The notes under the pieces were generated by a model that was not told the DNA's origin, ran no database searches, and saw only the letters and a list, made by a program, of their open reading frames with translations. Below are positions 1 to 64,000 of a DNA stretch of 64,000 bases, piece by piece. How positions within the stretch are numbered: the first letter of the stretch is position 1; each line of letters starts with the position of its first letter. The position numbers were made by a program, and so were the translations under genes. The stretch is from Sycon ciliatum (Eukaryota > Porifera > Calcarea > Leucosolenida > Sycettidae), in contig NC_088645.1 in the NCBI RefSeq assembly GCF_964019385.1, forward strand, positions 19,953,158 through 20,017,157, in the 5' to 3' direction.

Positions 1-432
1 AGCGAGCTGCAGGTCATTCCCGTTGTTTTCCCACGCGCGAGCCAAATAAGCGGTGAGCTGAAATTTTGCGTCTCGTCAGAAATAACGTGCGTCTTACCCT
101 CTCTATTGGTGTTATACATGCAAGTCACGCTCCCTGGTAAACACAGAGCAAGGCGTTCATCCTCATACTGACTTCAGGCTATCCAAAATCGGATTATGGA
201 AGAGGCGGAAACAGGATCGGCAAGGAAAGAAGGCACTGAATCATACAAAGCATGTGATGGGAATAGAACAGCAATCGCAAACAGAGTCGTGTGCTGAAAA
301 GAATTGCATAATGACTAAAACCGAGCAATGCTACACGGGACCTGCATGTCAGTCACGAGGAATATCATCACTCAACGTATCCTGCAAAAGATAATTCTGA
401 GGACGCAGAGGTGTTTCATGACTGGTTGGAGC
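1..432. other. no gene seen
   Basis: Mixed-composition sequence downstream (on the minus strand) of the small gene at 433-867. I see no convincing exon, repeat or RNA gene here; the last part may be 3' untranslated sequence of that gene. Confidence 0.4.
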
Positions 433-867
433 TTACAGTTTTCTCAAAGTTGCTTTGACGAGGTTGGCCTGGCCTTTGGTACAGGAAATGGTTACCTCAA
501 CCGTCTGGTCGCCGAACTTAAACGGCTGGGTATAGGGTTGGTACTTAAAGCTGCTCTGGCTGTGGAAGATACTCATAGCGGGGTTGGTGCCCGCTGCCAC
601 TTTGTTCTCCTTGTCGTCGCACGTGAAGGCAATGGTGAGAGTGCCGGGTCCCATGCTGTACGATACGTATCCAGCGCAGCTTCCGTCTTCTGTTGGTTGG
701 TCCGTCCCGAAGCTCAGAACAGCTATTTTACCACCACAGTCGATGAGGCGCGGCCACTCGGCATCGTCTTCGACTTTTCCATGAACGTAGTAATCCCCAT
801 CGAAATTCATTGAGAACCCAGAGTTGTTCTCAATAGTCACCTGCACCGGGTGTGATATTGCAGCCAT
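433..867 (-). CDS. small single-exon protein, possible actinoporin/lectin-like beta-sandwich
   Basis: Uninterrupted 144-residue frame starting at an ATG at 867. The N-terminus (MAAISHPVQVTIENNSG) is polar and shows no signal peptide, so the product is probably cytosolic or leaves the cell by a non-classical route. By eye the order of segments resembles the first part of actinoporin-like and fungal fruit-body-lectin-like proteins: VTIENNSGFSM (about 10-20), GDYYVHG (24-30), GGKIAVLSFG (45-54) and GYVSYSMGPGTLTIAF (66-81). It is shorter than typical actinoporins (about 175 residues), and I cannot identify their aromatic lipid-head-group cluster, so membrane activity should not be assumed. Cysteines lie at about 44, 64, 83 and in the ISCTKG segment near the C-terminus. 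It is the only clear minus-strand gene besides the LINE remnant and does not resemble the array genes. It could equally be another small beta-rich domain. That it is a real gene is fairly likely; the family is a guess. Confidence 0.6.
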   Translation of the reverse strand: MAAISHPVQVTIENNSGFSMNFDGDYYVHGKVEDDAEWPRLIDCGGKIAVLSFGTDQPTEDGSCAGYVSYSMGPGTLTIAFTCDDKENKVAAGTNPAMSIFHSQSSFKYQPYTQPFKFGDQTVEVTISCTKGQANLVKATLRKL

Positions 868-2060
868 TTTTGAAGAATAGAAAGCTCCGTTTTCAACCTG
901 CGCACAATATTACACGGCTCAGAAAAATTGAAGTAGTGAAGTGAAGCTCCAGGTACGCGAAGACAACGATTTATACTGCTCGGGCTTCAGCCATTTCATG
1001 CTCACTAAGAACCTCTTCGCTTGGGAATGCGACATCTGGACCTGTACCTGACGGCAGGCAATGATAAGCCGTCGTAGCTGGTAGACACAACATCTATGAA
1101 AGATATTGATATCGTGAAATTTACTCGTGAGGTGTCTAAAGGCAATACGACAAAGTGAGACACTAGTATTATTATCATGTCATCGTACTATCCTGTATAC
1201 TCGTGTTATGTCGCTTTGCCACTATGTACCATCAGCTGTTATGATTGCTGTATTCATCCATTTCCAGCAGTTCTATTTGTTGAAGTAAATAGTTGATATT
1301 TCGTGTGTTTTTAGGATTGTCTTATTACATTTATAATATTACTTTTGCGGCGAGTTTTGCCTATTCTGCAGTTGCACGCGTATGTTCACCTCATTGGCCT
1401 CACTCGTTCCTTATTTCTATTGTTCATTTGGCTTATGCGAAAAGTAGCCAAGCGTGCTTGGTGATATCAACGCGAACAAGCAAGAATACAGATGACTAGG
1501 AGTTATTTGTGTTGGGAGTCAAGCAGAGTACATGTACACTGGCCTTCTGAGCCGAAGCCGTGTATCGCCTTGAGACACCTACATGTAGATGTTAACTATC
1601 CAGCAACTGGGTGCAAGCAACCGACGCCTTGTAAACCTGCTACAGTTGGTCGACGGAGCGCCTGGCCCCACCACCATGGCTGCTGCATGTTCCCATTGCG
1701 TGCACCACATGGCTTTATTTTTTTAGTAAAATCCCTCATGGAGTTGTTAGGGTACGCGATATCACCTGAGTGCCCGAGTTGTAGTGCAAACTAGATGATT
1801 ATACTGCTCGATAAGCAGAGAAAGAGGATCGAAGAGACGATCAAGTAAACTGTTTTGCGACTTAGAACTCGATTTATGGACCCAATAAACCAAATGGTTG
1901 CAGAAGTGGTAAGGCTATTGTAAATTCGATGCATACTATCTCTGTTCGCAGTCCAGTCCAGTCCTGTCCGTGAATTTTTGGACCATCACATGTAGCAGAG
2001 CTCAAAAGAGACAGAAGCGGAAAGGCTAGCATTTGCTGCTTTGTACGCGAACTGTTCTAT
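868..2060. other. intergenic, no gene seen
   Basis: Contains the presumed 5' flank of the minus-strand gene and low-complexity AT-rich stretches. A 100-residue open frame at 1492-1794 has no recognisable domain and untypical composition, and I treat it as chance. Confidence 0.4.
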
Positions 2061-2352
2061 TACGGAGGATTAGCAAGACGAAATTCGTGTTCGCGTTCGC
2101 AAACATTTTTCAGGTCGCGAACTGGATTGCGAACTTTCGCAGTTTTCGTTCGGAAAAGTAGTTGGAACACGAATCGCGGATTCGTGTCAGAGCAGTCATA
2201 AATTTACCACGCTGTACCTGTACATCGTGTCAACGTCATGCATGTGCGAATTCTGTTTGCTAATCCTTCTCATAACGCGAATTCCGTCACCGAGTTCGAC
2301 TTTCCTTGGAGTGCGAACGCGAACGCGAATTTCGTCTTGCTAATCCTCCGTA
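2061..2352. mobile_element. MITE-like element with 40-bp terminal inverted repeats
   Basis: The left end (2061-2100) begins TACGGAGGATTAGCAAGACG, and the right end (2313-2352) is its reverse complement with about one mismatch in 40. The 290-bp length, lack of coding capacity and long terminal inverted repeats fit a non-autonomous DNA transposon. No clear target-site duplication was seen; the right flank is a TTA microsatellite. Confidence 0.8.
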
Positions 2353-5300
2353 TTATTATTATTATTAATGGATATCTGGACCACTACTAGACGCAGGAGG
2401 CACCTGCAGTTGTTATCTTGTCTGATGAATGTGTGAATTTACACGCCGTGCTCCCTTTCCCCAAATGTTGCTCACATGTATAAAGAAGGCGTTACCTCCT
2501 ATTCGTGCTATGACGCTAACTAAAAATCAACAAAAACAGCAACGTACAAGTACATGTACAATGTACATGCACAAGTAACCGCATATACGGAGCTGCTCAA
2601 TGAAATCCGATCGAGTGAATCAAGTTCACGCCCTGCACCAGTGAACATCCCAGTGTTCGCAGGTCTAGGCCTTCACAGCGCCTGGCATTGAGCTGACTCT
2701 CTTTGATCGGAAAACACCCAGCAGAATATGCCATGCTCGGCTACATAAGGTGAGGCCATTACATCATGTTGAAGCTACTGTAGTATTATTTTCTTGCTAC
2801 CACATTGCCCTATAAAATAATTATTGAGGCTAAACACCATTCAATCCAGATCACCACATGATCATAGATTTCACCATACGTGTCTGTCAGGCCTTGGGCG
2901 AGTATGATTCTTTATCTTGTCCCATCTAAACACATACCATGTTGAACCAGACGTCACTGTAAGCATACAGAATAGAGCTACAAGTAAGTGGTTCTGGTCA
3001 GTGCCAGCAGACGAGAGGCAAGTATACATTACAGCAACTCGGCGAGTTTGTTCCCAGAAGGTGCAGAACTCACGGCTAGTAATGGTCTGATATGTAACTG
3101 AATTGGGGCGTCCCTGGCATTGATTCTATACTTATACCGGTAATACTGCACGCAGCGGATATCACGTGCCCGCATGTAGCTTTGCAGTCCTCCCGCGCGC
3201 CGTACGAGGAGGAGGTAAGTAGGCAGGATTGAACTTTGAGAATTATGAGAAAGATGCATCAGTTCGATTGCACTGGCAACTCCGTAGGTTTAGAACTGCA
3301 TATCTCCGGTTAGATAGCATTTCTTTCATCAAATCTCTCCAATTCTTCCCCCAATCAATGCATGCATAATTACTGGTTCAAGTGGCACACTTAGTATTTG
3401 AAGTTAGAAGATCCACTCGGTTAGCGATGGCTTTCAGCATTTCAGATAGCATCGCGTGTGGCGATCTGGAAAAGGCGCATTTGGTAACATAAAATTTCTA
3501 TCCACCTTTGCTATTTTATGCCCAAGATGCAGTGTGTGCACGTGCAAGTTAGTGTGTGTACAAAAAGAAATGAAGATTGTGGTGGCCGCTCGACAGATAG
3601 GTCGATAAACTCAGTTCAGAATACTAGTCGTAAAAAGAACAATACCAACACTGCGGAATTTCACGACTGGAGGCGATCGCTTCACACGCATGTTTCAGTG
3701 GGGCATAGTCCTACTTTCGTTTTGTTTTGTGTTACATTTGTCATAGAAATGTGCACTTCTAACGCGCTGAAATATTCCCCTATATATATATATATATGGC
3801 AGTAAAGGTAGTCTTAATCATGTAAAAAAAACAAAAATCATGTTGACACGAGAATGAGATGGATGTGTGGTACTATCCATAGAGTTTGTGCAGCAGGGAA
3901 GACCAATGTACATGTAACCGTATTTGGAAACGTGAATACCTACAGAGCTCAAGCTCAAGTTCAAGTTGCATGCTGGCCGTGATACACTTCCTACATGTGC
4001 ACGTATACTAGGGTAAGATGGGCATATCGGTGTGTACTACGCTCTGTACCATCACTGGCGTGTGTCATTTGCGCACAACTGTTCCCTGCACACGTGTTTT
4101 ATGATAAGCATATCGCGCACACCGTATTTGAGACGTAAAAGCGAATATTTTTGTTGGGTGGTCTTCCGTTCCGGGTATTCCTCAGTACGCCCTGAACTGC
4201 CCTAATACTATTGGACTACGCGACCAACAAACAGTGATGTATGAGATGGCAGAGTGCAGCCGAAGTTGTGTTGTCTTTGTGGTTCGCAGTAGACGAAATG
4301 CCAGAGTAAACCAGACTACATTTCCCCACGAATACGTCCATTCGGCAGTGCATCTTTGTTCTCGTGTCAGTGCAGTCTTTTGTTGCTATTCTCAAGGGAG
4401 ACGCCAAGTCTCGTATGTGAAAATCGTGCGCATATCGAGTTGAGCAAATGTAAGTGTAAGTGTACATACCAGTGCATGTTCTTGCATGCTGGTTCCAGCT
4501 GCCGGGGCTGCATCGGGCTTATGAGGTCTAGTAAATCCGGGCGCAAAGCGTGCACAAATCCACTGCACGTTTTGTGCTCCTGCACATCCTCCATTGTGTG
4601 AACTATGCCATCAGTGGCCACCTTTTGTTTATCAACTTCACAGACGCACAGTATCTGCGGCGAGTACGCTCACTCAGTCGTGGGTGATGTCGAATGCCGT
4701 CTGTCTGCAGGCCAGCACGCTAGAGTTCCGGAACACTGCCTCTGGTAACATTACCAGTGGGTGTGTTTTGTCTTGGGTGAGTAAACGAGCTCGTACATTT
4801 GAGAACGGTAATGACAGCTGGGAGCCAGAGTTGTGTTGTCGAAGATTACATGTACATGACTGTACTATGTTATGCCTGCTTCAATTTATCTGCCGGCGTT
4901 TCAGCATATAAATCAGCATTATACATACATGGTCACACACACACACACACCAGCCACTAAAGTATACAGTGAGTACAAGCCAGCTGCACAAGAAATTATT
5001 TCTCGCACAACATTCTCGGTTGCAAATATGGTATTGTATCTGGTTCTTGATCGTTGTGTGGTTTCCTGAGTCACATCTGGCTGCGGCCAACTACCCTAAA
5101 ATTTGAGTGCTGTTCCTATTGCTGTCTATGTATCTTATGCCAGTATATGTGGAGCGAGGGGAAAAAATTCTGATCATTGCTCGGACATGAAATGTTTTTT
5201 TAAAGTTACAACACAATAAGACTGGTCATCTATCACGTGAATATCATTGAATGCGTAGTAACAACTGGCGCTGAGAACCAGAAAACATCCTTAACACCAC

Positions 5301-6225
5301 GTTGGGTATACCAAACCACGCGATGAAGCCGAAACATATCTCTATTCCATGTGTGGCAGTTAACATGAAACACATTGTGTTAGGTGTAACATTTGTAGCA
5401 TTACTTTGTTATTACTGGATACTGTACTATAACGACACCATCACACTATATAGCTGGATACCAGCGAAGCGTGTCTGATCTACTTTGCAATGATTGCATG
5501 AGTAGACTACATAACTACATCAGTGACTCCTTTCGTTTTGTCTGGAAAACGACACACGATATCTCTGTTCAACTATTTGATACACAATGGAATAATACGA
5601 GCACACTATCTATAGCGAACACACAGAACATACACACGCAAACAAACACATACCTATACATACACTACACGCGCACCAAGGGCAGCGAAGCATTCTCACT
5701 CACAGGCCGTGGCTTGCATTTATTTATTTAGCGTGAATTTGGAGATGCAAATATTTGACGAACACCTCGTGCAATTGTGGGAACGGTAAGCTTTCTAATC
5801 CGCTAATGACTTGCTTTTCAAACAGAGTAGTGTGTTAGTCTTTGTTATTGCTGGGCAAAGGAAACAATTCATCCAAGCCGTTGTCTGGTGCCATCCAGTT
5901 AGTTTCCGTCGAGTGGCGAGAAGCATCAGCACGAGTATGCGCAACAATGGGAGCGCACCAGACTTGCAAAACTGCTCTTATTCATTGGTCAACACGGAAG
6001 GTGGGTTTCATTCAAATGCGGCAATCATTTCGCGTTTTGTTGGATTCAGATCCACGTACTCTTTGCCTAGGGTGTTCTACTGTTGTGAATCGAATAGAGG
6101 GTTCGACAAAGAGATGAAAACTTGGACGCGAGTATTAGGCATTAGCCTGCATGCACTAACATCCTTCGTGACGTTCAGATCAGACTGACCAGTGATACAT
6201 GTTTCACGTCTCTTTATCTTCACAG
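2353..6225. other. long non-coding stretch upstream of array gene 1
   Basis: By analogy with the other array genes, a leader exon and a mini-exon for gene 1 should lie here, but I could not find a pair with matching phase-1 splice sites. The stretch holds a TA-rich run near 3781-3796, a short CA run near 4937-4950 and a dispersed repeat at about 4990-5160. Several 60-125 residue open frames have no domain signature. Confidence 0.4.
4990..5160. repeat. dispersed repeat, copy 1
   Basis: Two blocks, one with TTTCTCGCACAACATTCTCG and one with GGCTGCGGCCAACTACCC, recur in the same order at about 24755-25350. There they are separated by extra sequence. The element type is unknown. Confidence 0.55.
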
Positions 6226-6953
6226 ATACTTTGTTTCTGCCCCTGATTATTCTGGCCACTGCATGTGCGCTTTCCGTCATACTGAATGTGGTATTGGCGG
6301 TTGTGATGTGGCGACGTGTCAGACCTAGTTCGCTATGCCTGCCCGCATCGTGCACTTCATCGCCTCCTGAGGAGCCAGCAACCATACCGCGGGGCTGGAA
6401 CAGTGGAATTCGCAGTGTGGTGGGACAAGATCGAGAATGGCGTGAGAGCAATGCGTACGACTACGTGGTCTCGTCGGCGCTGCGTCGCGTTCAGTTGAGC
6501 GACGGCGGGTCGAGCCGTGGTGTATCCACAAGTGACAATGCCCTGCAGTCATCCGGGAGAATGCCTGTACAGCAGCCTCTACCTGTTGTGGCAATCAACC
6601 ACCAATATTTAGACCTTGCAACAGGCACAGCGTGTCCAGGACTGAATAGTAGCGGAAGTGCTAGTGGAACTACGGATATACGGCGCCACCAACAGCTTTC
6701 AGCCCCTGCAAGATTGTCGCGAATTGGCTACCAGCAGCTCTTGTGTAATGGTTCGCCACGCCACGAGTATCAAGGCTTGGATCTTAGATTTGTTCAAATT
6801 CAAGCACGTCACGGCTCGCGTTTGCACAGAAATCGCATAGCTCTACGTAGAGCGATGAGCCTACCCGAGTGCATATATACCCATGATGGCAAAGACATAC
6901 TGGACATGTTAGCTTCATCGTCTCACAGTGATTTTCCTGAAACCTATTTTTGA
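6226..6953 (+). CDS. array gene 1: TM and tyrosine-motif tail exon (5' exons not found)
   Basis: The exon begins after a pyrimidine-rich acceptor (TTTATCTTCACAG, ending at 6225) in phase 1, like every TM exon in this array, and runs to TGA at 6951-6953. It encodes DTLFLPLII..., a TM helix with the family motif LSVILN, a basic membrane-proximal MWRRVR (fits a cytoplasmic tail) and a tail of about 205 residues. Tyrosine motifs include NAYDYVV, YLDL, and YQQL followed after nine residues by YQGL, close to ITAM spacing. Unlike most paralogues it lacks the Trp just before the helix. The leader and mini-exon are not identified, so the gene model is partial. The family resemblance rests on the TM motif, the exon phase and the motif-rich tail. 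The function, membrane-proximal tyrosine-kinase signalling, is inferred only. Confidence 0.65.
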
Positions 6954-7045
6954 ACCCCCGCTGTATGAAGTCGATGGTGCAACCATTCAAGGAAATCTCC
7001 CCTGCTCAATAAGTACCATCAGTGCAGCGACAAGATCTGATTCCT

Positions 7046-7051
7046 ATTAAA
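7046..7051 (+). promoter_or_regulatory. possible polyadenylation signal of array gene 1
   Basis: ATTAAA about 93 nt after the gene 1 stop codon. Confidence 0.35.
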
Positions 7052-7121
7052 CACACGATAGTGGAAACTGTTTGCCTGCCCTGTTCAGTTGCAGATGTAC
7101 CCAGCTAATCTCTATTATGTT

Positions 7122-7248
7122 GAACAAACAATAATATGAGGATGACAAACGTGTTTTTACTCCGAGTTTCACACACTACAGTTTTCTGCCGACCGCTTTG
7201 TGCGTGAAACTCGGAGTAAAAACACTTTTTCATCCTCTTATTGTTTGA
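7122..7248. mobile_element. fold-back element
   Basis: Inverted arms of about 48 bp (left about 7122-7172, right about 7204-7248) share TTTTTACTCCGAGTTTCAC and its complement around a loop of about 30 bp. Non-coding and MITE-like. Confidence 0.7.
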
Positions 7249-9094
7249 ACTGGCCATGCCTTTCGGTATTGAGCACTCTATTGGACAGCCTGGAACCTCT
7301 CTGCTTTATAATACGTAGCCATAGTGGATGAAACAGTTCTGTCCGCAGATTAAGTAATATGCAGAGCCATAATTATATCTATTTCTTATAATTATGACTA
7401 TGATTGTATCATATACATGTACACTACTAACACTATACTGGTCATTCAATTGGTGCTGTTGACGTGCTTGTGACATGTACAGTAGTTGGTTTTCTTCAGA
7501 CTTCTATTTCAGAAATACGCATCCTATGATGACTTCTAAACAGGAATAAGGCGCACAATTTGGCTCTGCAACAGGGCTTAACGTTAGCTGCACATCAAAA
7601 CACCAGATTTTTGCCCCCGGGTATGGTCTCATCGGAAATTAATTGTACATGTTTCCGTTAGTTGACACCCACTGTTCAAGGGTTCCAGTCTGGGATTCTG
7701 AGAAGCCATAAGGTGTTAACATTTGAGAACGCACTAGAGTGAAACCCCGAGTTGCCTCTAAATAAGGCTCCGCATTCTGTAGTGTGCCAACGACATTCTT
7801 TAATTTTGTACAAGCTAGTACAGACTCTAACTCATCCATGCGGATATTGCGGTGGAAGCGAAATGAATGAAAATTAATGCTGATGACATCGCGATTGAGG
7901 GTTGCCATTCATATGTCAAATTATGAAAAGAGTAAATGAAGCTGCTGGGGGGGGGGGGCAAGTATGAGGAACTGACCACTGCTGAAACACATATGCAGTC
8001 TGTTACTTGTAGATGTTTTAGGTACTTGTGGATAGTACCCAGACTCATCACAAACCTGACAGATCAAGGTGACATTCAACCTGACACCTACAGCTCTAAC
8101 ACGTCTCCAGTGCGCAACCCAACAGCCTTCCAACACAGCAGGCACAGTAATCTGTCAGTTTAGCGCTAGGCACCTGCGGATTATGCTGGAAAAGGTGGCA
8201 GATTGTGCTCGAAATCAGTGAAATTGGCAGAACCATACAAACCTTATGGCGGGCAATTCCTCAAATTCTGCTCCATTTCTTTATCCACATACCAAACATG
8301 CATGAAACTTACCAGGAAAAGTACCGAATTCTGCCAATTTTCTGCCGGCATAATCCGCGGGTGCCTATTTAGCACCCAGTTATCGCACTGTCTTATTTCG
8401 TGTTATCTAGTTACAACAGCGGAGGTTCTCATAACTCGTCTCCATGTTTCATTTTTCCTTTCAGGTGAATTATTTACTCGATATTCGAGTTCGGCACTTC
8501 CGGACAGAGCCAGGATTTGGGTACACCAAGTCGCATAGAGATTAAAGGAAACGCAGATTCGTGTCTGTACACTATCAGTCCGTTGACAGCTTGACATTGA
8601 CGTCTTTTACAAGAAACGACAGACATGACTAGGAAGGACGTCTCCCGGTCGTACCTTCAAAGACCGCCTCATTGACCTCTGGATCATTGATCAATGGAAA
8701 TCTGAAGGATGCGATGTATTTGTGAGTAAGCCGATTACTGTATGGAGTGACTAAACGCGTCCGCACTCTACTAACGTTTAGCAACAATACTGCCGTTACT
8801 TTGCAGAATTTGCTTCACCACATACATGTGCTTTCTTCCTTCGCCAGAATCATGATTATCCCCGTAATGTAGTGCGCAGAACATCTGGCGTTTTCTGCAG
8901 TAGTTCCGAAAATGCCAAGTAACGGGAAGCCACCTATTCATGTGGCGGATCCTAGTGTCGTCTGCGCTACTGTTTATGTTTCGGACGTCCTGTAAGTCAC
9001 TCTACCTACGTACAAGTCTGGGATGTTCTGACGTGGGATGGTGGCCTCTCTAGCGGCATGCTTGCCACCGAGCTATACAAAGCACCACAGCGAA
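7249..9094. other. intergenic between array genes 1 and 2
   Basis: Contains a poly-G run near 7948 and the MITE at 8169-8365. An 89-residue open frame on the minus strand at 7639-7908 has fairly protein-like composition but no recognisable domain or paralogue here, so it is not called. Confidence 0.4.
8169..8365. mobile_element. MITE family A, copy 1
   Basis: The 197-bp element is bounded by GGCACC-x-GCGGATTATGC and its near-perfect reverse complement. It is highly similar to 40828-41036, sharing for example ATCCACATACCAAACATGCA, and weakly similar to about 15833-15956. Confidence 0.8.
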
Positions 9095-9100
9095 TATAAA
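9095..9100 (+). promoter_or_regulatory. possible TATA box of array gene 2
   Basis: TATAAA about 75 nt upstream of the gene 2 start codon. The position would allow a 5' untranslated region of about 45 nt. Confidence 0.35.
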
Positions 9101-9173
9101 GCCTGACCTCACACATAGTTTGGTTTAGTAGCGTCGATCGTGCTCTAGCGGAGAATCAAGTACCGATGTAGAC

Positions 9174-10577
9174 ATGGGCCAAGTCAAGGAATGGCCACGG
9201 GGATTCTCCACACGTTCATGGATCCTTGTCCTTGGAGCGCTTCTCGCCACAGAAGGTAAAGTGATCTGCACGCCTAATGCACCCGTTCTTGATTCACTTC
9301 ATTTTGTTGACGGTCACCCTATTGGAGAAGTGAACTTGATGGCAAGTTTGCTTTGTGTCTTACTTGCATTATATGTAGGAAAGGCAACATATCTGTATTT
9401 TTGAAGACATCCAGAGGTCGTATCCCAGTTGTTGTTGTTGTTGTTGTTACTTTATTTTACTTCACCAGAATTACAGGCAGTAGAATGCCTTCTCACTAGA
9501 CCAGGTCTAGTTCTCACAAAATGATGAAGAGAACTAGACCTGGTCTAGTGAGAAGGCATTCTTCTGTCTGTAATTTTGGTGAAGTAAAATAAAGTAACAA
9601 CAACAGCAGCAACTGGGATACGACCACTGGACGTCTTCAAAAATACAGATGTGTTGCCTTTCTTACCAGTTAGCAGATGGGACGACGGAATGAACAACGA
9701 CCTTATACTTTCGAACAAGCCGGTTGTTGAAGAGGAGCAGCTGGTTACTTGCGTTAAACAGAATGCCCTGGATCGACGTTGTTGACAGATGCGTGATCCT
9801 CATTAAGTTTGATTATTGTATGTTGCTGTGTCATTAATAGGATGTGTCTGATTGTGTACTCTGTGTTCAGGTACACTAGCAGATGATCATCACCCGGCCA
9901 AGGAGTCCTGTTCAGGTAAGACCGCATCGCGATATCGTTAGCATAATACCACTTAGGATTTCTGTGCAATGGATTGATAAACATGAGCTAGAACATGCCA
10001 TTACATACCATTACCTTCCATGCATGTGAATGTTCAGAACAGAGATTTTGTTAACTAAGAAAATCTGTAATACTGCATTTCGGGTTTCAGAGTTAGCCAC
10101 AACATTTATGCCAGTAGGTCATGTTTGATTCACTCACTACCACGCTGTGGGTTCTTCCGATCGTCGCCTGAGGCTGAGAGGTTTGAATCATCATCTTTTA
10201 TAAGCCGACTGGAATCTTCTCCAATTTCCGGTTCATGTTCACATTATGATAACTCGTTCAATCCTCTTTCTATTTTACGTGCAGTGTCAAGCGATACGTG
10301 GATACTAATAATCACCGGACTTGTGGCTCTAGTTCTCAGCTTCCTTTCTAACATATTTCTGCTGGTCGTCGTGCATCACCAACACCGTGCTGTTCAGAAA
10401 GCTGTGAGTAAGTGCGCAACGGCCACGACTGGAAACGAGTCGGCACCAGCATATCCGATGCATATCACGGCAATCAGCGTGCAAGGCGCGATACCAAATC
10501 CTGACAATCTCCAGACGGAACTACCAGCATATGTGGACGTAGTGACTGATCCAGAGCCCGGAAGAGCTGAGACGTGA
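9174..10577 (+). CDS. array gene 2: short-ectodomain single-TM protein with a short tail
   Basis: Three exons: 9174-9255 (leader), 9871-9915 (mini-exon) and 10285-10577 (TM and tail). Both introns are GT-AG and phase 1, and the joined frame gives 139 residues. The leader has a hydrophobic SWILVLGALLA core ending ATEG at the splice. The mini-exon adds GTLADDHHPAKESCS with a single Cys seven residues before the Trp that opens the helix (SSDTWILII). The helix carries LSFLSN, the family S-x-x-x-N motif, followed by HHQHRAV. The tail is only about 75 residues and has two tyrosines, in AYPMHI and AYVDVV near the end, with no ITAM-like pair. This is the smallest member and nearest in size to vertebrate ITAM/YxxM adaptors. 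Intron 1 contains a fold-back element. The exon model is well supported by internal frame and phase agreement; function is inferred from layout. Confidence 0.8.
9377..9664. mobile_element. fold-back element in intron 1 of array gene 2
   Basis: Two arms of about 140 bp (left about 9377-9524, right about 9530-9664) are near-complete inverted copies. They include the palindromic CTAGACCAGGTCTAG near the centre and a GTTGTT run. Transcripts through it would form a long hairpin. Confidence 0.8.
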
Positions 10578-12038
10578 GAGGAAGCGCTGTCCAACTGCGA
10601 GAACAGAACTCCGGATCGATCCTTGAGACACGGAAAAGATTAGGCCATGGAGCGTACACGCACGACTGCCAGAGTGCGATGATTATGGCAGCTTAAGAAT
10701 GTGCTCCATCCAGTACTACAGGACGGAAGAAAAACACGCTATCCATAGCACCAGAATTTCTCCCGGCTTGGGTGAGTAGCATTGGTCACGTGATACGTAC
10801 ATCATGGCTAACAGTTTGTTTACCGAACCAAGTTGTTAAGAACTTCATATTTCTCCGTTGCGAGCGAATAAGTGAAGTTGACGAGTCATAATTAATATTT
10901 TGCTTAACTAAATGCTGATGTAGACCGACTGCTGCGCACAGATACTGCAGTATTGTGAAGATCATGCCCATGCATTTGTACACCCTGTGACACGCTCTAT
11001 AATGCTCTCTAGTGGACGGTATAATGATGCCATAATTTTACAGTAAACGTTGAACGTGATATGCCACCAGCAGAAACGAATCCGCTGCAATCACATGCAT
11101 CATACATGTTTAATGTAGATTCGCTGTTATTATCTAGTGCTTCCCGTTCTTATTCATGGATTCATGATGTCTTAGCTGGTGTGATTCATTGATCGCGTTT
11201 GCTTCAAGTCAGTGTGACATTACGACGCTATATTATTTTAGTCAAATGCCTAAGTCATAACTATCGAGCATCGCTTTATCACAAGACCACACAATAATTT
11301 ATTGTTTCATACGGTTACCTTGCAGATTAGTAAAAGTAGAACGGAACTCAGGAAAGTTATTTTCTCCTGTGACATCCCATTATTTCGCTATCTCACTGAG
11401 CAGGTTCTTTACTGGTATCGCAGAGAGGTTCCTGTGGAAATATCTATCTGCCATTATTCCTAGTAAATAAGAAAATACACCGAGTGGTTCGATCAAACCA
11501 CTTGGTGATATTGGCAGAAGGATGTTTCCATTGACCTTGTGTGTTGTGCGGCTCGCAGTGGTCACCAGGTTTACTATACATGAGCGCTCTGTTCTGTTGG
11601 CATGGCAACTCTGGACACTGGTAACACTGTGTATGGTGCAGAACACGTGACTTCAGAGTACTTCAATACGTAAGGTCTAATCGTAGGACATGTTTTTCCA
11701 AGCGGAAACATCGCGATAATAAACACGAGTGACTGAGTGCGTACTTTCAGGACAGAAGCGCTGTATGCACGCGGAAAAATAACTAAGTTCAAAGAACGCG
11801 ATAGGCCTGTGTGAACTGGGTCTACGGAAGCCAGTCTTCGTGGATCAGGTGTTAGCAGACATGATGCCAATATCTGGGGAGAGTAACATCCGTTGACAGA
11901 GGGTTACCCCTGTCGCGACATCCGTTAAAAAGTACTTGGGATGTATTCTAGTTTCCTAGTTTGAATCTGATTCACAGTGTCATTCAAATTCGAAACATGC
12001 AACAGGCGGTGACGTGCTTAGTTATTCCGTTGTGCTAG
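10578..12038. other. interval between array gene 2 and the candidate mini-exon of gene 3
   Basis: A gene 3 leader exon is expected here but I could not identify one with a hydrophobic core and a phase-1 donor. No repeats of note. Confidence 0.35.
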
Positions 12039-14441
12039 CTGGTAATTCTGGAGGAACTGCACACGACCACAAGCCAGATGTTGACTTCAGTGAGTCACCA
12101 CTATGGTCATATCATGTTACAAACGTAATTTAAAAGTGACAACGTGTGCTCGTTTCGCAACACAGTGCACTACAGTGCCGAGATAACCATACCAGCGCCG
12201 TAGGTCGTCTTAGGATTGATTATTTAGGCGTGTGGACGTGAGGCGATGGTAGTTTTCTCTGGTCTCTCCCAGAGTATTGCCCTCAATACCAGGCACGGTT
12301 GCTTTATTTTTAATTCGAAAGCGTCAGACCAGCGAGATGCTGAGGATAAGGGCAGCCAGTAATTCATTTACCCATTTCGACTGAGCGCCTTCTGCGATTC
12401 TCGGAACACAGCCAGAAAAATATTTTTGTTAGGAGTATCCCATATCCATCAGCAATAGGGGCGTCATAATCGATGTAAATCTACAACGGTTTGCTTGTAG
12501 ATTGCTTAGTGAGACCCAGAGTGACATAGTAATGCGGTGACGTCACCAGGCATCAGTCATATTAACGTCGTGTGTACTAGTTGTACAATGGTGTCATTGG
12601 CCGGTAAGGTACCTAACATTGGAATTAACATTGATAAATAACGTGTCTATAATTATTTGCTTCAAAAACCAACTCCAGATTTTGCCAATTTATCTTGCGT
12701 GCTGGCTTGTTAGGCATGGTGGAGGCAGGAGATGCAGGTGGTTGTAGTTTTTATCGTTAGTCGCACACTACATTTATTCGGTTATTCGTAAAGTGCCCAT
12801 TACTGAGAGCTACTAACTCTGGGCCAACGCTGCTAAATCTCTTTGAGAGCTAGAATAAGGTGTATCTTGAAGAATTGTGATGACTGCATCGAAGTTAGCA
12901 CGTTACATGACACCAGGGGAAACCTCACAGGAGCATCCAATTGATTTGATCGCATTGAATGCTAATGTGTTACATTGCTGCAGGTCGGGAGGGAGTTTAC
13001 TAAAATTCAGACACAATTTTGCCTGTATTTTTCCTCCGTTTCAGAGGATTTCTGGATTGTATTCCTCTTCACCATGGCAATCAGCTGCTTCGGAAATATC
13101 GTTCTGATGGCGAATGCCCGCACTACGAGGATGGCGCTCAGACGGCGCAGATCAGCACTGGATACTAGCTATGCGTTCAAGGACTTGGCGAGAAAAGAAT
13201 CTGGCCGCATTCTACCAACACATTATGATACGATTCCATTTGATATTGGTCACAGCGCAGCTCAGCCTGATCTACAGACTCGGGTTCAGCCCAGTCTTCG
13301 GGATAACACACCGTTGCAGAAAAGACAGCGGAAATCTAACCAGGAGCTTGCTAACTTAGGTTTAAGAGCCTCATTGGCCCTAAGCACAGGATCTGCCTCT
13401 TCTCGTCTTCCTATAACCGCCCCCAGGCCGCCAACACAACAGAGAGCGGCATACACTCTACCCATGTCACCCATAGGCGACTTGCCGCAGCCCAGTCATG
13501 TAGGAAACGATTCATATGAAGCTATAGAGGAGATGCCAGTTTACACCGCCATCGAAGGTGGCGAGGGAAAAAACGAAACAGGCTCCTCAGGCAACGTGGC
13601 ACAAAAAAACATTTCCGTCGCAGAAAATGCAAGACCTGACCACGAATATATCGAGTTTGAAGAAGGGTGTGTTCTTGATCACGACAAAACACCAGCTGCG
13701 GATGCCTCGGCCACTGGTCCGGGAACTACCATTACCGATGATGACATGAGCGAGTCTGCGCTAGTTGAATCAACAGATACACGGGCTGAAGGTGGTTGCG
13801 TTAATCAGAATCAAACCGATTTCCAGGAAGACACCGGGTATCATGAGCTCTCAGAGGCCAGTATTGCACATCAAGATCACCAACAAGCTGATGCTGTGGA
13901 AGACACGTCAGATGGCATCAACGCACCTTATAGCAATGAATACAACAATCTGAATGCAGCTGGAGAAAAGGCTTTATCCAGTACTGACGACGATGGTGCC
14001 GCATCCACCAAGCCAGGTACCGAACACCTGCCCCACAGACAGCTTTCAAACCCACCTATGGTTAATAAGGCACCAACAAGTCCCTCCAGGGATTTCTCAC
14101 TGCCAGAAATCCACACCCTGAAGCCATCAACCTCGGCCAGCTCAAGTGATCATGATGAAAACGTGGAAGATGTCGAGCCAATCCAGGATCATGTATACCA
14201 GGGCTTGAACGCAGAACGGAGCAGGGAAAACACTTATCAGAGACTATCTACTACTGGAGAATCCTCCACTCGCGCCAGCAGACATTATGTAGGTCATCTC
14301 AAAACTACGGGAATAGCTCGCGAAGTAACTACAACACTGGACAAGGCGAAGCCATTGACGGAGCCCATCTCTAGACAACCAGAAGCCTCAACAGTCGTCC
14401 CGGTCGAGACCAATAGTCCATCTTGTTTAAAGATTGAGTGA
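12039..14441 (+). CDS. array gene 3: TM and tyrosine-motif tail, leader not found
   Basis: The secure part is the TM/tail exon at 13045-14441. It follows acceptor TCCTCCGTTTCAG in phase 1 and encodes EDFWIVFLFTMAISCFGN..., a shorter helix that keeps the family Trp and the S-x-x-x-N motif (ISCFGN), then a basic RTTRMALRRRR and about 430 tail residues ending at TGA. Tail motifs include SYEAI followed after five residues by YTAI (about 13514-13553) and YQGL followed after nine residues by YQRL (about 14193-14250), plus HEYIEF, GYHEL, YNNL and HYVGHL. A possible phase-1 mini-exon lies at 12039-12089 and codes GNSGGTAHDHKPDVDF. Its charged HDHKPD run is like gene 2, but it has no Cys. No leader exon was found upstream, so the gene may borrow the gene 2 leader or have one I missed. 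An ATTAAA lies near 14820. Confidence 0.6.
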
Positions 14442-14714
14442 CATCTTACCTGAATGGCACCATTCATCTCTCGGATTGTAAATAATGATATGTATGTACT
14501 TCCGCAGTACAGTTTCTCCACCAGCGTCTTTGAGAGTATTTCTAGAATAGAAGTCATTCCTGGGTTTGACGCCACCTACGTTTTTCGCTGGTTTGCCCTG
14601 CCATTTATTCGGATTGGCCCTTTGGAACTGAATGTTTTCATTTCGGTCAGAACAGCTTGATGTTTGTAAACAAATACATTGTAGCTTGTTATTCTGTAGA
14701 ACTCGATTGCACAA

Positions 14715-14785
14715 TATGCAACTCCAAATATGCAACTCCAAATATGCAACTCCAAATATGCAACTCCAAATATGCAACTCCAAAT
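14715..14785. repeat. 14-bp tandem repeat
   Basis: About five copies of ATGCAACTCCAAAT, nearly perfect. Confidence 0.85.
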
Positions 14786-14864
14786 TACGATGAGGCTGGT
14801 GTACAGTGTGAACTACAATGATTAAAAAAACAATAATGGTTGACGTCAGACTAGGGCAGAGGCC

Positions 14865-15010
14865 GAGTTTTCCGCATCCGTCGGAACGCCACCACCCTTC
14901 AAGGATCAAGGCGCAGATGCAGTTCCTACAACGGTGGGTTGTGAGTAGATCAGCTCACCATCAAGTGGTCAAACACCGAAAATCCCGTTCACTGCATCCA
15001 TCGAGCCAAA
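14865..15010. repeat. dispersed repeat family B, copy 1
   Basis: Shares ordered blocks (GAGTAGATCAG, then TGGTCAAA-ACCGAAAATCCC, then a TTCA-TG-ATCC block) with about 17410-17535 and 43035-43235. Possibly SINE-like; type undecided. Confidence 0.55.
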
Positions 15011-15210
15011 AATCTTTTTCCCTAAGATCATTTCGTCACTTGACTTGTCCTTTTCGCGTAACTCCCATTGTGCGCGAGATAGTTTGGAAGGATATCGAAA
15101 TGAATGCGTTCATTGCCTCTATTTCCAAGAAAATGTCCCTGTTTCACCGTTGCTGAATGAAGTTATACACTCTAACAAAATTTTCCTATTGACCACGCCT
15201 CTAGAAGGTT

Positions 15211-15470
15211 TATCAAAAAAGTATTCGTTCTAGACCAAAGAGTGGTATATTTGATAACATTCAATAACGATAGAAATATTTACGATACTTCTCCAGACGT
15301 TTCGTTGTTCTGAACAACATCGTCAGTGGATAAAGAAAGAAAGTCTTTATCCACTGACGATGTTGTTCAGAACAACGAAACGTCTGGAGAAGTATCGTAA
15401 ATATTTCTATCGTTATTGAATGTTATCAAATATACCACTCTTTGGTCTAGAAAGAATACTTTTTTTGATA
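15211..15470. mobile_element. 260-bp nearly perfect fold-back element
   Basis: The left arm runs from TATCAAAAAAGTATTC to the centre near 15340. The right arm is its reverse complement over about 125 bp with very few mismatches. Non-coding. The high arm identity suggests a recent insertion. Confidence 0.85.
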
Positions 15471-15832
15471 TTACAATGAGAGTGAATAATCAACGGCTTG
15501 TCCACCAACTCTAGAAGGTTTCATGTCGAGCAATGCAGAGGCCTAGTGGTTCATCAAGTCTGAGTGTGTGGTATATCTGCTTGGCTGTCTTTTCCTTTCC
15601 TTTTTCCTTTCCTTTTCTCAGAAACTCTCCTTGGAAACGTTGATCGATTCTGCTCGAACATGCGACATTAAAAAAACCATGCAAAGCCTTCTTGACAGGG
15701 AAATCCTTAGACTCTGCTCCTATTCTTTATTCGTATGCCAAAACGTATAAAACATACCAAACAAAACTAATTTTGCTGGTTCTGGTTACGCACTGCAATA
15801 CCCAGGTGTGGTATATTGAATTGTTTTGTTTG

Positions 15833-15956
15833 CCCGTAAAAGAGGCCTAGCATCCATTCCTTCATCTAGATAGCAAACATGCACGCTACATTTAATTCGA
15901 AAAGTACCAAAAGTACCAAATCCTGCCATTTAGTCTGCAGGAATTATCCTTCAAGG
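15833..15956. mobile_element. degenerate MITE family A copy
   Basis: Weak, gapped similarity to the internal and right-hand parts of the elements at 8169 and 40828 (AGCAAACATGCACGC, AAAAGTACC, then TCTGCAGGAATTATCC). Confidence 0.45.
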
Positions 15957-16862
15957 GCTCATTAAATCTGACACGGCGAAAACACATTAAAATTCGCTGG
16001 TTACATGTCACCTCGATGCAATACACCATTCTACAGCTGTCAGTTCAGTTTGAATTCGACTCATGGTTGCACGAACGAGGCCCTGTTGGCCGAAGCAGCT
16101 TGCATTGGTTAGGACAATCTGTACTCTACGTTCATTCCTAAGCACACGTCGTGTGTACTAGCGTCATTAGGGGACATGATCAAGCATACAACTCCACGTA
16201 GACGTGCTAAGTTTACGCAGCTTGGCTGTAGCCTTTAGCTGGTGAGAAAACTGCAGCTCCTTACACTTCACTGTGAGCATATGGTACGAACATGCACGTT
16301 GGTAGCTTAGTTGACAGCTGAGTGCGACCACGATGTGGTATTGTCACATTTCTGCTGTCAAAGGTTCTAAAAGAAGACGGCTTTCGACATAACCGTTATT
16401 CCTATCTGTCACGTTTTGAGTCTCGACTCACACTGGCATAACTCCAATGCCAATGAACTTCACTGTGCCCTGTGAATGCCATGGCCAGCAGTAATCAACC
16501 ACGGACCAGCACAGGTCACGAAGAAGAGTGCAAGGTGGAAGTTAGCATTGAGCGGTCACGCCACACACAGTGATAACGGTTAGGAGTTGAATGGGTGGAA
16601 ATGTTCTGCTAACCTTACCGCGGCTTGTTATTAATACTGCATGCAGTATCTGTGGCACTTTAGAGTGATATTCCAACTCCTAGCTCTATAGATAGGAGCC
16701 ATTGGTAATAAGGAAGTGAGGAAGTTGATGGATTCATTGAAACCTCGGAAGTAGAGCTTCCACTGGATGCGATCTGGTCCAGCGGTTTGATAGATATTTT
16801 GACCAGCGGCAGTATTTCAATCTTGTCAGAGTCGTATGTAGGAAACCGCGCCAGATATGGAA

Positions 16863-19319
16863 ATGCAGACGCCACCGCAGGTCGCAGCCAAGCTGTTGAT
16901 AATCACAACCTGCCTTCTAGGTGAGTTCTAAGAGCCCCACTTCGCCTCACACAATACGTTCTGGTACATTGAAATCACGCCACGCCCCTAAGATCAGTCT
17001 AATGTTTGCTAAGTGAACAATGGATGCACAAGGTGATATCGCTGCATATATTCTGCTTAGGGTTTCTGCGAATAGAGTACCAGTATTCTGTTTGTTACGC
17101 GAAACAACCCCTGCAGGGCTGGAGCCAGGTCCACAGGGGTGGCCGTGGTGCAGTTTCATATCGGCCAAACGCCCAGTCATTTTCCCATACCCAATCTCAG
17201 TATCACAGGAGAAGGCATCTCCAGCTCTATAAATCTGACAGTTGCCGGTACACACTTTGTTTTCAAAGGACATCAGCCAGTACATTTTAAATAGCAAGAG
17301 TTTGCAGCTCGACGATCCCCCAGCCCAAGGCGGAATTTTCTAAATGGGTCTTTCGCAGTTGTTTGACTCACTGATGCCACCATGCGTAAAAAAACATTCA
17401 CGGGTCGCGTAAGACTCGGCTCGAGGCAGATGCGCAGATGCAGCTCCTAAGCCGTGGGAGGCGAGTAGATCAGACCCACCCCAAATTGGTCAAAGACCGA
17501 AAATCCCATTCATTGGCATCCATGTTTCCCTCCTGCCAGGTCACGAGTTCCCAATTAATGGTGCGTCTCAGGAACAAAATCCTTTCGATTTCAAGCAGGA
17601 CTTGAACCTGGTACCCTCTTTTTCTTAATCATGGTCTTAGAAAATCCCACTATGCCTGCCTGCGCAGCCAGAGATCAAATTACAAAGAAATTGTACATAC
17701 CAGCTGTGGTAGTCGAAGCAGGACAAGGGACGATAGATCGACGTGCCCTGAACCTGATGAACTCTCACCGTACATGTATCTACAAAACTAGCGCGGGAAA
17801 GCGTACGCACGTGATCATTGTTTTGCCAAAGAATGACGCAAGGGTTAAGGTTTCCGGATTTTCCGCCATGGATGAAACCACCAGAGCTCGAGATAGGAGT
17901 CGCATGCTCTTGGTCATGTACACTTGATAATAGTCCTCACTGAACTACTACAGCCCTTGAGTGCTAGTCAAATGAGAAGTGCATGTAGCATGGGTCATTC
18001 CATTCATAAGAAACTGGGAGGGAGGGACATGACATTTTTGGCCATACCAGTGGCGACAGCACTGCCACATTAGTAAATATCAACATATGTATTCTCTGCA
18101 AGCTGAAGAAGCAAAGTCTGACCTCTGAAATTCTCTTGCAAGCCTGTTTAAAATGTACTGTATGTTCTTCAAACCATTGTTGCAACATATACACATACGC
18201 CAACGTGCAGTCACGAAATCAGGAGAGCTTTGGATGCAAGTTTACCAGACACAGTATTTTTCCCCCAGCGTTATTGAGATACGTTCTGATGCCTATAAAC
18301 TAATACACGGTAAAACAATGGTAAATTTAACGAGTGTGTTGTAGAAAGGAATATTAAAATGTGGCATCACCAGTGCTAGGAAACAACACACAATAATAAT
18401 ACGATACTAGACCCGCGCCGAAAAGGTTGCATTCACAGAAATCTAGTAGTCCAGGGCACATGCCGGTACAGACGTATCTAATTAAGGTGTGGAGCAATCA
18501 GGGACCTGATAGTCCACGTTTTGCTCATATGTGTAGTCCACACATACACACGTACATTAAAAATATATAATGTGTACACCATAACGAGGAGAGGAACAGC
18601 AGTCCTCTGGGTGCTACATGTTGTGTCACAAATACATATAATGCAAAATACTCCGCATCCCTGCATTGCATACATGTTCATTACTGATCGAGGGCTCGAT
18701 CTTCTATCACACTCTGTCTGTGTAAACTGCTTATATACATTGCTCAGATTTGATTCAAGGCGAAACGACTGATCCAGCATCCAACCAAAGTACGTCAACC
18801 AGTATGTCAACCGAAGCGGGTAAGCCATTGTCCAGTCGTTTTACAAAAGGTTCTGCCGGGCATGTTTCTACCACCGAAAATGATTCCTGCAGGCTGTACC
18901 AGCTAGGGAAAATTGAAATATCTGTCTGTATAAGAATACGACAGGTTTCGATGTACACCTTCTACCCAAAAGCGGAATAATCAATGGTCACCCATGTTTC
19001 TTGCTGGTCAATTTATGAATTTTGTGTATTGTCTTCCAGATACTGCTACACTGCAGATGTCTTGCACGAGCAACTGCACAAGCACTGGAAACGGTAAGTT
19101 GCTTTTAATAGAATTTTCTCATTTCATCTCGTTTGTGACTTCCGATTTTATTCAACAAATGAGAGTCAATCCCAACTCATGAACAAACACACATACACCC
19201 CCCCCCCCCCCCACACACACACACCGTTGACCATTGACCGTTTGACGCCCATCGCCGGAGGCGATGATAGCGATGCTACAGCAGAAGCCATAGCAGCTTG
19301 TGCTGGGATCGCACCGTTC

Positions 19320-19384
<65 letters not shown>

Positions 19385-19927
19385 ACAAGGAGGTGTGCAT
19401 GGAATAGTTGCGGAGTGAGAGTGGCAGACCTGTGTGAAGTGTACCTCGCGTGACCAGTGCCATGCAGCGTACAACCCTGGGCTATGAGTACCGATGAGAC
19501 ATGGGGTGTGGACAGTAGCTTGGGCCTTAGCGAACCATGACACCCAGCTCAGGTCAGAATAACTTGCCTGGGCTAGGGATACAAGGCGCAGTAGAGATAG
19601 ACATGTACCGTGAAGTACCGCCAGAGCACCCCACCATCTCGTCCTTTCGTGGCCGTATTGTGGAGGTGGTCTGCTGTCTGTAGGTCATACGACACGAACC
19701 TTGTACACATATTCTACATATTGCAGTCAATCCGTACCTTCGAGCGGACACAAGCTCCAAACAAAACCTGCCAAGTGTGCCCTTAGTACACTTAGGTTCT
19801 CACATCGTAAAAACTTCGTTGCACTCTGCCATACGATTTTCCTTTCCCTGGCTGTAAAATGGTGGGGCGCTCTCGCAAGACGGGGCGCTCTGGCGGTACT
19901 TAACGGTACATAGAGATTGGTAGATCA

Positions 19928-19960
<33 letters not shown>

Positions 19961-21155
19961 GTTGTAACGGAATCTCAGCCATTCAGTTCCCCGGGACGCA
20001 GGACACAAAGGACAAGACTGGTTTGTTTTACATAATATATTTGGACATTACGGAAAGGTAGACTACTCTGACAGAGACGAACAAGAAGACTGACAAAAAG
20101 GACTCTCGACTACAACATCGCGCATGCTCATATCACACATGCACGCGACTAGACGAGACAGTTTGGGGAATGCCATCACACAGGAAAACAACACATCATT
20201 TCACAAGACCTGCCCCCTTGATGACATTCCACAAAATAATAAACCGACACCACGTTCCACATGCACAACAGCAAAAGGAACCACAGCAGAACAGAAAAAC
20301 GAAAACCAACCATCAACCTAGAGCCGACGCTCTAAAATAATATCCGGGCCACGAAACAGGGCCAAACACAAACCTAGAGCCGACGCTCTACAACCAGGCC
20401 ACGCCAAACAAGGCCAACCGAAATAAGGGAGCCGAAGCTCCAACAAAATAATAACATGCGCACAGCCGCACCAAATATATCTACAACAAAAACAATGGAG
20501 AACAACAGAACGAATACAAGAGCAACAGACCGACAACAAGCAAACTGAAACAACACAGCAACAAGCAACGAACTGAACAGAGAGAGAACAACACAGCGAG
20601 CAAGACAACAAGACGAACAACAAGGACGGCACACAGTCGGTGACGCCAGACTCGTCCACTGTCCTCTGGCGAGCCACGGCCACAGGCTCCGTCCCGGTTC
20701 CTGCCGTCTCAGGCTCCAGTCCACAGTGACTGTTCTAGTCCATCACCTTCTCTGCCTCCTCTCCGTGTCGTCTTCCGCTCCCACCAGCTCTTCACCTCCT
20801 CCGCTCCCATGCTCTGTTTACTTCAAAGTAACAGCTACTTCGTTGTTCACGACGACGACTCATGACAAACTTACTCATCCTCTGCGTCCCGGGTTTCGGC
20901 ACCACGTTGTAACGGAATCTCAGCCATTCCGTTCCCCGGGACGCAGGACACAAAGGACAAGACTGGTTTGTTGTACATCATATATTTGGACATTACGGAA
21001 AGGTAGACTACTCTGACAGAGACGAACAAGAAGACTGACAAAAAGGACTCTCGACTACAACATCGCGCATGCTCATATAACACATGCACGCGACTAGACG
21101 AGACAGTTTGGGGAATGCCATCACACAGGAAAACAACACATCAGTTCACAACAGA

Positions 21156-21249
<94 letters not shown>

Positions 21250-24200
21250 GCGAGAGGGAGAGAGAGGGAGAGAGAGAGATAGATAAATAGATAGATATGA
21301 AAAATGTTTTGTTCATTGCTATCAGGTTCGGCCTCATTTTCTCTGTGCTGCGCTGATGAGTCCACAAATGACGAAACAGCTCTGTCCGCAGATTGAGTAG
21401 ATAGATAGATAGATATGTAGATAGAGAGAGACACACACACACACGCACACCCAGACAAAGGTACAGACAACATGGCATGCGATAGCCATCAGAGAGTTGT
21501 AGCCATCCAGAAATTCCTGTCATAGGCCAGTCATGCGCCTGTTGCGTTATAATAGTGAGCGTCAATAGTCATCGCCTGACACGGGAGGAGCTCAGCTGTA
21601 CACTCTGTTTCGATATCGACAAGCACGCACACAACCGTAGTCCAAGCTTCCAGCCAAGTACCCATGTCTTAAAGGGGAAGTTAAGGCAAAAATTAAAATT
21701 TCACCAGTTGTAGTCTTCGGGGTGCTGAGTCGAATGGTCGTGGTCCGAGGAAGCTGAGACGCTCCCTTCCTACTTGAATCCCAATCGAACTCGCGCACTT
21801 CCACCGAAACTGGGTGACTGCGCCCTACGAGATGGGGATTTGTATGCAAAATGTCACTAAAAGCGCCATTTCGTTCTTATAAAAGCACGGATGACCGCGA
21901 TTGGCCCATATGTTGTAGTCTTTTGGACGCTGAGTCGACTGGTTTTGGTCCGAAAAGGCTGCGATGCAGTGTTCCGCCTTTATTCCCAATCGAACATGGT
22001 TGAACAAGCGGTCACGTGCTCCTGCGTACGCCAGTCACCTGGTCACCGTGCCTGCAGGGTACAACTTACTAGCCTGTTTGACCTTTTTTGGGTGCAGTCC
22101 TGTCACTCGAGTTGAACTCGAGTTGAACCTTGGTGTGAAAGTTGTCACCTGCTGGCGTGGTGACCAGGTGATTTGGGCACCCAGGAGCACGTGACCACTT
22201 GTTCAACCATGTTCGATTGGGAATAAAGGCGGAACGCTGCATCGCAGCCTTTTCGGACCAAAACCAGTCGACTCAGCGTCCAAAAGACTACAACATATGG
22301 GCCAATCGCGGTCATCCGTGCTTTTATAAGAACGAAATGGCGCTTTTAGTGACATTTTGCATACAAATCCCCATCTCGTAGGGCGCAGTCACCCAGTTTC
22401 GGTGGAAGTGCGCGAGTTCGATTGGGATTCAAGTAGGAAGGGAGCGTCTCAGCTTCCTCGGACCACGACCATTCGACTCAGCACCCCGAAGACTACAACT
22501 GGTGAAATTTTAATTTTTGCCTTAACTTCCCCTTTAAAACCGGAGTTTCACCCCGAATCGTGTGCGTAGGGGTAGCGCCATTACAGGGCCAGCACCACTG
22601 GCGCGGCCGTACTAATATAAGTCGGTCCACGTGGAACGTCCAAAATCGGGGAGAAAACGGTTCGATGTATGATTTTGTACAGGGAGTTGTAGAACAAACT
22701 ACCCTGTCATCAGGAACATTCTACGTCCAGTGAACCATGGTGAACCATCATAGATGCAGACCTTCAAGTTAGTTGTACCCAGGGGCTAGGAGATGAACCG
22801 AAATGCGCCCAGAGTGCAGGATTTGCATTCTAAATTCCTAAAATGTTATGGGGGAGGACCCCCATTCAACAGGGCACTTCGCTGCACCACTCCGTGGGAG
22901 CTGCCTTAGGCCCTGCATTAGCACTGCTCCCTGAGACAGGCTTTTTGCCCAGCCACAGTTCAAAACGTTACAATCATATCAGGTCCACAACCTCACCCCA
23001 AATGATTCCGTTGCAGATGTGAGCTGGAACCGCTGGGAGAATCAGATGGCTTGGCGGAGTAGTTTTGGGAGACACCGACCGGTGGCGATACGGGCGACAT
23101 CACCGACGCCGAGTTGCACGACTGGGCTGTGAGTGCCGAGCTGATACAGAGGCAAACGTCGTGCCGGAAAGTCGATGTGCAGGCTGGAGAAGTGAAGGTC
23201 AATGTCGCAGTCACAACGTAAACACTGCTCCAGTTATGAGTTACTGCTCCTCTCTAAAGGCGAGACACCAGCGGAGAAAAGCGATGACCCACGGCGAGCT
23301 GAAAGGCTGCAGCCAAATTTGTCGGGATTTTGGCGGAGGCGGCCGCGGGAGTCTGCTGCTACGCTGGAGCAGGACAAGCGGTCTCGGCCAAAGCAGAGTC
23401 TTGGAGTTTCTGACTCTGGCGGACGTAGACCTATGACTACGTCAAGTACATGTAGTACGTGGCCGACCGGTGGCGCTCTAGGCCGCGTGCGACGGAGAGA
23501 GTCTACGACCATGATGGGATAGAGCACAGCAGTCCACTCTGAGAAAAGTTTCCGACACCCGATCATGGAGAAAGAAGTTTGATACTCGCGCACCAGCGCA
23601 TTGTAGTGGAGTGGGCATAGGGTTGCCTGAGTTGTGCAGAGCATGGAGTGCAGTGCATAGATTTACTCCGTGCTGCGCGTTCGCTGTGGCAACTGGCAAG
23701 TCCATATACACCTTCTTTTACGTGCAAATAAACAAACAAACGAATATTTCCTCAAGATTAGTGTGCTTCATGATCTTACATTTTTAGCACCAGCAAAAGT
23801 TCATGCATCGCAGAAAAGAACTGTCTAGGCAAATGTCGTTGAAATGAGGGTCGAGCTCTTTGTGATGGTTAGTGTTTGCAAGCACACGACGCATTCGCGT
23901 CGACCCAACCAACAATGGATAGAAACGAGAGTTTGGGCCCAGCTTCTAAGCATTACATTTTAGTCTTTGCTTGTTCCCTGTATACTAATCCTCATCCCAA
24001 TGTCTCTTTTCGTGAAACAGCACACTATCTCTTTTGTTGAGAATGTACATCTGTACTTGTTATCACATGACAATAGTAGAATACTCTACAATGCGGGAGT
24101 TTGTCCACCACATGAGCAGCAGACGAGCAAACCAAATTTTCAATGTCCCATAGTGTCTCTCACGGTACCCCACATGCCTATAAATCTTTCCGTTTAATTT

Positions 24201-27200
24201 TTGGTGGTTCTGGACGAAGGTGGGCATCTTCTGCACATCTGTTACAACTGGTAATGTGAATATCATAACAGATTGCTTCACGGCTGTAGCCCGCATCTGT
24301 TGCCGCAGAATGTCGTCGAGAAACGCGTTTGCGTGCAGCCACATTTACATTTTATGAACGCTCTAAGCCTCTATCCCTCCTCCTTCACCATAGCACGCGA
24401 GGAACAGTCTCCTTCTGCCTTTAGAACAGCTGCTGAAATGTTTCGGACATATTTAAAACTTTGGCGCGCGGGCAATATTTCAACTTCCGAGAGGAACCCC
24501 TCTAATTCCATGTGATACAGGCTATGTAGGCCAACTCTTGACTACTTCAGCAATTTTATGTGTGGTTCTCGGACAGCATGGCCAACACAACTACAGTACA
24601 GAGTACAGCACACACCTTCTTCTGGCGGTAAAGCAGCGAGCAATTCTGTAGTCAACTGAAAACACCTTACTGTCATGGCTTTCTTAGAAATGAAAAATAG
24701 CAAGTGTTTCTTCACGAATACGGAATGGTTGTTTTTCTCTCCCGCCGAGCGAAGCGAGATAGGCGAGAAATAATTTCTCGCGCAACATTTTCGGTTGTAA
24801 ATATGGCATATGGTGTGTTCTTTATCGTTTTTCCTTTCTTTTCCAAAGATATCAGCCCTCTTCTACAGGCAAAAATTAACACAATGGATTACATTGCAAT
24901 AAAACATACACTGGAGAAGAAATCAGAAAAATGCATATGTAAACCAGTGTCCCTGCCGTCCCACCCTTCATTTCTGTGCATCTTATTATTGCTTTTTTAT
25001 AAATTTTTTGCCGTGATGTGCTTGCCATGCCTACATGTTGCCAAATCGCCATTGAGGATATACACCCGGTTCTATCCCGCACTACTGCGTCCGGCGGCGC
25101 GAGGTTCTTTTCCTCGATAGCTTGGTCCAGGAAAATAAATATTACGGTCCCAATTGATTCTGAATCATGCCCTATTTCTGCTATCCGCTTGTGCACCTAT
25201 TCCATCTGAGACACTCTGTTCTCAGTACTTGCTTCCATACTTCACTCGTTACTCGGTTCACATATGGCTGCGGCCAACTACCCTTCACTTCGCGTGTTGT
25301 CGCTATAGCTGTCTATGTCTCTGTGTGTGCCAGTATTATGCAGAGCGAGAGCGTACATGACTGTATCCTACTCTTTCCATCTCCCGTAGTTCACAGTTCA
25401 ATATGGCGACTATGGGAGTAGTCACATGCCTGTAGCGCCTACGCACCCATTGCTGTACGTTTGTTTGCTTTCATTTTGTCTTACCCTCTCTCCGTAGGTA
25501 CATGTACTGTATGTATGCACCTGCACTGTGAAACCATTAAATTAATGGTGATGGTATTTTCTTTGTCAGGAGTGGCCTGCCTGGTTTCAAAGGATGTCAC
25601 AAGAAGTCGTGGCTTCGATTTACTAATTTGTACTCTTTGCATTTTTCGTGCTGTTGTGCAGATGCGTGGAGGATGTTGGCTATTTCGTCGTCTGCGTTGC
25701 TGGCGGCTAGCGTCATCCTCAACGGAGTCTTTATCGCTCTCGTTTGTCGAACGCACTCACAACTGAAGAGGACTGTCTCGAGAAAGATCAGCCTCCTACC
25801 AGCTAGCGGTGATATCCAGCGTAAGATGAGCAAGGCGAAGTTGGACGATGAAGAGATGATAGTGCCCGAGGATGATGGCGAACAGGACATAGAACAGTGG
25901 TATGAAGGCACTGAAGAAGGAGACGGTCCAACGCCAGAAAATCAACAAATATATGACACGATTCAAAACGCAGATAAGAAGGCTGACGACGATACAGGGG
26001 ACGGCAGTGCAGCACATGGTTCATCAAGTGGGGAAGGGCAGGCAGCACGAGGAAAAAAGCCAGAGAGCGAGCTGATCAAACTAGTGGAGAGGTCTGGTTC
26101 TCGCAACAGCGCCATTAGCGATTCACTCAGGATTCGGATTGCAACCACCCCTCGATCACCTCTCCGAGATTCCGTGTACAGGCAGCCGGATAGCCCGTTG
26201 CCCCAGATAGCAGCCTACGAAGTACCAGTTGAAGCTCTGCGTGGCTCTCTACGTGGCTCATTCCGAAATTCAGTCCTGGCACACGACACGGACGACCCCG
26301 TACCAGACGAGTTTGGATCTTCCGAATCTGAGGCTGGCGACACTTACACATATGCGGCAGTGAGTGAGGCACCCATCTACGACGATATCGTTATCAAAGT
26401 GACGGGAGTTGAAGATCACGGAACAAGCACAAAGATCTGCGATGATGATATTCCCGACATACCCCTTTCCTCCAGTGACGATGATGAAAGCGTGCGGGAC
26501 ACGACAGCCGGTGATACTGAGCAAAACCATACGCCTGTGTTGTACGACGCTGTCCCAAATCAAAAGGGTGGTGCGGAGAATGACGAGGCCGACTCACAGG
26601 AAGAGGACAACTATGACACGCCTGCCAAGGACGAAGAAAACGCCACGGACACGTCGCCCACGAGTGTGGCTCATGCCGAAGACCAGAATACGACAAGCGA
26701 CACAGCTGATGGTGCTCTACTGTATTCAGTAATACCAGCCGGAAAAGACCAGGAAGGTGCACCCAGCAGTGGCACTGTCTCACCAACAGTCGAAACCACC
26801 ACCATCAAAGCCAATCATCCAATCGCAGCTGATCACAGTGAGGATGCGACGGGGGAACCTGGCACAGCAGGGGAGGACATATATGAAGCGTTGGAAGGTA
26901 ATGATGAGCAGAACGGTACTTACCAGGCGTTATCCACAGCAATGTCTTCTGTGGACGATTACACCAGCTCGAAAATGGCAGAGGAGCTTGTCGATCCAGC
27001 GAACACGTATCAGGCAGTTACGCCGTCACGTGCAGGCAGCATATACCAGTCACTGGCCAAATCGAAAGGGCATAGTGAAGGCCGAGCTGCAGAGGAACTC
27101 ACCGACCCAACGAACACCTACGAAGCACTCACGCCATCGAGGGCCGGCAGTGTGTACCAGTCCCTGGCCAAGACTCGCTCCAGCTCACAGCCCGCCTCCA

Positions 27201-27268
27201 ACACGCCTCTCAACGCGTCTGGTCCTTCCGAATCAGCCCTGAATCCCTACATGCTGATGTCTGAGTAG
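16863..27268 (+). CDS. array gene 4: single-TM protein with three tandem ITAM-like units
   Basis: Four exons: 16863-16920 (leader with AAKLLIITTCLL), 18748-18819 and 19040-19093 (mini-exons), and 25662-27268 (TM/tail). All three introns are phase 1 and the joined frame gives 596 residues. The ectodomain of about 43 residues is Ser/Thr-rich and includes SCTSNC, its last Cys eight residues before the Trp of DAWRMLAI. The helix holds ASVILN. The acidic tail of about 500 residues has DSEAPIYDDI-type pairs and ends in three ITAM-like units: YEAL-x9-YQAL (about 26882-26935), YQAV-x8-YQSL (about 27006-27053) and YEAL-x8-YQSL (about 27120-27167). The last two sit in a duplicated 38-residue block with TPSRAGS between the tyrosines. 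This resembles the three-ITAM tail of CD3-zeta in arrangement only. The last intron is 6.6 kb and has been invaded by an LTR pair, a large fold-back and other repeats; exons could have been missed there. Confidence 0.75.
17410..17535. repeat. dispersed repeat family B, copy 2
   Basis: Lies in intron 1 of array gene 4 and is closest to the copy near 43 kb (GAGTAGATCAGACC, GGTCAAAGACC, AATCCCATT). Confidence 0.55.
19320..19382. repeat. CA microsatellite
   Basis: About 30 perfect CA units, preceded at 19199-19213 by a poly-C run. Intronic in gene 4. Confidence 0.95.
19962..21151. mobile_element. short non-autonomous LTR element (TRIM-like)
   Basis: Two direct repeats of 245 bp each (19962-20206 and 20907-21151) start TTGTAACGGAATCTCAGCC and end TTCACAA. 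They differ at only a handful of positions and flank 700 bp with no coding capacity. The internal part is CA/AAC-rich and contains twice the short palindrome AGAGCCGACGCTCT. Equal repeat lengths and a short non-coding interior fit a terminal-repeat retrotransposon in miniature. GA microsatellites lie on both flanks and blur any target-site duplication. I see no clear primer-binding site, so a simple tandem duplication of a 245-bp unit around unrelated DNA cannot be excluded. Confidence 0.65.
21163..21290. repeat. GA microsatellite
   Basis: Long GA run with a few interruptions, followed by GATA units, immediately downstream of the second LTR-like repeat. Confidence 0.95.
21671..22537. mobile_element. 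0.87-kb fold-back element
   Basis: The left arm (about 21671-22071) and right arm (about 22134-22537) are inverted copies over about 400 bp with few mismatches. They begin AAAGGGGAAGTTAAGGCA and end with its complement. The loop of about 60 bp contains the palindrome ACTCGAGTTGAACTCGAGT. Non-coding; lies in the last intron of gene 4. Confidence 0.85.
22994..23522 (+). pseudogene. decayed coding-like fragment inside the gene 4 intron
   Basis: Two consecutive stretches read like protein. The first, about 23063-23223, contains GDTGDITDAELHDWAVSAE and ends VNVAVTT-stop, with an in-frame TAG upstream after GLAE. The second, 23202-23522, is in another frame and contains SSYELLLLSKGETPAEK, then a basic Ser-rich stretch, then a stop. 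They overlap in different frames and no splice sites clearly join them. They may be a broken exon of an unrelated gene or of an older array member. The family is not recognised. Confidence 0.3.
24755..25350. repeat. dispersed repeat, copy 2 (interrupted)
   Basis: The blocks TTTCTCGCGCAACATTTTCG (about 24772) and GGCTGCGGCCAACTACCC (about 25267) match the repeat at about 4990-5160, in the same order but split by about 430 bp. Confidence 0.5.
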
Positions 27269-27904
27269 GTTATAGTGTACGATGGTCAACGGTATGGCGT
27301 GGATTGCACATTAGTTTGTTGCGTAACGAACTTGAAGCAACCTGCTACCAATAATCAAAATTTGAAAATACTCGCTTGCCCCCTTTTTAATGATTCATTG
27401 AAATGATAAGTACATTTAGCCGAAATTACGATGTCCATACCCTCCAGTTGGTTACCTCTTTGTAGCTTGACAATAATGTTAGAGTTTACAATTGTAATTA
27501 GGTATGGTGATGCAGGTCTCGAAGAGTACGTATCGCAGATCAGGAAATGCTGAGTTAATCATAGCTGCTTTTCCTTTACGGGCTTTACTTGTTAATATTA
27601 TGTGTCCAATTTGTGTTCATGCACTTTGAGGTATCAACTTTACGTTCCATTGTGTAGGTACAGTTCCAACGTACGAATCCATGTAAATTCTTCTTCTGAG
27701 ATCCATAATGATCACGGTATGTTCTACATTGATAATCAATCACTGTGCACATAGCTTTGTTGATTTTCGTTCTATTATGTGTTTCGCCAAAGCTGATGCC
27801 TTCGCTATTCACTGAATTCAAAAATGAAAACATCATGGCTTAGATGGTGTTCAATGCGCAACACGAACACCCATCATGAAGAATTATGAACGAATCAACT
27901 GTGA
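27269..27904. other. 3' flank of array gene 4
   Basis: AT-rich, presumably 3' untranslated region and spacer. No clear AATAAA close to the stop, and no exon seen. Confidence 0.35.
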
Positions 27905-28660
27905 GTGGGGCCCTATCAGAGTGGTCCCCTTATAAGAGTGGTGCCCCCATCAGAGTGCCCCCTATCAGAGTGGTCCCCCCATCAGAGTGCCCCCCCCCCT
28001 ATCAGAGTGGTCCCCTTAAAAGAGATATTCCCCTATCAGAGTGCCCCCCTCCCTATCAGAGATGTCCCCTTATCAGAGTGGTGCCCTTATCAGAGTGGTC
28101 CCCTTACAAGAGATGTCACCTTATCAGAGTGGTCTCCCTATCAGAGTGGTCCCCTATCAGAGTGGTCCCCTTATCATAGGGGCCTCCCTATCAGAGTGGT
28201 CCCCCTGGTCAGTGTGGTCCCCTTATCAGTATGGCCCCCTATCAGAGTGGTCCCCTTATAAGAGAGGTCACTGTGTCAGAGTGGTCCCCTCTCCGAGTGG
28301 TCCCCTTAATTAATAAGAGAGGTCCCCGTATCAGAGTGGTCCTATTCCCACAGTGATCCCCCCTATCAGAGTGGTCCCCTTATAAGAGATGTTCCCTTAT
28401 CAACGTGGTCCCTTATCAGAGTGGTCCCCTTATCAGAGTGGTCCCCCTATCAGAGTGGCCCCCTATCCGATTTCCCCTGTCAGAGTGGTCCCCTTATCAG
28501 AGTGGTCCCCCTATCAGAGTGCCCCCCTCCCCTATCCGAGTGGTCCCCTTATCAGAGTTGTCCCCCTATCAGAGTGCCCCCCGCCCCTATCAGAGTGATC
28601 CCCTTACCAGAGTGGTACCCTTAGCCCTATCAGAGTGGTCCCCTTATAAGAGATGTCCCC
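27905..28660. repeat. 17-bp satellite array
   Basis: More than 40 imperfect copies of a unit close to CCCCTTATCAGAGTGGT, with variants CCCCCTATCAGAGTG and CCCCTTATAAGAGATGT. Because 17 is not a multiple of three and the unit contains no stop in any phase, all three plus-strand frames stay open for about 90-120 codons. These open frames are an artefact of the repeat, not genes. Confidence 0.95.
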
Positions 28661-30328
28661 GCTTCAAGTTGAAAACTTGTGGATTTTAACGCAATACGGA
28701 AGAGAGAAACTGAAACCCATGCGCCAATGAACCAGGGGGTAAATGTGCAAAGCTGCTGCAAAGCTGTTTATAGGTTCACACTTCTCGTGTTTGTCACCAA
28801 TCTCCAACCAAAGAATGTGGGACACGTTCACATACATCGATATTGATCCATTCTCGGTATGTGCCCTGGTGCAAGGCTCGCTATGTTTTGTTGCAAGTAA
28901 AGAAGCCTAACTTTGATGCTTTGAGCTGGAAATATCCTTTGTCGTTCATCACCTCATGCCCTACTTGTCTTTGTACATACTGAAGAAGAGGTTGGTGCGA
29001 CTTCGGCGATAGTAGGGACCACGAGCTCCCATGAAGGGAGCAATACACTTTTCTCCTAGTAGTAGTACTGTTATTTCAATCAAATGAACTCCTCGATAGC
29101 CACATTGCCTCTGGGTCATTACATAATAATAAATAATCAGAATTCGATAACCGCAATCAATAAAACTAGCTGAACCGATTGATTGCGGTTATCAAATTAT
29201 TGTCTCCTCGCCGTGTGTTTAATCAGAATTCATTAGAATATATTGCGATCGGTTCGACCAGTACTCGAAGTAGCTCGAAGTTCCGCTGAATAGATCCACC
29301 AAGATCAAAACAGTTCTCTGTCTGATGATCGAGTAACATCGATATTGATATACAAATAGAAGCATGCATAAGTCGATAATAATTGTTCTTTAATTAATAC
29401 CTCCAGTAGTTGTATTGACACGATATAAAGGATTTTCGATCATCTCGCGCACTTTGCGGCGGGCTGAATGAAGCTCTCTCCCAAGGACTTGAGCAGCGGA
29501 GAATGCAATTTGCGCATAAGTATAAGCATAGACCCAGGGGGAGTGGAACGAGTATGACTGTGTGGTAATATTGGAAAAAAACTTAGCATTTTAGATTTAC
29601 GTGCCAATGTTTTATTTTTCTATTTTAATTAAAATTCAAAAAACAACAACAATGGGTATCCCTTTGACATTTGCTCCCGGGTATGGTAGATTGCATAACG
29701 ATTGATCTAGGTTGCGTTTCACAGGAACAAGAGCGGGTGTTATTGGCTATTGATCGGTGTACAAGTTCTTTCCAGCTGTGCTCTCGGGATTGTAATGGAC
29801 ATGGAAATTGGCGGATGATGGGAATTGGACAGTAAATAAGAATGTCATTCTTGACCCTACGTATCTGCCAATAAGGGCACTTTAGCATCCGCAAAGCCTG
29901 GAATCAATTCCCATTCGGAGGCCGAAATAGGAAGCTAGTAACATTCTTACCGGCATTTCCCGTTTTGCACAATCACAAGCGAGGTTACCTGCACAAGCGA
30001 GGTTACCTGCACAAGCGAGGTTACCAGGACTTTCAAATTCCACGCGGCTACCTTAATAATCAAGCAGCTGTTGTGATCGGATTTATGCAGAGATTGCCTG
30101 TCCACAGATAATATAATACAACATTAATCAGCCGACTCTGTGACCTATTGTTGCTTCATAAACAACTTCAATTAAAAAAAATAGCGCAGAATATTGAGTT
30201 GAAAGCTGTCCCGCGTCGATTGTCTTCTTCCCGTCTTCAAATCTAGTTTACTCCACGATCCCGAGCTTTGGCGGTCTTGTGTGGCATGAGGAGCAAGTCA
30301 GTCAGAGAGGATCGGACGGGTCGGAACT
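28661..30328. other. interval upstream of array gene 5
   Basis: AT-rich spacer. A short inverted pair (ATTGCGGTTATC near 29140 and 29185) and an 18-bp triple repeat at 29974-30030 are the only structures seen. The promoter of gene 5 presumably lies at its right end. Confidence 0.35.
29974..30030. repeat. 18-bp tandem repeat, three copies
   Basis: Three adjacent copies of CACAAGCGAGGTTACCTG, the last diverging at its end. Confidence 0.85.
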
Positions 30329-32634
30329 ATGCTCAAACGTCGTAGACCTTCCTGTTCTGTTCGCCATGAATCTAAGTCGATCGAGGTGTGGGCTGTGTGC
30401 CTTGCGTGTTTCGTCACCTCTTGTGGAGGTGAGTTTAACCGTATGTCTGACTCCCTTATGTGAATAAGAAAGAATCAGACTGCAGGTCTGCTTTTTCAAA
30501 CACGAAAAGATTTATGCAAGTCACAGGCTCAGGCTGTGGGCGGTAGAAATTAAAATCACTCATTTCGTTGTGCTTTTCTGTAGTCTCGGCAGATGGGACC
30601 GGTGTTCTGGCGAAGACTTCATCTTCATGCAGCATAGAAGGTAATATTCTTGTATAACGTCTTTGAAAACAAATGAAAACATACTTGCAAGATGCAAAGG
30701 GGAATTTGAACGCAAAACCTTATAATTATAATACATTCGGCACGCAAACGATGATTATGCCATTGTTTATAAGTCCAACATACTGTAATCTATAAGTCCA
30801 ACATAATAATTAATGTGAGAATGAATGTCTGCATCTTGCTGTATATGTAATAAGTTTTTCCACTTCTTCGGAAAAGGCGCTGAGCTCAGGGTAGAAGTAG
30901 AGTTTGTACACCAAGTATACCCTTTGCGTGTTCGTGATCTATTCTCTTTCAGAGCTACAGCGGTGGAGGACAATGGCCATCTCGGTCACCTGTATCGCAG
31001 TTGTCAGTATATTGGGGAATCTCGCTGTGCTGCATAAGCTGCACCTCGCCCAAGTCGAACGTAGGAAGTTTGACCGGTTGCTTGGAGAAATTATACAGCA
31101 ACCAAAGACATCACCAACTCATTTGGAGGGAATCCGGGAAGACGAGGAAGACTCAGATTTTCAAACCGTGTATTGTTCGCTCGACAACCCATCAGACAAA
31201 AGCACCAAAAGCCGCTCGCGACAGCAAATGGAAGTGGATAACTCCACAATTGGAGATGAAGATAATGATGATGAGGATACGAGAACTTTATATGAGTCGG
31301 TTGATTTGTCCTCCTCACGGCGCGGTTCAAGAATCAGCGGGGCACGTTTAAGATATGGCCGTTCTGCCAAGGTGCTTCAGAGGGCAATTAGCTCACTCAG
31401 TAATCAGGACGGAGCACGCAGACCAACGAGCAGCAGCATATACGAAGTTCTGACGGGGCCAACAAGGCGCGATAGACAGCACGGATACATTGAAATGAGT
31501 GATATGCTGGTGAGCAACACAAGCAGCAACATCACTCCATACACGACTGCCGAGACCAGCCAGGCTGATGTGTGCTATGCCCCACTTACAGAAAGCGCGA
31601 TGAGACCAGAGAACGGAGCCAGTAGTAGCCAGCCAGTATCTTCTAAGCGTACAGACAAAATTGGACTACCGGATGGGCTCATGGACAAAGCATGCAGTGT
31701 GATCACTCCTTACACAACTGCTGATACCACCCAGGCTAGTTCGCACTATGCCCCACTGACGCCAAGCGTGAAGGAAGTAGGGGACTCCACTGACGGTAAT
31801 CTCGCGGCATCTGATGATCGCTCGGAGCCAGTTGGACAATTCTCCGAACGCGACGTGCCTGTGGACGAAGGAAGTAGTGACTTCTCCCCATACACAAATG
31901 CTGATAACAACCAAGATGCTGCGACCTACGCGCTACTAGCAACAAGCGGAATTTACGCAGACGAATCCACCGGCAGCAACTTCGAAGCAACATCTGTGCG
32001 TTCGGAGCAAGTGGGACCATTCCGCGACCGAGATGTACTCATAGACAACACGCCCAGCGACCTCACTCCATACACAACTGCTGACACTACTGCAGCTGAT
32101 GCATACTACACCCTGTTGACAAAAAGCGGGATGATACCAGGCGAATTTACCGGCCGTAAACTCGACGCATCTTCTCTGCGTTCAGAACAAGTTGGATCAT
32201 TGTCCGACCACGGCATGCCTGTGGGGAACACATGCAGTGATATCAATCCCTACACAACTGCTGACACTACAGAAGCGGATGCGTACGATTCGCCTCCAAC
32301 TACAAACGCGATCAAAACAAAGGAAACTACCGGTAGTAACCTCGCAGCATCTTCCCTGCGCTCGGAGCAAGTTGGATCATTCCCCGACCGAGATGTGTCT
32401 GTGGACAAATCAAGCAGTGACGTCTCTCCGTACACAACTGCTGATACCACGCAAGCTGAAGCGTACTATGTCCCGCTAACACCAACCGTTATGAAGCTTG
32501 AGGAATCCACAGGCAGTAATCTCGAAGCACCTGTGCGTTCGGAGGTAGTGGGACCACTTCCAGATCGTATGGCTGCAGGCCCTGATACTCAACAGAACAC
32601 TGTACGCATCAGATCTGAATCGCCAGGAACATAA
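30329..32634 (+). CDS. array gene 5: single-TM protein with six 60-residue tyrosine repeats
   Basis: Exons 30329-30428 (leader with VWAVCLACFV), 30584-30640 (57-nt mini-exon ending SSSCSIE) and 30953-32634 (TM/tail), phase 1 throughout, 612 residues. The ATG at 30329 is preferred because it gives the family phase at the donor; the later ATG at 30366 does not. The single ectodomain Cys lies eight residues before the Trp of ELQRWRTM, and the helix holds VSILGN. The early tail has VYCSLD, LYESV and YEVL-x11-YIEM. Then come six repeats (31.53-32.58 kb), the last five at exactly 180-bp spacing. Each has PYTTADTT, and after eight residues from the first YxxA a second tyrosine, usually YxPL or YxLL. 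Repeat five has lost the second hydrophobic position (YDSP). The frame stops at 32634, just before a shifted frame that ends in the family C-terminus. Confidence 0.8.
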
Positions 32635-32882
32635 TTACCAATGCAGAGGTTGACACCGCTCAGCGTACTGTAACAGGAAGAAACCCTTTGAAAGGTACTG
32701 CGCGCAAAAATGAAACGGAGAGGCGAAAATCCGATGAGTACTATCAGCCACTGGAGTGGCTGTTCCCCGCTTCAGATGAAGATGACAGTCAACGCAGACG
32801 TAGCATTCCTTCACCAGAATCCACAGCCTCCGTGTCTGATACACACTCACACTCTTCCGGTATTTACCTGCAATTGTCATAG
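32627..32882 (+). pseudogene. out-of-frame C-terminus of array gene 5
   Basis: Directly after the gene 5 stop, another frame is open to TAG at 32880-32882. It ends SHSSGIYLQLS, matching the C-termini of gene 7 (NSSDYYLQLL) and gene 6 (HSSNDYLQLT). It also contains DEYYQPLEW. Either a one-base indel separates it from the main frame, or a small phase-1 intron (possible donor near 32567, acceptor AATGCAG near 32646) joins it. Confidence 0.5.
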
Positions 32883-32980
32883 GCTAGCAACCACGTTTGT
32901 AAAATGCTCTTGCAGCACGAAACGTACTAGTACTGCAAAGTGCATAATTTTCCATACCGATATCCATGAAGACCCACCCA

Positions 32981-33236
<256 letters not shown>

Positions 33237-35503
33237 CGCACACACATGAAAAAAACCAGACCCGCACAGTGTACGTACATGCAATTGTACCATCACACCC
33301 CATTGTGTGTTATGATTTGAAATTCGGTGAACGGTGCCTTAACGGTCAGCGTTAGTTTATCATTCCTTGTCAGCCATGATACACTTTGGGCCCATCGTTT
33401 TAGGTTTATACCTGTACCTGACTCGTACGCTATGGCTCTTCTCAGTACCTATCACCTTGCTTTCTCTTATGTTGAGGCTGCCTGTTTTGGAGCCATCAGT
33501 TGCCTGATGATCGTAAATACATGAAACTAGGAGTTACAACCCAGCCCTCCCCTCTCTCTCTCTCTCTTCAGTTTAGGCTTGTACAATAGTTTTGGACAGG
33601 ATTGTAGACAACATGGGCGTATGTGCTTCGAAGAATATTATCCATTTATGCAACATATTTCCACCCTTGATAACGAAAATATCACTGTTTATGTCTTGGA
33701 TTACTTAACGCTGTAGCCTGTGTTGAATTTCAGAAAAAATGCATTTTACATCCTTTTCTAACGCATATTTTTCAGAACCAATGCCATACTCACAATAATT
33801 CCTTTGGAAATGCCGTTAGTTCAAATCTGTCCTTGCCCTACAATTGGAGATGACAGTGAACTAGATGGTGAACCACCCAGCATGTACGATGTCGGAAGAT
33901 CCCGAAACGCTTGAGCCATGACAACCAATCGCAGAGTTTTGCTTGTGTGGTTCTGGCGTCCCTGAGGGAACGTGGCGGAAAATTCAATCAATATCCATCA
34001 ACCGGCATGTGATATCAGGAAGGATGTATGACGGACATTACGGATTATCCACACGCACAGGTGAAAAGGGATAGCTCTCTTCTCTGTCGGTCATATCGTT
34101 TACACATTATGCCTCCGAAGGTCATCGAGCAAAGTCTGTCGATTCAGGTGCATGCAAAATACATACATATACTTGTAATGTACAAAAGTGATCTTAACAA
34201 ATTCTAAATGTATGCAAACAAACATGTGAAGAAGAGGTTGGCACGCATTCGGCGATAAAAGCAACACACAATTTTGGAAACAAACAACTGGTTATATTGT
34301 GATGAAAGACCTCGCACGGCGTAGTGAATCTTCCCGTGCAGCTCGGCATCTGGGTAAGAAATTGGAGGTCTCATGGCTTCCGATTAATATCTGAACATTC
34401 TTGCAGGCTTCCTATCGATATGGCTATTTGAAGTACATAGTACAATCATCGTTCACATGGTATTATACATGCAAACGAGGGAAATATTAATAGCGAAGGA
34501 AAGGAAGAAAATATATCGAAGGCGCCGGTTATAAAAACCGACTACTAGCCACCCACAATTCAGCTAGCAGTACACGGCACATTGTTGCTATGGTTAATCA
34601 AAGATATTTCTCGAACCAATATCACCGCAAGAATGGATTGATGGACCTGATAGAGCAATGAAGTAAAGGAGTCATCATCAATAAATGACAAGGAGGTTCG
34701 AATCCGTTGATCACCGAGCTGCAGAGAGTGCTCAATGTCAAAAACAGAGCTTAGTACATAGCAGACTCAGCCTAGGACGTTCAGGTTGGTTGTAACTCTG
34801 AGTTTCATGACGCTAGGCAATCATCAGACAACTGATGCTGGACGTTTACCCAGCAGTACGCTTATAAACACATAGGTAGGGCCACAAGCATAAACAAATT
34901 TAGCGCCACAAGCAAGTTCAGTTACTTCTGTAGAGGATGGCTAGGCTGATATTAGCCAAGTAAATTCTCTTTCACCAGCTGTCTGAACTGCACTCTCATT
35001 GTTATACTCGATAATTATGGCGAGCGAAGGCGTTCTTGAGTGCCGTGGAAACCGGAAAACTGGTGATATTTATCTGTGAGAGGCGTATAACACGTGTCCT
35101 GCCATCTGCTAGTACAGTGTTACCACCTGTGTACCAGTAGTGGGTATGGATGTTTTCTAGCAGTGCCGTTGGCAGCTTGCAGTAATACCGCTCTACTACA
35201 GGACCCACGACTTAGGGAGTTGGGTGTGTAGCTCCATGGTATGGGCTGGCTGGCGCGTGAGTCCGATCTGCTCGGGGTCTGTTTGGGTTTGATTAATTGC
35301 ATGGAAAATATTAATGTGAATGATTAGAAGTTGAGACCGTACAGGGAGTGAAGTAGCGCAGCATAGCAGAGTTGCGGTTATCGGTACGAACGCAGCCCAT
35401 AACTCGATGTTTGTAGGATACGTTCAGTGCAGCAATGGCCGAATGGAGCTGTAAGCGTTGCTGGACAAGTTTGACGTACAGTTATTGGCTGTGCAGGATT
35501 GCT
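33237..35503. other. interval between array genes 5 and 6
   Basis: No exon was recognised. The right-hand part, from about 35099, is similar to the region upstream of gene 7 (from about 39254), for example in CCACCTGTGT-CCAGT and GTTTTCTAG. This shows that the 5' flanks were duplicated with the genes. Confidence 0.45.
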
Positions 35504-35511
35504 ATATAAAA
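35504..35511 (+). promoter_or_regulatory. possible TATA box of array gene 6
   Basis: TATATAAAAG with surrounding GCAGGAT and AGTGCC, about 118 nt before the gene 6 ATG. The matching place before gene 7 (about 40022-40040) reads GCAGGATCGGGCAATAAAAG, a weakened version. Confidence 0.45.
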
Positions 35512-35621
35512 GTGCCAGCTGCAGTCAGTGAAGCCCACAGTACGATATACATGTACATGTACCGTAAAATGAGTTCTTGAATTCCTCAGATGTAGTGCAC
35601 GGTGTTCAGGTTACTTTCAAG

Positions 35622-37316
35622 ATGAATGGTCCCATCACCTTCCAGGCTATATTATTCGTGTTCCTCACAGTGATGCACCAAGGTAGGTCCAGTACACTGG
35701 TGGATCGCTCCGGCCAGAAGCATTATTCATCCAGGTGCATGTGACCCCCGGGGTGTCTCGTTGCTTGCACGTACATGTCCTTCAAGTATACAGCGGGAAA
35801 TGACCCAAAAATCGTCATCACTTAGCCCGTTTCCCTGGAAGTTTCAAACTGGATTACTTTTTTTGACGGACAATACGGCTCTGTTTTAATGTTCTGCAGG
35901 CTTTGCCACTGGAGATACCCCGGAAGTGTTATCGTCATCACAATGTTCAGCCGGTGAGATCTACTAACTGTTGTTTGTACTTGTGAAATTGAGAACATCT
36001 TTAGACCAGCATCATAGTGGCTCAAATATGTGCCGATATGTTACATAAACTGGAAGCGTTGTGCAACGTTTAAATGAGCAGCCTTTTTAATACGCAACTG
36101 CAAAAGCCTTAGCTAGTAGAGAGACGTTCGACGCAAGGCATATCCGATGGAGCAGCGTGACCAGTGTCGTTCTGTGAAATAGAGATTCCTTCCGCGACAA
36201 TGGAATGAATGATATTCTATCCTGTTATCTGCTACAGATCTGGAACTGTGGAAGCAGATAGCCTTCTCGAATATTGCCGTGGCGGCTGTTAGCATCGTCG
36301 GCAATGATTTCCTGCTGAGATTACTGCACATAGGACACAGTCACGCATATGAACATGACAGGGCGCATCGAAGACTGTTCAAGACCTTCAGCCGTCTACA
36401 CACACTTGAAGGAGAGCATGAACCAGAGTGTACTGATCAGGAAAGAAAGGCTGTTGGCGAGTACTTGGATAGTGAAGACATGTATTGCTCTGTGGACGCT
36501 GATTCCGTTGGCATACCTAAGGAGCGACGACGAACAGCCGATGCAGAAAACTTGGATTACCAAGAATTATATTGCTATCATTCAAGGCAACGCAAAGTCC
36601 GCTCCTCAGTCTTGGTCACTCCGAAATCAGATGTTGAATACGAGGAAAGCGCTGTACTGGATGCAGTGAATGAGCAAAGCAAGGATGAGAAGGGAGAGAT
36701 TGCGGCTGCAATGGGCCACAAACCAAGCGAGGTGTCGCTTCATAGATCTAGCTCACACTTTCGCGGAGCGTCCGGACGGCCAGAAGATTTCGTCCGAACA
36801 CATGGTAAGCCTGTGAACTCAGGAAGGAGACAGGCTGGTAGTGCGAGGTCATCAGGCAGCAGCACAGTATACGAAGGCCTCTCTGATTCAATCATGTACG
36901 AGAATGTTCATGGAAAAACGATGCAATCGGCAAAGTCGTGTGCGCGATTGGAGACTCAACAAGACCAGTCGAAGACTGCCATTCACACTACATCTGGTAA
37001 TGATCGCCAGATTAGCGGTCAGGATATCACGTACCAAGGCATAAACACACAGGGAGAGCTCGGATCCCAGACAAGCAATGGTTCCTTCCCGTACGAAGAC
37101 ATGCACCGGCATGCCGATGTCACGCTGCAGGCTAATCCAAGCTACGGTGTGGCCCAATTCCCGCGATCCGACCTTCCCCTGGATTCTCATGCACGAGACA
37201 CACAGCATGCGAGTGGTCAGCAGGAAGGAAGCGCTGCCGTAGTCGGGTTCCAAAAGCGCAAAGGAATGGGTACAAGCAGCGCTACCACTCTCTCTCTCTA
37301 CTTGCAGGAAATCTGA
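35622..37316 (+). CDS. array gene 6: single-TM tyrosine-motif protein, damaged copy
   Basis: Exons 35622-35682 (leader with FQAILFVFLTV), 35900-35953 (mini-exon GFATGDTPEV... ending SSSQCSA) and 36238-37316 (TM/tail), phase 1, 397 residues to the first stop. The ectodomain Cys lies seven residues before the Trp of DLELWKQIAF. The helix keeps VSIVGN but has Asp and Arg in its second half (GNDFLLRLL) where close paralogue gene 7 has GNVFLLGLL. Tail motifs include MYCSVD, VYEGL-x5-YENV, TYQGI and PYEDM. The frame ends LYLQEI after a CT-rich run. Homology to gene 7 then continues out of frame and is broken by an insertion, so this is either a truncated gene or a recent pseudogene. Confidence 0.65.
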
Positions 37317-37321
37317 GGAAG

Positions 37322-38072
37322 GTGCACTCTGATTCAGCATCTAACAGTACAAACTACATCAATGTCAATGGCTCCGAAACTGATATGGTACAAACTGGTA
37401 TAATTAGAATGGATGTCAATCCTGGTTATGGAGTGAGCCTGTTCACGCAATTCGACCTTTTTTTTCTTTTCTTTTTACTAGAGCCACGTAAACCCGTCAT
37501 GTGTGAGCCATGAATAAGGGGAGTGGTGGCGTGGTCTGGGATGCTCTGCCGACCTTGGGTCTCGGCTTCATCACAACCAGGCGCGCCAATAGCAGAGAAA
37601 GAGATAGAGGGAGAGAAAGAGAGAGAGAGAGAGAGACAGAGAGAGACAGAGACACCTGCCTAAAGAGTCTCATGCAGGGAATGAACAACAATTGAATGCT
37701 GAGCAGGAAAGCCATCGTCATGTAGGAGATTACTGGCCAGAGCATGAAATCATGAGTCCAAACAGCTCTTGGATGCCACAGGCTGGGAACATAGCTACGG
37801 GAGACTGCCCTGTTGAACACTCTGCCGCAGCAGCTACCAACGCAAGCTACATTGAGATCATTGGATCAAGTCCACCCATTCTGCAAGGTGCCAGATGCAA
37901 AGACATTGACGTTAGTGATTACGAGCTCTATGAAGATGGGTACGAAAGCGCTGGAGATAGAGATCATGGCGAACTCACATGTACTGGTAGATCAATCAGT
38001 GCGAAGTATGCCAATGTTACATCGCCCGAGGCGGGCTCGCACTCTTCCAATGACTACTTGCAATTAACTTAA
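37322..38072 (+). pseudogene. detached 3' part of array gene 6 tail
   Basis: 37322-37456 encodes DSASNSTNYINVNG... matching gene 7 DTAAANSDYIDVDE. After an insertion, 37692-38072 encodes NAEQESHRHV... through SYIEIIGSSPPI to SSNDYLQLT and a stop, matching the gene 7 C-terminal 120 residues. Compared with gene 7 the reading frame is broken near 37300 and interrupted at 37457-37650. Confidence 0.65.
37457..37650. other. insertion in the gene 6 tail
   Basis: About 195 bp absent from gene 7 at the homologous point. It starts with a T-rich run (CTTTTTTTTCTTTTC) and ends in a GA-rich run, with unique sequence between. Gene 7 homology resumes at CACCTGCCTAA. No donor-like GT opens it, so an intron is unlikely. 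Confidence 0.6.
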
Positions 38073-39542
38073 CCTGCTAACTGCCTAACTGCCTCTTTGG
38101 AAATTAGAGGCCACATGCCTCGTATTCTCTTCTGTTCTTCACTTTGTGCATCGAGCACGTTGTCGTCAATTCCCCATAATTTACTCATTTGTCATACTTC
38201 GAAGTACTATAAGTATTGTTTAGACCCTTTGCATCTCGCAAACCACTACTGACCTAATCCTCGCATGCTTCTCGTTTGCTCTCCCATTTTCATTCTGGCA
38301 GCTCTCCAGTACTATATTCCACTATTTCCCCCCCCCCCTATCTTCTCTTACTACACTATTGTCATCCTACTACAGTCCATTCATTGGAAACTGGCACCCT
38401 AACTTTTTGGTGTCTCTCTCACATAGTTGTAGATATCGTGAAAACAACAGTACATCCTGCATTGTGTGACCCGTGCAATTACTCCTTGCCACATTTGAGG
38501 CTAGAAAAGTCCACGAACAGGGAAATAGAAATTCAGCCAGGTTTTACAAAATTAGGACAGGTATGCCATGGCAAAATGTATGGAGAAGCAGATCCAAAAC
38601 CCAGATTTTGAGATTTAAAGTGGGTTTTTGATCCTCAATTCGGCCCAAATCCGACTTTCAAAAGCCAGCGGGCCAGTTTCCGATGAATGGACTGTAGATC
38701 CCCCTTTGTATTGTAGATGTATACAGTGTATTTTGTTTATGTTTCTCTGTCATTATTTTGACCTTTCTCTGTGTATATCTTGTTCGTCTTCTTCTCTATT
38801 GCGCTCTCTCTCCCCTTATTTCTACAGTGCGCAGGTTCGGGCTCTGAAGCCGAGACGGTACGTCGGCTGAGATTGGCCTGCTCCTAGAGCGTTCCTGCTT
38901 CTTTTCTCTTTTCCGTTTTCCTTCCCTTGGGTTGTGTTTCATGTAAAAACACATCCGCAATACTAGCTTTGCGCAGCTAGGAAAACACAGATCTGAAAGA
39001 TGAGCATGGTAGTGTAATGGAAATAAAAGGCATCAAAAATAAGAAAGTGGTTTGTAGGTTATTATTAGACTGATACTAGCCTACCATCCTATTGTAGTAG
39101 TTCTCTTCTAAGGACTGCATGAGCTGCGCTGTGATTGTGTTAGGCATTATGGTGAAATTAAACCATTCTTGACCTCAATAACAGCAAGAGTAATGTTCCA
39201 TGGGAACTGGCAACACTGGGACAATGTATCTGGGTGAGTCATTTAGAACTGTGCCCATCTGCTGGTATAGGTCTACCACCTGTGTTCCAGTTGCGATCGT
39301 GGACGTTTTCTAGAGGCGCCTTACAGGATACGGTGTCACAGCTTGCACTCCTACCGCTCTTGTCCATGACACATGGTATTGAGTTGGATGCGCAGCTGTA
39401 TAGTTGTTGTTTTGTCATTTCCTCCTTTTTTCTTGTTTTACGAACTGGGTGCGTGGTTTCAAGTAAAAAAAGAAAGAAAAAAAGGAAAAGAAGAAAAGTC
39501 TGTCCATCAGACGGCTAACTGGTGCTACTTCAGGTTGAAGCA
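38073..39542. other. spacer and 5' flank of array gene 7
   Basis: T-rich spacer with a poly-C run near 38330, then sequence from about 39254 that is similar to the 5' flank of gene 6. No exon seen. Confidence 0.4.
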
Positions 39543-39775
39543 TACTGTAAAAGCAGAAATTTTCGGTGGTGTAATATTTTCGGTATTCCCCAAAATCGGC
39601 GGTTCGGTAGAGGGAAATTTTCGGTAAAACCCGTTTTCCAGGTAAGTGTACTAGTACTGCACGTATACAGTACCGGTTGTACCGAAATTTTCGGTGCGTT
39701 TTATTTTCGGTAAAAATTGTCGGCACCGAAGTTACCGAAAATAAAACACCACCAAAAATTTCTGCTTTTACAGTA
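39543..39775. mobile_element. MITE with ACTGTAAAAGCAGAAATTTT ends
   Basis: Terminal inverted repeats of about 28 bp (ACTGTAAAAGCAGAAATTTT and on) with a further internal inverted pair ending CGGTAAAA. 233 bp, non-coding, in the 5' flank of gene 7 where it separates sequence that is contiguous before gene 6. Confidence 0.8.
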
Positions 39776-40305
39776 TGTCCAGTCTCCTCAGGGTTTAGTT
39801 TGCGGTTGGTTGAACTGGGTGAAGCCATTTATTGCTACAAACACTACAAACAATAACAATAGGCATCGGGCGCGAACAGGAAGTGAGGTAGAAGCAGCTG
39901 CTGTTGTCTGTTCGGATGTGGCGTAGAGCGCTTGTACGTAGTACATTTACTACAGCAGGGACTTGGCTAGTACACGTCAATTAGTCCGATGAAGTCTGAC
40001 ACACAGGTATTCACTATGCAGGATCGGGCAATAAAAGTGCCGTTGGAGTTGACCGCCATCTCCAGTCTGTAGAGGCCGCAAGATATATGGAGCCGAACAC
40101 ATCAGTAGGTAATCCTCGGGCTTGTCTCGCTCCAAAAAGCGAAGCCCATGAAGAGCAAGACCGTACTTTTGGAGATCCTTACTGCACTTCTTTTCCAAAC
40201 TTTTCGTTGTGAAGCAGACTTGAGTTTTGTGTGCCGACGTTACAGTTTGGATAGAACAATATACTGAAAATACTTGTACGTTCTTGGATTCCTGAGCTGT
40301 ATTAC

Positions 40306-42430
40306 ATGGAGAAAAAACAGATTTGCAAGTTGAATTTTTCCTTCAGCTTCCTGGCTATCTTATGCGTGTTCAACGGGGAGATGAAGCAAAGTAGGTACTG
40401 GGTGTTTCTACTCGAGCACACGAATGGATCATTCCGTAGTCAGGGCGTATTACTCCAGGTATATTACCTCCTCTGGAGGGGGGAGGGGGGGGGGGGTGAA
40501 TTCACATATCCAACACCACATGAACTTCATAGCCCATTTCTCCAGGCCCAGTTTCGAACTCTTATACTGGTTGATTGAGGATCTTGCTCTGGTTGATTTT
40601 TTGCAGGCTTTGCAGTGGGAAATGGCTTGACAGCGCTATCTTCATCATCCTGTGAAGTCGAGGGTAAGGCCTGATGACGTGTCTTTGAATTTGTGACATT
40701 TCGAACTACTTTTAAATATATACCTGTAACCCAAGTAGGCCATAGTGACATACCGGTATAATACTTGTATTATAGGAACCATGTTTATAATTGTTAGTGT
40801 TGTGCAACTTGTCTTTTTTTGGGGGTAGGGACCAGCGGATTCTGCTCGAAAAGGTGGCAGATTCTGCTCGAAGAGCAGTGAAATTGGCAGAACCATACAA
40901 ACCTTATGGCGCGCAATTCCTCGAATTCTGCTCCATTTCTTTATCCACATACCAAACATGCATGAAACCTACCAGGAAAAGTACCGAATTCTGCCAAGTT
41001 TTCTGCCGGCAGAATCCGCCGGACCCTATTTGGGGGGGGGGGGGGGAGGGGGAGGTGAGTCAAGAAACTCTATCACTTTATGAATGCATCCTACTGCAAT
41101 TCGCACGTCCGAAAGCATTTTCTTGTTGAGTGAGTTTTGGAGCAAGGCATATCGAATGGAACAACGTGACCAGTGTCGTTCTGTCAAATAGGGAAGTGTG
41201 CTTTCTTACCCCACAATAGAATGGTATTGTATCGTGTTCTCTGTTACAGATCTTAAACGGTGGAGATGGATAGCCTTCTCGACTATTGTCGTGGCGACGG
41301 TTAGCATCGTCGGCAATGTTTTCTTGCTGGGATTACTGCACATGGCACAGAGTCAAGCATGTGAACATCACATAGCGCATCGGAGACTGTTCAAGAGCTT
41401 CAATCGTCTACGCACCCTTGAAGGCCAGAGAAGAAAACCTGTTGACGAGACTTTGGATGGTGAAGACATTTATTGCTCTGTCGACACTGATCCTGTTGGC
41501 AAAGCAAATCAGCGAGAACGAACACGAACAGCAAAAGAACTTTATTGCTCCGTGGATGCCACCATTCAAGGCAACGCCAAGTGCTCTCGTCAGTGTGACT
41601 TTGTCACAACGAAATCAGATGTTGATTATGAGGAATGCGCTGTGCTGGGTGACGCGAATGAGCAGGATAGGGGTGCCGGGTCTAGAGACACAGAGCATGC
41701 AAGCGGTCAACAAGAAGGACGTGTTACCATTGTCGGCTTCCGAGAGCGTACAGGAATGAGTTCGAGCAGCGCTGCCTTACCTCGGTCTGGGAGTTTCCCT
41801 ACGGTAAATGTGATGAAAGTACAGTCGGACACAGCAGCTGCCAACAGCGACTACATCGATGTCGATGAATGCAATTCTGATATACTTCCAGCTAGTGAAA
41901 TCAGAAGGGATGTCAATCTGTGTTATGTAGTGAGTCAGATCGCGGAATCCCACCTGCCTAAGCAATCTTCGGATGGAAACGCACAGGTATTGAATGCTCA
42001 GCAGGAAAGTGATCGTCATGTAGTAGCCGCCTTGCAAGAGAGCGCAGCCATGCGTCTAAGTTGCTCTGCGGTGCCACAGGCTGGGAACATTGCTAAGGGA
42101 GACAGCGCTGTTGGAAACTGTGCCGCAACAGCTACCAGCCCAAGCTACTTTGAGCTCATTGGACCAAGTCCGCCGATTGCGAAAGGCGCCAGTTGCAAAG
42201 ACCTGAAGGTGGATGTTGGTGATTACGAGCGATGTGAAGATGGGTACGAAAACGGTGGAAATAGAGACCATGGCGAACTCATACCAACCGGTAGCTCAGT
42301 CAGTGCAAAGTACGCCACTGCTGCATTGCCTGAGAGGGCTGAGAGGGCTGAGAGGGCTGAGAGGGCTGAGAGGGCTGAGAGGGCTGAGAGGGGCTCAAAC
42401 TCCTCAGATTACTACCTACAACTACTGTAA
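40306..42430 (+). CDS. array gene 7: intact single-TM tyrosine-motif protein
   Basis: Exons 40306-40390 (leader with FSFLAILCVF), 40607-40663 (57-nt mini-exon, FAVGNGLTAL to SSSSCEVE) and 41250-42430 (TM/tail), phase 1, 440 residues. The leader ends in A rather than G before the donor, so residue 29 becomes Ser instead of Gly. One ectodomain Cys lies eight residues before the Trp of DLKRWRWIAF, and the helix holds VSIVGN. The tail has IYCSVD and LYCSVD, DYIDV, SYFELIGPSPP, DGYENGG, a run of six ERA triplets plus ERG, and the C-terminal DYYLQLL. Of the complete models in the right half of the array it is the only one that keeps this C-terminus in frame, so it is the best reference for genes 5, 6 and 8-10. 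A family A MITE sits in intron 2. Confidence 0.85.
40828..41036. mobile_element. MITE family A, copy 2
   Basis: About 209 bp with ends GGGACC-AGCGGATTCTGC and its near-complement. It matches 8169-8365 over nearly its whole length. Intron 2 of gene 7; a poly-G run follows it. Confidence 0.8.
42331..42391 (+). repeat. in-frame 9-bp coding minisatellite
   Basis: About seven near-perfect copies of GAGAGGGCT coding Glu-Arg-Ala, just before the C-terminal YLQL of gene 7. Confidence 0.9.
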
Positions 42431-42589
42431 AATCGGACAGTCTAACGATCAAAATGTTTAACGTTTTTTGTAATTTTGGCATGATAACGTGCAGAAAATT
42501 GAACGATGGCTAACTGGCCACCAAGAATATGCATCGATGTATGCGCATTTTCACGGACTGGGTTCGGCATAACGTTTCTTCAAATAGCG

Positions 42590-42595
42590 AATAAA
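42590..42595 (+). promoter_or_regulatory. possible polyadenylation signal of array gene 7
   Basis: AATAAA 160 nt after the stop codon. Confidence 0.5.
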
Positions 42596-43034
42596 TATTG
42601 GTCGTTAAAACGTTAGACTTTCCGGTTTTACAGTATGATAACCTACGCACTGACGTCACACAAATATATCCCCCAAATTACTCAATCTGGGCAGCATGCT
42701 GTTTCGTCGATTAGACGTTTGTCAAGTGATCAATATCAAAACTGTGCGCCAAATTGATAAAATAATAATAGGCCGCTGGTGGTGCCAATAGATGCATTTA
42801 TTCCACTCTTTAACTCCAAAAGAGAGTTCTTTTCTGGCGCATTCTCTTTATCTTTTATGTGAAAGGTATTCATGCACCCGTATCATCAAGATTAATTTTT
42901 TCGATTCTTCTCGTCCGTTAACCCACCCTGTCTTTACAGTTACCTTTCCTTTGCATTAGTGACATTTTGTTTACTGGCATAATGACATTGTTGGCTGCCT
43001 TCCCCCCCCCCCATATCTTTCACAGTTCGCATGA

Positions 43035-43076
43035 GAATGGGCTGGAGGGAGAGGTTTCCGCATCGGCAGGAACTCC

Positions 43077-43136
<60 letters not shown>

Positions 43137-43235
43137 TGTGTGTGTTTGTGTGTGTATGTGTGAGGGGGGGGGGGGCGGGAGAAGTAGATCAGACCTACCA
43201 AAGCGGTCAAAGACCCCAAATCCCATTTACTGGAC
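43035..43235. repeat. dispersed repeat family B, copy 3, with GT microsatellite
   Basis: Family B blocks (CCGCATCGGCAGGAAC; GTAGATCAGACC; GGTCAAAGACC) surround a GT run at about 43079-43160. Confidence 0.6.
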
Positions 43236-43285
43236 CTATAATTCATTCGTTCAGAATGTTGTGGACAGCGCGCAAATGCATTGTA

Positions 43286-43433
43286 AATATAAGGGGGTTT
43301 GTCAACTGACAACCACTCTATTTAGTTCCTATTCACTCTTTAGATGAAAATTTTAGATGAATTTTTTTCTTCTAAAGAGTGAATAGCAACTAAGTAGAGC
43401 GGTTGTCAGTTGACAAATCCCCTTTTATTTATA
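43286..43433. mobile_element. fold-back element
   Basis: Arms of about 60 bp (GGGGGTTTGTCAACTGACAA and complement) around an AT-rich loop. ATAATTCATTC occurs just left of the region (43237) and just right of it (43430), a possible flanking duplication. Confidence 0.65.
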
Positions 43434-44875
43434 ATTCATTCACCCGCAAAGGTACATGTTTGTATGATTCTGCTTGATGCGATTTTTCAAAGGAAAGTCA
43501 CACTGCCAACGTGTGGGGTCTAGCCAGAAAAAGACACGTGCTGCAGATATGTGCAAGATCGCATGAGTTGGCTTTGACATTGTCCAGTTGACATTCGACG
43601 GGACACGATGATGCCAGTGATACCAACAGTGCGATCCATCAATGTGCAACCACCGGACTTGGAATTGATGACTGTCAAATGCCCTGTACATGTCTCGTAA
43701 TGTCGGCTGTCAGTGAGCCCTCAGCAGCGCAACGTCTAGGCTCAAATACTAAATTGACTGCCATAACGCCGCGGACAATAGAAAATACGTCTGTGTATTG
43801 TTTTAAAAGTTCAGTAAGGGATCTAGCTTTGGGAAGTATACGGTGAGAGCAGAAAGCTAGTCCTAGGTTTGTAGTACTCGTTTCTCTAGGAAAGTTGGTT
43901 GTGCCAACACAGGAGCTCGCGCCTATCCGCCGACTGTACATGACACTTGACTGACTCACGACTGCCATCCTGAGCACCTTCACCTTATTGGTAAAGAATG
44001 CACCACTACCTAATCAATTCAAGATACACGTATTTGTTAATTCATCCATCTGTAGTTGCGCTTCAGTATGCAGATGAAGATCGTGCCTGAAGGGCACCAC
44101 TTATTATGGGGCTCTCGAGGCCGAACTACAACAGGGATGCAAACTTCAGAGACACTCCTTTTACAACGCGACAAGCACCTCGTCAACACCAGAGAATATT
44201 GATTCCTGGTGAATGCCACAAAACCAAGTTTGAATTTTATCTTGACTGTTGCCTTGACTGCTGATGACAGCGTTTACATTCTCCATTTCCTGATCATAAA
44301 GATAGGATTTGGCTAGCACGGTCTTGCAAGTATCTCTCACACTCTGGCTTTTCACCAACCTTCACTGACTTAGACCACCTACCGCTCAAAGGATTATCTT
44401 TAGAGTGCAGTAGCAGCACTCGTGCTGTACCTATCACACCTCATATTATGCACATTGCCACTAAGCCACGTTTCGGCTTCGTGGCCTTCTTGACTTCCAA
44501 ACATTGCTGTCGCGTGATGTGTCTAGTATCATGCTATCACTTGCCGCCTACGGACATCACGTTACATGTCAGCTCCAAAAATGAACTGTCATCAAGGCCA
44601 GGGGACAAGATCTCGATAGCATAGAAGTCAAGGTCAAAACATGAGCCCACTACGTTAGTATTCTCACTCTTCACACGCACAAGTTCGTGAAGAGAAGTAC
44701 CTCATACTGCATCTGTTCGAATCCTCTTTATGATGCTTCCAATAGAGAGCGGACGTACATTTATGGAAGCTTGAACTCGGCATCTGGGGTCAGTTTAAGG
44801 AGTTCCAGATTATTCTGACTCATTCTTGAGCAACAGTTCTCTGTTTACGAAACCTATTCCCATCCATCTAGGAAG

Positions 44876-47260
44876 ATGCTTCGATCCACTGCGCTCCAGG
44901 TGACGATCTTTATGATCAGTGTGTTCACGATCGGAGGTAAGCACGAGTCAATTCCTGTCAAGTGTAAAGGTGGGTGACTCTTGAGAGCTCATATTGCTTG
45001 TGGTACATTTACCCCTTGCACTTGGTGTTGTTTCACAAACCTGATATCTAGCGTGACATCCGCTAAGGTGACCAAAAAGACAATGAATGGGTTGCATGCT
45101 TTTACAATTGAAAATTCATTTCAGTGATGGGATGTTAACGTTTTCGACTGTCCATCCAGCCATCCAGCTGTACTGCAGTAGTCGGCATAAGATGGCCTAG
45201 TCTACCTCTTTAGAAAATGTATTTCCCTACTGCGTGCAAGCGTTTTTGAAAATTGTCGAGTTATTCAACTAAATGTCAGAGAAGTATGTGTTATCATCCC
45301 AGTTTTCCCCTGATTGACATCCACTACAATGCCCAAAAAACAATGATCGTCTCGCAATTGTTTTGCAAATGGAAATGTACTCTTGTGACGAGATGTTTAC
45401 GTGCTTGGCTGTGTCCAGGCATCCAGGTGTACTGGCGAAATCAGGATAAGATGGTTTTGTCCACCCCTTCGCTTTTGCCGTCACGATTGCTTAGAAATTC
45501 TGTTCTGGCCTTAACCCACTAAATGTCCGTATAGTATGTGAAAATAACACAGCTTTATATATTAAATTTATATCTGGAATGAGAAAAGGTCATCGCTTTG
45601 TGATTAACAAAGTCCTCTGATTGAATGTTTTGCAGGCTTTGCAGACGCCAATATTGTGACAGTGGCATCGTCGGCATCCTGTACAACCGAAGGTACGACT
45701 TGATAACTTGTCGAAGTATTTAAATAGAGAGATGTCCCCTGAGCGCCTGACATATGCACATCGTAGGATGAATAACATGATAATTATTAAGTGAGGACAT
45801 GGAGAGTTGGGCATCATGGATGTTTAGTGATGGAGAAAGTAGCCGTAGGGCACTGGGCACGAGACCTAAAGTGTTTGGTCCCTTCTGCCCAAGCATTGAC
45901 TGGCTGATCATTGGGTTGTATTTTTGGACGCTTTGTACCAAAAGCTTGAGGGAATCCTGTTATAGTGGTAGGAGAAAGAACTGTGGTGTAATAAATTATG
46001 TTCTTTAATTGAATAACATTAGACAAATGCTATTGTCGTCACGTGAATTCTGTAGGGCATGAGCTCTCAAAGGTGAACAAGTTTTTCCTTGTGTGTTGTG
46101 TTACAGAACTTTATTCCTGGAAGATAATAGCACTATCGGCCATTGGAGCTTTGGCGGTTAGCATCCTGGGAAATATTAGCTTGCTAGTCATTATACAGGT
46201 TGCACATGACGATGTACACGCATTCTACATCCTACTCCGACCAGAAAGGAAGCCTGCAGCAAAGTGTTCTGACCAAGAAAGAATGGCTATCGGTAACAAT
46301 GTGGATTGCGAAGAAATGTATAGCTCTTTGGACAATGCTACCGAAGGCGAAGTTCACGACAAAGGGCAATGCACCGCTACTGAGAGTTTGGATGACCAAG
46401 ATTTGTATTGCTCCCTGGATACCGACACTGAAGGCAACGGCAAACGCCCTCCTCAGTCTAATGTGGTCATGGCCAATTCAGGTGCGGATTATGAGGAAGG
46501 TTCGCTACTGGGTCCTACGAACGAGCCAAGCTATGACGCGGTGGTGCACAGTGTGCCTGCGCCTAGCAATCTGTATCACTTGGGGACAAACGCAATCCTG
46601 CCAGGACCAGCTCTAGGGCTGAGGGATGCTGTCTGCCGCGACGGGAAGTGCACGAAGTCAGGAAAGCGGCAGGTTGGAAGCGAGAGAGCATCGAGTAGCA
46701 CGTTGTATGAAGACCTGCCGGATTCAAAGGTGTATGAGGACGTGTACGGAAACGAGCCATCAACAGTCGTTTCAAACAGGACGAGTGGCACCGGTCTGCA
46801 TGACCATGATATTCACAACCGTAACGAGATTACACTTCGGGACAATCCAAGCTATGGCATATGCCAATACACGCAATCTGAGACGGCTGTGAATTCAGAT
46901 GACCTCCTCTACGCTAGTGCTTCACGGGAAGAGAATGCCTCTGCCACATTATGCAATGAGGTTGCAGATACGGGTCCAGGGAGCTCAGCCAACGAAGACT
47001 ACATCGAAATCATCCCAATAAGTACAGATGCGGTAGAATCTGATGAACGGGGAACGGATGGCAATTCCACTTACGGCGTCAGTCCGTACGGCCAATTGGA
47101 TTTACGGCATGATTCTCGAGTAAGAGACACGGAAAACATGGGTGGACAGCAGAAAAGTTATGCTTCTCTGGGTGGTCTGCAAAACGGCCATCCATGGATC
47201 CAAGCAGCTCTGCGGTACCCAAGCTTGCGAGCACCAGTGAATACAACCGGATTGCTTTAA
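44876..47260 (+). CDS. array gene 8: single-TM tyrosine-motif protein
   Basis: Exons 44876-44936 (leader with LQVTIFMISVFTIG), 45636-45692 (57-nt mini-exon, GFADANIVTV to SASCTTE) and 46107-47260 (TM/tail), phase 1, 423 residues. One ectodomain Cys lies eight residues before the Trp of ELYSWKIIAL; the helix holds VSILGN. The tail has MYSSLD and LYCSLD, SYDAVV, LYEDL-x5-YEDVYGNE, NPSYGI, LLYASAS, DYIEIIPIS and TYGVSPYGQL. Compared with genes 9 and 10 it lacks about 14 residues right after the helix (the HGLxKRFNRLLQ segment). The stop at 47258 cuts off a C-terminal region that survives out of frame in the next 200 bp. Confidence 0.8.
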
Positions 47261-47470
47261 ACTGTGTCACAGAAACTCAATGTATCTACATCGACCTTAT
47301 TGGACCCAGTGCAAAGACTGTGGTAGGCCCCAGTTAAAATGAGCTGATGCTTGACCTTCCCAACTACGAGCGCTATCAAGATGAGTATGAGCATGATGGA
47401 AATAAAGACCACGGCGAACTTACACGTACCCTTAGCTCAAACCAAGTGATGTGTAAAACTAATGTATTGC
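47261..47470 (+). pseudogene. out-of-frame C-terminal remnant of gene 8
   Basis: The shifted frame reads CIYIDLIGPSAK..., stops, then NYERYQDEYEHDG and DHGELTRTLSS. These match gene 7 SYFELIGPSPP, DYERCEDGYENGG and DHGELIPTGSS. The same decayed stretch follows gene 10 (56896-57110). Confidence 0.65.
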
Positions 47471-47524
47471 CTCATACCCCTCACCCTTGATAATCATACC
47501 TTATTTGACATTCTCATAATTATA

Positions 47525-47530
47525 AATAAA
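47525..47530 (+). promoter_or_regulatory. possible polyadenylation signal of array gene 8
   Basis: AATAAA about 265 nt after the stop; the same signal occurs at the same distance after gene 10 (57161-57166). Confidence 0.45.
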
Positions 47531-47576
47531 GAGACTCGCCGATGACTGGATAACATGAAATACGCACCCACGAAGA

Positions 47577-47661
<85 letters not shown>

Positions 47662-47755
47662 CACACAGTCACACACACACACACACACACACACACACCG
47701 TCGCGCACGCACACACACACGCACGCACACACACACACACACACACACGCACATA
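47577..47755. repeat. CA microsatellite
   Basis: Interrupted CA tract; the duplicate copy is at 57214-57325 and is shorter. Confidence 0.95.
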
Positions 47756-48277
47756 CATACCTGCATGTACAGGAAAAAGCCCATTAAATAAAACTCGCCA
47801 AATTAAATGTCAATGGTGGTAACAGCAAATAACTGAAAGAGCATGAATAGCTTCAAAATCTCTGAAACTGTTGTCTCGATCTGACCAGCCGTTCAAGCGT
47901 AATGACCGAAAATGTGCCCTTGCAAGGAAAGTTTTTTTGTGAAACGTTTCTTTTGAACTCAACGGCAGTTGTCGTCTTATAATGTCTCTGGTCTTCCTTT
48001 GGACGACGAATTTTATCACCCTTTTCCACTAATTTGATATGATCGAGGCATCCTGCAGCTTCAGAATTCAAATACTTGAAGTATCCTTCTCACCATTCAT
48101 GTTTTCAGTTCATTCCCCTGGTCTTCCGTTTGGTCCATCTTTGAATTGATGCACTGCAAAATTGGATTTCTTCCACACCCTGCTATTCAGGCATGATGCG
48201 TGTGATTTTGGTTTCTACTTATAAATGTAGGCTTTAGCTGTCAGAGTTCAGATGCGTTTTTCTTCTCTCTAAGGGTT

Positions 48278-48600
48278 ATATCAGGAGTAGATAAACAAGA
48301 GTGTGCAACTCGCGGATGGGTAGGCCCACGGCGGAATTTTTTGTTGACGTAATCTTTTCGACGACGCACGCGCTGCGAGTCTTTCGGAGAGTTTTCCCTC
48401 GTGCCCTTGGCCGGGCTTTACACTACAAGGTGACTGGTCGGTGCCCAGCACGTGCTCTCACACTGCTCTGTGGCAAACTGCGCGTTTCTCTGAAAAAAGG
48501 TGACGTCAACAAAAAATTCCGCCGTGGGTGGGGGTATCTGCAGATTGTGCAGGAGAGATCCGGAGTTGCACACTCTTGTTTATCTACTCTTAGTTATATA
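48278..48600. mobile_element. fold-back element, left duplicate
   Basis: Ends pair as GAGTAGATAAACAAGAGTGT and complement; a second paired block is CCACGGCGGAATTTTTTGTT and its complement (about 48328 and 48515). Present at the same place in both duplicates, so it predates the duplication. Confidence 0.75.
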
Positions 48601-49178
48601 TAACATGTTTCGGTCATGGGATTATATTTTTAGCCCGCATAAAATGGTTTTAAAATTTACGCATGCACGGTATTGTAAAAATGCTACGCCTTTCGATTCC
48701 TCTTTCAGTTCGCTCCCCTGATTGTATACATGCAATACTCTTTCCTTTCTGTTCATGGAATTTAGTGTTCTTGCACTGGTGGGTGCTTCAATTTAACCCT
48801 TTGTGAGTCACCGGAACACGACAAAAAATCTTCATATTTGCGTTGATCCTGTTTTACTCGTGCTAACACAGGTGGCTGAGAAGATGAACGATCGCTGCTG
48901 ATATATCTATTCCCTTCCTACCCCCCCCCCCGCTTCAAATGTGTATGCAAGAAAACATCATTTTACGCTTGTTGTTGATGCCATTTTGAGAAAGAAATTC
49001 ACATTGGCAACGCGTGGGTTCTGGTCAGAGAACGCCACCTGCACAGATACGTGTGTGATAGTATGAGCTGTGTTTGACAATGCCCAGTTTGCATTCCATG
49101 CATGGTCGCGACAGGTTACGAGAACAATGTGATGTATCAACGTACAAGCGCCGCATCATAAGAACCACATGTCCATAC

Positions 49179-49273
49179 CACATGTCCCTTACATGTCCCT
49201 TACATGTCCCTTACATGTCCCTTACATGTCCCTTACATGTCCCTTACATGTCCCTTACATGTCCCTTACATGT
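49179..49273. repeat. 11-bp tandem repeat, left duplicate
   Basis: About nine copies of ACATGTCCCTT, nearly perfect. Confidence 0.9.
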
Positions 49274-50522
49274 CGGCTGACAATGTGCCCTCTTTAAAGG
49301 AAAAACTAGCTATCCCAATCTAAGGTTTGGTGAAATTATTGTTTCTTTGGGGAAATTGGGTAGGCCCCAAACCGCAGCTGGCGATTATCAATCGCCTTGA
49401 CTTTACACATGAGTGACTCATGACTGCCATACTTAGCACATGACAGGTATATCGAACATGTTCCTTTCCAAGCCCTCGAGAATGCATAACCAACTGCTCA
49501 TTACACCCTGTGTTCGGGGGATTAACGCGTTATCCGTTCAGCGTCGGTAGGCTGAGGAAGATTGCTCCTGAAGTGCCTGAACTTATAGAGCACTCTCCAG
49601 GCCAAACCATGGGCGGGATTACAAACGTGCTGAGGCACTCCGTTCCCAATGCGACAAACACATTGTGTACGCCAGATAATATTTCGTACTAATATTTATA
49701 AATTCCTGTAAAGTTCTGTTCTTGACCCTAGTATGTTTATGCTGTTTCAGCTGTACCCCGCTTTTCGGATCGATTCCTTAATGCCACAAGGACGCATTTT
49801 AATCTTATCTCGACTGCTGCCTTGACTGTTAAAGATAGAATTTACATTCTCTATTTTAATATCATAAAGTCATGCTTTGGCTAGTCCGATACTGCACTGC
49901 AAAGATCTCTCAAGCTGTGCCTTTCACTACCCATCACTGACTTAGACCACCTACATCTGAAGTGATCATCTTTATAGAGTATACTACAGCACTCACGTTG
50001 TACCTATCCCAGCTCTTATGGGCAGATTCGCACTGAGCGATGAATGGGCTTGGTGGCCTACTTGACTTCCGGACGTCCGGATATTCCCGCTTGACTTCCA
50101 AACATCACTTGTACAATTTTCACTTCTAGGAATGTCTCAGCACCTGTCCTACGTGAACACCTTTTCCGCTATCGCGTGATACGACTCGTATCATGCTAAC
50201 ATTTGACGCCATATGACTTTAACGCTATTTCTCAGAGCCTGCAAGAATAGGCATCTAGGGCCGAGAGATGTGATCTCGATAGCAGAATAAATAAAGGATA
50301 AGAAACTCAGCTCATGATGTTAGTATTGTACATCTTCACAAGTAAACCAGTGAAGAGAGGTACCTTCGACTGCATCTGTTAGAATATTCTTAGTGAAGCT
50401 TCCGATAGAGAGGGGAGATTCACTTATTGAAGCTTGAACTTGGTGTCTCCAATCTGTTTGGACAGTTCAAGATAATTCAAACGCGCACCTGAACCACGTT
50501 TCTCTCATAAAGAAAGCTGAAG

Positions 50523-53300
50523 ATGCCTAGGTCCACTGTGTATCAGATCACGATTTTAGTGATCACTGTGTTCACACTCGAAGGTAAGCATGGGTCAATT
50601 CCAGTCCAGTGTAATAGTGGATCACTCTTCACCGCTTAGAGTACGCCTGGTACATTTGATCATTGTACTTCGCGATGTTTCACAAACCTGGTATCTAGCG
50701 TGACATCCACTCCAGTATGTTGCTCAAACCACCATACACGTATCGAAATATGTTTTTGGCACTTGAAAATGCACTTCAATCATGTTGTTCATACATGTTT
50801 GCCCATGTCGAGGCATCCAACTGCACTGCTCCAATCAGGATAATATTTCCGAGTAGTATGTGAAAATATAACAATTTTATATTCTTCAAGCATTTTTTAC
50901 TTGAAAGGAGATGCGGGCATCGCATTGTGACTGAAAAACGTCCTCTGATTGACTGTTTGCAGGCTTTGCAGACGCAAATAGTAAGGCAGTGGTATCTTCA
51001 TCATCATGTACGATCGAAGGTGAGCTAATAACGTACTGCAGCACCTAAAGAAGTAGAGAGCTGAGAGCCTAACCTAGGCATACGGTAGGATGATTCACAT
51101 TACAATCGCAATGTGGGGGCAGGGACAGTTGGGCATCATCGATTGTTAGTGATGGAGAAAGTAGCCATAGGGCATTTTTTTACTATTAGTAAAGCCCTAC
51201 TTGAAAACAGGTGGAGAAGAAAAAGAAACGAGGAAAAGGACGCAGCATAGGGGATGTAGGGACGACGTACCGATGTGCTGAGAGCAACTCAACCGACCAG
51301 AGGTCTCGGCGTCAGCGTTGAAAATAGGCATCGAAAAAGAGGGGGAGGGGGGATTGTACAAGAACAACTGGAAAACAAACAGAATTAGGCCTGGGACCTG
51401 ACGTGTTGAGCACTGACAATACATTCGGTCTATACTGCCAAGAATAGAATGGCTGATCGTTGCGAATGTGACTTGCATTTGAAATAGAACGTCTTGTACC
51501 ACGATCGTAAGGGAATCCTCTTTTGGTGAGTAGAGAATTGTGCAGTTACATAATAATGTCATTTTATTGCTTACGCCGAGAAAAAAGGTTTTGCCGTCAC
51601 GTAAATGTTTTAAGGCCAAGTCTTCTAATGTGCTAAGATGAACAGGTTTTTCCCTTGTGTGTTGTGTTACAGAACTTGATACATGGAAGATAACAGCACC
51701 ATCAGCCATTGCAGCTATGGCGGTTAGCATCTTGGGAAATATTAGCTTGCTAGTCGTTATACAGGTTGCACAAAACGATATACACGCATTCTACATAGCA
51801 CACCATGGGCTATCCAAGAGATTCAACCGTTTACTCCAACCAGAAAGGAAGCCTGCATCAAAGTGTTCTGACCAAGACAGAATGGCTGTTTGGCAAAATG
51901 TGGATTGCGAAGAAATGTATAGCTCCTTGGACAATGTTACTGAAGGCGAAGTTCATGGCAGAGGGCGAAACACCGCTACTGAGAATTTGGATGACCAAGA
52001 TACGTATTGCTCCCTTGATACCGCCACTGAAGGCAACGGCAGGCGCCCTCTTCAGTCTAATGTGGTCATGGCCAATTCAGGTGCTGATTATGAGGAAAGC
52101 CCACTACTCGGTCCTATCGACGAGGATGCGGTGGTGGACGAAGTCCATGGGCCTAGTGAGCTGCCTATTTTGGGGCCAAACGCAAGCACGCCACGAGCAG
52201 CTCTAGGGCTGGAGGATTCCGTCCGCTCTGGTGGGAAGCCTGGGAAGTCAAGAAAGAGGCAGGATGGAAGTGAGAGTTCATCGAGTAGCACATTGTACGA
52301 AGACCTGACGGAATCAAAGGTGTATGAGGACGTGTACGGAAACGAGCCGTCAACGGTCGTTTCAAACAGAACCAGTGGCACATGTTTGTATGAACATGTC
52401 CACAACCATAACGATATTTTACTGCGGGCCAATCCCAGCTATGGCATACGGCAAGGTCAGTGTAACACTCCTGTGAATACAGAAAACCAATTTTATGTTA
52501 GTGGTTCGCATGCTTCCACGGCATTCTGCCTTGCTCGTGCGGATAGTGGTTCGTGCAGCCCTGTAGTACCCCAACCTGGGAGCCGTGCTAGCGAAAACCT
52601 AATGAATGGAAACTCTGCCAACGCAGACTACATCGAAGTCATAGCACCAAGTTCAGATGACGAGCAAGCCAGTTTAAAGACAACGGATTGCGATTCCACG
52701 TCTGTCGTCAGCTTATTCAACAAATCGGACTTGCCGCAGTACTCAACAGGAGTAAGAGACACCCCTGTGAACACAGGAGGCCCTCTCTATGCTAGTGGTT
52801 CGCAGGAAGAAAACTCTTCCCCCGCATTCTGCCACGAGGTTTCAGATACTGGCACGGACAACTCTCTGGTGCCTGAAACTGAAAGTAGTGCTAGAGAAAC
52901 CAGAATAGATGCAAAATCTCACAGCGCAGACTACATCGAAATCATCGCACCAAGCGCCATTGTGAAGCAATCTGGGGTAAATTCTACGGATTGCGATTCC
53001 TCTTCTGACGCCAGTTTATTCATCCAATCGGACTTGACGCACCACTCTAGAGTAAGAGACACTCATGTGACTACAGGATACCCTCTTCACGCTCGTGGTT
53101 CGCAGGACGAAACATCTGCCGCCGCATTCTGCAACCAGAGTGCAGATACTGGCACGGGCAACTCCATGGTATCTCCACATGGGAACAGTGCTGGAGAAAA
53201 AAGAGTAGTTGTAAACTCTGCCAACGCAGACCACATCGAGGTCATAGCACCAAGTTCGGATGTGGAGCAAGCTTGTGAAACTACAGTGCATTGCGAATGA
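50523..53300 (+). CDS. array gene 9: single-TM protein with a tripled tyrosine block
   Basis: Exons 50523-50583 (leader with YQITILVITVFTLE), 50963-51019 (57-nt mini-exon, GFADANSKAV to SSSCTIE) and 51673-53300 (TM/tail), phase 1, 581 residues. One ectodomain Cys lies eight residues before the Trp of ELDTWKITAP; the helix holds VSILGN. The tail has MYSSLD, TYCSLD, LYEDL-x5-YEDVYGNE and NPSYGI. Then three tandem blocks of about 100 residues (tyrosine codons at 52629, 52932 and, replaced, 53232) each contain a PLYASGSQ-like and an ADYIE(V/I)IAPS motif. In block 3 both tyrosines are His (PLHARGSQ, ADHIEVIAPS). Possible AATAAA at 53540-53545 and 53870-53875. This exon could be skipped in favour of the gene 10 exon downstream. 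Confidence 0.8.
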
Positions 53301-53734
53301 GCTACTAGTATGGTGTCAGCGCATTCACACAATCGTACTTGCCGCAGGATTCGCCAGTAAGAGACACCAAATACATGGATGAACAGCAGGATAGGGATCT
53401 TCTCGAGTTGTGGCAAGAGGACAAAATATGAGTCCAAGCAGCTTTGCGGAACCCAAGCTTGCGAGAGCCGGTGAAGACAACCGGATTACTTCAAACTATG
53501 TCACAGAAACAAATGAAACTATCAATCGAGTATGCTGGAAATAAAGAAGATGGAGAACTGAAACGTACCAGCGCGTCATGTGCACGACTACTGCATTGCA
53601 TGAAACAAACTGACACTTGATAACCGTCCCCTAATTGAAATTCCCATAATCCCATCACTGCATCCATATAACTGGATAATAAGAAATATGCACCCACCAA
53701 GGCCTCACCACAAACACACAAACACGCGCGGCGC

Positions 53735-53850
53735 ACACACACACACACACACACAAGCACCAATACACACAAGCACACACACAAACACTCATACAAACAC
53801 AAACACATTCACAAATACACACACACACACACAAACACACACATGTATGT
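53735..53850. repeat. CA-rich microsatellite
   Basis: CA units mixed with ACAA and ATAC units. Confidence 0.85.
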
Positions 53851-54909
53851 ACAGGCAAAAGTCCCATAAAATAAAGCACGCCAAATAAACTAAATATCCA
53901 TGATTGTAAGACCTTCTTCAATGTATAAGGATTGTGTCATATTCCTTTAAAAGTTCTTTTCAACCGCATCGGGAAATTTCTGTCTCTTTATTTCTATGGA
54001 TTCCTGGAGACGACGAATTTCGTCTAATTCCTTTTTCCCCTTCTTCTTCTCAATGCATTCCATTCGTCTTCCATTCGGTCGGGTTTGCATTAGTGTACAC
54101 ATTTGGTCGTATTGATTTCGCAAGAGAATAAAAGTATAAATTGAAAGTCTTGAAACACAATTTGATGGAATTCTGATTATAATTCCGATTTCCTACCTGG
54201 AGCATCAATGGTTGGTATCATAATTGACTTCGGCAACAGAGTCATTTTAACGTGGCAATAATGCAATCGGAAGTCGATAGTATTGATGTATGTGTTCAGC
54301 CTGTACTAATCCGGTAGAAGCAGTCAGAATTGGATCAAGCTTCACGTCAACAGTTTGTGTTCATAGACCCCCCCCCCGTCATGCGATTATGGAAGTTAAA
54401 TATTGAACCAAGTTGTCAGTTGCGCGCTTTCTTGGGCTAATTTAAACTCAACTAAGCTGTCAATTGTCAAGCGCGGGCATTACTAGCAATGCACACTATG
54501 AATTGCTACACATTCCGGTAATACATATCAAGTGGATGAATTCAATGCTGCAATCACATGCAATCTACAGTATCCCAGCGACCACCTAGCCACGGCAATA
54601 CTACATTGCAGTAACTCCAGGCATTCCAGTATAGCATGCTCCACATGGATAACCGTCTGCAACTGGTGATGCACTCCAATCACGTGCTTCGAAGTAGCCC
54701 GCACATCACGTTCTGTATTGTTTCTTGGACCCATTCATAAATGGTGCATGTATGTGTATGCCAAATAAAACACTCGCTGTCCTTGACAGATCGGAACGAT
54801 GGGAAGTGATGAGCAACTTCTTTGCTTCCAACATATTTTGGCACGCAACTGCATTGCTGGACATCTGTTTGCATCATCTTGGGAGCGTAAGGCGAACGAT
54901 CTACACATA

Positions 54910-55005
54910 CAAATAGAAGGAGGACAAGATGTTACGAGTTATGACCAACTGGCCACCGGCGACCAATAGTTGGCTATAACTCGTAGCATTCTTCCTTTCT
55001 CTATT
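54910..55005. repeat. imperfect inverted repeat
   Basis: The arm AGATGTTACGAGTTATGACC and a complement-like arm GGCTATAACTCGTAGCATTC surround a GC-rich loop. Confidence 0.5.
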
Positions 55006-55714
55006 TATCCATGATTTCATTGACTCAACATCCGAGTTCAGATCTACACGCAGTATTTTATTTCAATACCAGAATGGGTATGGAGGCGTTTACTGGTGTC
55101 AGGTGGTGCAAGTGCCACTGCAAAAATGCCCCTCTTTTGTCGCCATCTTCCCCGATTGCCTTCTAAGCTCTGTTGAGATCTCAACGTAGGGATAGTTAGG
55201 AACAGAATTGCTGTCCGAATCTAAGTGTAACTGTTCAAAGTGCGAATGCCTTAACAGAGATGTAGTCATATTCACGGCATGCATCCTTTGGCCCATCTGG
55301 CGTCGGTCTGTAAATTTGGCTTTTACGCAAATTGTCAGATTATGTCCAACAGATGGTTGATAATTAATATGGTGGTAAAGACACAACTGGCAATATGTCG
55401 GTAAACACACGCTTGCTCACACATGCTCTCTTAGCTGCAAAGTTCTAGCAGAGAGCTCTCCTTCTCACCACCACCACCATCAGTTGGCGCCTAGTCGATG
55501 CTTGGCGCCTAGTCGATGTTAACCGCCATATTGCCAGGTGTGTCTTCACCACCATTTTTATCAACCATAAGTACAGCTGCAGTGGTGTAGAACGTTATGT
55601 TCTTTTATTGAATAACGTGAAACAAATGCTCTTGTCGTCACCGGAATTTCGTAGGACCAAGTCTTCTACTCTGGAACGATGAACATAATCTTTCCCTTCT
55701 GTGTTGTGTTACAG

Positions 55715-56895
55715 AACTTGATACATGGAAGATAATAGCATTCTCGGCCATTGCAGCTATGACGGTTAGCATCCTGGGAAATATTACCTTGCTAGTCATT
55801 GTACAGGTTGCACATAACGATGTACACGCATTCTACATAACATGCCACGGACTATACAAGAGATTCAACCGTCTACTCCAACCAGAAAAGAATTTTGCAT
55901 CAAAGTGTTCCGCCCAAGAAAGAATGGCTGTCGATAAAAATGTAGATTGCGAAGAAATGTATAGCTCTTTGGACAATGCCACCGAAGGCGAACTTCACGA
56001 CAAAGGGCAAAGCACCGTTACTGAGAATTTGGATGGCCAAGATTTGTATTGCTCCCTGGATACCGCCACTGAAGGCAACTGTAAACGCCCTCCTCAGTCT
56101 AATGTGGTCATGGCCAATTCAGGTGTGGATTATGAGGAAGGTTCGCTACTTTGTCCCATGAACGAGCCAAGCTATGATGCGGTGGGGGACGGTGTGCCTG
56201 CTCCTAGCGATCTGTCAACTTTGGGGACAAATTCAACCATGCCAGGACCAGCTCCAGGGCTGAGGGATGCAGTCTGCCGCGATGGGAAGCGCACGAAGTC
56301 AGGAAAGCGGCAGGTTGGAAGCGAGAGAGCATCGAGTAGCACATTGTACGAAGACCTGACGGATTCAAAGGTGTATGAGGACGTGTACGGAAACGAGCCA
56401 GTCGTATCAAACAGGACGAGTGGCACCGGTCTGCATGACCATGATATTCACAACGGTAACGAGATTACACTTCGGCACAATCCAAGTTATGGCATATGCC
56501 AATACACGCAATCTGAGACGGCTGAGAATTCAGATGAACTCCTCTACGCTAGTGCTTCACGGGAAGAGAATGCCCCTGCCATATTATGCAATGAGGTTGC
56601 AGATACGGATCCAGGGAGCTCAGCCAACGAAGACTACATCGAAATCATCCCAATAAGTACAGATGCGGTAGAATCTGATGAACGGGCAACGGATGGCAAT
56701 TCCAGTTACGGCGTCAGCCCGTACGGCCAATTGAATTTGCACCATGATTCTCGAGTAAGAGACCCGGAAAACATGGGTGGACAGCAGAAAAGTGATGCTT
56801 CTCTGGGTGGTCTGCAAAAGGGCCATCCATGGATCCAAGCAGCTCTGCGGTACCCAAGCTTGCGAGCACCAGTGAATACAACCGGATTGCTTTAA
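55715..56895 (+). CDS. array gene 10: TM and tail exon without its own leader
   Basis: The exon follows acceptor GTGTTGTGTTACAG in phase 1 and encodes ELDTWKIIAF..., helix with VSILGN, then KRFNRLLQPEK and a tail of about 360 residues with MYSSLD, LYCSLD, SYDAV, LYEDL-x5-YEDVYGNE, DYIEIIPIS and SYGVSPYGQL, ending at TAA 56893-56895. No leader or mini-exon was found in the 2.4 kb upstream. Joined to the gene 9 leader and mini-exon it would give an in-frame 432-residue protein, so it may be an alternative last exon of gene 9, or a stranded duplicate. Its acceptor region and first part resemble gene 9, the rest gene 8. Confidence 0.65.
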
Positions 56896-57213
56896 ACTGT
56901 GTCACAGAAACTCAATGTATCTACATCGACCTTATTGGACCCAGTGCAAAGACTGTGGTAGGCCCCAGTTAAAATGAGCTGATGCTTGACCTTCCCAACT
57001 ACGAGCGCTATCAAGATGAGTATGAGCATGATGGATATAAAGACCACGGCGAACTTACACGTACCCTTAGCTCAAACCACGTGATGTATAAAACTAATGT
57101 ATTGCCTCAAACATCCTCACCCTTGATAATCATACCTTATTTGACATTCTCATAATTATAAATAAAGAGACTCGCCGATGACTGGATAACATGAAATACG
57201 CACCCACGAAGAC

Positions 57214-57273
<60 letters not shown>

Positions 57274-57325
57274 CACACACACACACACGCACGCACACAC
57301 ACACGCACACACGCACGCACATACA
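57214..57325. repeat. CA microsatellite, right duplicate
   Basis: Shorter version of the tract at 47577-47755. Confidence 0.95.
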
Positions 57326-57367
57326 TACCTGCATGTACAGGAACAAGCCAATTAAATAGAACTCGCC

Positions 57368-58277
57368 AAACGAGAGAGCTTGGAAGCTCAGGGCCCTACG
57401 CTATGCTTTGTTACTTAGCTCATCGTGCATGTTGTGGGAACTGATGGAAATGTTTCCTGGAACGGCGCTGACTCTGCCGAGCGCGCGCGTTCTGGAGTCG
57501 ACGGGATCCAGTCTCAGCCGACGTTTCCTGTGACCGGCGCTGACTCGCCCGTTCACGCCTATTTTGGAGACGACGGGATGTCTCTTCCAAATTATGTTTT
57601 TACTGACGCATCCTATCACCTATTCGGCAACTAACATCCATTCTAATTTCATTTCCTCCTCCATTGCAGGTTCAAACAATTTCCCACGCTGCGTCAGGCA
57701 GCGTAACTCTTCTCCCTGCATCACCATCCATCTCCAGCAACCGTCTCCACTCACAGCTCATGCCTCTGCCACCACTGTACTCCTCCGAGCTTCGCAGTTT
57801 GAAACCATTCGGGGGTCAGCTACACCACCGCGAATGGAGAGACGAGGACGACAACGGTCGTGACTGAAAAGACACTGCCTTGGCGACCGCGTCGCGGAAC
57901 CCTCGCCCCAGCAAATTCAGAAATACGCCAGGGAGCTACGAAAAGTGCAACCGTCCCCTTCAAGCACAGTTGCAACACACAGGGAGTCGTATACATGTAC
58001 ATGTACATAATATTGTGGCCAGCTGTTTGTAGCCAGCTGTGTTTGATGGTACGGTATGGTACGGGACAGATACGGGAGCCAGCAAATGGCCAGCTGTGCG
58101 ATACGGTACGCGACAGATACGGGATAGCGCCAGGCGTGACACAAACAAACAAACAAACAAACAAACAAACAAACAAACAAACAAACAAACAAACAAACAA
58201 ACACCAAATTAAAGCTGTGTGGACCCTGGCTAGCGCCAGACGTTACTGAAGTAACGTCTTCTGCATAGCTACGGGAA
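57368..58277. mobile_element. 0.9-kb insertion in the right duplicate
   Basis: Sequence absent from the left copy between CTCGCCAA and ATTAAATGTCAATGG. It contains protein-like stretches: 57425-57629, with GADSPVHAYFGDDGMSLPNY, and 57664-57867, ending GQLHHREWRDEDDNGRD-stop. A TTTCCTCCTCCATTGCAG acceptor-like sequence lies between them. It also contains several inverted short motifs (GGCCAGCTGT) and a CAAA tract. It may be a transposon that captured exon pieces; the class is not recognised. Confidence 0.5.
58140..58203. repeat. CAAA tetranucleotide microsatellite
   Basis: About 15 perfect ACAA units. The open frame of repeating FVCL or NKQT residues is an artefact. Confidence 0.95.
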
Positions 58278-58748
58278 TTAAATGTCAATGGTGGTAACAG
58301 CAAATAACTGAAAGAGCATGAATAGCTTCAAAATCTCTGAAACTGTTGTCTCGATCTGACCAGCCGTTCAAGCGTAATGACCAAAAATGTGCCCTTGCAA
58401 GGAAAGATTTTTTTGTGAAACGTTTCTTTTGAACGCAACGGCAGTTGCCGTCTTATGTCTCTGGTCTTCCTTGGGACGACGAATTTTATCACCCTTTTCC
58501 ACTAATTTGATATGATAGAGGCATCCTGCAGCTTCAGAATTCAAATACTTGAAGTATCCTTTTCACCATTCATGTTTTCAGTTCATTCCCCTGGTCTTCC
58601 GTGTGGTCCATCTTTGAATTGATGCACTGCAAATCTGGATTTCTTCCACACCCTGCTATTCAGGCATGCTGCGTGTGATTTTGGTTTCTACTTATAAATG
58701 TAGGCTTTAGCTGTCAGAGTTCAGATGCGTTTTTCTTCTCTCTAAGGG

Positions 58749-59070
58749 TTATATCAAGAGTAGATAAACAAGAGTGTGCAACTCGCGGATGGGTAGGCCC
58801 ACGGCGGAACTTTTTGTTGACGTAATCTTTTCGACGACGCACGCGCTGTGAGTCTTTCGGAATGTTTTCCCTCGTGCCCTTGGCCGGGCTTTACACTACA
58901 AGGTGACTGGTCGGTGCCCAGCACGTGCTCTCACACTGCTCTGTGGCAAACTGCGCGTTTCTCTGAAAAAGGTGACGTCAACAAAAAATTCCGCCGTGGG
59001 TGGGGTATCTGCAGATTGTGCAGGAGAGATCCGGAGTTGCACACTCTTGTTTATCTACTCTTGGTTATAT
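58749..59070. mobile_element. fold-back element, right duplicate
   Basis: Same element and position as 48278-48600. Confidence 0.75.
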
Positions 59071-59655
59071 ATAACATGTTTCGGTCATGGGATTATATTT
59101 TTAGCCTGCATAAATTTTTTTTTAAATTTACGGATGCACGGTATTGTAAAAATGCTACGCCTTTGGATTCCTCTTTCAGTTCGCTCCCCTGATTGTATAC
59201 ATGCAATACTCTTTCCTTTCTGTTCATGGAATTTAGTGTTCTTGCACTGGTGGGTGCTTCAATTTAACCCTTTGTGAGTCACCGGAACACGACAAAAAAT
59301 TTTCATATTTGGGTTGATCCTGTTTTACTCGTGCTGACACAGGTGGCTGAGAAGATGAACGATCGCTGCTGATATATCTATTCCCTTCCTACCCCCCCCC
59401 CCCGGCTTCAAATGTGTATGCAAGAAAACATCATTTTACGCTTGTTGTTGATGCCATTTTGAGAAAGAAATTCACATTGGCAACGCGTGGGTTCTGGTCA
59501 GAGAACGCCACCTGCACAGATACGTGTGTGATAGTATGAGCTGTGTTTGACAATGCCCAGTTTGCATTCCATGCATGGTCGCGACAGGTTACGAGAACAA
59601 TGTGATGTATCAACGTGCAAGCGCCGCATCAAAAGAACCACATGTCCATACCACA

Positions 59656-59757
59656 TGTCCCTTACATGTCCCTTACATGTCCCTTACATGTCCCTTACAT
59701 GTCCCTTACATGTCCCTTACACTTCCCTTACATGTCCCTTACATGTCCCTTACATGT
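59656..59757. repeat. 11-bp tandem repeat, right duplicate
   Basis: About nine copies of ACATGTCCCTT, one changed to ACACTTCCCTT. Confidence 0.9.
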
Positions 59758-61006
59758 CGGCTGACAATGTGCCCTCTTTAAAGGAAAACTAGCTAGCCCA
59801 ATCTAAGGTTTGGTGAAATTATTGTTTCTTTGGGGAAATTGGGTAGGCCCCAAACCGCAGCTGGCGATTATCAATCGCCTTGACTTTACACATGAGTGAC
59901 TCATGACTGCCATACTTAGCACATGACAGGTATATCGAACATGTTCCTTTCCAAGCCCTCGAGAATGCATAACCAACTGCTCATTACACCCTGTGTTCGG
60001 GGGATTAAAGCGTTATCCGTTCAGTGTCGGTAGGCTGAGGAAGATTGTTCCTGAAGTGCCTGAACTTATAGAGCGCTCTCCAGGCCAAACCATGGGCGGG
60101 ATTACAAACGTGCTGAGGCACTCCATTCCCAATGCGACAAACACATTGTGTACGCCAGATAATATTTCGTGCTAATATTTATAAATTCCTGTAAAGTTCT
60201 GCTCTTGACCCTAGTATGTTGATGCTGTTTCAGCTGTACCCAGCTTTTCGGATCGATTCCTTAATGCCACAAGGACGCATTTTAATATTATCTAGACTGC
60301 TGCCTTGACTGTTAAAGATAGCATTTACATTCTCTATTTTAATATCCTAAAGTCATGCTTTGGCTAGTCCGATACTGCACTGCAAAGATCTCTCAAGCTG
60401 TGCCTTTCACTACCCATCACTGACTTAGACCACCTACATCTGAAGTGATTATCTTTATAGAGTATACTAGCAGCACTCACGTTGTACCTATCCCACCTTT
60501 TATGGGCAGATTCGCACTGAGCGATGAATGGGCTTGGTGGCCTACTTGACTTCCGGACATCCGGACATTCCCGCTTGACTTCCAAACATCGCTTGTACAA
60601 TTTTCACTTTCAGGAATGTCTCATGACCAATTTTACATCGTAACAGCTAGCACCTGTCCTACGTGAACACCTTTCCGCTATCGCGTGATACGATTCGTAT
60701 CATGCCATCATTTGACGCCATATGACTTTTAGCGCTATTTCTCAGAGCCTGCAAGAATAGGCATCCAGGGCCGGGAGAAGGTAAAAATACTCAGCTCATG
60801 ATGTTAGTATTGTACATCTTCACAAGTAAGCCAGTGAAGAGAGGTACCTTCGTCTGCATCTGTTAGAATATTCTTAGTGAAGCTTCCGATAGAGAGGAGA
60901 AATTCACTTATTGAAGCTTGAACTTGGTGTCTCCAATCTGTTTGGACAGTTCAAGATAATTCAAACGCGAAACTGAACCACGTTTCTCTCATAAAGAAAG
61001 CTGAAG

Positions 61007-61499
61007 ATGCCTGGGTCCACTGTGTACCAGGTCACGATTTTAATGATCACTGTGTTCACGCTCGGAGGTAAGCATGGGTCAATTTCAGTCCAGTGTAATA
61101 ATGGATCACTCTTCACCGCCTAGAGTACGCCTCGTACATTTGATCATTGCACTTCGCATTGTTTCATAAACCTGCTATCTAGCGTAAAACCCACTACAGT
61201 ATGTTGCTCAAACGACGATACACGTCTCGAAATATGTTTTTGGCATTTGGAAATGCACTTCAATCATGTTGTTTATACAAGTTGGCCCATGTCGAGCCAT
61301 CCAACGGCCCAATCAGGATAATATTTCCGAGTAGTATGTGAAAATATAATTTTTTTATATATTCTTCAAGCAATTTATATTTGAAAGGAGATACGGGCAT
61401 CGCATTGTGACTGAAAAACATCCTCTGATTGAATGTTTGCAGGCTTTGCAGACGCAAATAGTAAGGCAGTGGTATCTTCATCATCATGTACGATCGAAG
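61007..61499 (+). CDS. array gene 11: leader and mini-exon only (partial)
   Basis: Exon 61007-61067 (leader with YQVTILMITVFTLGG) and 57-nt mini-exon 61443-61499, identical in protein to gene 9 (GFADANSKAV to SSSCTIE), both phase 1 with intact GT-AG sites. No TM/tail exon follows within the remaining 2.5 kb. That space holds a hairpin element and a dead minus-strand LINE. The tail exon may lie beyond the window, its intron having been expanded by insertions, or may be lost. If lost, the two exons would code only a short secreted peptide. Confidence 0.6.
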
Positions 61500-61540
61500 G
61501 TGAGCTAATAACGTACTGCAGTAACTAGTTATAGGTTAGT

Positions 61541-61660
61541 GCATGGCAGGGAGGGCCTTATGGCTTGTTAGTGCCCGACAGGTTATCCTGAGGGCCGTAG
61601 GCCCGAGGGCTACCCTTAAGGGCACAAACAAGCCATACGACCCCCCCTGCCATGCACTTA
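61541..61660. mobile_element. 120-bp hairpin element
   Basis: AGTGCATGGCAGGGAGGGCC... and its complement ...CCCCTGCCATGCACTTA pair over about 45 bp, with GGCTTGTTAGTGCCC / GGGCACAAACAAGCC inside. It lies about 20 bp after the duplication breakpoint. Confidence 0.75.
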
Positions 61661-62658
61661 CTATTTTAGAACGAGGTTACATGCATTATCTCACTTCCAT
61701 TATGCTTGTGTACCATTATATTGGATGGTTTTGCGGTTTGTGTGCAGAGAGACTTGACTTGCAGAGAGACTTGGTGTGGTATGAAAGAATATTTTCTTCT
61801 GGTAAGTTATGGTAACTCAGCACCACTTACTAAAAGTAGAATGGAAGCAAATGAAATGCTGGGCTCTTCTTGCGAGCTTCATTCTTATTCATAGCTTGTG
61901 GAGCTATTTAGGGGCTTTGAGAGCCCCTTGTCCATACGTCTGTTAGATCCAACAAGAGACTACCAACGGGAACAAGTAGGTTGATAACGACATTTATTAG
62001 AAACGCGACAAGAGACCAAGACGAACGAAACGACTACATGGTGGCTATTGAGAGCTCGACTCAAGAGAGCGATTATTCAGTGAAGAGAGTTGAGAGAGAG
62101 AGAGATTTTAAGAGAGGCAACGCAATATAAAGGGCCTGGGTAGCTTTGGCAAACATGGACGCGCAAGTAGCTACCCATGCCAAATGAATAATGCATGAAC
62201 CCAACACCTCTAATGACTTTGATCTTCGGTTTTTATAGGTTTCCGCAAGCTGTTGACAAAGGAAATTCGTACAGATGAAAGAATACGGGAGGCAAAAACC
62301 GCACACACTTCTGAAATCCGTAGCTTTTAGTAATACACCGTACATTTTATGCAGAGTTCATTATCTGGACCGTACTATAATGCATACAGGGAGTTGAACG
62401 CACCAGTTTAGAGTATATTCAGCGGGCTTTAAACTAATCCAAGGTCCTCGACGCGTCATCGAGAGTAGTAAAATAACGATTGAGCGGGCTTTGTTGTTGT
62501 GTTTATTTTAATTCGCAAACCAAACGGGCAGATCTGCCCAATGAAAAGTTGGCGAATGCAGATAGAAAGCAATAATAAATGAAATTGGGAGGGATGTAAT
62601 AAGGATAGAGGTGGAGAAAAACTAAGCCAGCTGATCATCACACAGGACGTTTGGTACT
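61661..62658. other. spacer and 3' region of the LINE remnant
   Basis: No exon seen. The right part, from about 62500, is the presumed 3' untranslated end of the minus-strand LINE, with an A/CAA-rich tail when read on that strand. Confidence 0.4.
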
Positions 62659-64000
62659 CTAGGTACTAAGGGTGTGCGGGATCATGCTGGCGCGGAACTG
62701 GCGGAGCGTGGAGATGGCACGTATATCACTGGGTAAGGTGTTCCACAGCTGGGCGCCCCGGAACGCGAGGCAACCCTTGCCGAACCTGGTGCAAACTGGC
62801 GGTTGGCACAGACCCATGGTGGAGTGCAACCTAGATGGGCCAGCTGACGAAGGAACTAGGAGGGCTTGCAGGTCAGAACTTGCGTGCCCATTCCGAGACC
62901 TTCAGACAAGAACGATTAACTTCTGCCTGAATATCTCGGATACTCTGTAGGTGTCCAATTTCAGCAGGAGAGTACGCGCGGAGGTGCGATGCGAGAGTCC
63001 GAAAACCGCCCTTGCGGCCCGATTCTGCATGACTTGTAGGCGTTCCAATTGGTTGGCAGTAAGAAGTGGGGAAAACGCATTGAATCCGTACATCAGGTCA
63101 GACATGATGATCGCTTTAAAGTGGAGAACTCGGCTCTGATGAGTCAAGCAGCGACGCAACCTCAATAGTGCTCCGATCCTCTGGGCCAGTCGAGCGGTGC
63201 AGCGATCAACATGGGGGCGTCCATGACAGATCCGAGTCCAGGAGTACTCCAAGATACCTGGCCGCAGTAACGACAGGAATCGGCGTTTCATGACAGTTTA
63301 CATTGATCGTGTGCTGGGGCTGCTGAGGCTGCCTGTTTGGGTATACATGGATCACTTGGCTCTTGGCTGCATTCAAAATGAGACCACGGGTCTGCAACCA
63401 GTCAGCAAGTGCAGAAACCGAGGCCAATATCGTAGCAGATACCGTGTCCAGGGATGTGCTGCTGCTGATCAGCGCGATGTCATGGGCAAATTGAACCGAT
63501 GAAGACTGGTTAGGTATGGTTGGAACTTCGCGGGTGTAGATACTGAAAAGGATCGGTCCTAGAACAGAACCTTGTGGCACGCCACAGGATAGTGCAGAAA
63601 TGGCACTCTGATCCCATCCAATACAGATACGCTGAGTACGGCCCGACAGATAGGCGGAAAACCACTTGAGGGCTGTCCCTGTTATGCCGATATCGAATAG
63701 GTCCTGGAGTAGCCGTTCATGACGAACCTTGTCGAATGCTTTTGATATATCTAGAAGGCATATGCCAGTACAAAAACGCTTGTCTCGTGCAATAAGAATA
63801 CCATTTAGCATAAGCACCAGGGCATCCTCCGTTGAGTGGCCTGCGCGGAATGCAAACTGAGTCGTGGGGAGGGTGTCAGATATATCCAGAAACTGGGCTA
63901 GCGTCTTTTGTACGACTTTCTCCAAGAGTTTTGAAAATATGGGAAGTATGGACACTGGACGGAAGTTAGTGGGAATAGACGGGTCCCCAGCTTTGAACAG
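62659..64000 (-). pseudogene. LINE reverse-transcriptase remnant (Jockey/CR1-like), 5' end outside the window
   Basis: Read from 64000 downward, the frame shows the ordered motifs of non-LTR retrotransposon reverse transcriptase: NFRPVSILPIFSKLLEK, then LDISKAFDKVRH (motif A with its catalytic Asp), GVPQGSVLGPILF (motif B), QFAHDIALIS (motif C), LNAAKSQVIHV and ARYLGVLLDSDLSW. Motif C normally reads (Y/F)ADD; here the first Asp is His. A one-base shift in a C run near 63222 moves the following C-terminal part (HVDRCTARLAQRIGALLRL, then MQNRAARAVFGL) into the next frame. A TGA near 62904 follows KLIVLV, and the end (GAQLWNTLPSDIRA) continues to a stop at 62659. These three lesions mark it as inactive. 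It lies antisense to the array. Confidence 0.85.

Follow-up and report, generated by a model that had tools for sequence, protein, structure and literature searches.

What does a genome encode when it repeats, gene after gene, a membrane protein with almost no ectodomain and a tail full of tyrosines? The question is raised by the window analyzed here, a 64,000-nucleotide stretch of Sycon ciliatum (C3:19953158-20017157) that holds 11 genes or gene parts (A-K), all on the + strand. A preliminary description had proposed about eleven same-strand, tandemly expanded ITAM-adaptor-like genes from 6226 to 61499. We confirm that the observation as such is real: the number, strand and tandem expansion are borne out, and this span runs exactly from the start of the gene A TM/tail exon to the end of the gene K mini exon. 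The array extends ~50 kb downstream past the window and there includes the K tail plus a further seven genes or tail frames, which gives 18 genes or gene parts in total (11 inside the window, 7 downstream). A block at about 45983-51047 is duplicated at about 55582-61527, and the downstream tail at 104 kb has a reverse-transcriptase-like end. Scans of the window for tRNAs and Rfam families found nothing. Deposited names among the array proteins include “dentin sialophosphoprotein-like” and “uncharacterized protein LOC135812553”, and a literature search of titles and abstract starts, with most subscription journals outside its coverage, returned no description of the family among the matches listed.

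A full gene model comprises a leader exon, a Cys-bearing mini exon (45-57 nt) and a TM/tail exon, and is found in seven genes (B, D, E, F, G, H and I). The joins are phase 1 throughout and, as the preliminary description held, all seven models keep frame, with F ending early. Public S. ciliatum proteins reproduce the joins in H (P0001) and I or K (P0002), both from EukProt, and in D (P0003) and C (P0004), both from NCBI, which supports the exon plan proposed earlier; the proposed topology, in which a leader and a tiny Cys-bearing ectodomain precede one TM and a long tyrosine tail, likewise holds in 7/7 full models and in P0001-P0003. The whole gene H protein is 95% identical to P0001 over 423 aligned residues. 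Gene D has four exons, its 72-nt mini exon being additional to the plan of the seven models, and the frame of gene F breaks relative to G near 37316, with G-like sequence continuing to about 38072 (by eye). The leader is absent in C, and a search for one in A and J gave no convincing candidate. Judged by eye, the predicted ectodomain is shortest in C (about 8 residues) and longest in D (about 44), and in most members it has one or two Cys.

The mini exons were also sought in a scan of 184 kb, comprising the window with flanks of 40 kb (upstream) and 80 kb (downstream). Phase-compatible exons of 42-60 nt qualified if their splice scores summed to 10.5 or more, a threshold chosen with the score of the weakest known member, 10.7, in view. 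This gave 13 candidates on the + strand and 0 on the - strand; 10/13 carry a Cys near the 3' end, and it is these ten to which the assignment as family members extends. The mini-exon plan along the array is more than chance.

Table 1. Exons of genes A-K, with window positions except for the last row.
Feature	Position	Strand	Basis
Gene A candidate first exon MRNNGSAPDLQNCSYSLVNTE, without leader	5937..6000	+	donor 9.6, phase 1; prediction, no matching protein found
Gene A TM + tail exon, 242 aa, 4 YxxPhi	6226..6953	+	open frame, SxxxN TM, phase-1 acceptor
Gene B leader exon	9174..9255	+	donor 7.9
Gene B mini exon GTLADDHHPAKESCS	9871..9915	+	mini-exon scan
Gene B TM + short tail exon, 1 YxxPhi	10285..10577	+	model in frame
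Gene C first exon MVSLA, no leader	12588..12603	+	NCBI LOC135812553 = P0004; donor 9.0
Gene C TM + tail exon, 465 aa, 7 YxxPhi, 2 loose pairs	13045..14441	+	100% to P0004
Gene D leader exon	16857..16920	+	identical in P0003
Gene D extra mini exon, 72 nt	18748..18819	+	found from P0003
Gene D mini exon, two Cys	19040..19093	+	P0003, mini-exon scan
Gene D TM + tail exon, 11 YxxPhi, strict ITAM YEALTPSRAGSVYQSL	25662..27268	+	model in frame, P0003
Gene E leader exon	30329..30428	+	donor 11.2
Gene E mini exon	30584..30640	+	mini-exon scan
Gene E TM + tail exon	30953..32634	+	model in frame
Gene F leader exon	35622..35682	+	leader model
Gene F mini exon	35900..35953	+	mini-exon scan
Gene F TM + tail exon	36238..37316	+	comparison with G
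Gene G candidate leader exon, weakest of leaders	40306..40390	+	donor 7.0
Gene G mini exon	40607..40663	+	mini-exon scan
Gene G TM + tail exon	41250..42430	+	model in frame
Gene H leader exon	44876..44936	+	residues identical in P0001
Gene H mini exon	45636..45692	+	P0001, mini-exon scan
Gene H TM + tail exon	46107..47260	+	P0001
Gene I leader exon	50523..50583	+	public-protein comparison
Gene I mini exon	50963..51019	+	public-protein comparison, mini-exon scan
Gene I TM + tail exon	51673..53300	+	90% to P0002
Gene J TM + tail exon, H-tail copy without leader	55715..56895	+	duplicated block
Gene K leader exon	61007..61067	+	leader model
Gene K mini exon	61443..61499	+	mini-exon scan
Gene K TM + tail exon, beyond window	L013:1536-2561		downstream sequence

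Phase 1 is the usual phase for the shuffling of ectodomain exons. Both the phase-1 joins and the extra mini exon of gene D would suit a receptor family of which the array genes are truncated members, with ligand-binding ectodomains coming from other exons or alternative splicing. We consider this very improbable: a larger ectodomain is absent from all four public protein models, the ten other window ORFs searched (part of the ORF list) yielded no Pfam domain above cut-off, and the array locus is the only one that P0002, P0003 and the greater part of the 112 kb tail matched in genome-wide searches. Less probable again, to the point of being almost negligible, is a decaying or transposon-borne cluster with little function. 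Several members are indeed broken or partial (the 3' end of F, the leaderless J and the tail at 104 kb), and the Ka/Ks of the H/J tails (0.74, bootstrap 0.47-1.29) has 1 inside its interval. Against decay stand the seven in-frame window models, the presence of models in both public sets, and Ka/Ks values below 1 for H/I (0.58, 0.43-0.77) and F/G (0.62, 0.45-0.84). The I/J value is 0.59 (without bootstrap), and E/H is saturated.

The TM helix carries an S-x-x-x-N motif in 10/10 window genes, as against 2/192 other hydrophobic segments (27 low-complexity segments dropped); the segment scan missed the F TM, the motif is present in all nine family TMs that it picked up, and one further row, near D, was out of frame. 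Downstream, L, M and the 98 kb, 104 kb and 112 kb genes lack it. An acidic TM residue is absent in 9/10 window genes, F having an Asp adjoining the Asn. A TM profile built from E-J did not recover A-D significantly: E was 0.13 for B, 0.69 for D and 5.8 for C, A was absent from the listed hits, and two frames on the minus strand outranked D. A single origin of all genes is therefore not proven. We note that the “GN” of the E-J helices resembles the TM1 motif of GPCRs; a class A GPCR identity was rejected, since the tails are polar with no second TM apparent (by eye), and the residue preceding the Asn is Leu in A and D.

The tails are polar, about 60-520 residues long, acidic in 8/9 and furnished with YxxPhi motifs. 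At Tyr+3, L/I/V occurs in 59/114 cases versus a background of 0.154 (p 2e-19; nine tails, J omitted as an H copy) and, in seven less redundant tails, in 44/84 (p 4e-15). The tyrosine motifs are not chance. At other positions around Tyr the L/I/V fraction is 0.08-0.19, except at -1 (31/114, 0.27). No peak at Tyr+3 is seen for S, T or D; F (Phe) reaches 0.26 at +3 and 0.31 at +5, and D/E is in mild excess at +1 (0.26) and +4 (0.25) versus 0.154. Compared with shuffles, the YxxPhi count is not above expectation in A (p 0.05) and B (p 0.27). The phosphotyrosine motif types vary inside one tail (YxxPhi, YxN, NPxY), and several tails contain repeats: a duplicated cassette of about 37 aa in D, six YT[TN]A cassettes spaced by about 60 aa in E (second Tyr at +12 in 5/6), and a repeat of about 300 bp in 2.4 copies in the I tail exon. 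Conservation of tail tyrosines was set aside as evidence, the difference from other residues being not significant (17/28 vs 297/552, p = 0.30; YxxPhi Tyr, 11/15).

An AlphaFold2 model of P0001 (seven sequences) has a mean pLDDT of 34.8, with residues 91-434 below 50, and its tail is predicted to be unstructured. Across the tails, P0001-P0004 and the ten other window ORFs, Pfam gave weak sub-threshold hits and no family above cut-off, the gene C tail reaching 11.6 bits against the ITAM family (cut-off 22.2, E 0.44), and A2 and P0003 as PDB queries gave no sequence match at E up to 1. These results agree with the earlier claim that the proteins belong to no recognized family.

By itself, YxxPhi is also the AP-2 consensus, and residue preferences near Tyr are known for kinase substrates. 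The array proteins could in principle be cargo or sorting proteins that cycle between membrane and endosome, their YxxPhi motifs doubling as endocytic signals and their short ectodomains suiting a sorting or recycling tag. We regard this as quite improbable given up to 11 sites per tail, many of them distant from the membrane, together with the hydrophobic -1 position and the mild D/E excess at +1/+4, which fit kinase substrates better. The spacing of tyrosines also speaks against sorting: Y-Y pairs at 9-13 number 14 vs 6.0 expected (p = 0.0025, in a range picked post hoc), with control ranges giving 0 vs 4.9 (5-8) and 8 vs 19.9 (14-30).

Do these pairs amount to ITAMs? The strict pattern Yxx[LI]x6-8Yxx[LI] is found in D only among the ten window tails, and in 4/12 of an extended set (D, N, the 106 kb frame and the 112 kb tail). 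It also occurs in an unrelated upstream minus-strand ORF and in low-complexity frames. The paired motif of the downstream gene N reads YASLSEMSPSGEYSSL and that of gene H YEDLPDSKVYEDV (spacing 9); Y-Y distances are 9 in F, H, I and J, 13 in A, and both 9 and 13 in C. Against a null that keeps the tetrads, the 12 tails hold 4 strict pairs vs 1.95 expected (p = 0.13), 7 vs 3.6 with V allowed (p = 0.065) and 12 vs 8.4 for x6-12 (p = 0.13), and seven window tails hold 2 x6-8 pairs vs 2.43; this null lies on the strict side because it generates more YxxPhi (76) than observed (67). Since the stricter null gives p = 0.07-0.13, a claim of enriched canonical ITAM spacing was dropped. The ITAM label of the preliminary description is not fully supported: the strict motif occurs in D and three downstream tails, the other nine window tails lack it, and the spacing is not significantly enriched over YxxPhi abundance.

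A candidate reader of such motifs is present in the same genome. At L033 on C1, N-SH2 and C-SH2 exons lie 1.4 kb apart, accompanied by kinase exons (all exons read singly). In phmmer searches the SH2 exons rank SYK and then ZAP-70 first (3e-35 and 1.7e-28), and the kinase exon matches an EGFR entry best (two matched stretches), followed by ZAP-70 and SYK. By sequence, this gene is assigned to the Syk family of tandem-SH2 tyrosine kinases, closest to SYK/ZAP-70, and its product could be recruited by the tails. Reports of Syk-family kinases range from sponges to primates, and the accessible part of that source names no partner for them in sponges (PMC9601881).

Recruitment of Syk would not be needed if the proteins were LAT/SIT/TRIM-like transmembrane scaffolds, which serve constitutively as docking sites downstream of other receptors and form no stable pairs with ligand-binding chains. 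Long tails in which many single Tyr sites stand apart, the mixture of YxxPhi, YxN and NPxY within one tail, and gene C, with no leader and only about 8 residues outside, are all in line with scaffolds, and S-x-x-x-N could serve self-association. We nonetheless judge this unlikely, as the Cys-bearing mini exon is kept in ten array genes, four tails have strict ITAMs, and a juxtamembrane CxxC palmitoylation site is absent from the ten window genes (by eye).

In sum, the array probably encodes lineage-specific, tandemly expanded single-pass signaling adaptors of S. ciliatum, TRAP- or CD3-zeta-type in their working, a reading to which we give a probability of roughly 0.65. As adaptors, the proteins would have ectodomains too small to bind ligand alone, and the mini-exon Cys may link them into disulphide dimers. 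The S-x-x-x-N face of the helix may pack these dimers or pair with ligand-binding receptor chains encoded elsewhere. Once a receptor is engaged, Src-family kinases would phosphorylate the tail tyrosines and SH2 proteins would dock: paired motifs (D, C, downstream genes) may recruit the sponge Syk-family tandem-SH2 kinase, and single motifs, YxN and NPxY other SH2/PTB proteins, with gene-to-gene changes in cassette number and type tuning the putative output. A role in immunity or self-recognition is not fully supported, its sole basis being the array expansion.

More tentatively, and with odds somewhat against it, the array may be an independently evolved, sponge-specific counterpart of vertebrate ITAM adaptors, with ~18 germline genes or gene parts feeding a Syk-family kinase. 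If so, receptor-adaptor-Syk signaling arose or was re-invented in a sponge lineage, outside a vertebrate-type immune system. The locus offers concrete candidate partners for Syk in an animal whose genome holds a Syk-family gene, so that the idea of adaptor-plus-Syk signaling as older than, or convergent with, immune receptors becomes testable. The array also displays cassette-wise change of tyrosine tails inside a single locus.

CD3-zeta (CD247), FcR-gamma (FCER1G) and DAP12 (TYROBP) combine a leader, a tiny Cys-bearing ectodomain and one TM with repeated YxxL-like motifs in the tail; as disulphide dimers they pair with a receptor chain. The array proteins share the plan of leader, ectodomain, TM and repeated Tyr motifs, and its setting, a Syk-family tandem-SH2 kinase in the genome. 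They differ in a conserved TM Ser/Asn where these adaptors have an Asp, the acidic residue that pairs with a basic receptor TM, in tails that are longer in all but B and encoded in one exon, and in having strict ITAMs in some members only. Pfam and PDB searches found no homology to these adaptors or to the Pfam ITAM (only C, sub-threshold). The likeness drawn in the preliminary description thus survives for the leader/ectodomain/TM plan and the presence of Syk, and does not extend to the acidic TM residue, absent in nine of ten window genes, or to sequence homology.

The same description knew of no family with such long tails, which overlooks the TRAPs (LAT, LAT2/NTAL, LAX, PAG, SIT, TRIM). 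In LAT, PAG, SIT and TRIM a tiny ectodomain goes with a long tail bearing many tyrosines. A cleaved leader is missing from most TRAPs, SIT and TRIM form disulphide-linked dimers, and LAT, PAG and NTAL carry a juxtamembrane CxxC palmitoylation motif. With TRAPs the array shares the very short ectodomain, the single TM and the long, disordered multi-Tyr tail (disorder modeled for P0001 only; the B tail is short, with one YxxPhi). Unlike TRAPs, the array genes mostly have a leader, those in the window are without CxxC, and 18 genes or gene parts stand in tandem. No TRAP homology or Pfam family above cut-off was found, and a literature search on TRAP evolution found no paper.

The genes within invertebrate families of allorecognition receptors with ITAM/ITIM-like tails (Alr, FcoR) are linked, and the Alr proteins of Hydractinia have Ig-like ectodomains. 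Unlike those of Alr and fester/FcoR, the array ectodomains, at 8-44 residues, are not folded ligand-binding modules, and P0001-P0004 contain no Pfam domain above cut-off. The accessible part of one source describes expanded families with tyrosine motifs in Hydractinia and Botryllus allorecognition, with Ig/Sushi ectodomains in Botryllus (PMC12065747). What the sponge array has in common with Hydractinia Alr and Botryllus FcoR is the expanded family and its tyrosine-motif tails.

Ten TM/tail exons, A–J, and one leader/mini exon pair, K, all lie on the plus strand, in agreement with the same-strand array of about eleven genes proposed in the preliminary description. The seven complete models claimed there (B, D, E, F, G, H and I) also hold, each with a leader exon, a mini exon for the tiny Cys-bearing ectodomain and a TM/tail exon; the mini exons are 45–57 nt long, with the Cys close to the 3' end and phase 1 joins at both sides. 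Within shared exons, C and D are residue-for-residue equal to the S. ciliatum NCBI proteins P0004 and P0003. The D model, built prior to database searching, equals P0003 at all residues apart from one unpredicted mini exon, and the leader and mini exon residues of the EukProt protein P0001 are identical to those of H, so that the joins of D and H are repeated by these proteins. The NCBI model of C has a five-residue first exon and no leader.

Features of the array and its surroundings (window positions; positions beyond 64,000 are downstream)
Feature	Position	Strand	Remark
TM/tail exons A–J (ten) and leader/mini exon pair K	6226..61499	+	array within window
D additional mini exon	18748-18819	+	72 nt, located from P0003
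K tail	65536-66561	+	downstream of window
L (leader, mini, TM)		+	downstream
M (leader, mini, TM)		+	downstream
N	92781	+	downstream
Downstream frames	98007, 104566, 106332, 112285	+	
Neighbouring frame	433-909	-	158 aa, stop to stop; likely start at MAAISHPVQVTIENNSGFSMNF
Part of high-copy repeat	20000-21000		at least 78 matches (40 scored of 582 candidates), many contigs; many copies 90-96% over 1 kb
Satellite-like array	27903-28660		17-bp unit GAGTGGTCCCCTTATCA, about 42 copies, 72% matches
F tail, out of frame versus G	37316-38072		at CT-rich stretch, with insertion; G-like sequence continues
Recent segmental duplication	45983-61527		45983-47692 to 55582-57328 (90%); 47801-51047 to 58276-61527 (94%)

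The 'scpid' names, as in P0001 and P0002 (the EukProt protein matching I or K), follow the style of Compagen S. ciliatum proteins (PMC6526912); two further papers cite a protein set of the species as SCIL_T-PEP_130802 (PMC6040629) and coding sequences as SCIL_T-CDS_130802 (PMC4265532), names in which the 'T' probably stands for transcriptome. Assembly copies and published proteins are 5–12% apart (identity 95.3% for H/P0001, 90.4% for I/P0002 and 88% for K/P0002), and the H/P0001 differences are spread unevenly along the length. The pattern is as if alleles were very diverse or the genes converted each other. The segmental duplication is the source of the K leader and mini exon, and of the leaderless J.

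With a splice-score threshold placed just below the weakest known member, 13 mini exons were found on the plus strand and none on the minus strand of 184 kb (the window with 40 kb upstream and 80 kb downstream). The Cys motif is present in ten of them, all family members. Tail comparisons give Ka/Ks values of 0.58 (H/I) and 0.62 (F/G), both with bootstrap intervals below 1, and of 0.74 (H/J), with an interval that takes in 1.

The array continues on the plus strand in the 80 kb downstream, giving 18 genes or gene parts with the eleven of the window; the 106332 frame has no TM of its own. The 104566 frame runs into sequence (104566-106086) that we take to resemble reverse transcriptase, as does a minus-strand fragment at 62902-63297, for which Pfam gave no match. 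In the 40 kb upstream, neither the protein searches nor the SxxxN search turned up a member. The minus-strand frame near the window's start matched nothing in Pfam (E up to 0.5) or PDB (E up to 1) and probably represents a neighbouring gene unrelated to the array. When the 184 kb were scanned for a TM plus YxxPhi, 16 ORFs were listed, among them neither B, F, L and M nor the frames at 98 and 106 kb. Of the 16, 12 are array tails (plus strand), three are low-complexity frames (100.6 kb), and the last, on the minus strand at -3787, fits the strict ITAM pattern and is otherwise unlike the family.

The window occupies C3:19953158-20017157 in an assembly of 538 Mb and 313 contigs. Searches of the whole assembly with P0003, P0002 and the 112 kb frame (571 of its 659 residues) matched only the array locus (4/4, 6/6 and 2/2 of the matches listed). 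Three protein-database queries gave 2, 1 and 1 matches among about 8000 scored candidates each, all of them from S. ciliatum. Because the method requires shared five-residue words, remoter sponge relatives may be missed.

The motif S-x-x-x-N is present in 10/10 window TM helices versus 2/192 other hydrophobic segments of the window (low-complexity excluded), in a control whose family list held nine true helices (9/9 with the motif) and one out-of-frame row near D, with F missed. Downstream it recurs in K and N and is absent from L, M and the genes at 98, 104 and 112 kb. Because an E–J TM profile does not recover A–D at significant E-values, membership of A–D rests on exon plan, position, tail type and S-x-x-x-N, not on overall sequence.

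Tail tyrosines have a clear +3 preference: in nine tails (A–I), 59/114 carry L, I or V there versus a background of 15.4%, and every other position from -6 to +8 stays at or below 27%. S, T and D show no +3 peak; the values for Phe are 26% at +3 and 31% at +5. With the first 80 residues of every sequence omitted, YxxPhi counts exceed residue shuffles in C–J (p ≤ 0.015), with no such excess for A and B (p 0.05 and 0.27). The ITAM tails of the preliminary description are borne out in part: strict ITAMs (Yxx[LI]x6-8Yxx[LI]) occur in D of the window and, downstream, in N and at 106 kb (frame) and 112 kb (tail). Against a null keeping YxxPhi tetrads intact, however, 12 tails show no significant excess of ITAM spacing (p = 0.07–0.13), and seven window tails are at expectation (2 observed, 2.43 expected). 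Y-Y 9-13 pairs, a range picked post hoc, number 14 versus 6.0 expected (p = 0.0025), or 8 versus 4.05 in window tails only (p = 0.051). E has six cassettes starting YTTA or YTNA, not YxxL, with a second Tyr at +12 in five. NPSY is common to F, H, I and J, and YEN or YGN to F–J; conservation of tyrosines between paralogues is not significant overall (17/28 vs 297/552).

A human SYK tandem SH2 query gave 20 matches, of which the top two are N-SH2 and C-SH2 exons 1.4 kb apart on one strand of contig C1; glycine loop, HRDLAARN and DFG frames lie within the same 9.9 kb (C1:65936500-65946400). In phmmer searches against PDB, both SH2 exons match SYK first and ZAP-70 second, while the HRDLAARN exon matches an EGFR entry (two stretches), then ZAP-70 and SYK. 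Sycon thus has a Syk-family kinase, the likely reader of the array tails, and we infer that it binds them. The kinase exon frame repeats an activation-loop stretch, SRALGLGNDYYRV, about three times. Schistosoma SmTK4 is described (PMC2820527) as being without the ITAM-binding sequence, so that a Syk without ITAM is possible.

By the homology tests run, the array belongs neither to the CD3-zeta-type adaptors nor to the transmembrane adaptor proteins LAT, PAG, SIT and TRIM (TRAPs). It differs from the former in having no acidic TM residue in nine of the ten window helices and from the latter in having no CxxC in the ten window genes. An independent origin, one of the two possibilities suggested earlier, is therefore probable. 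Judged from sequence, its proteins would work most like a blend of the two, sharing repeated YxxL, a Cys ectodomain and an available Syk with CD3-zeta, and a long tail with multiple tyrosines with TRAPs.
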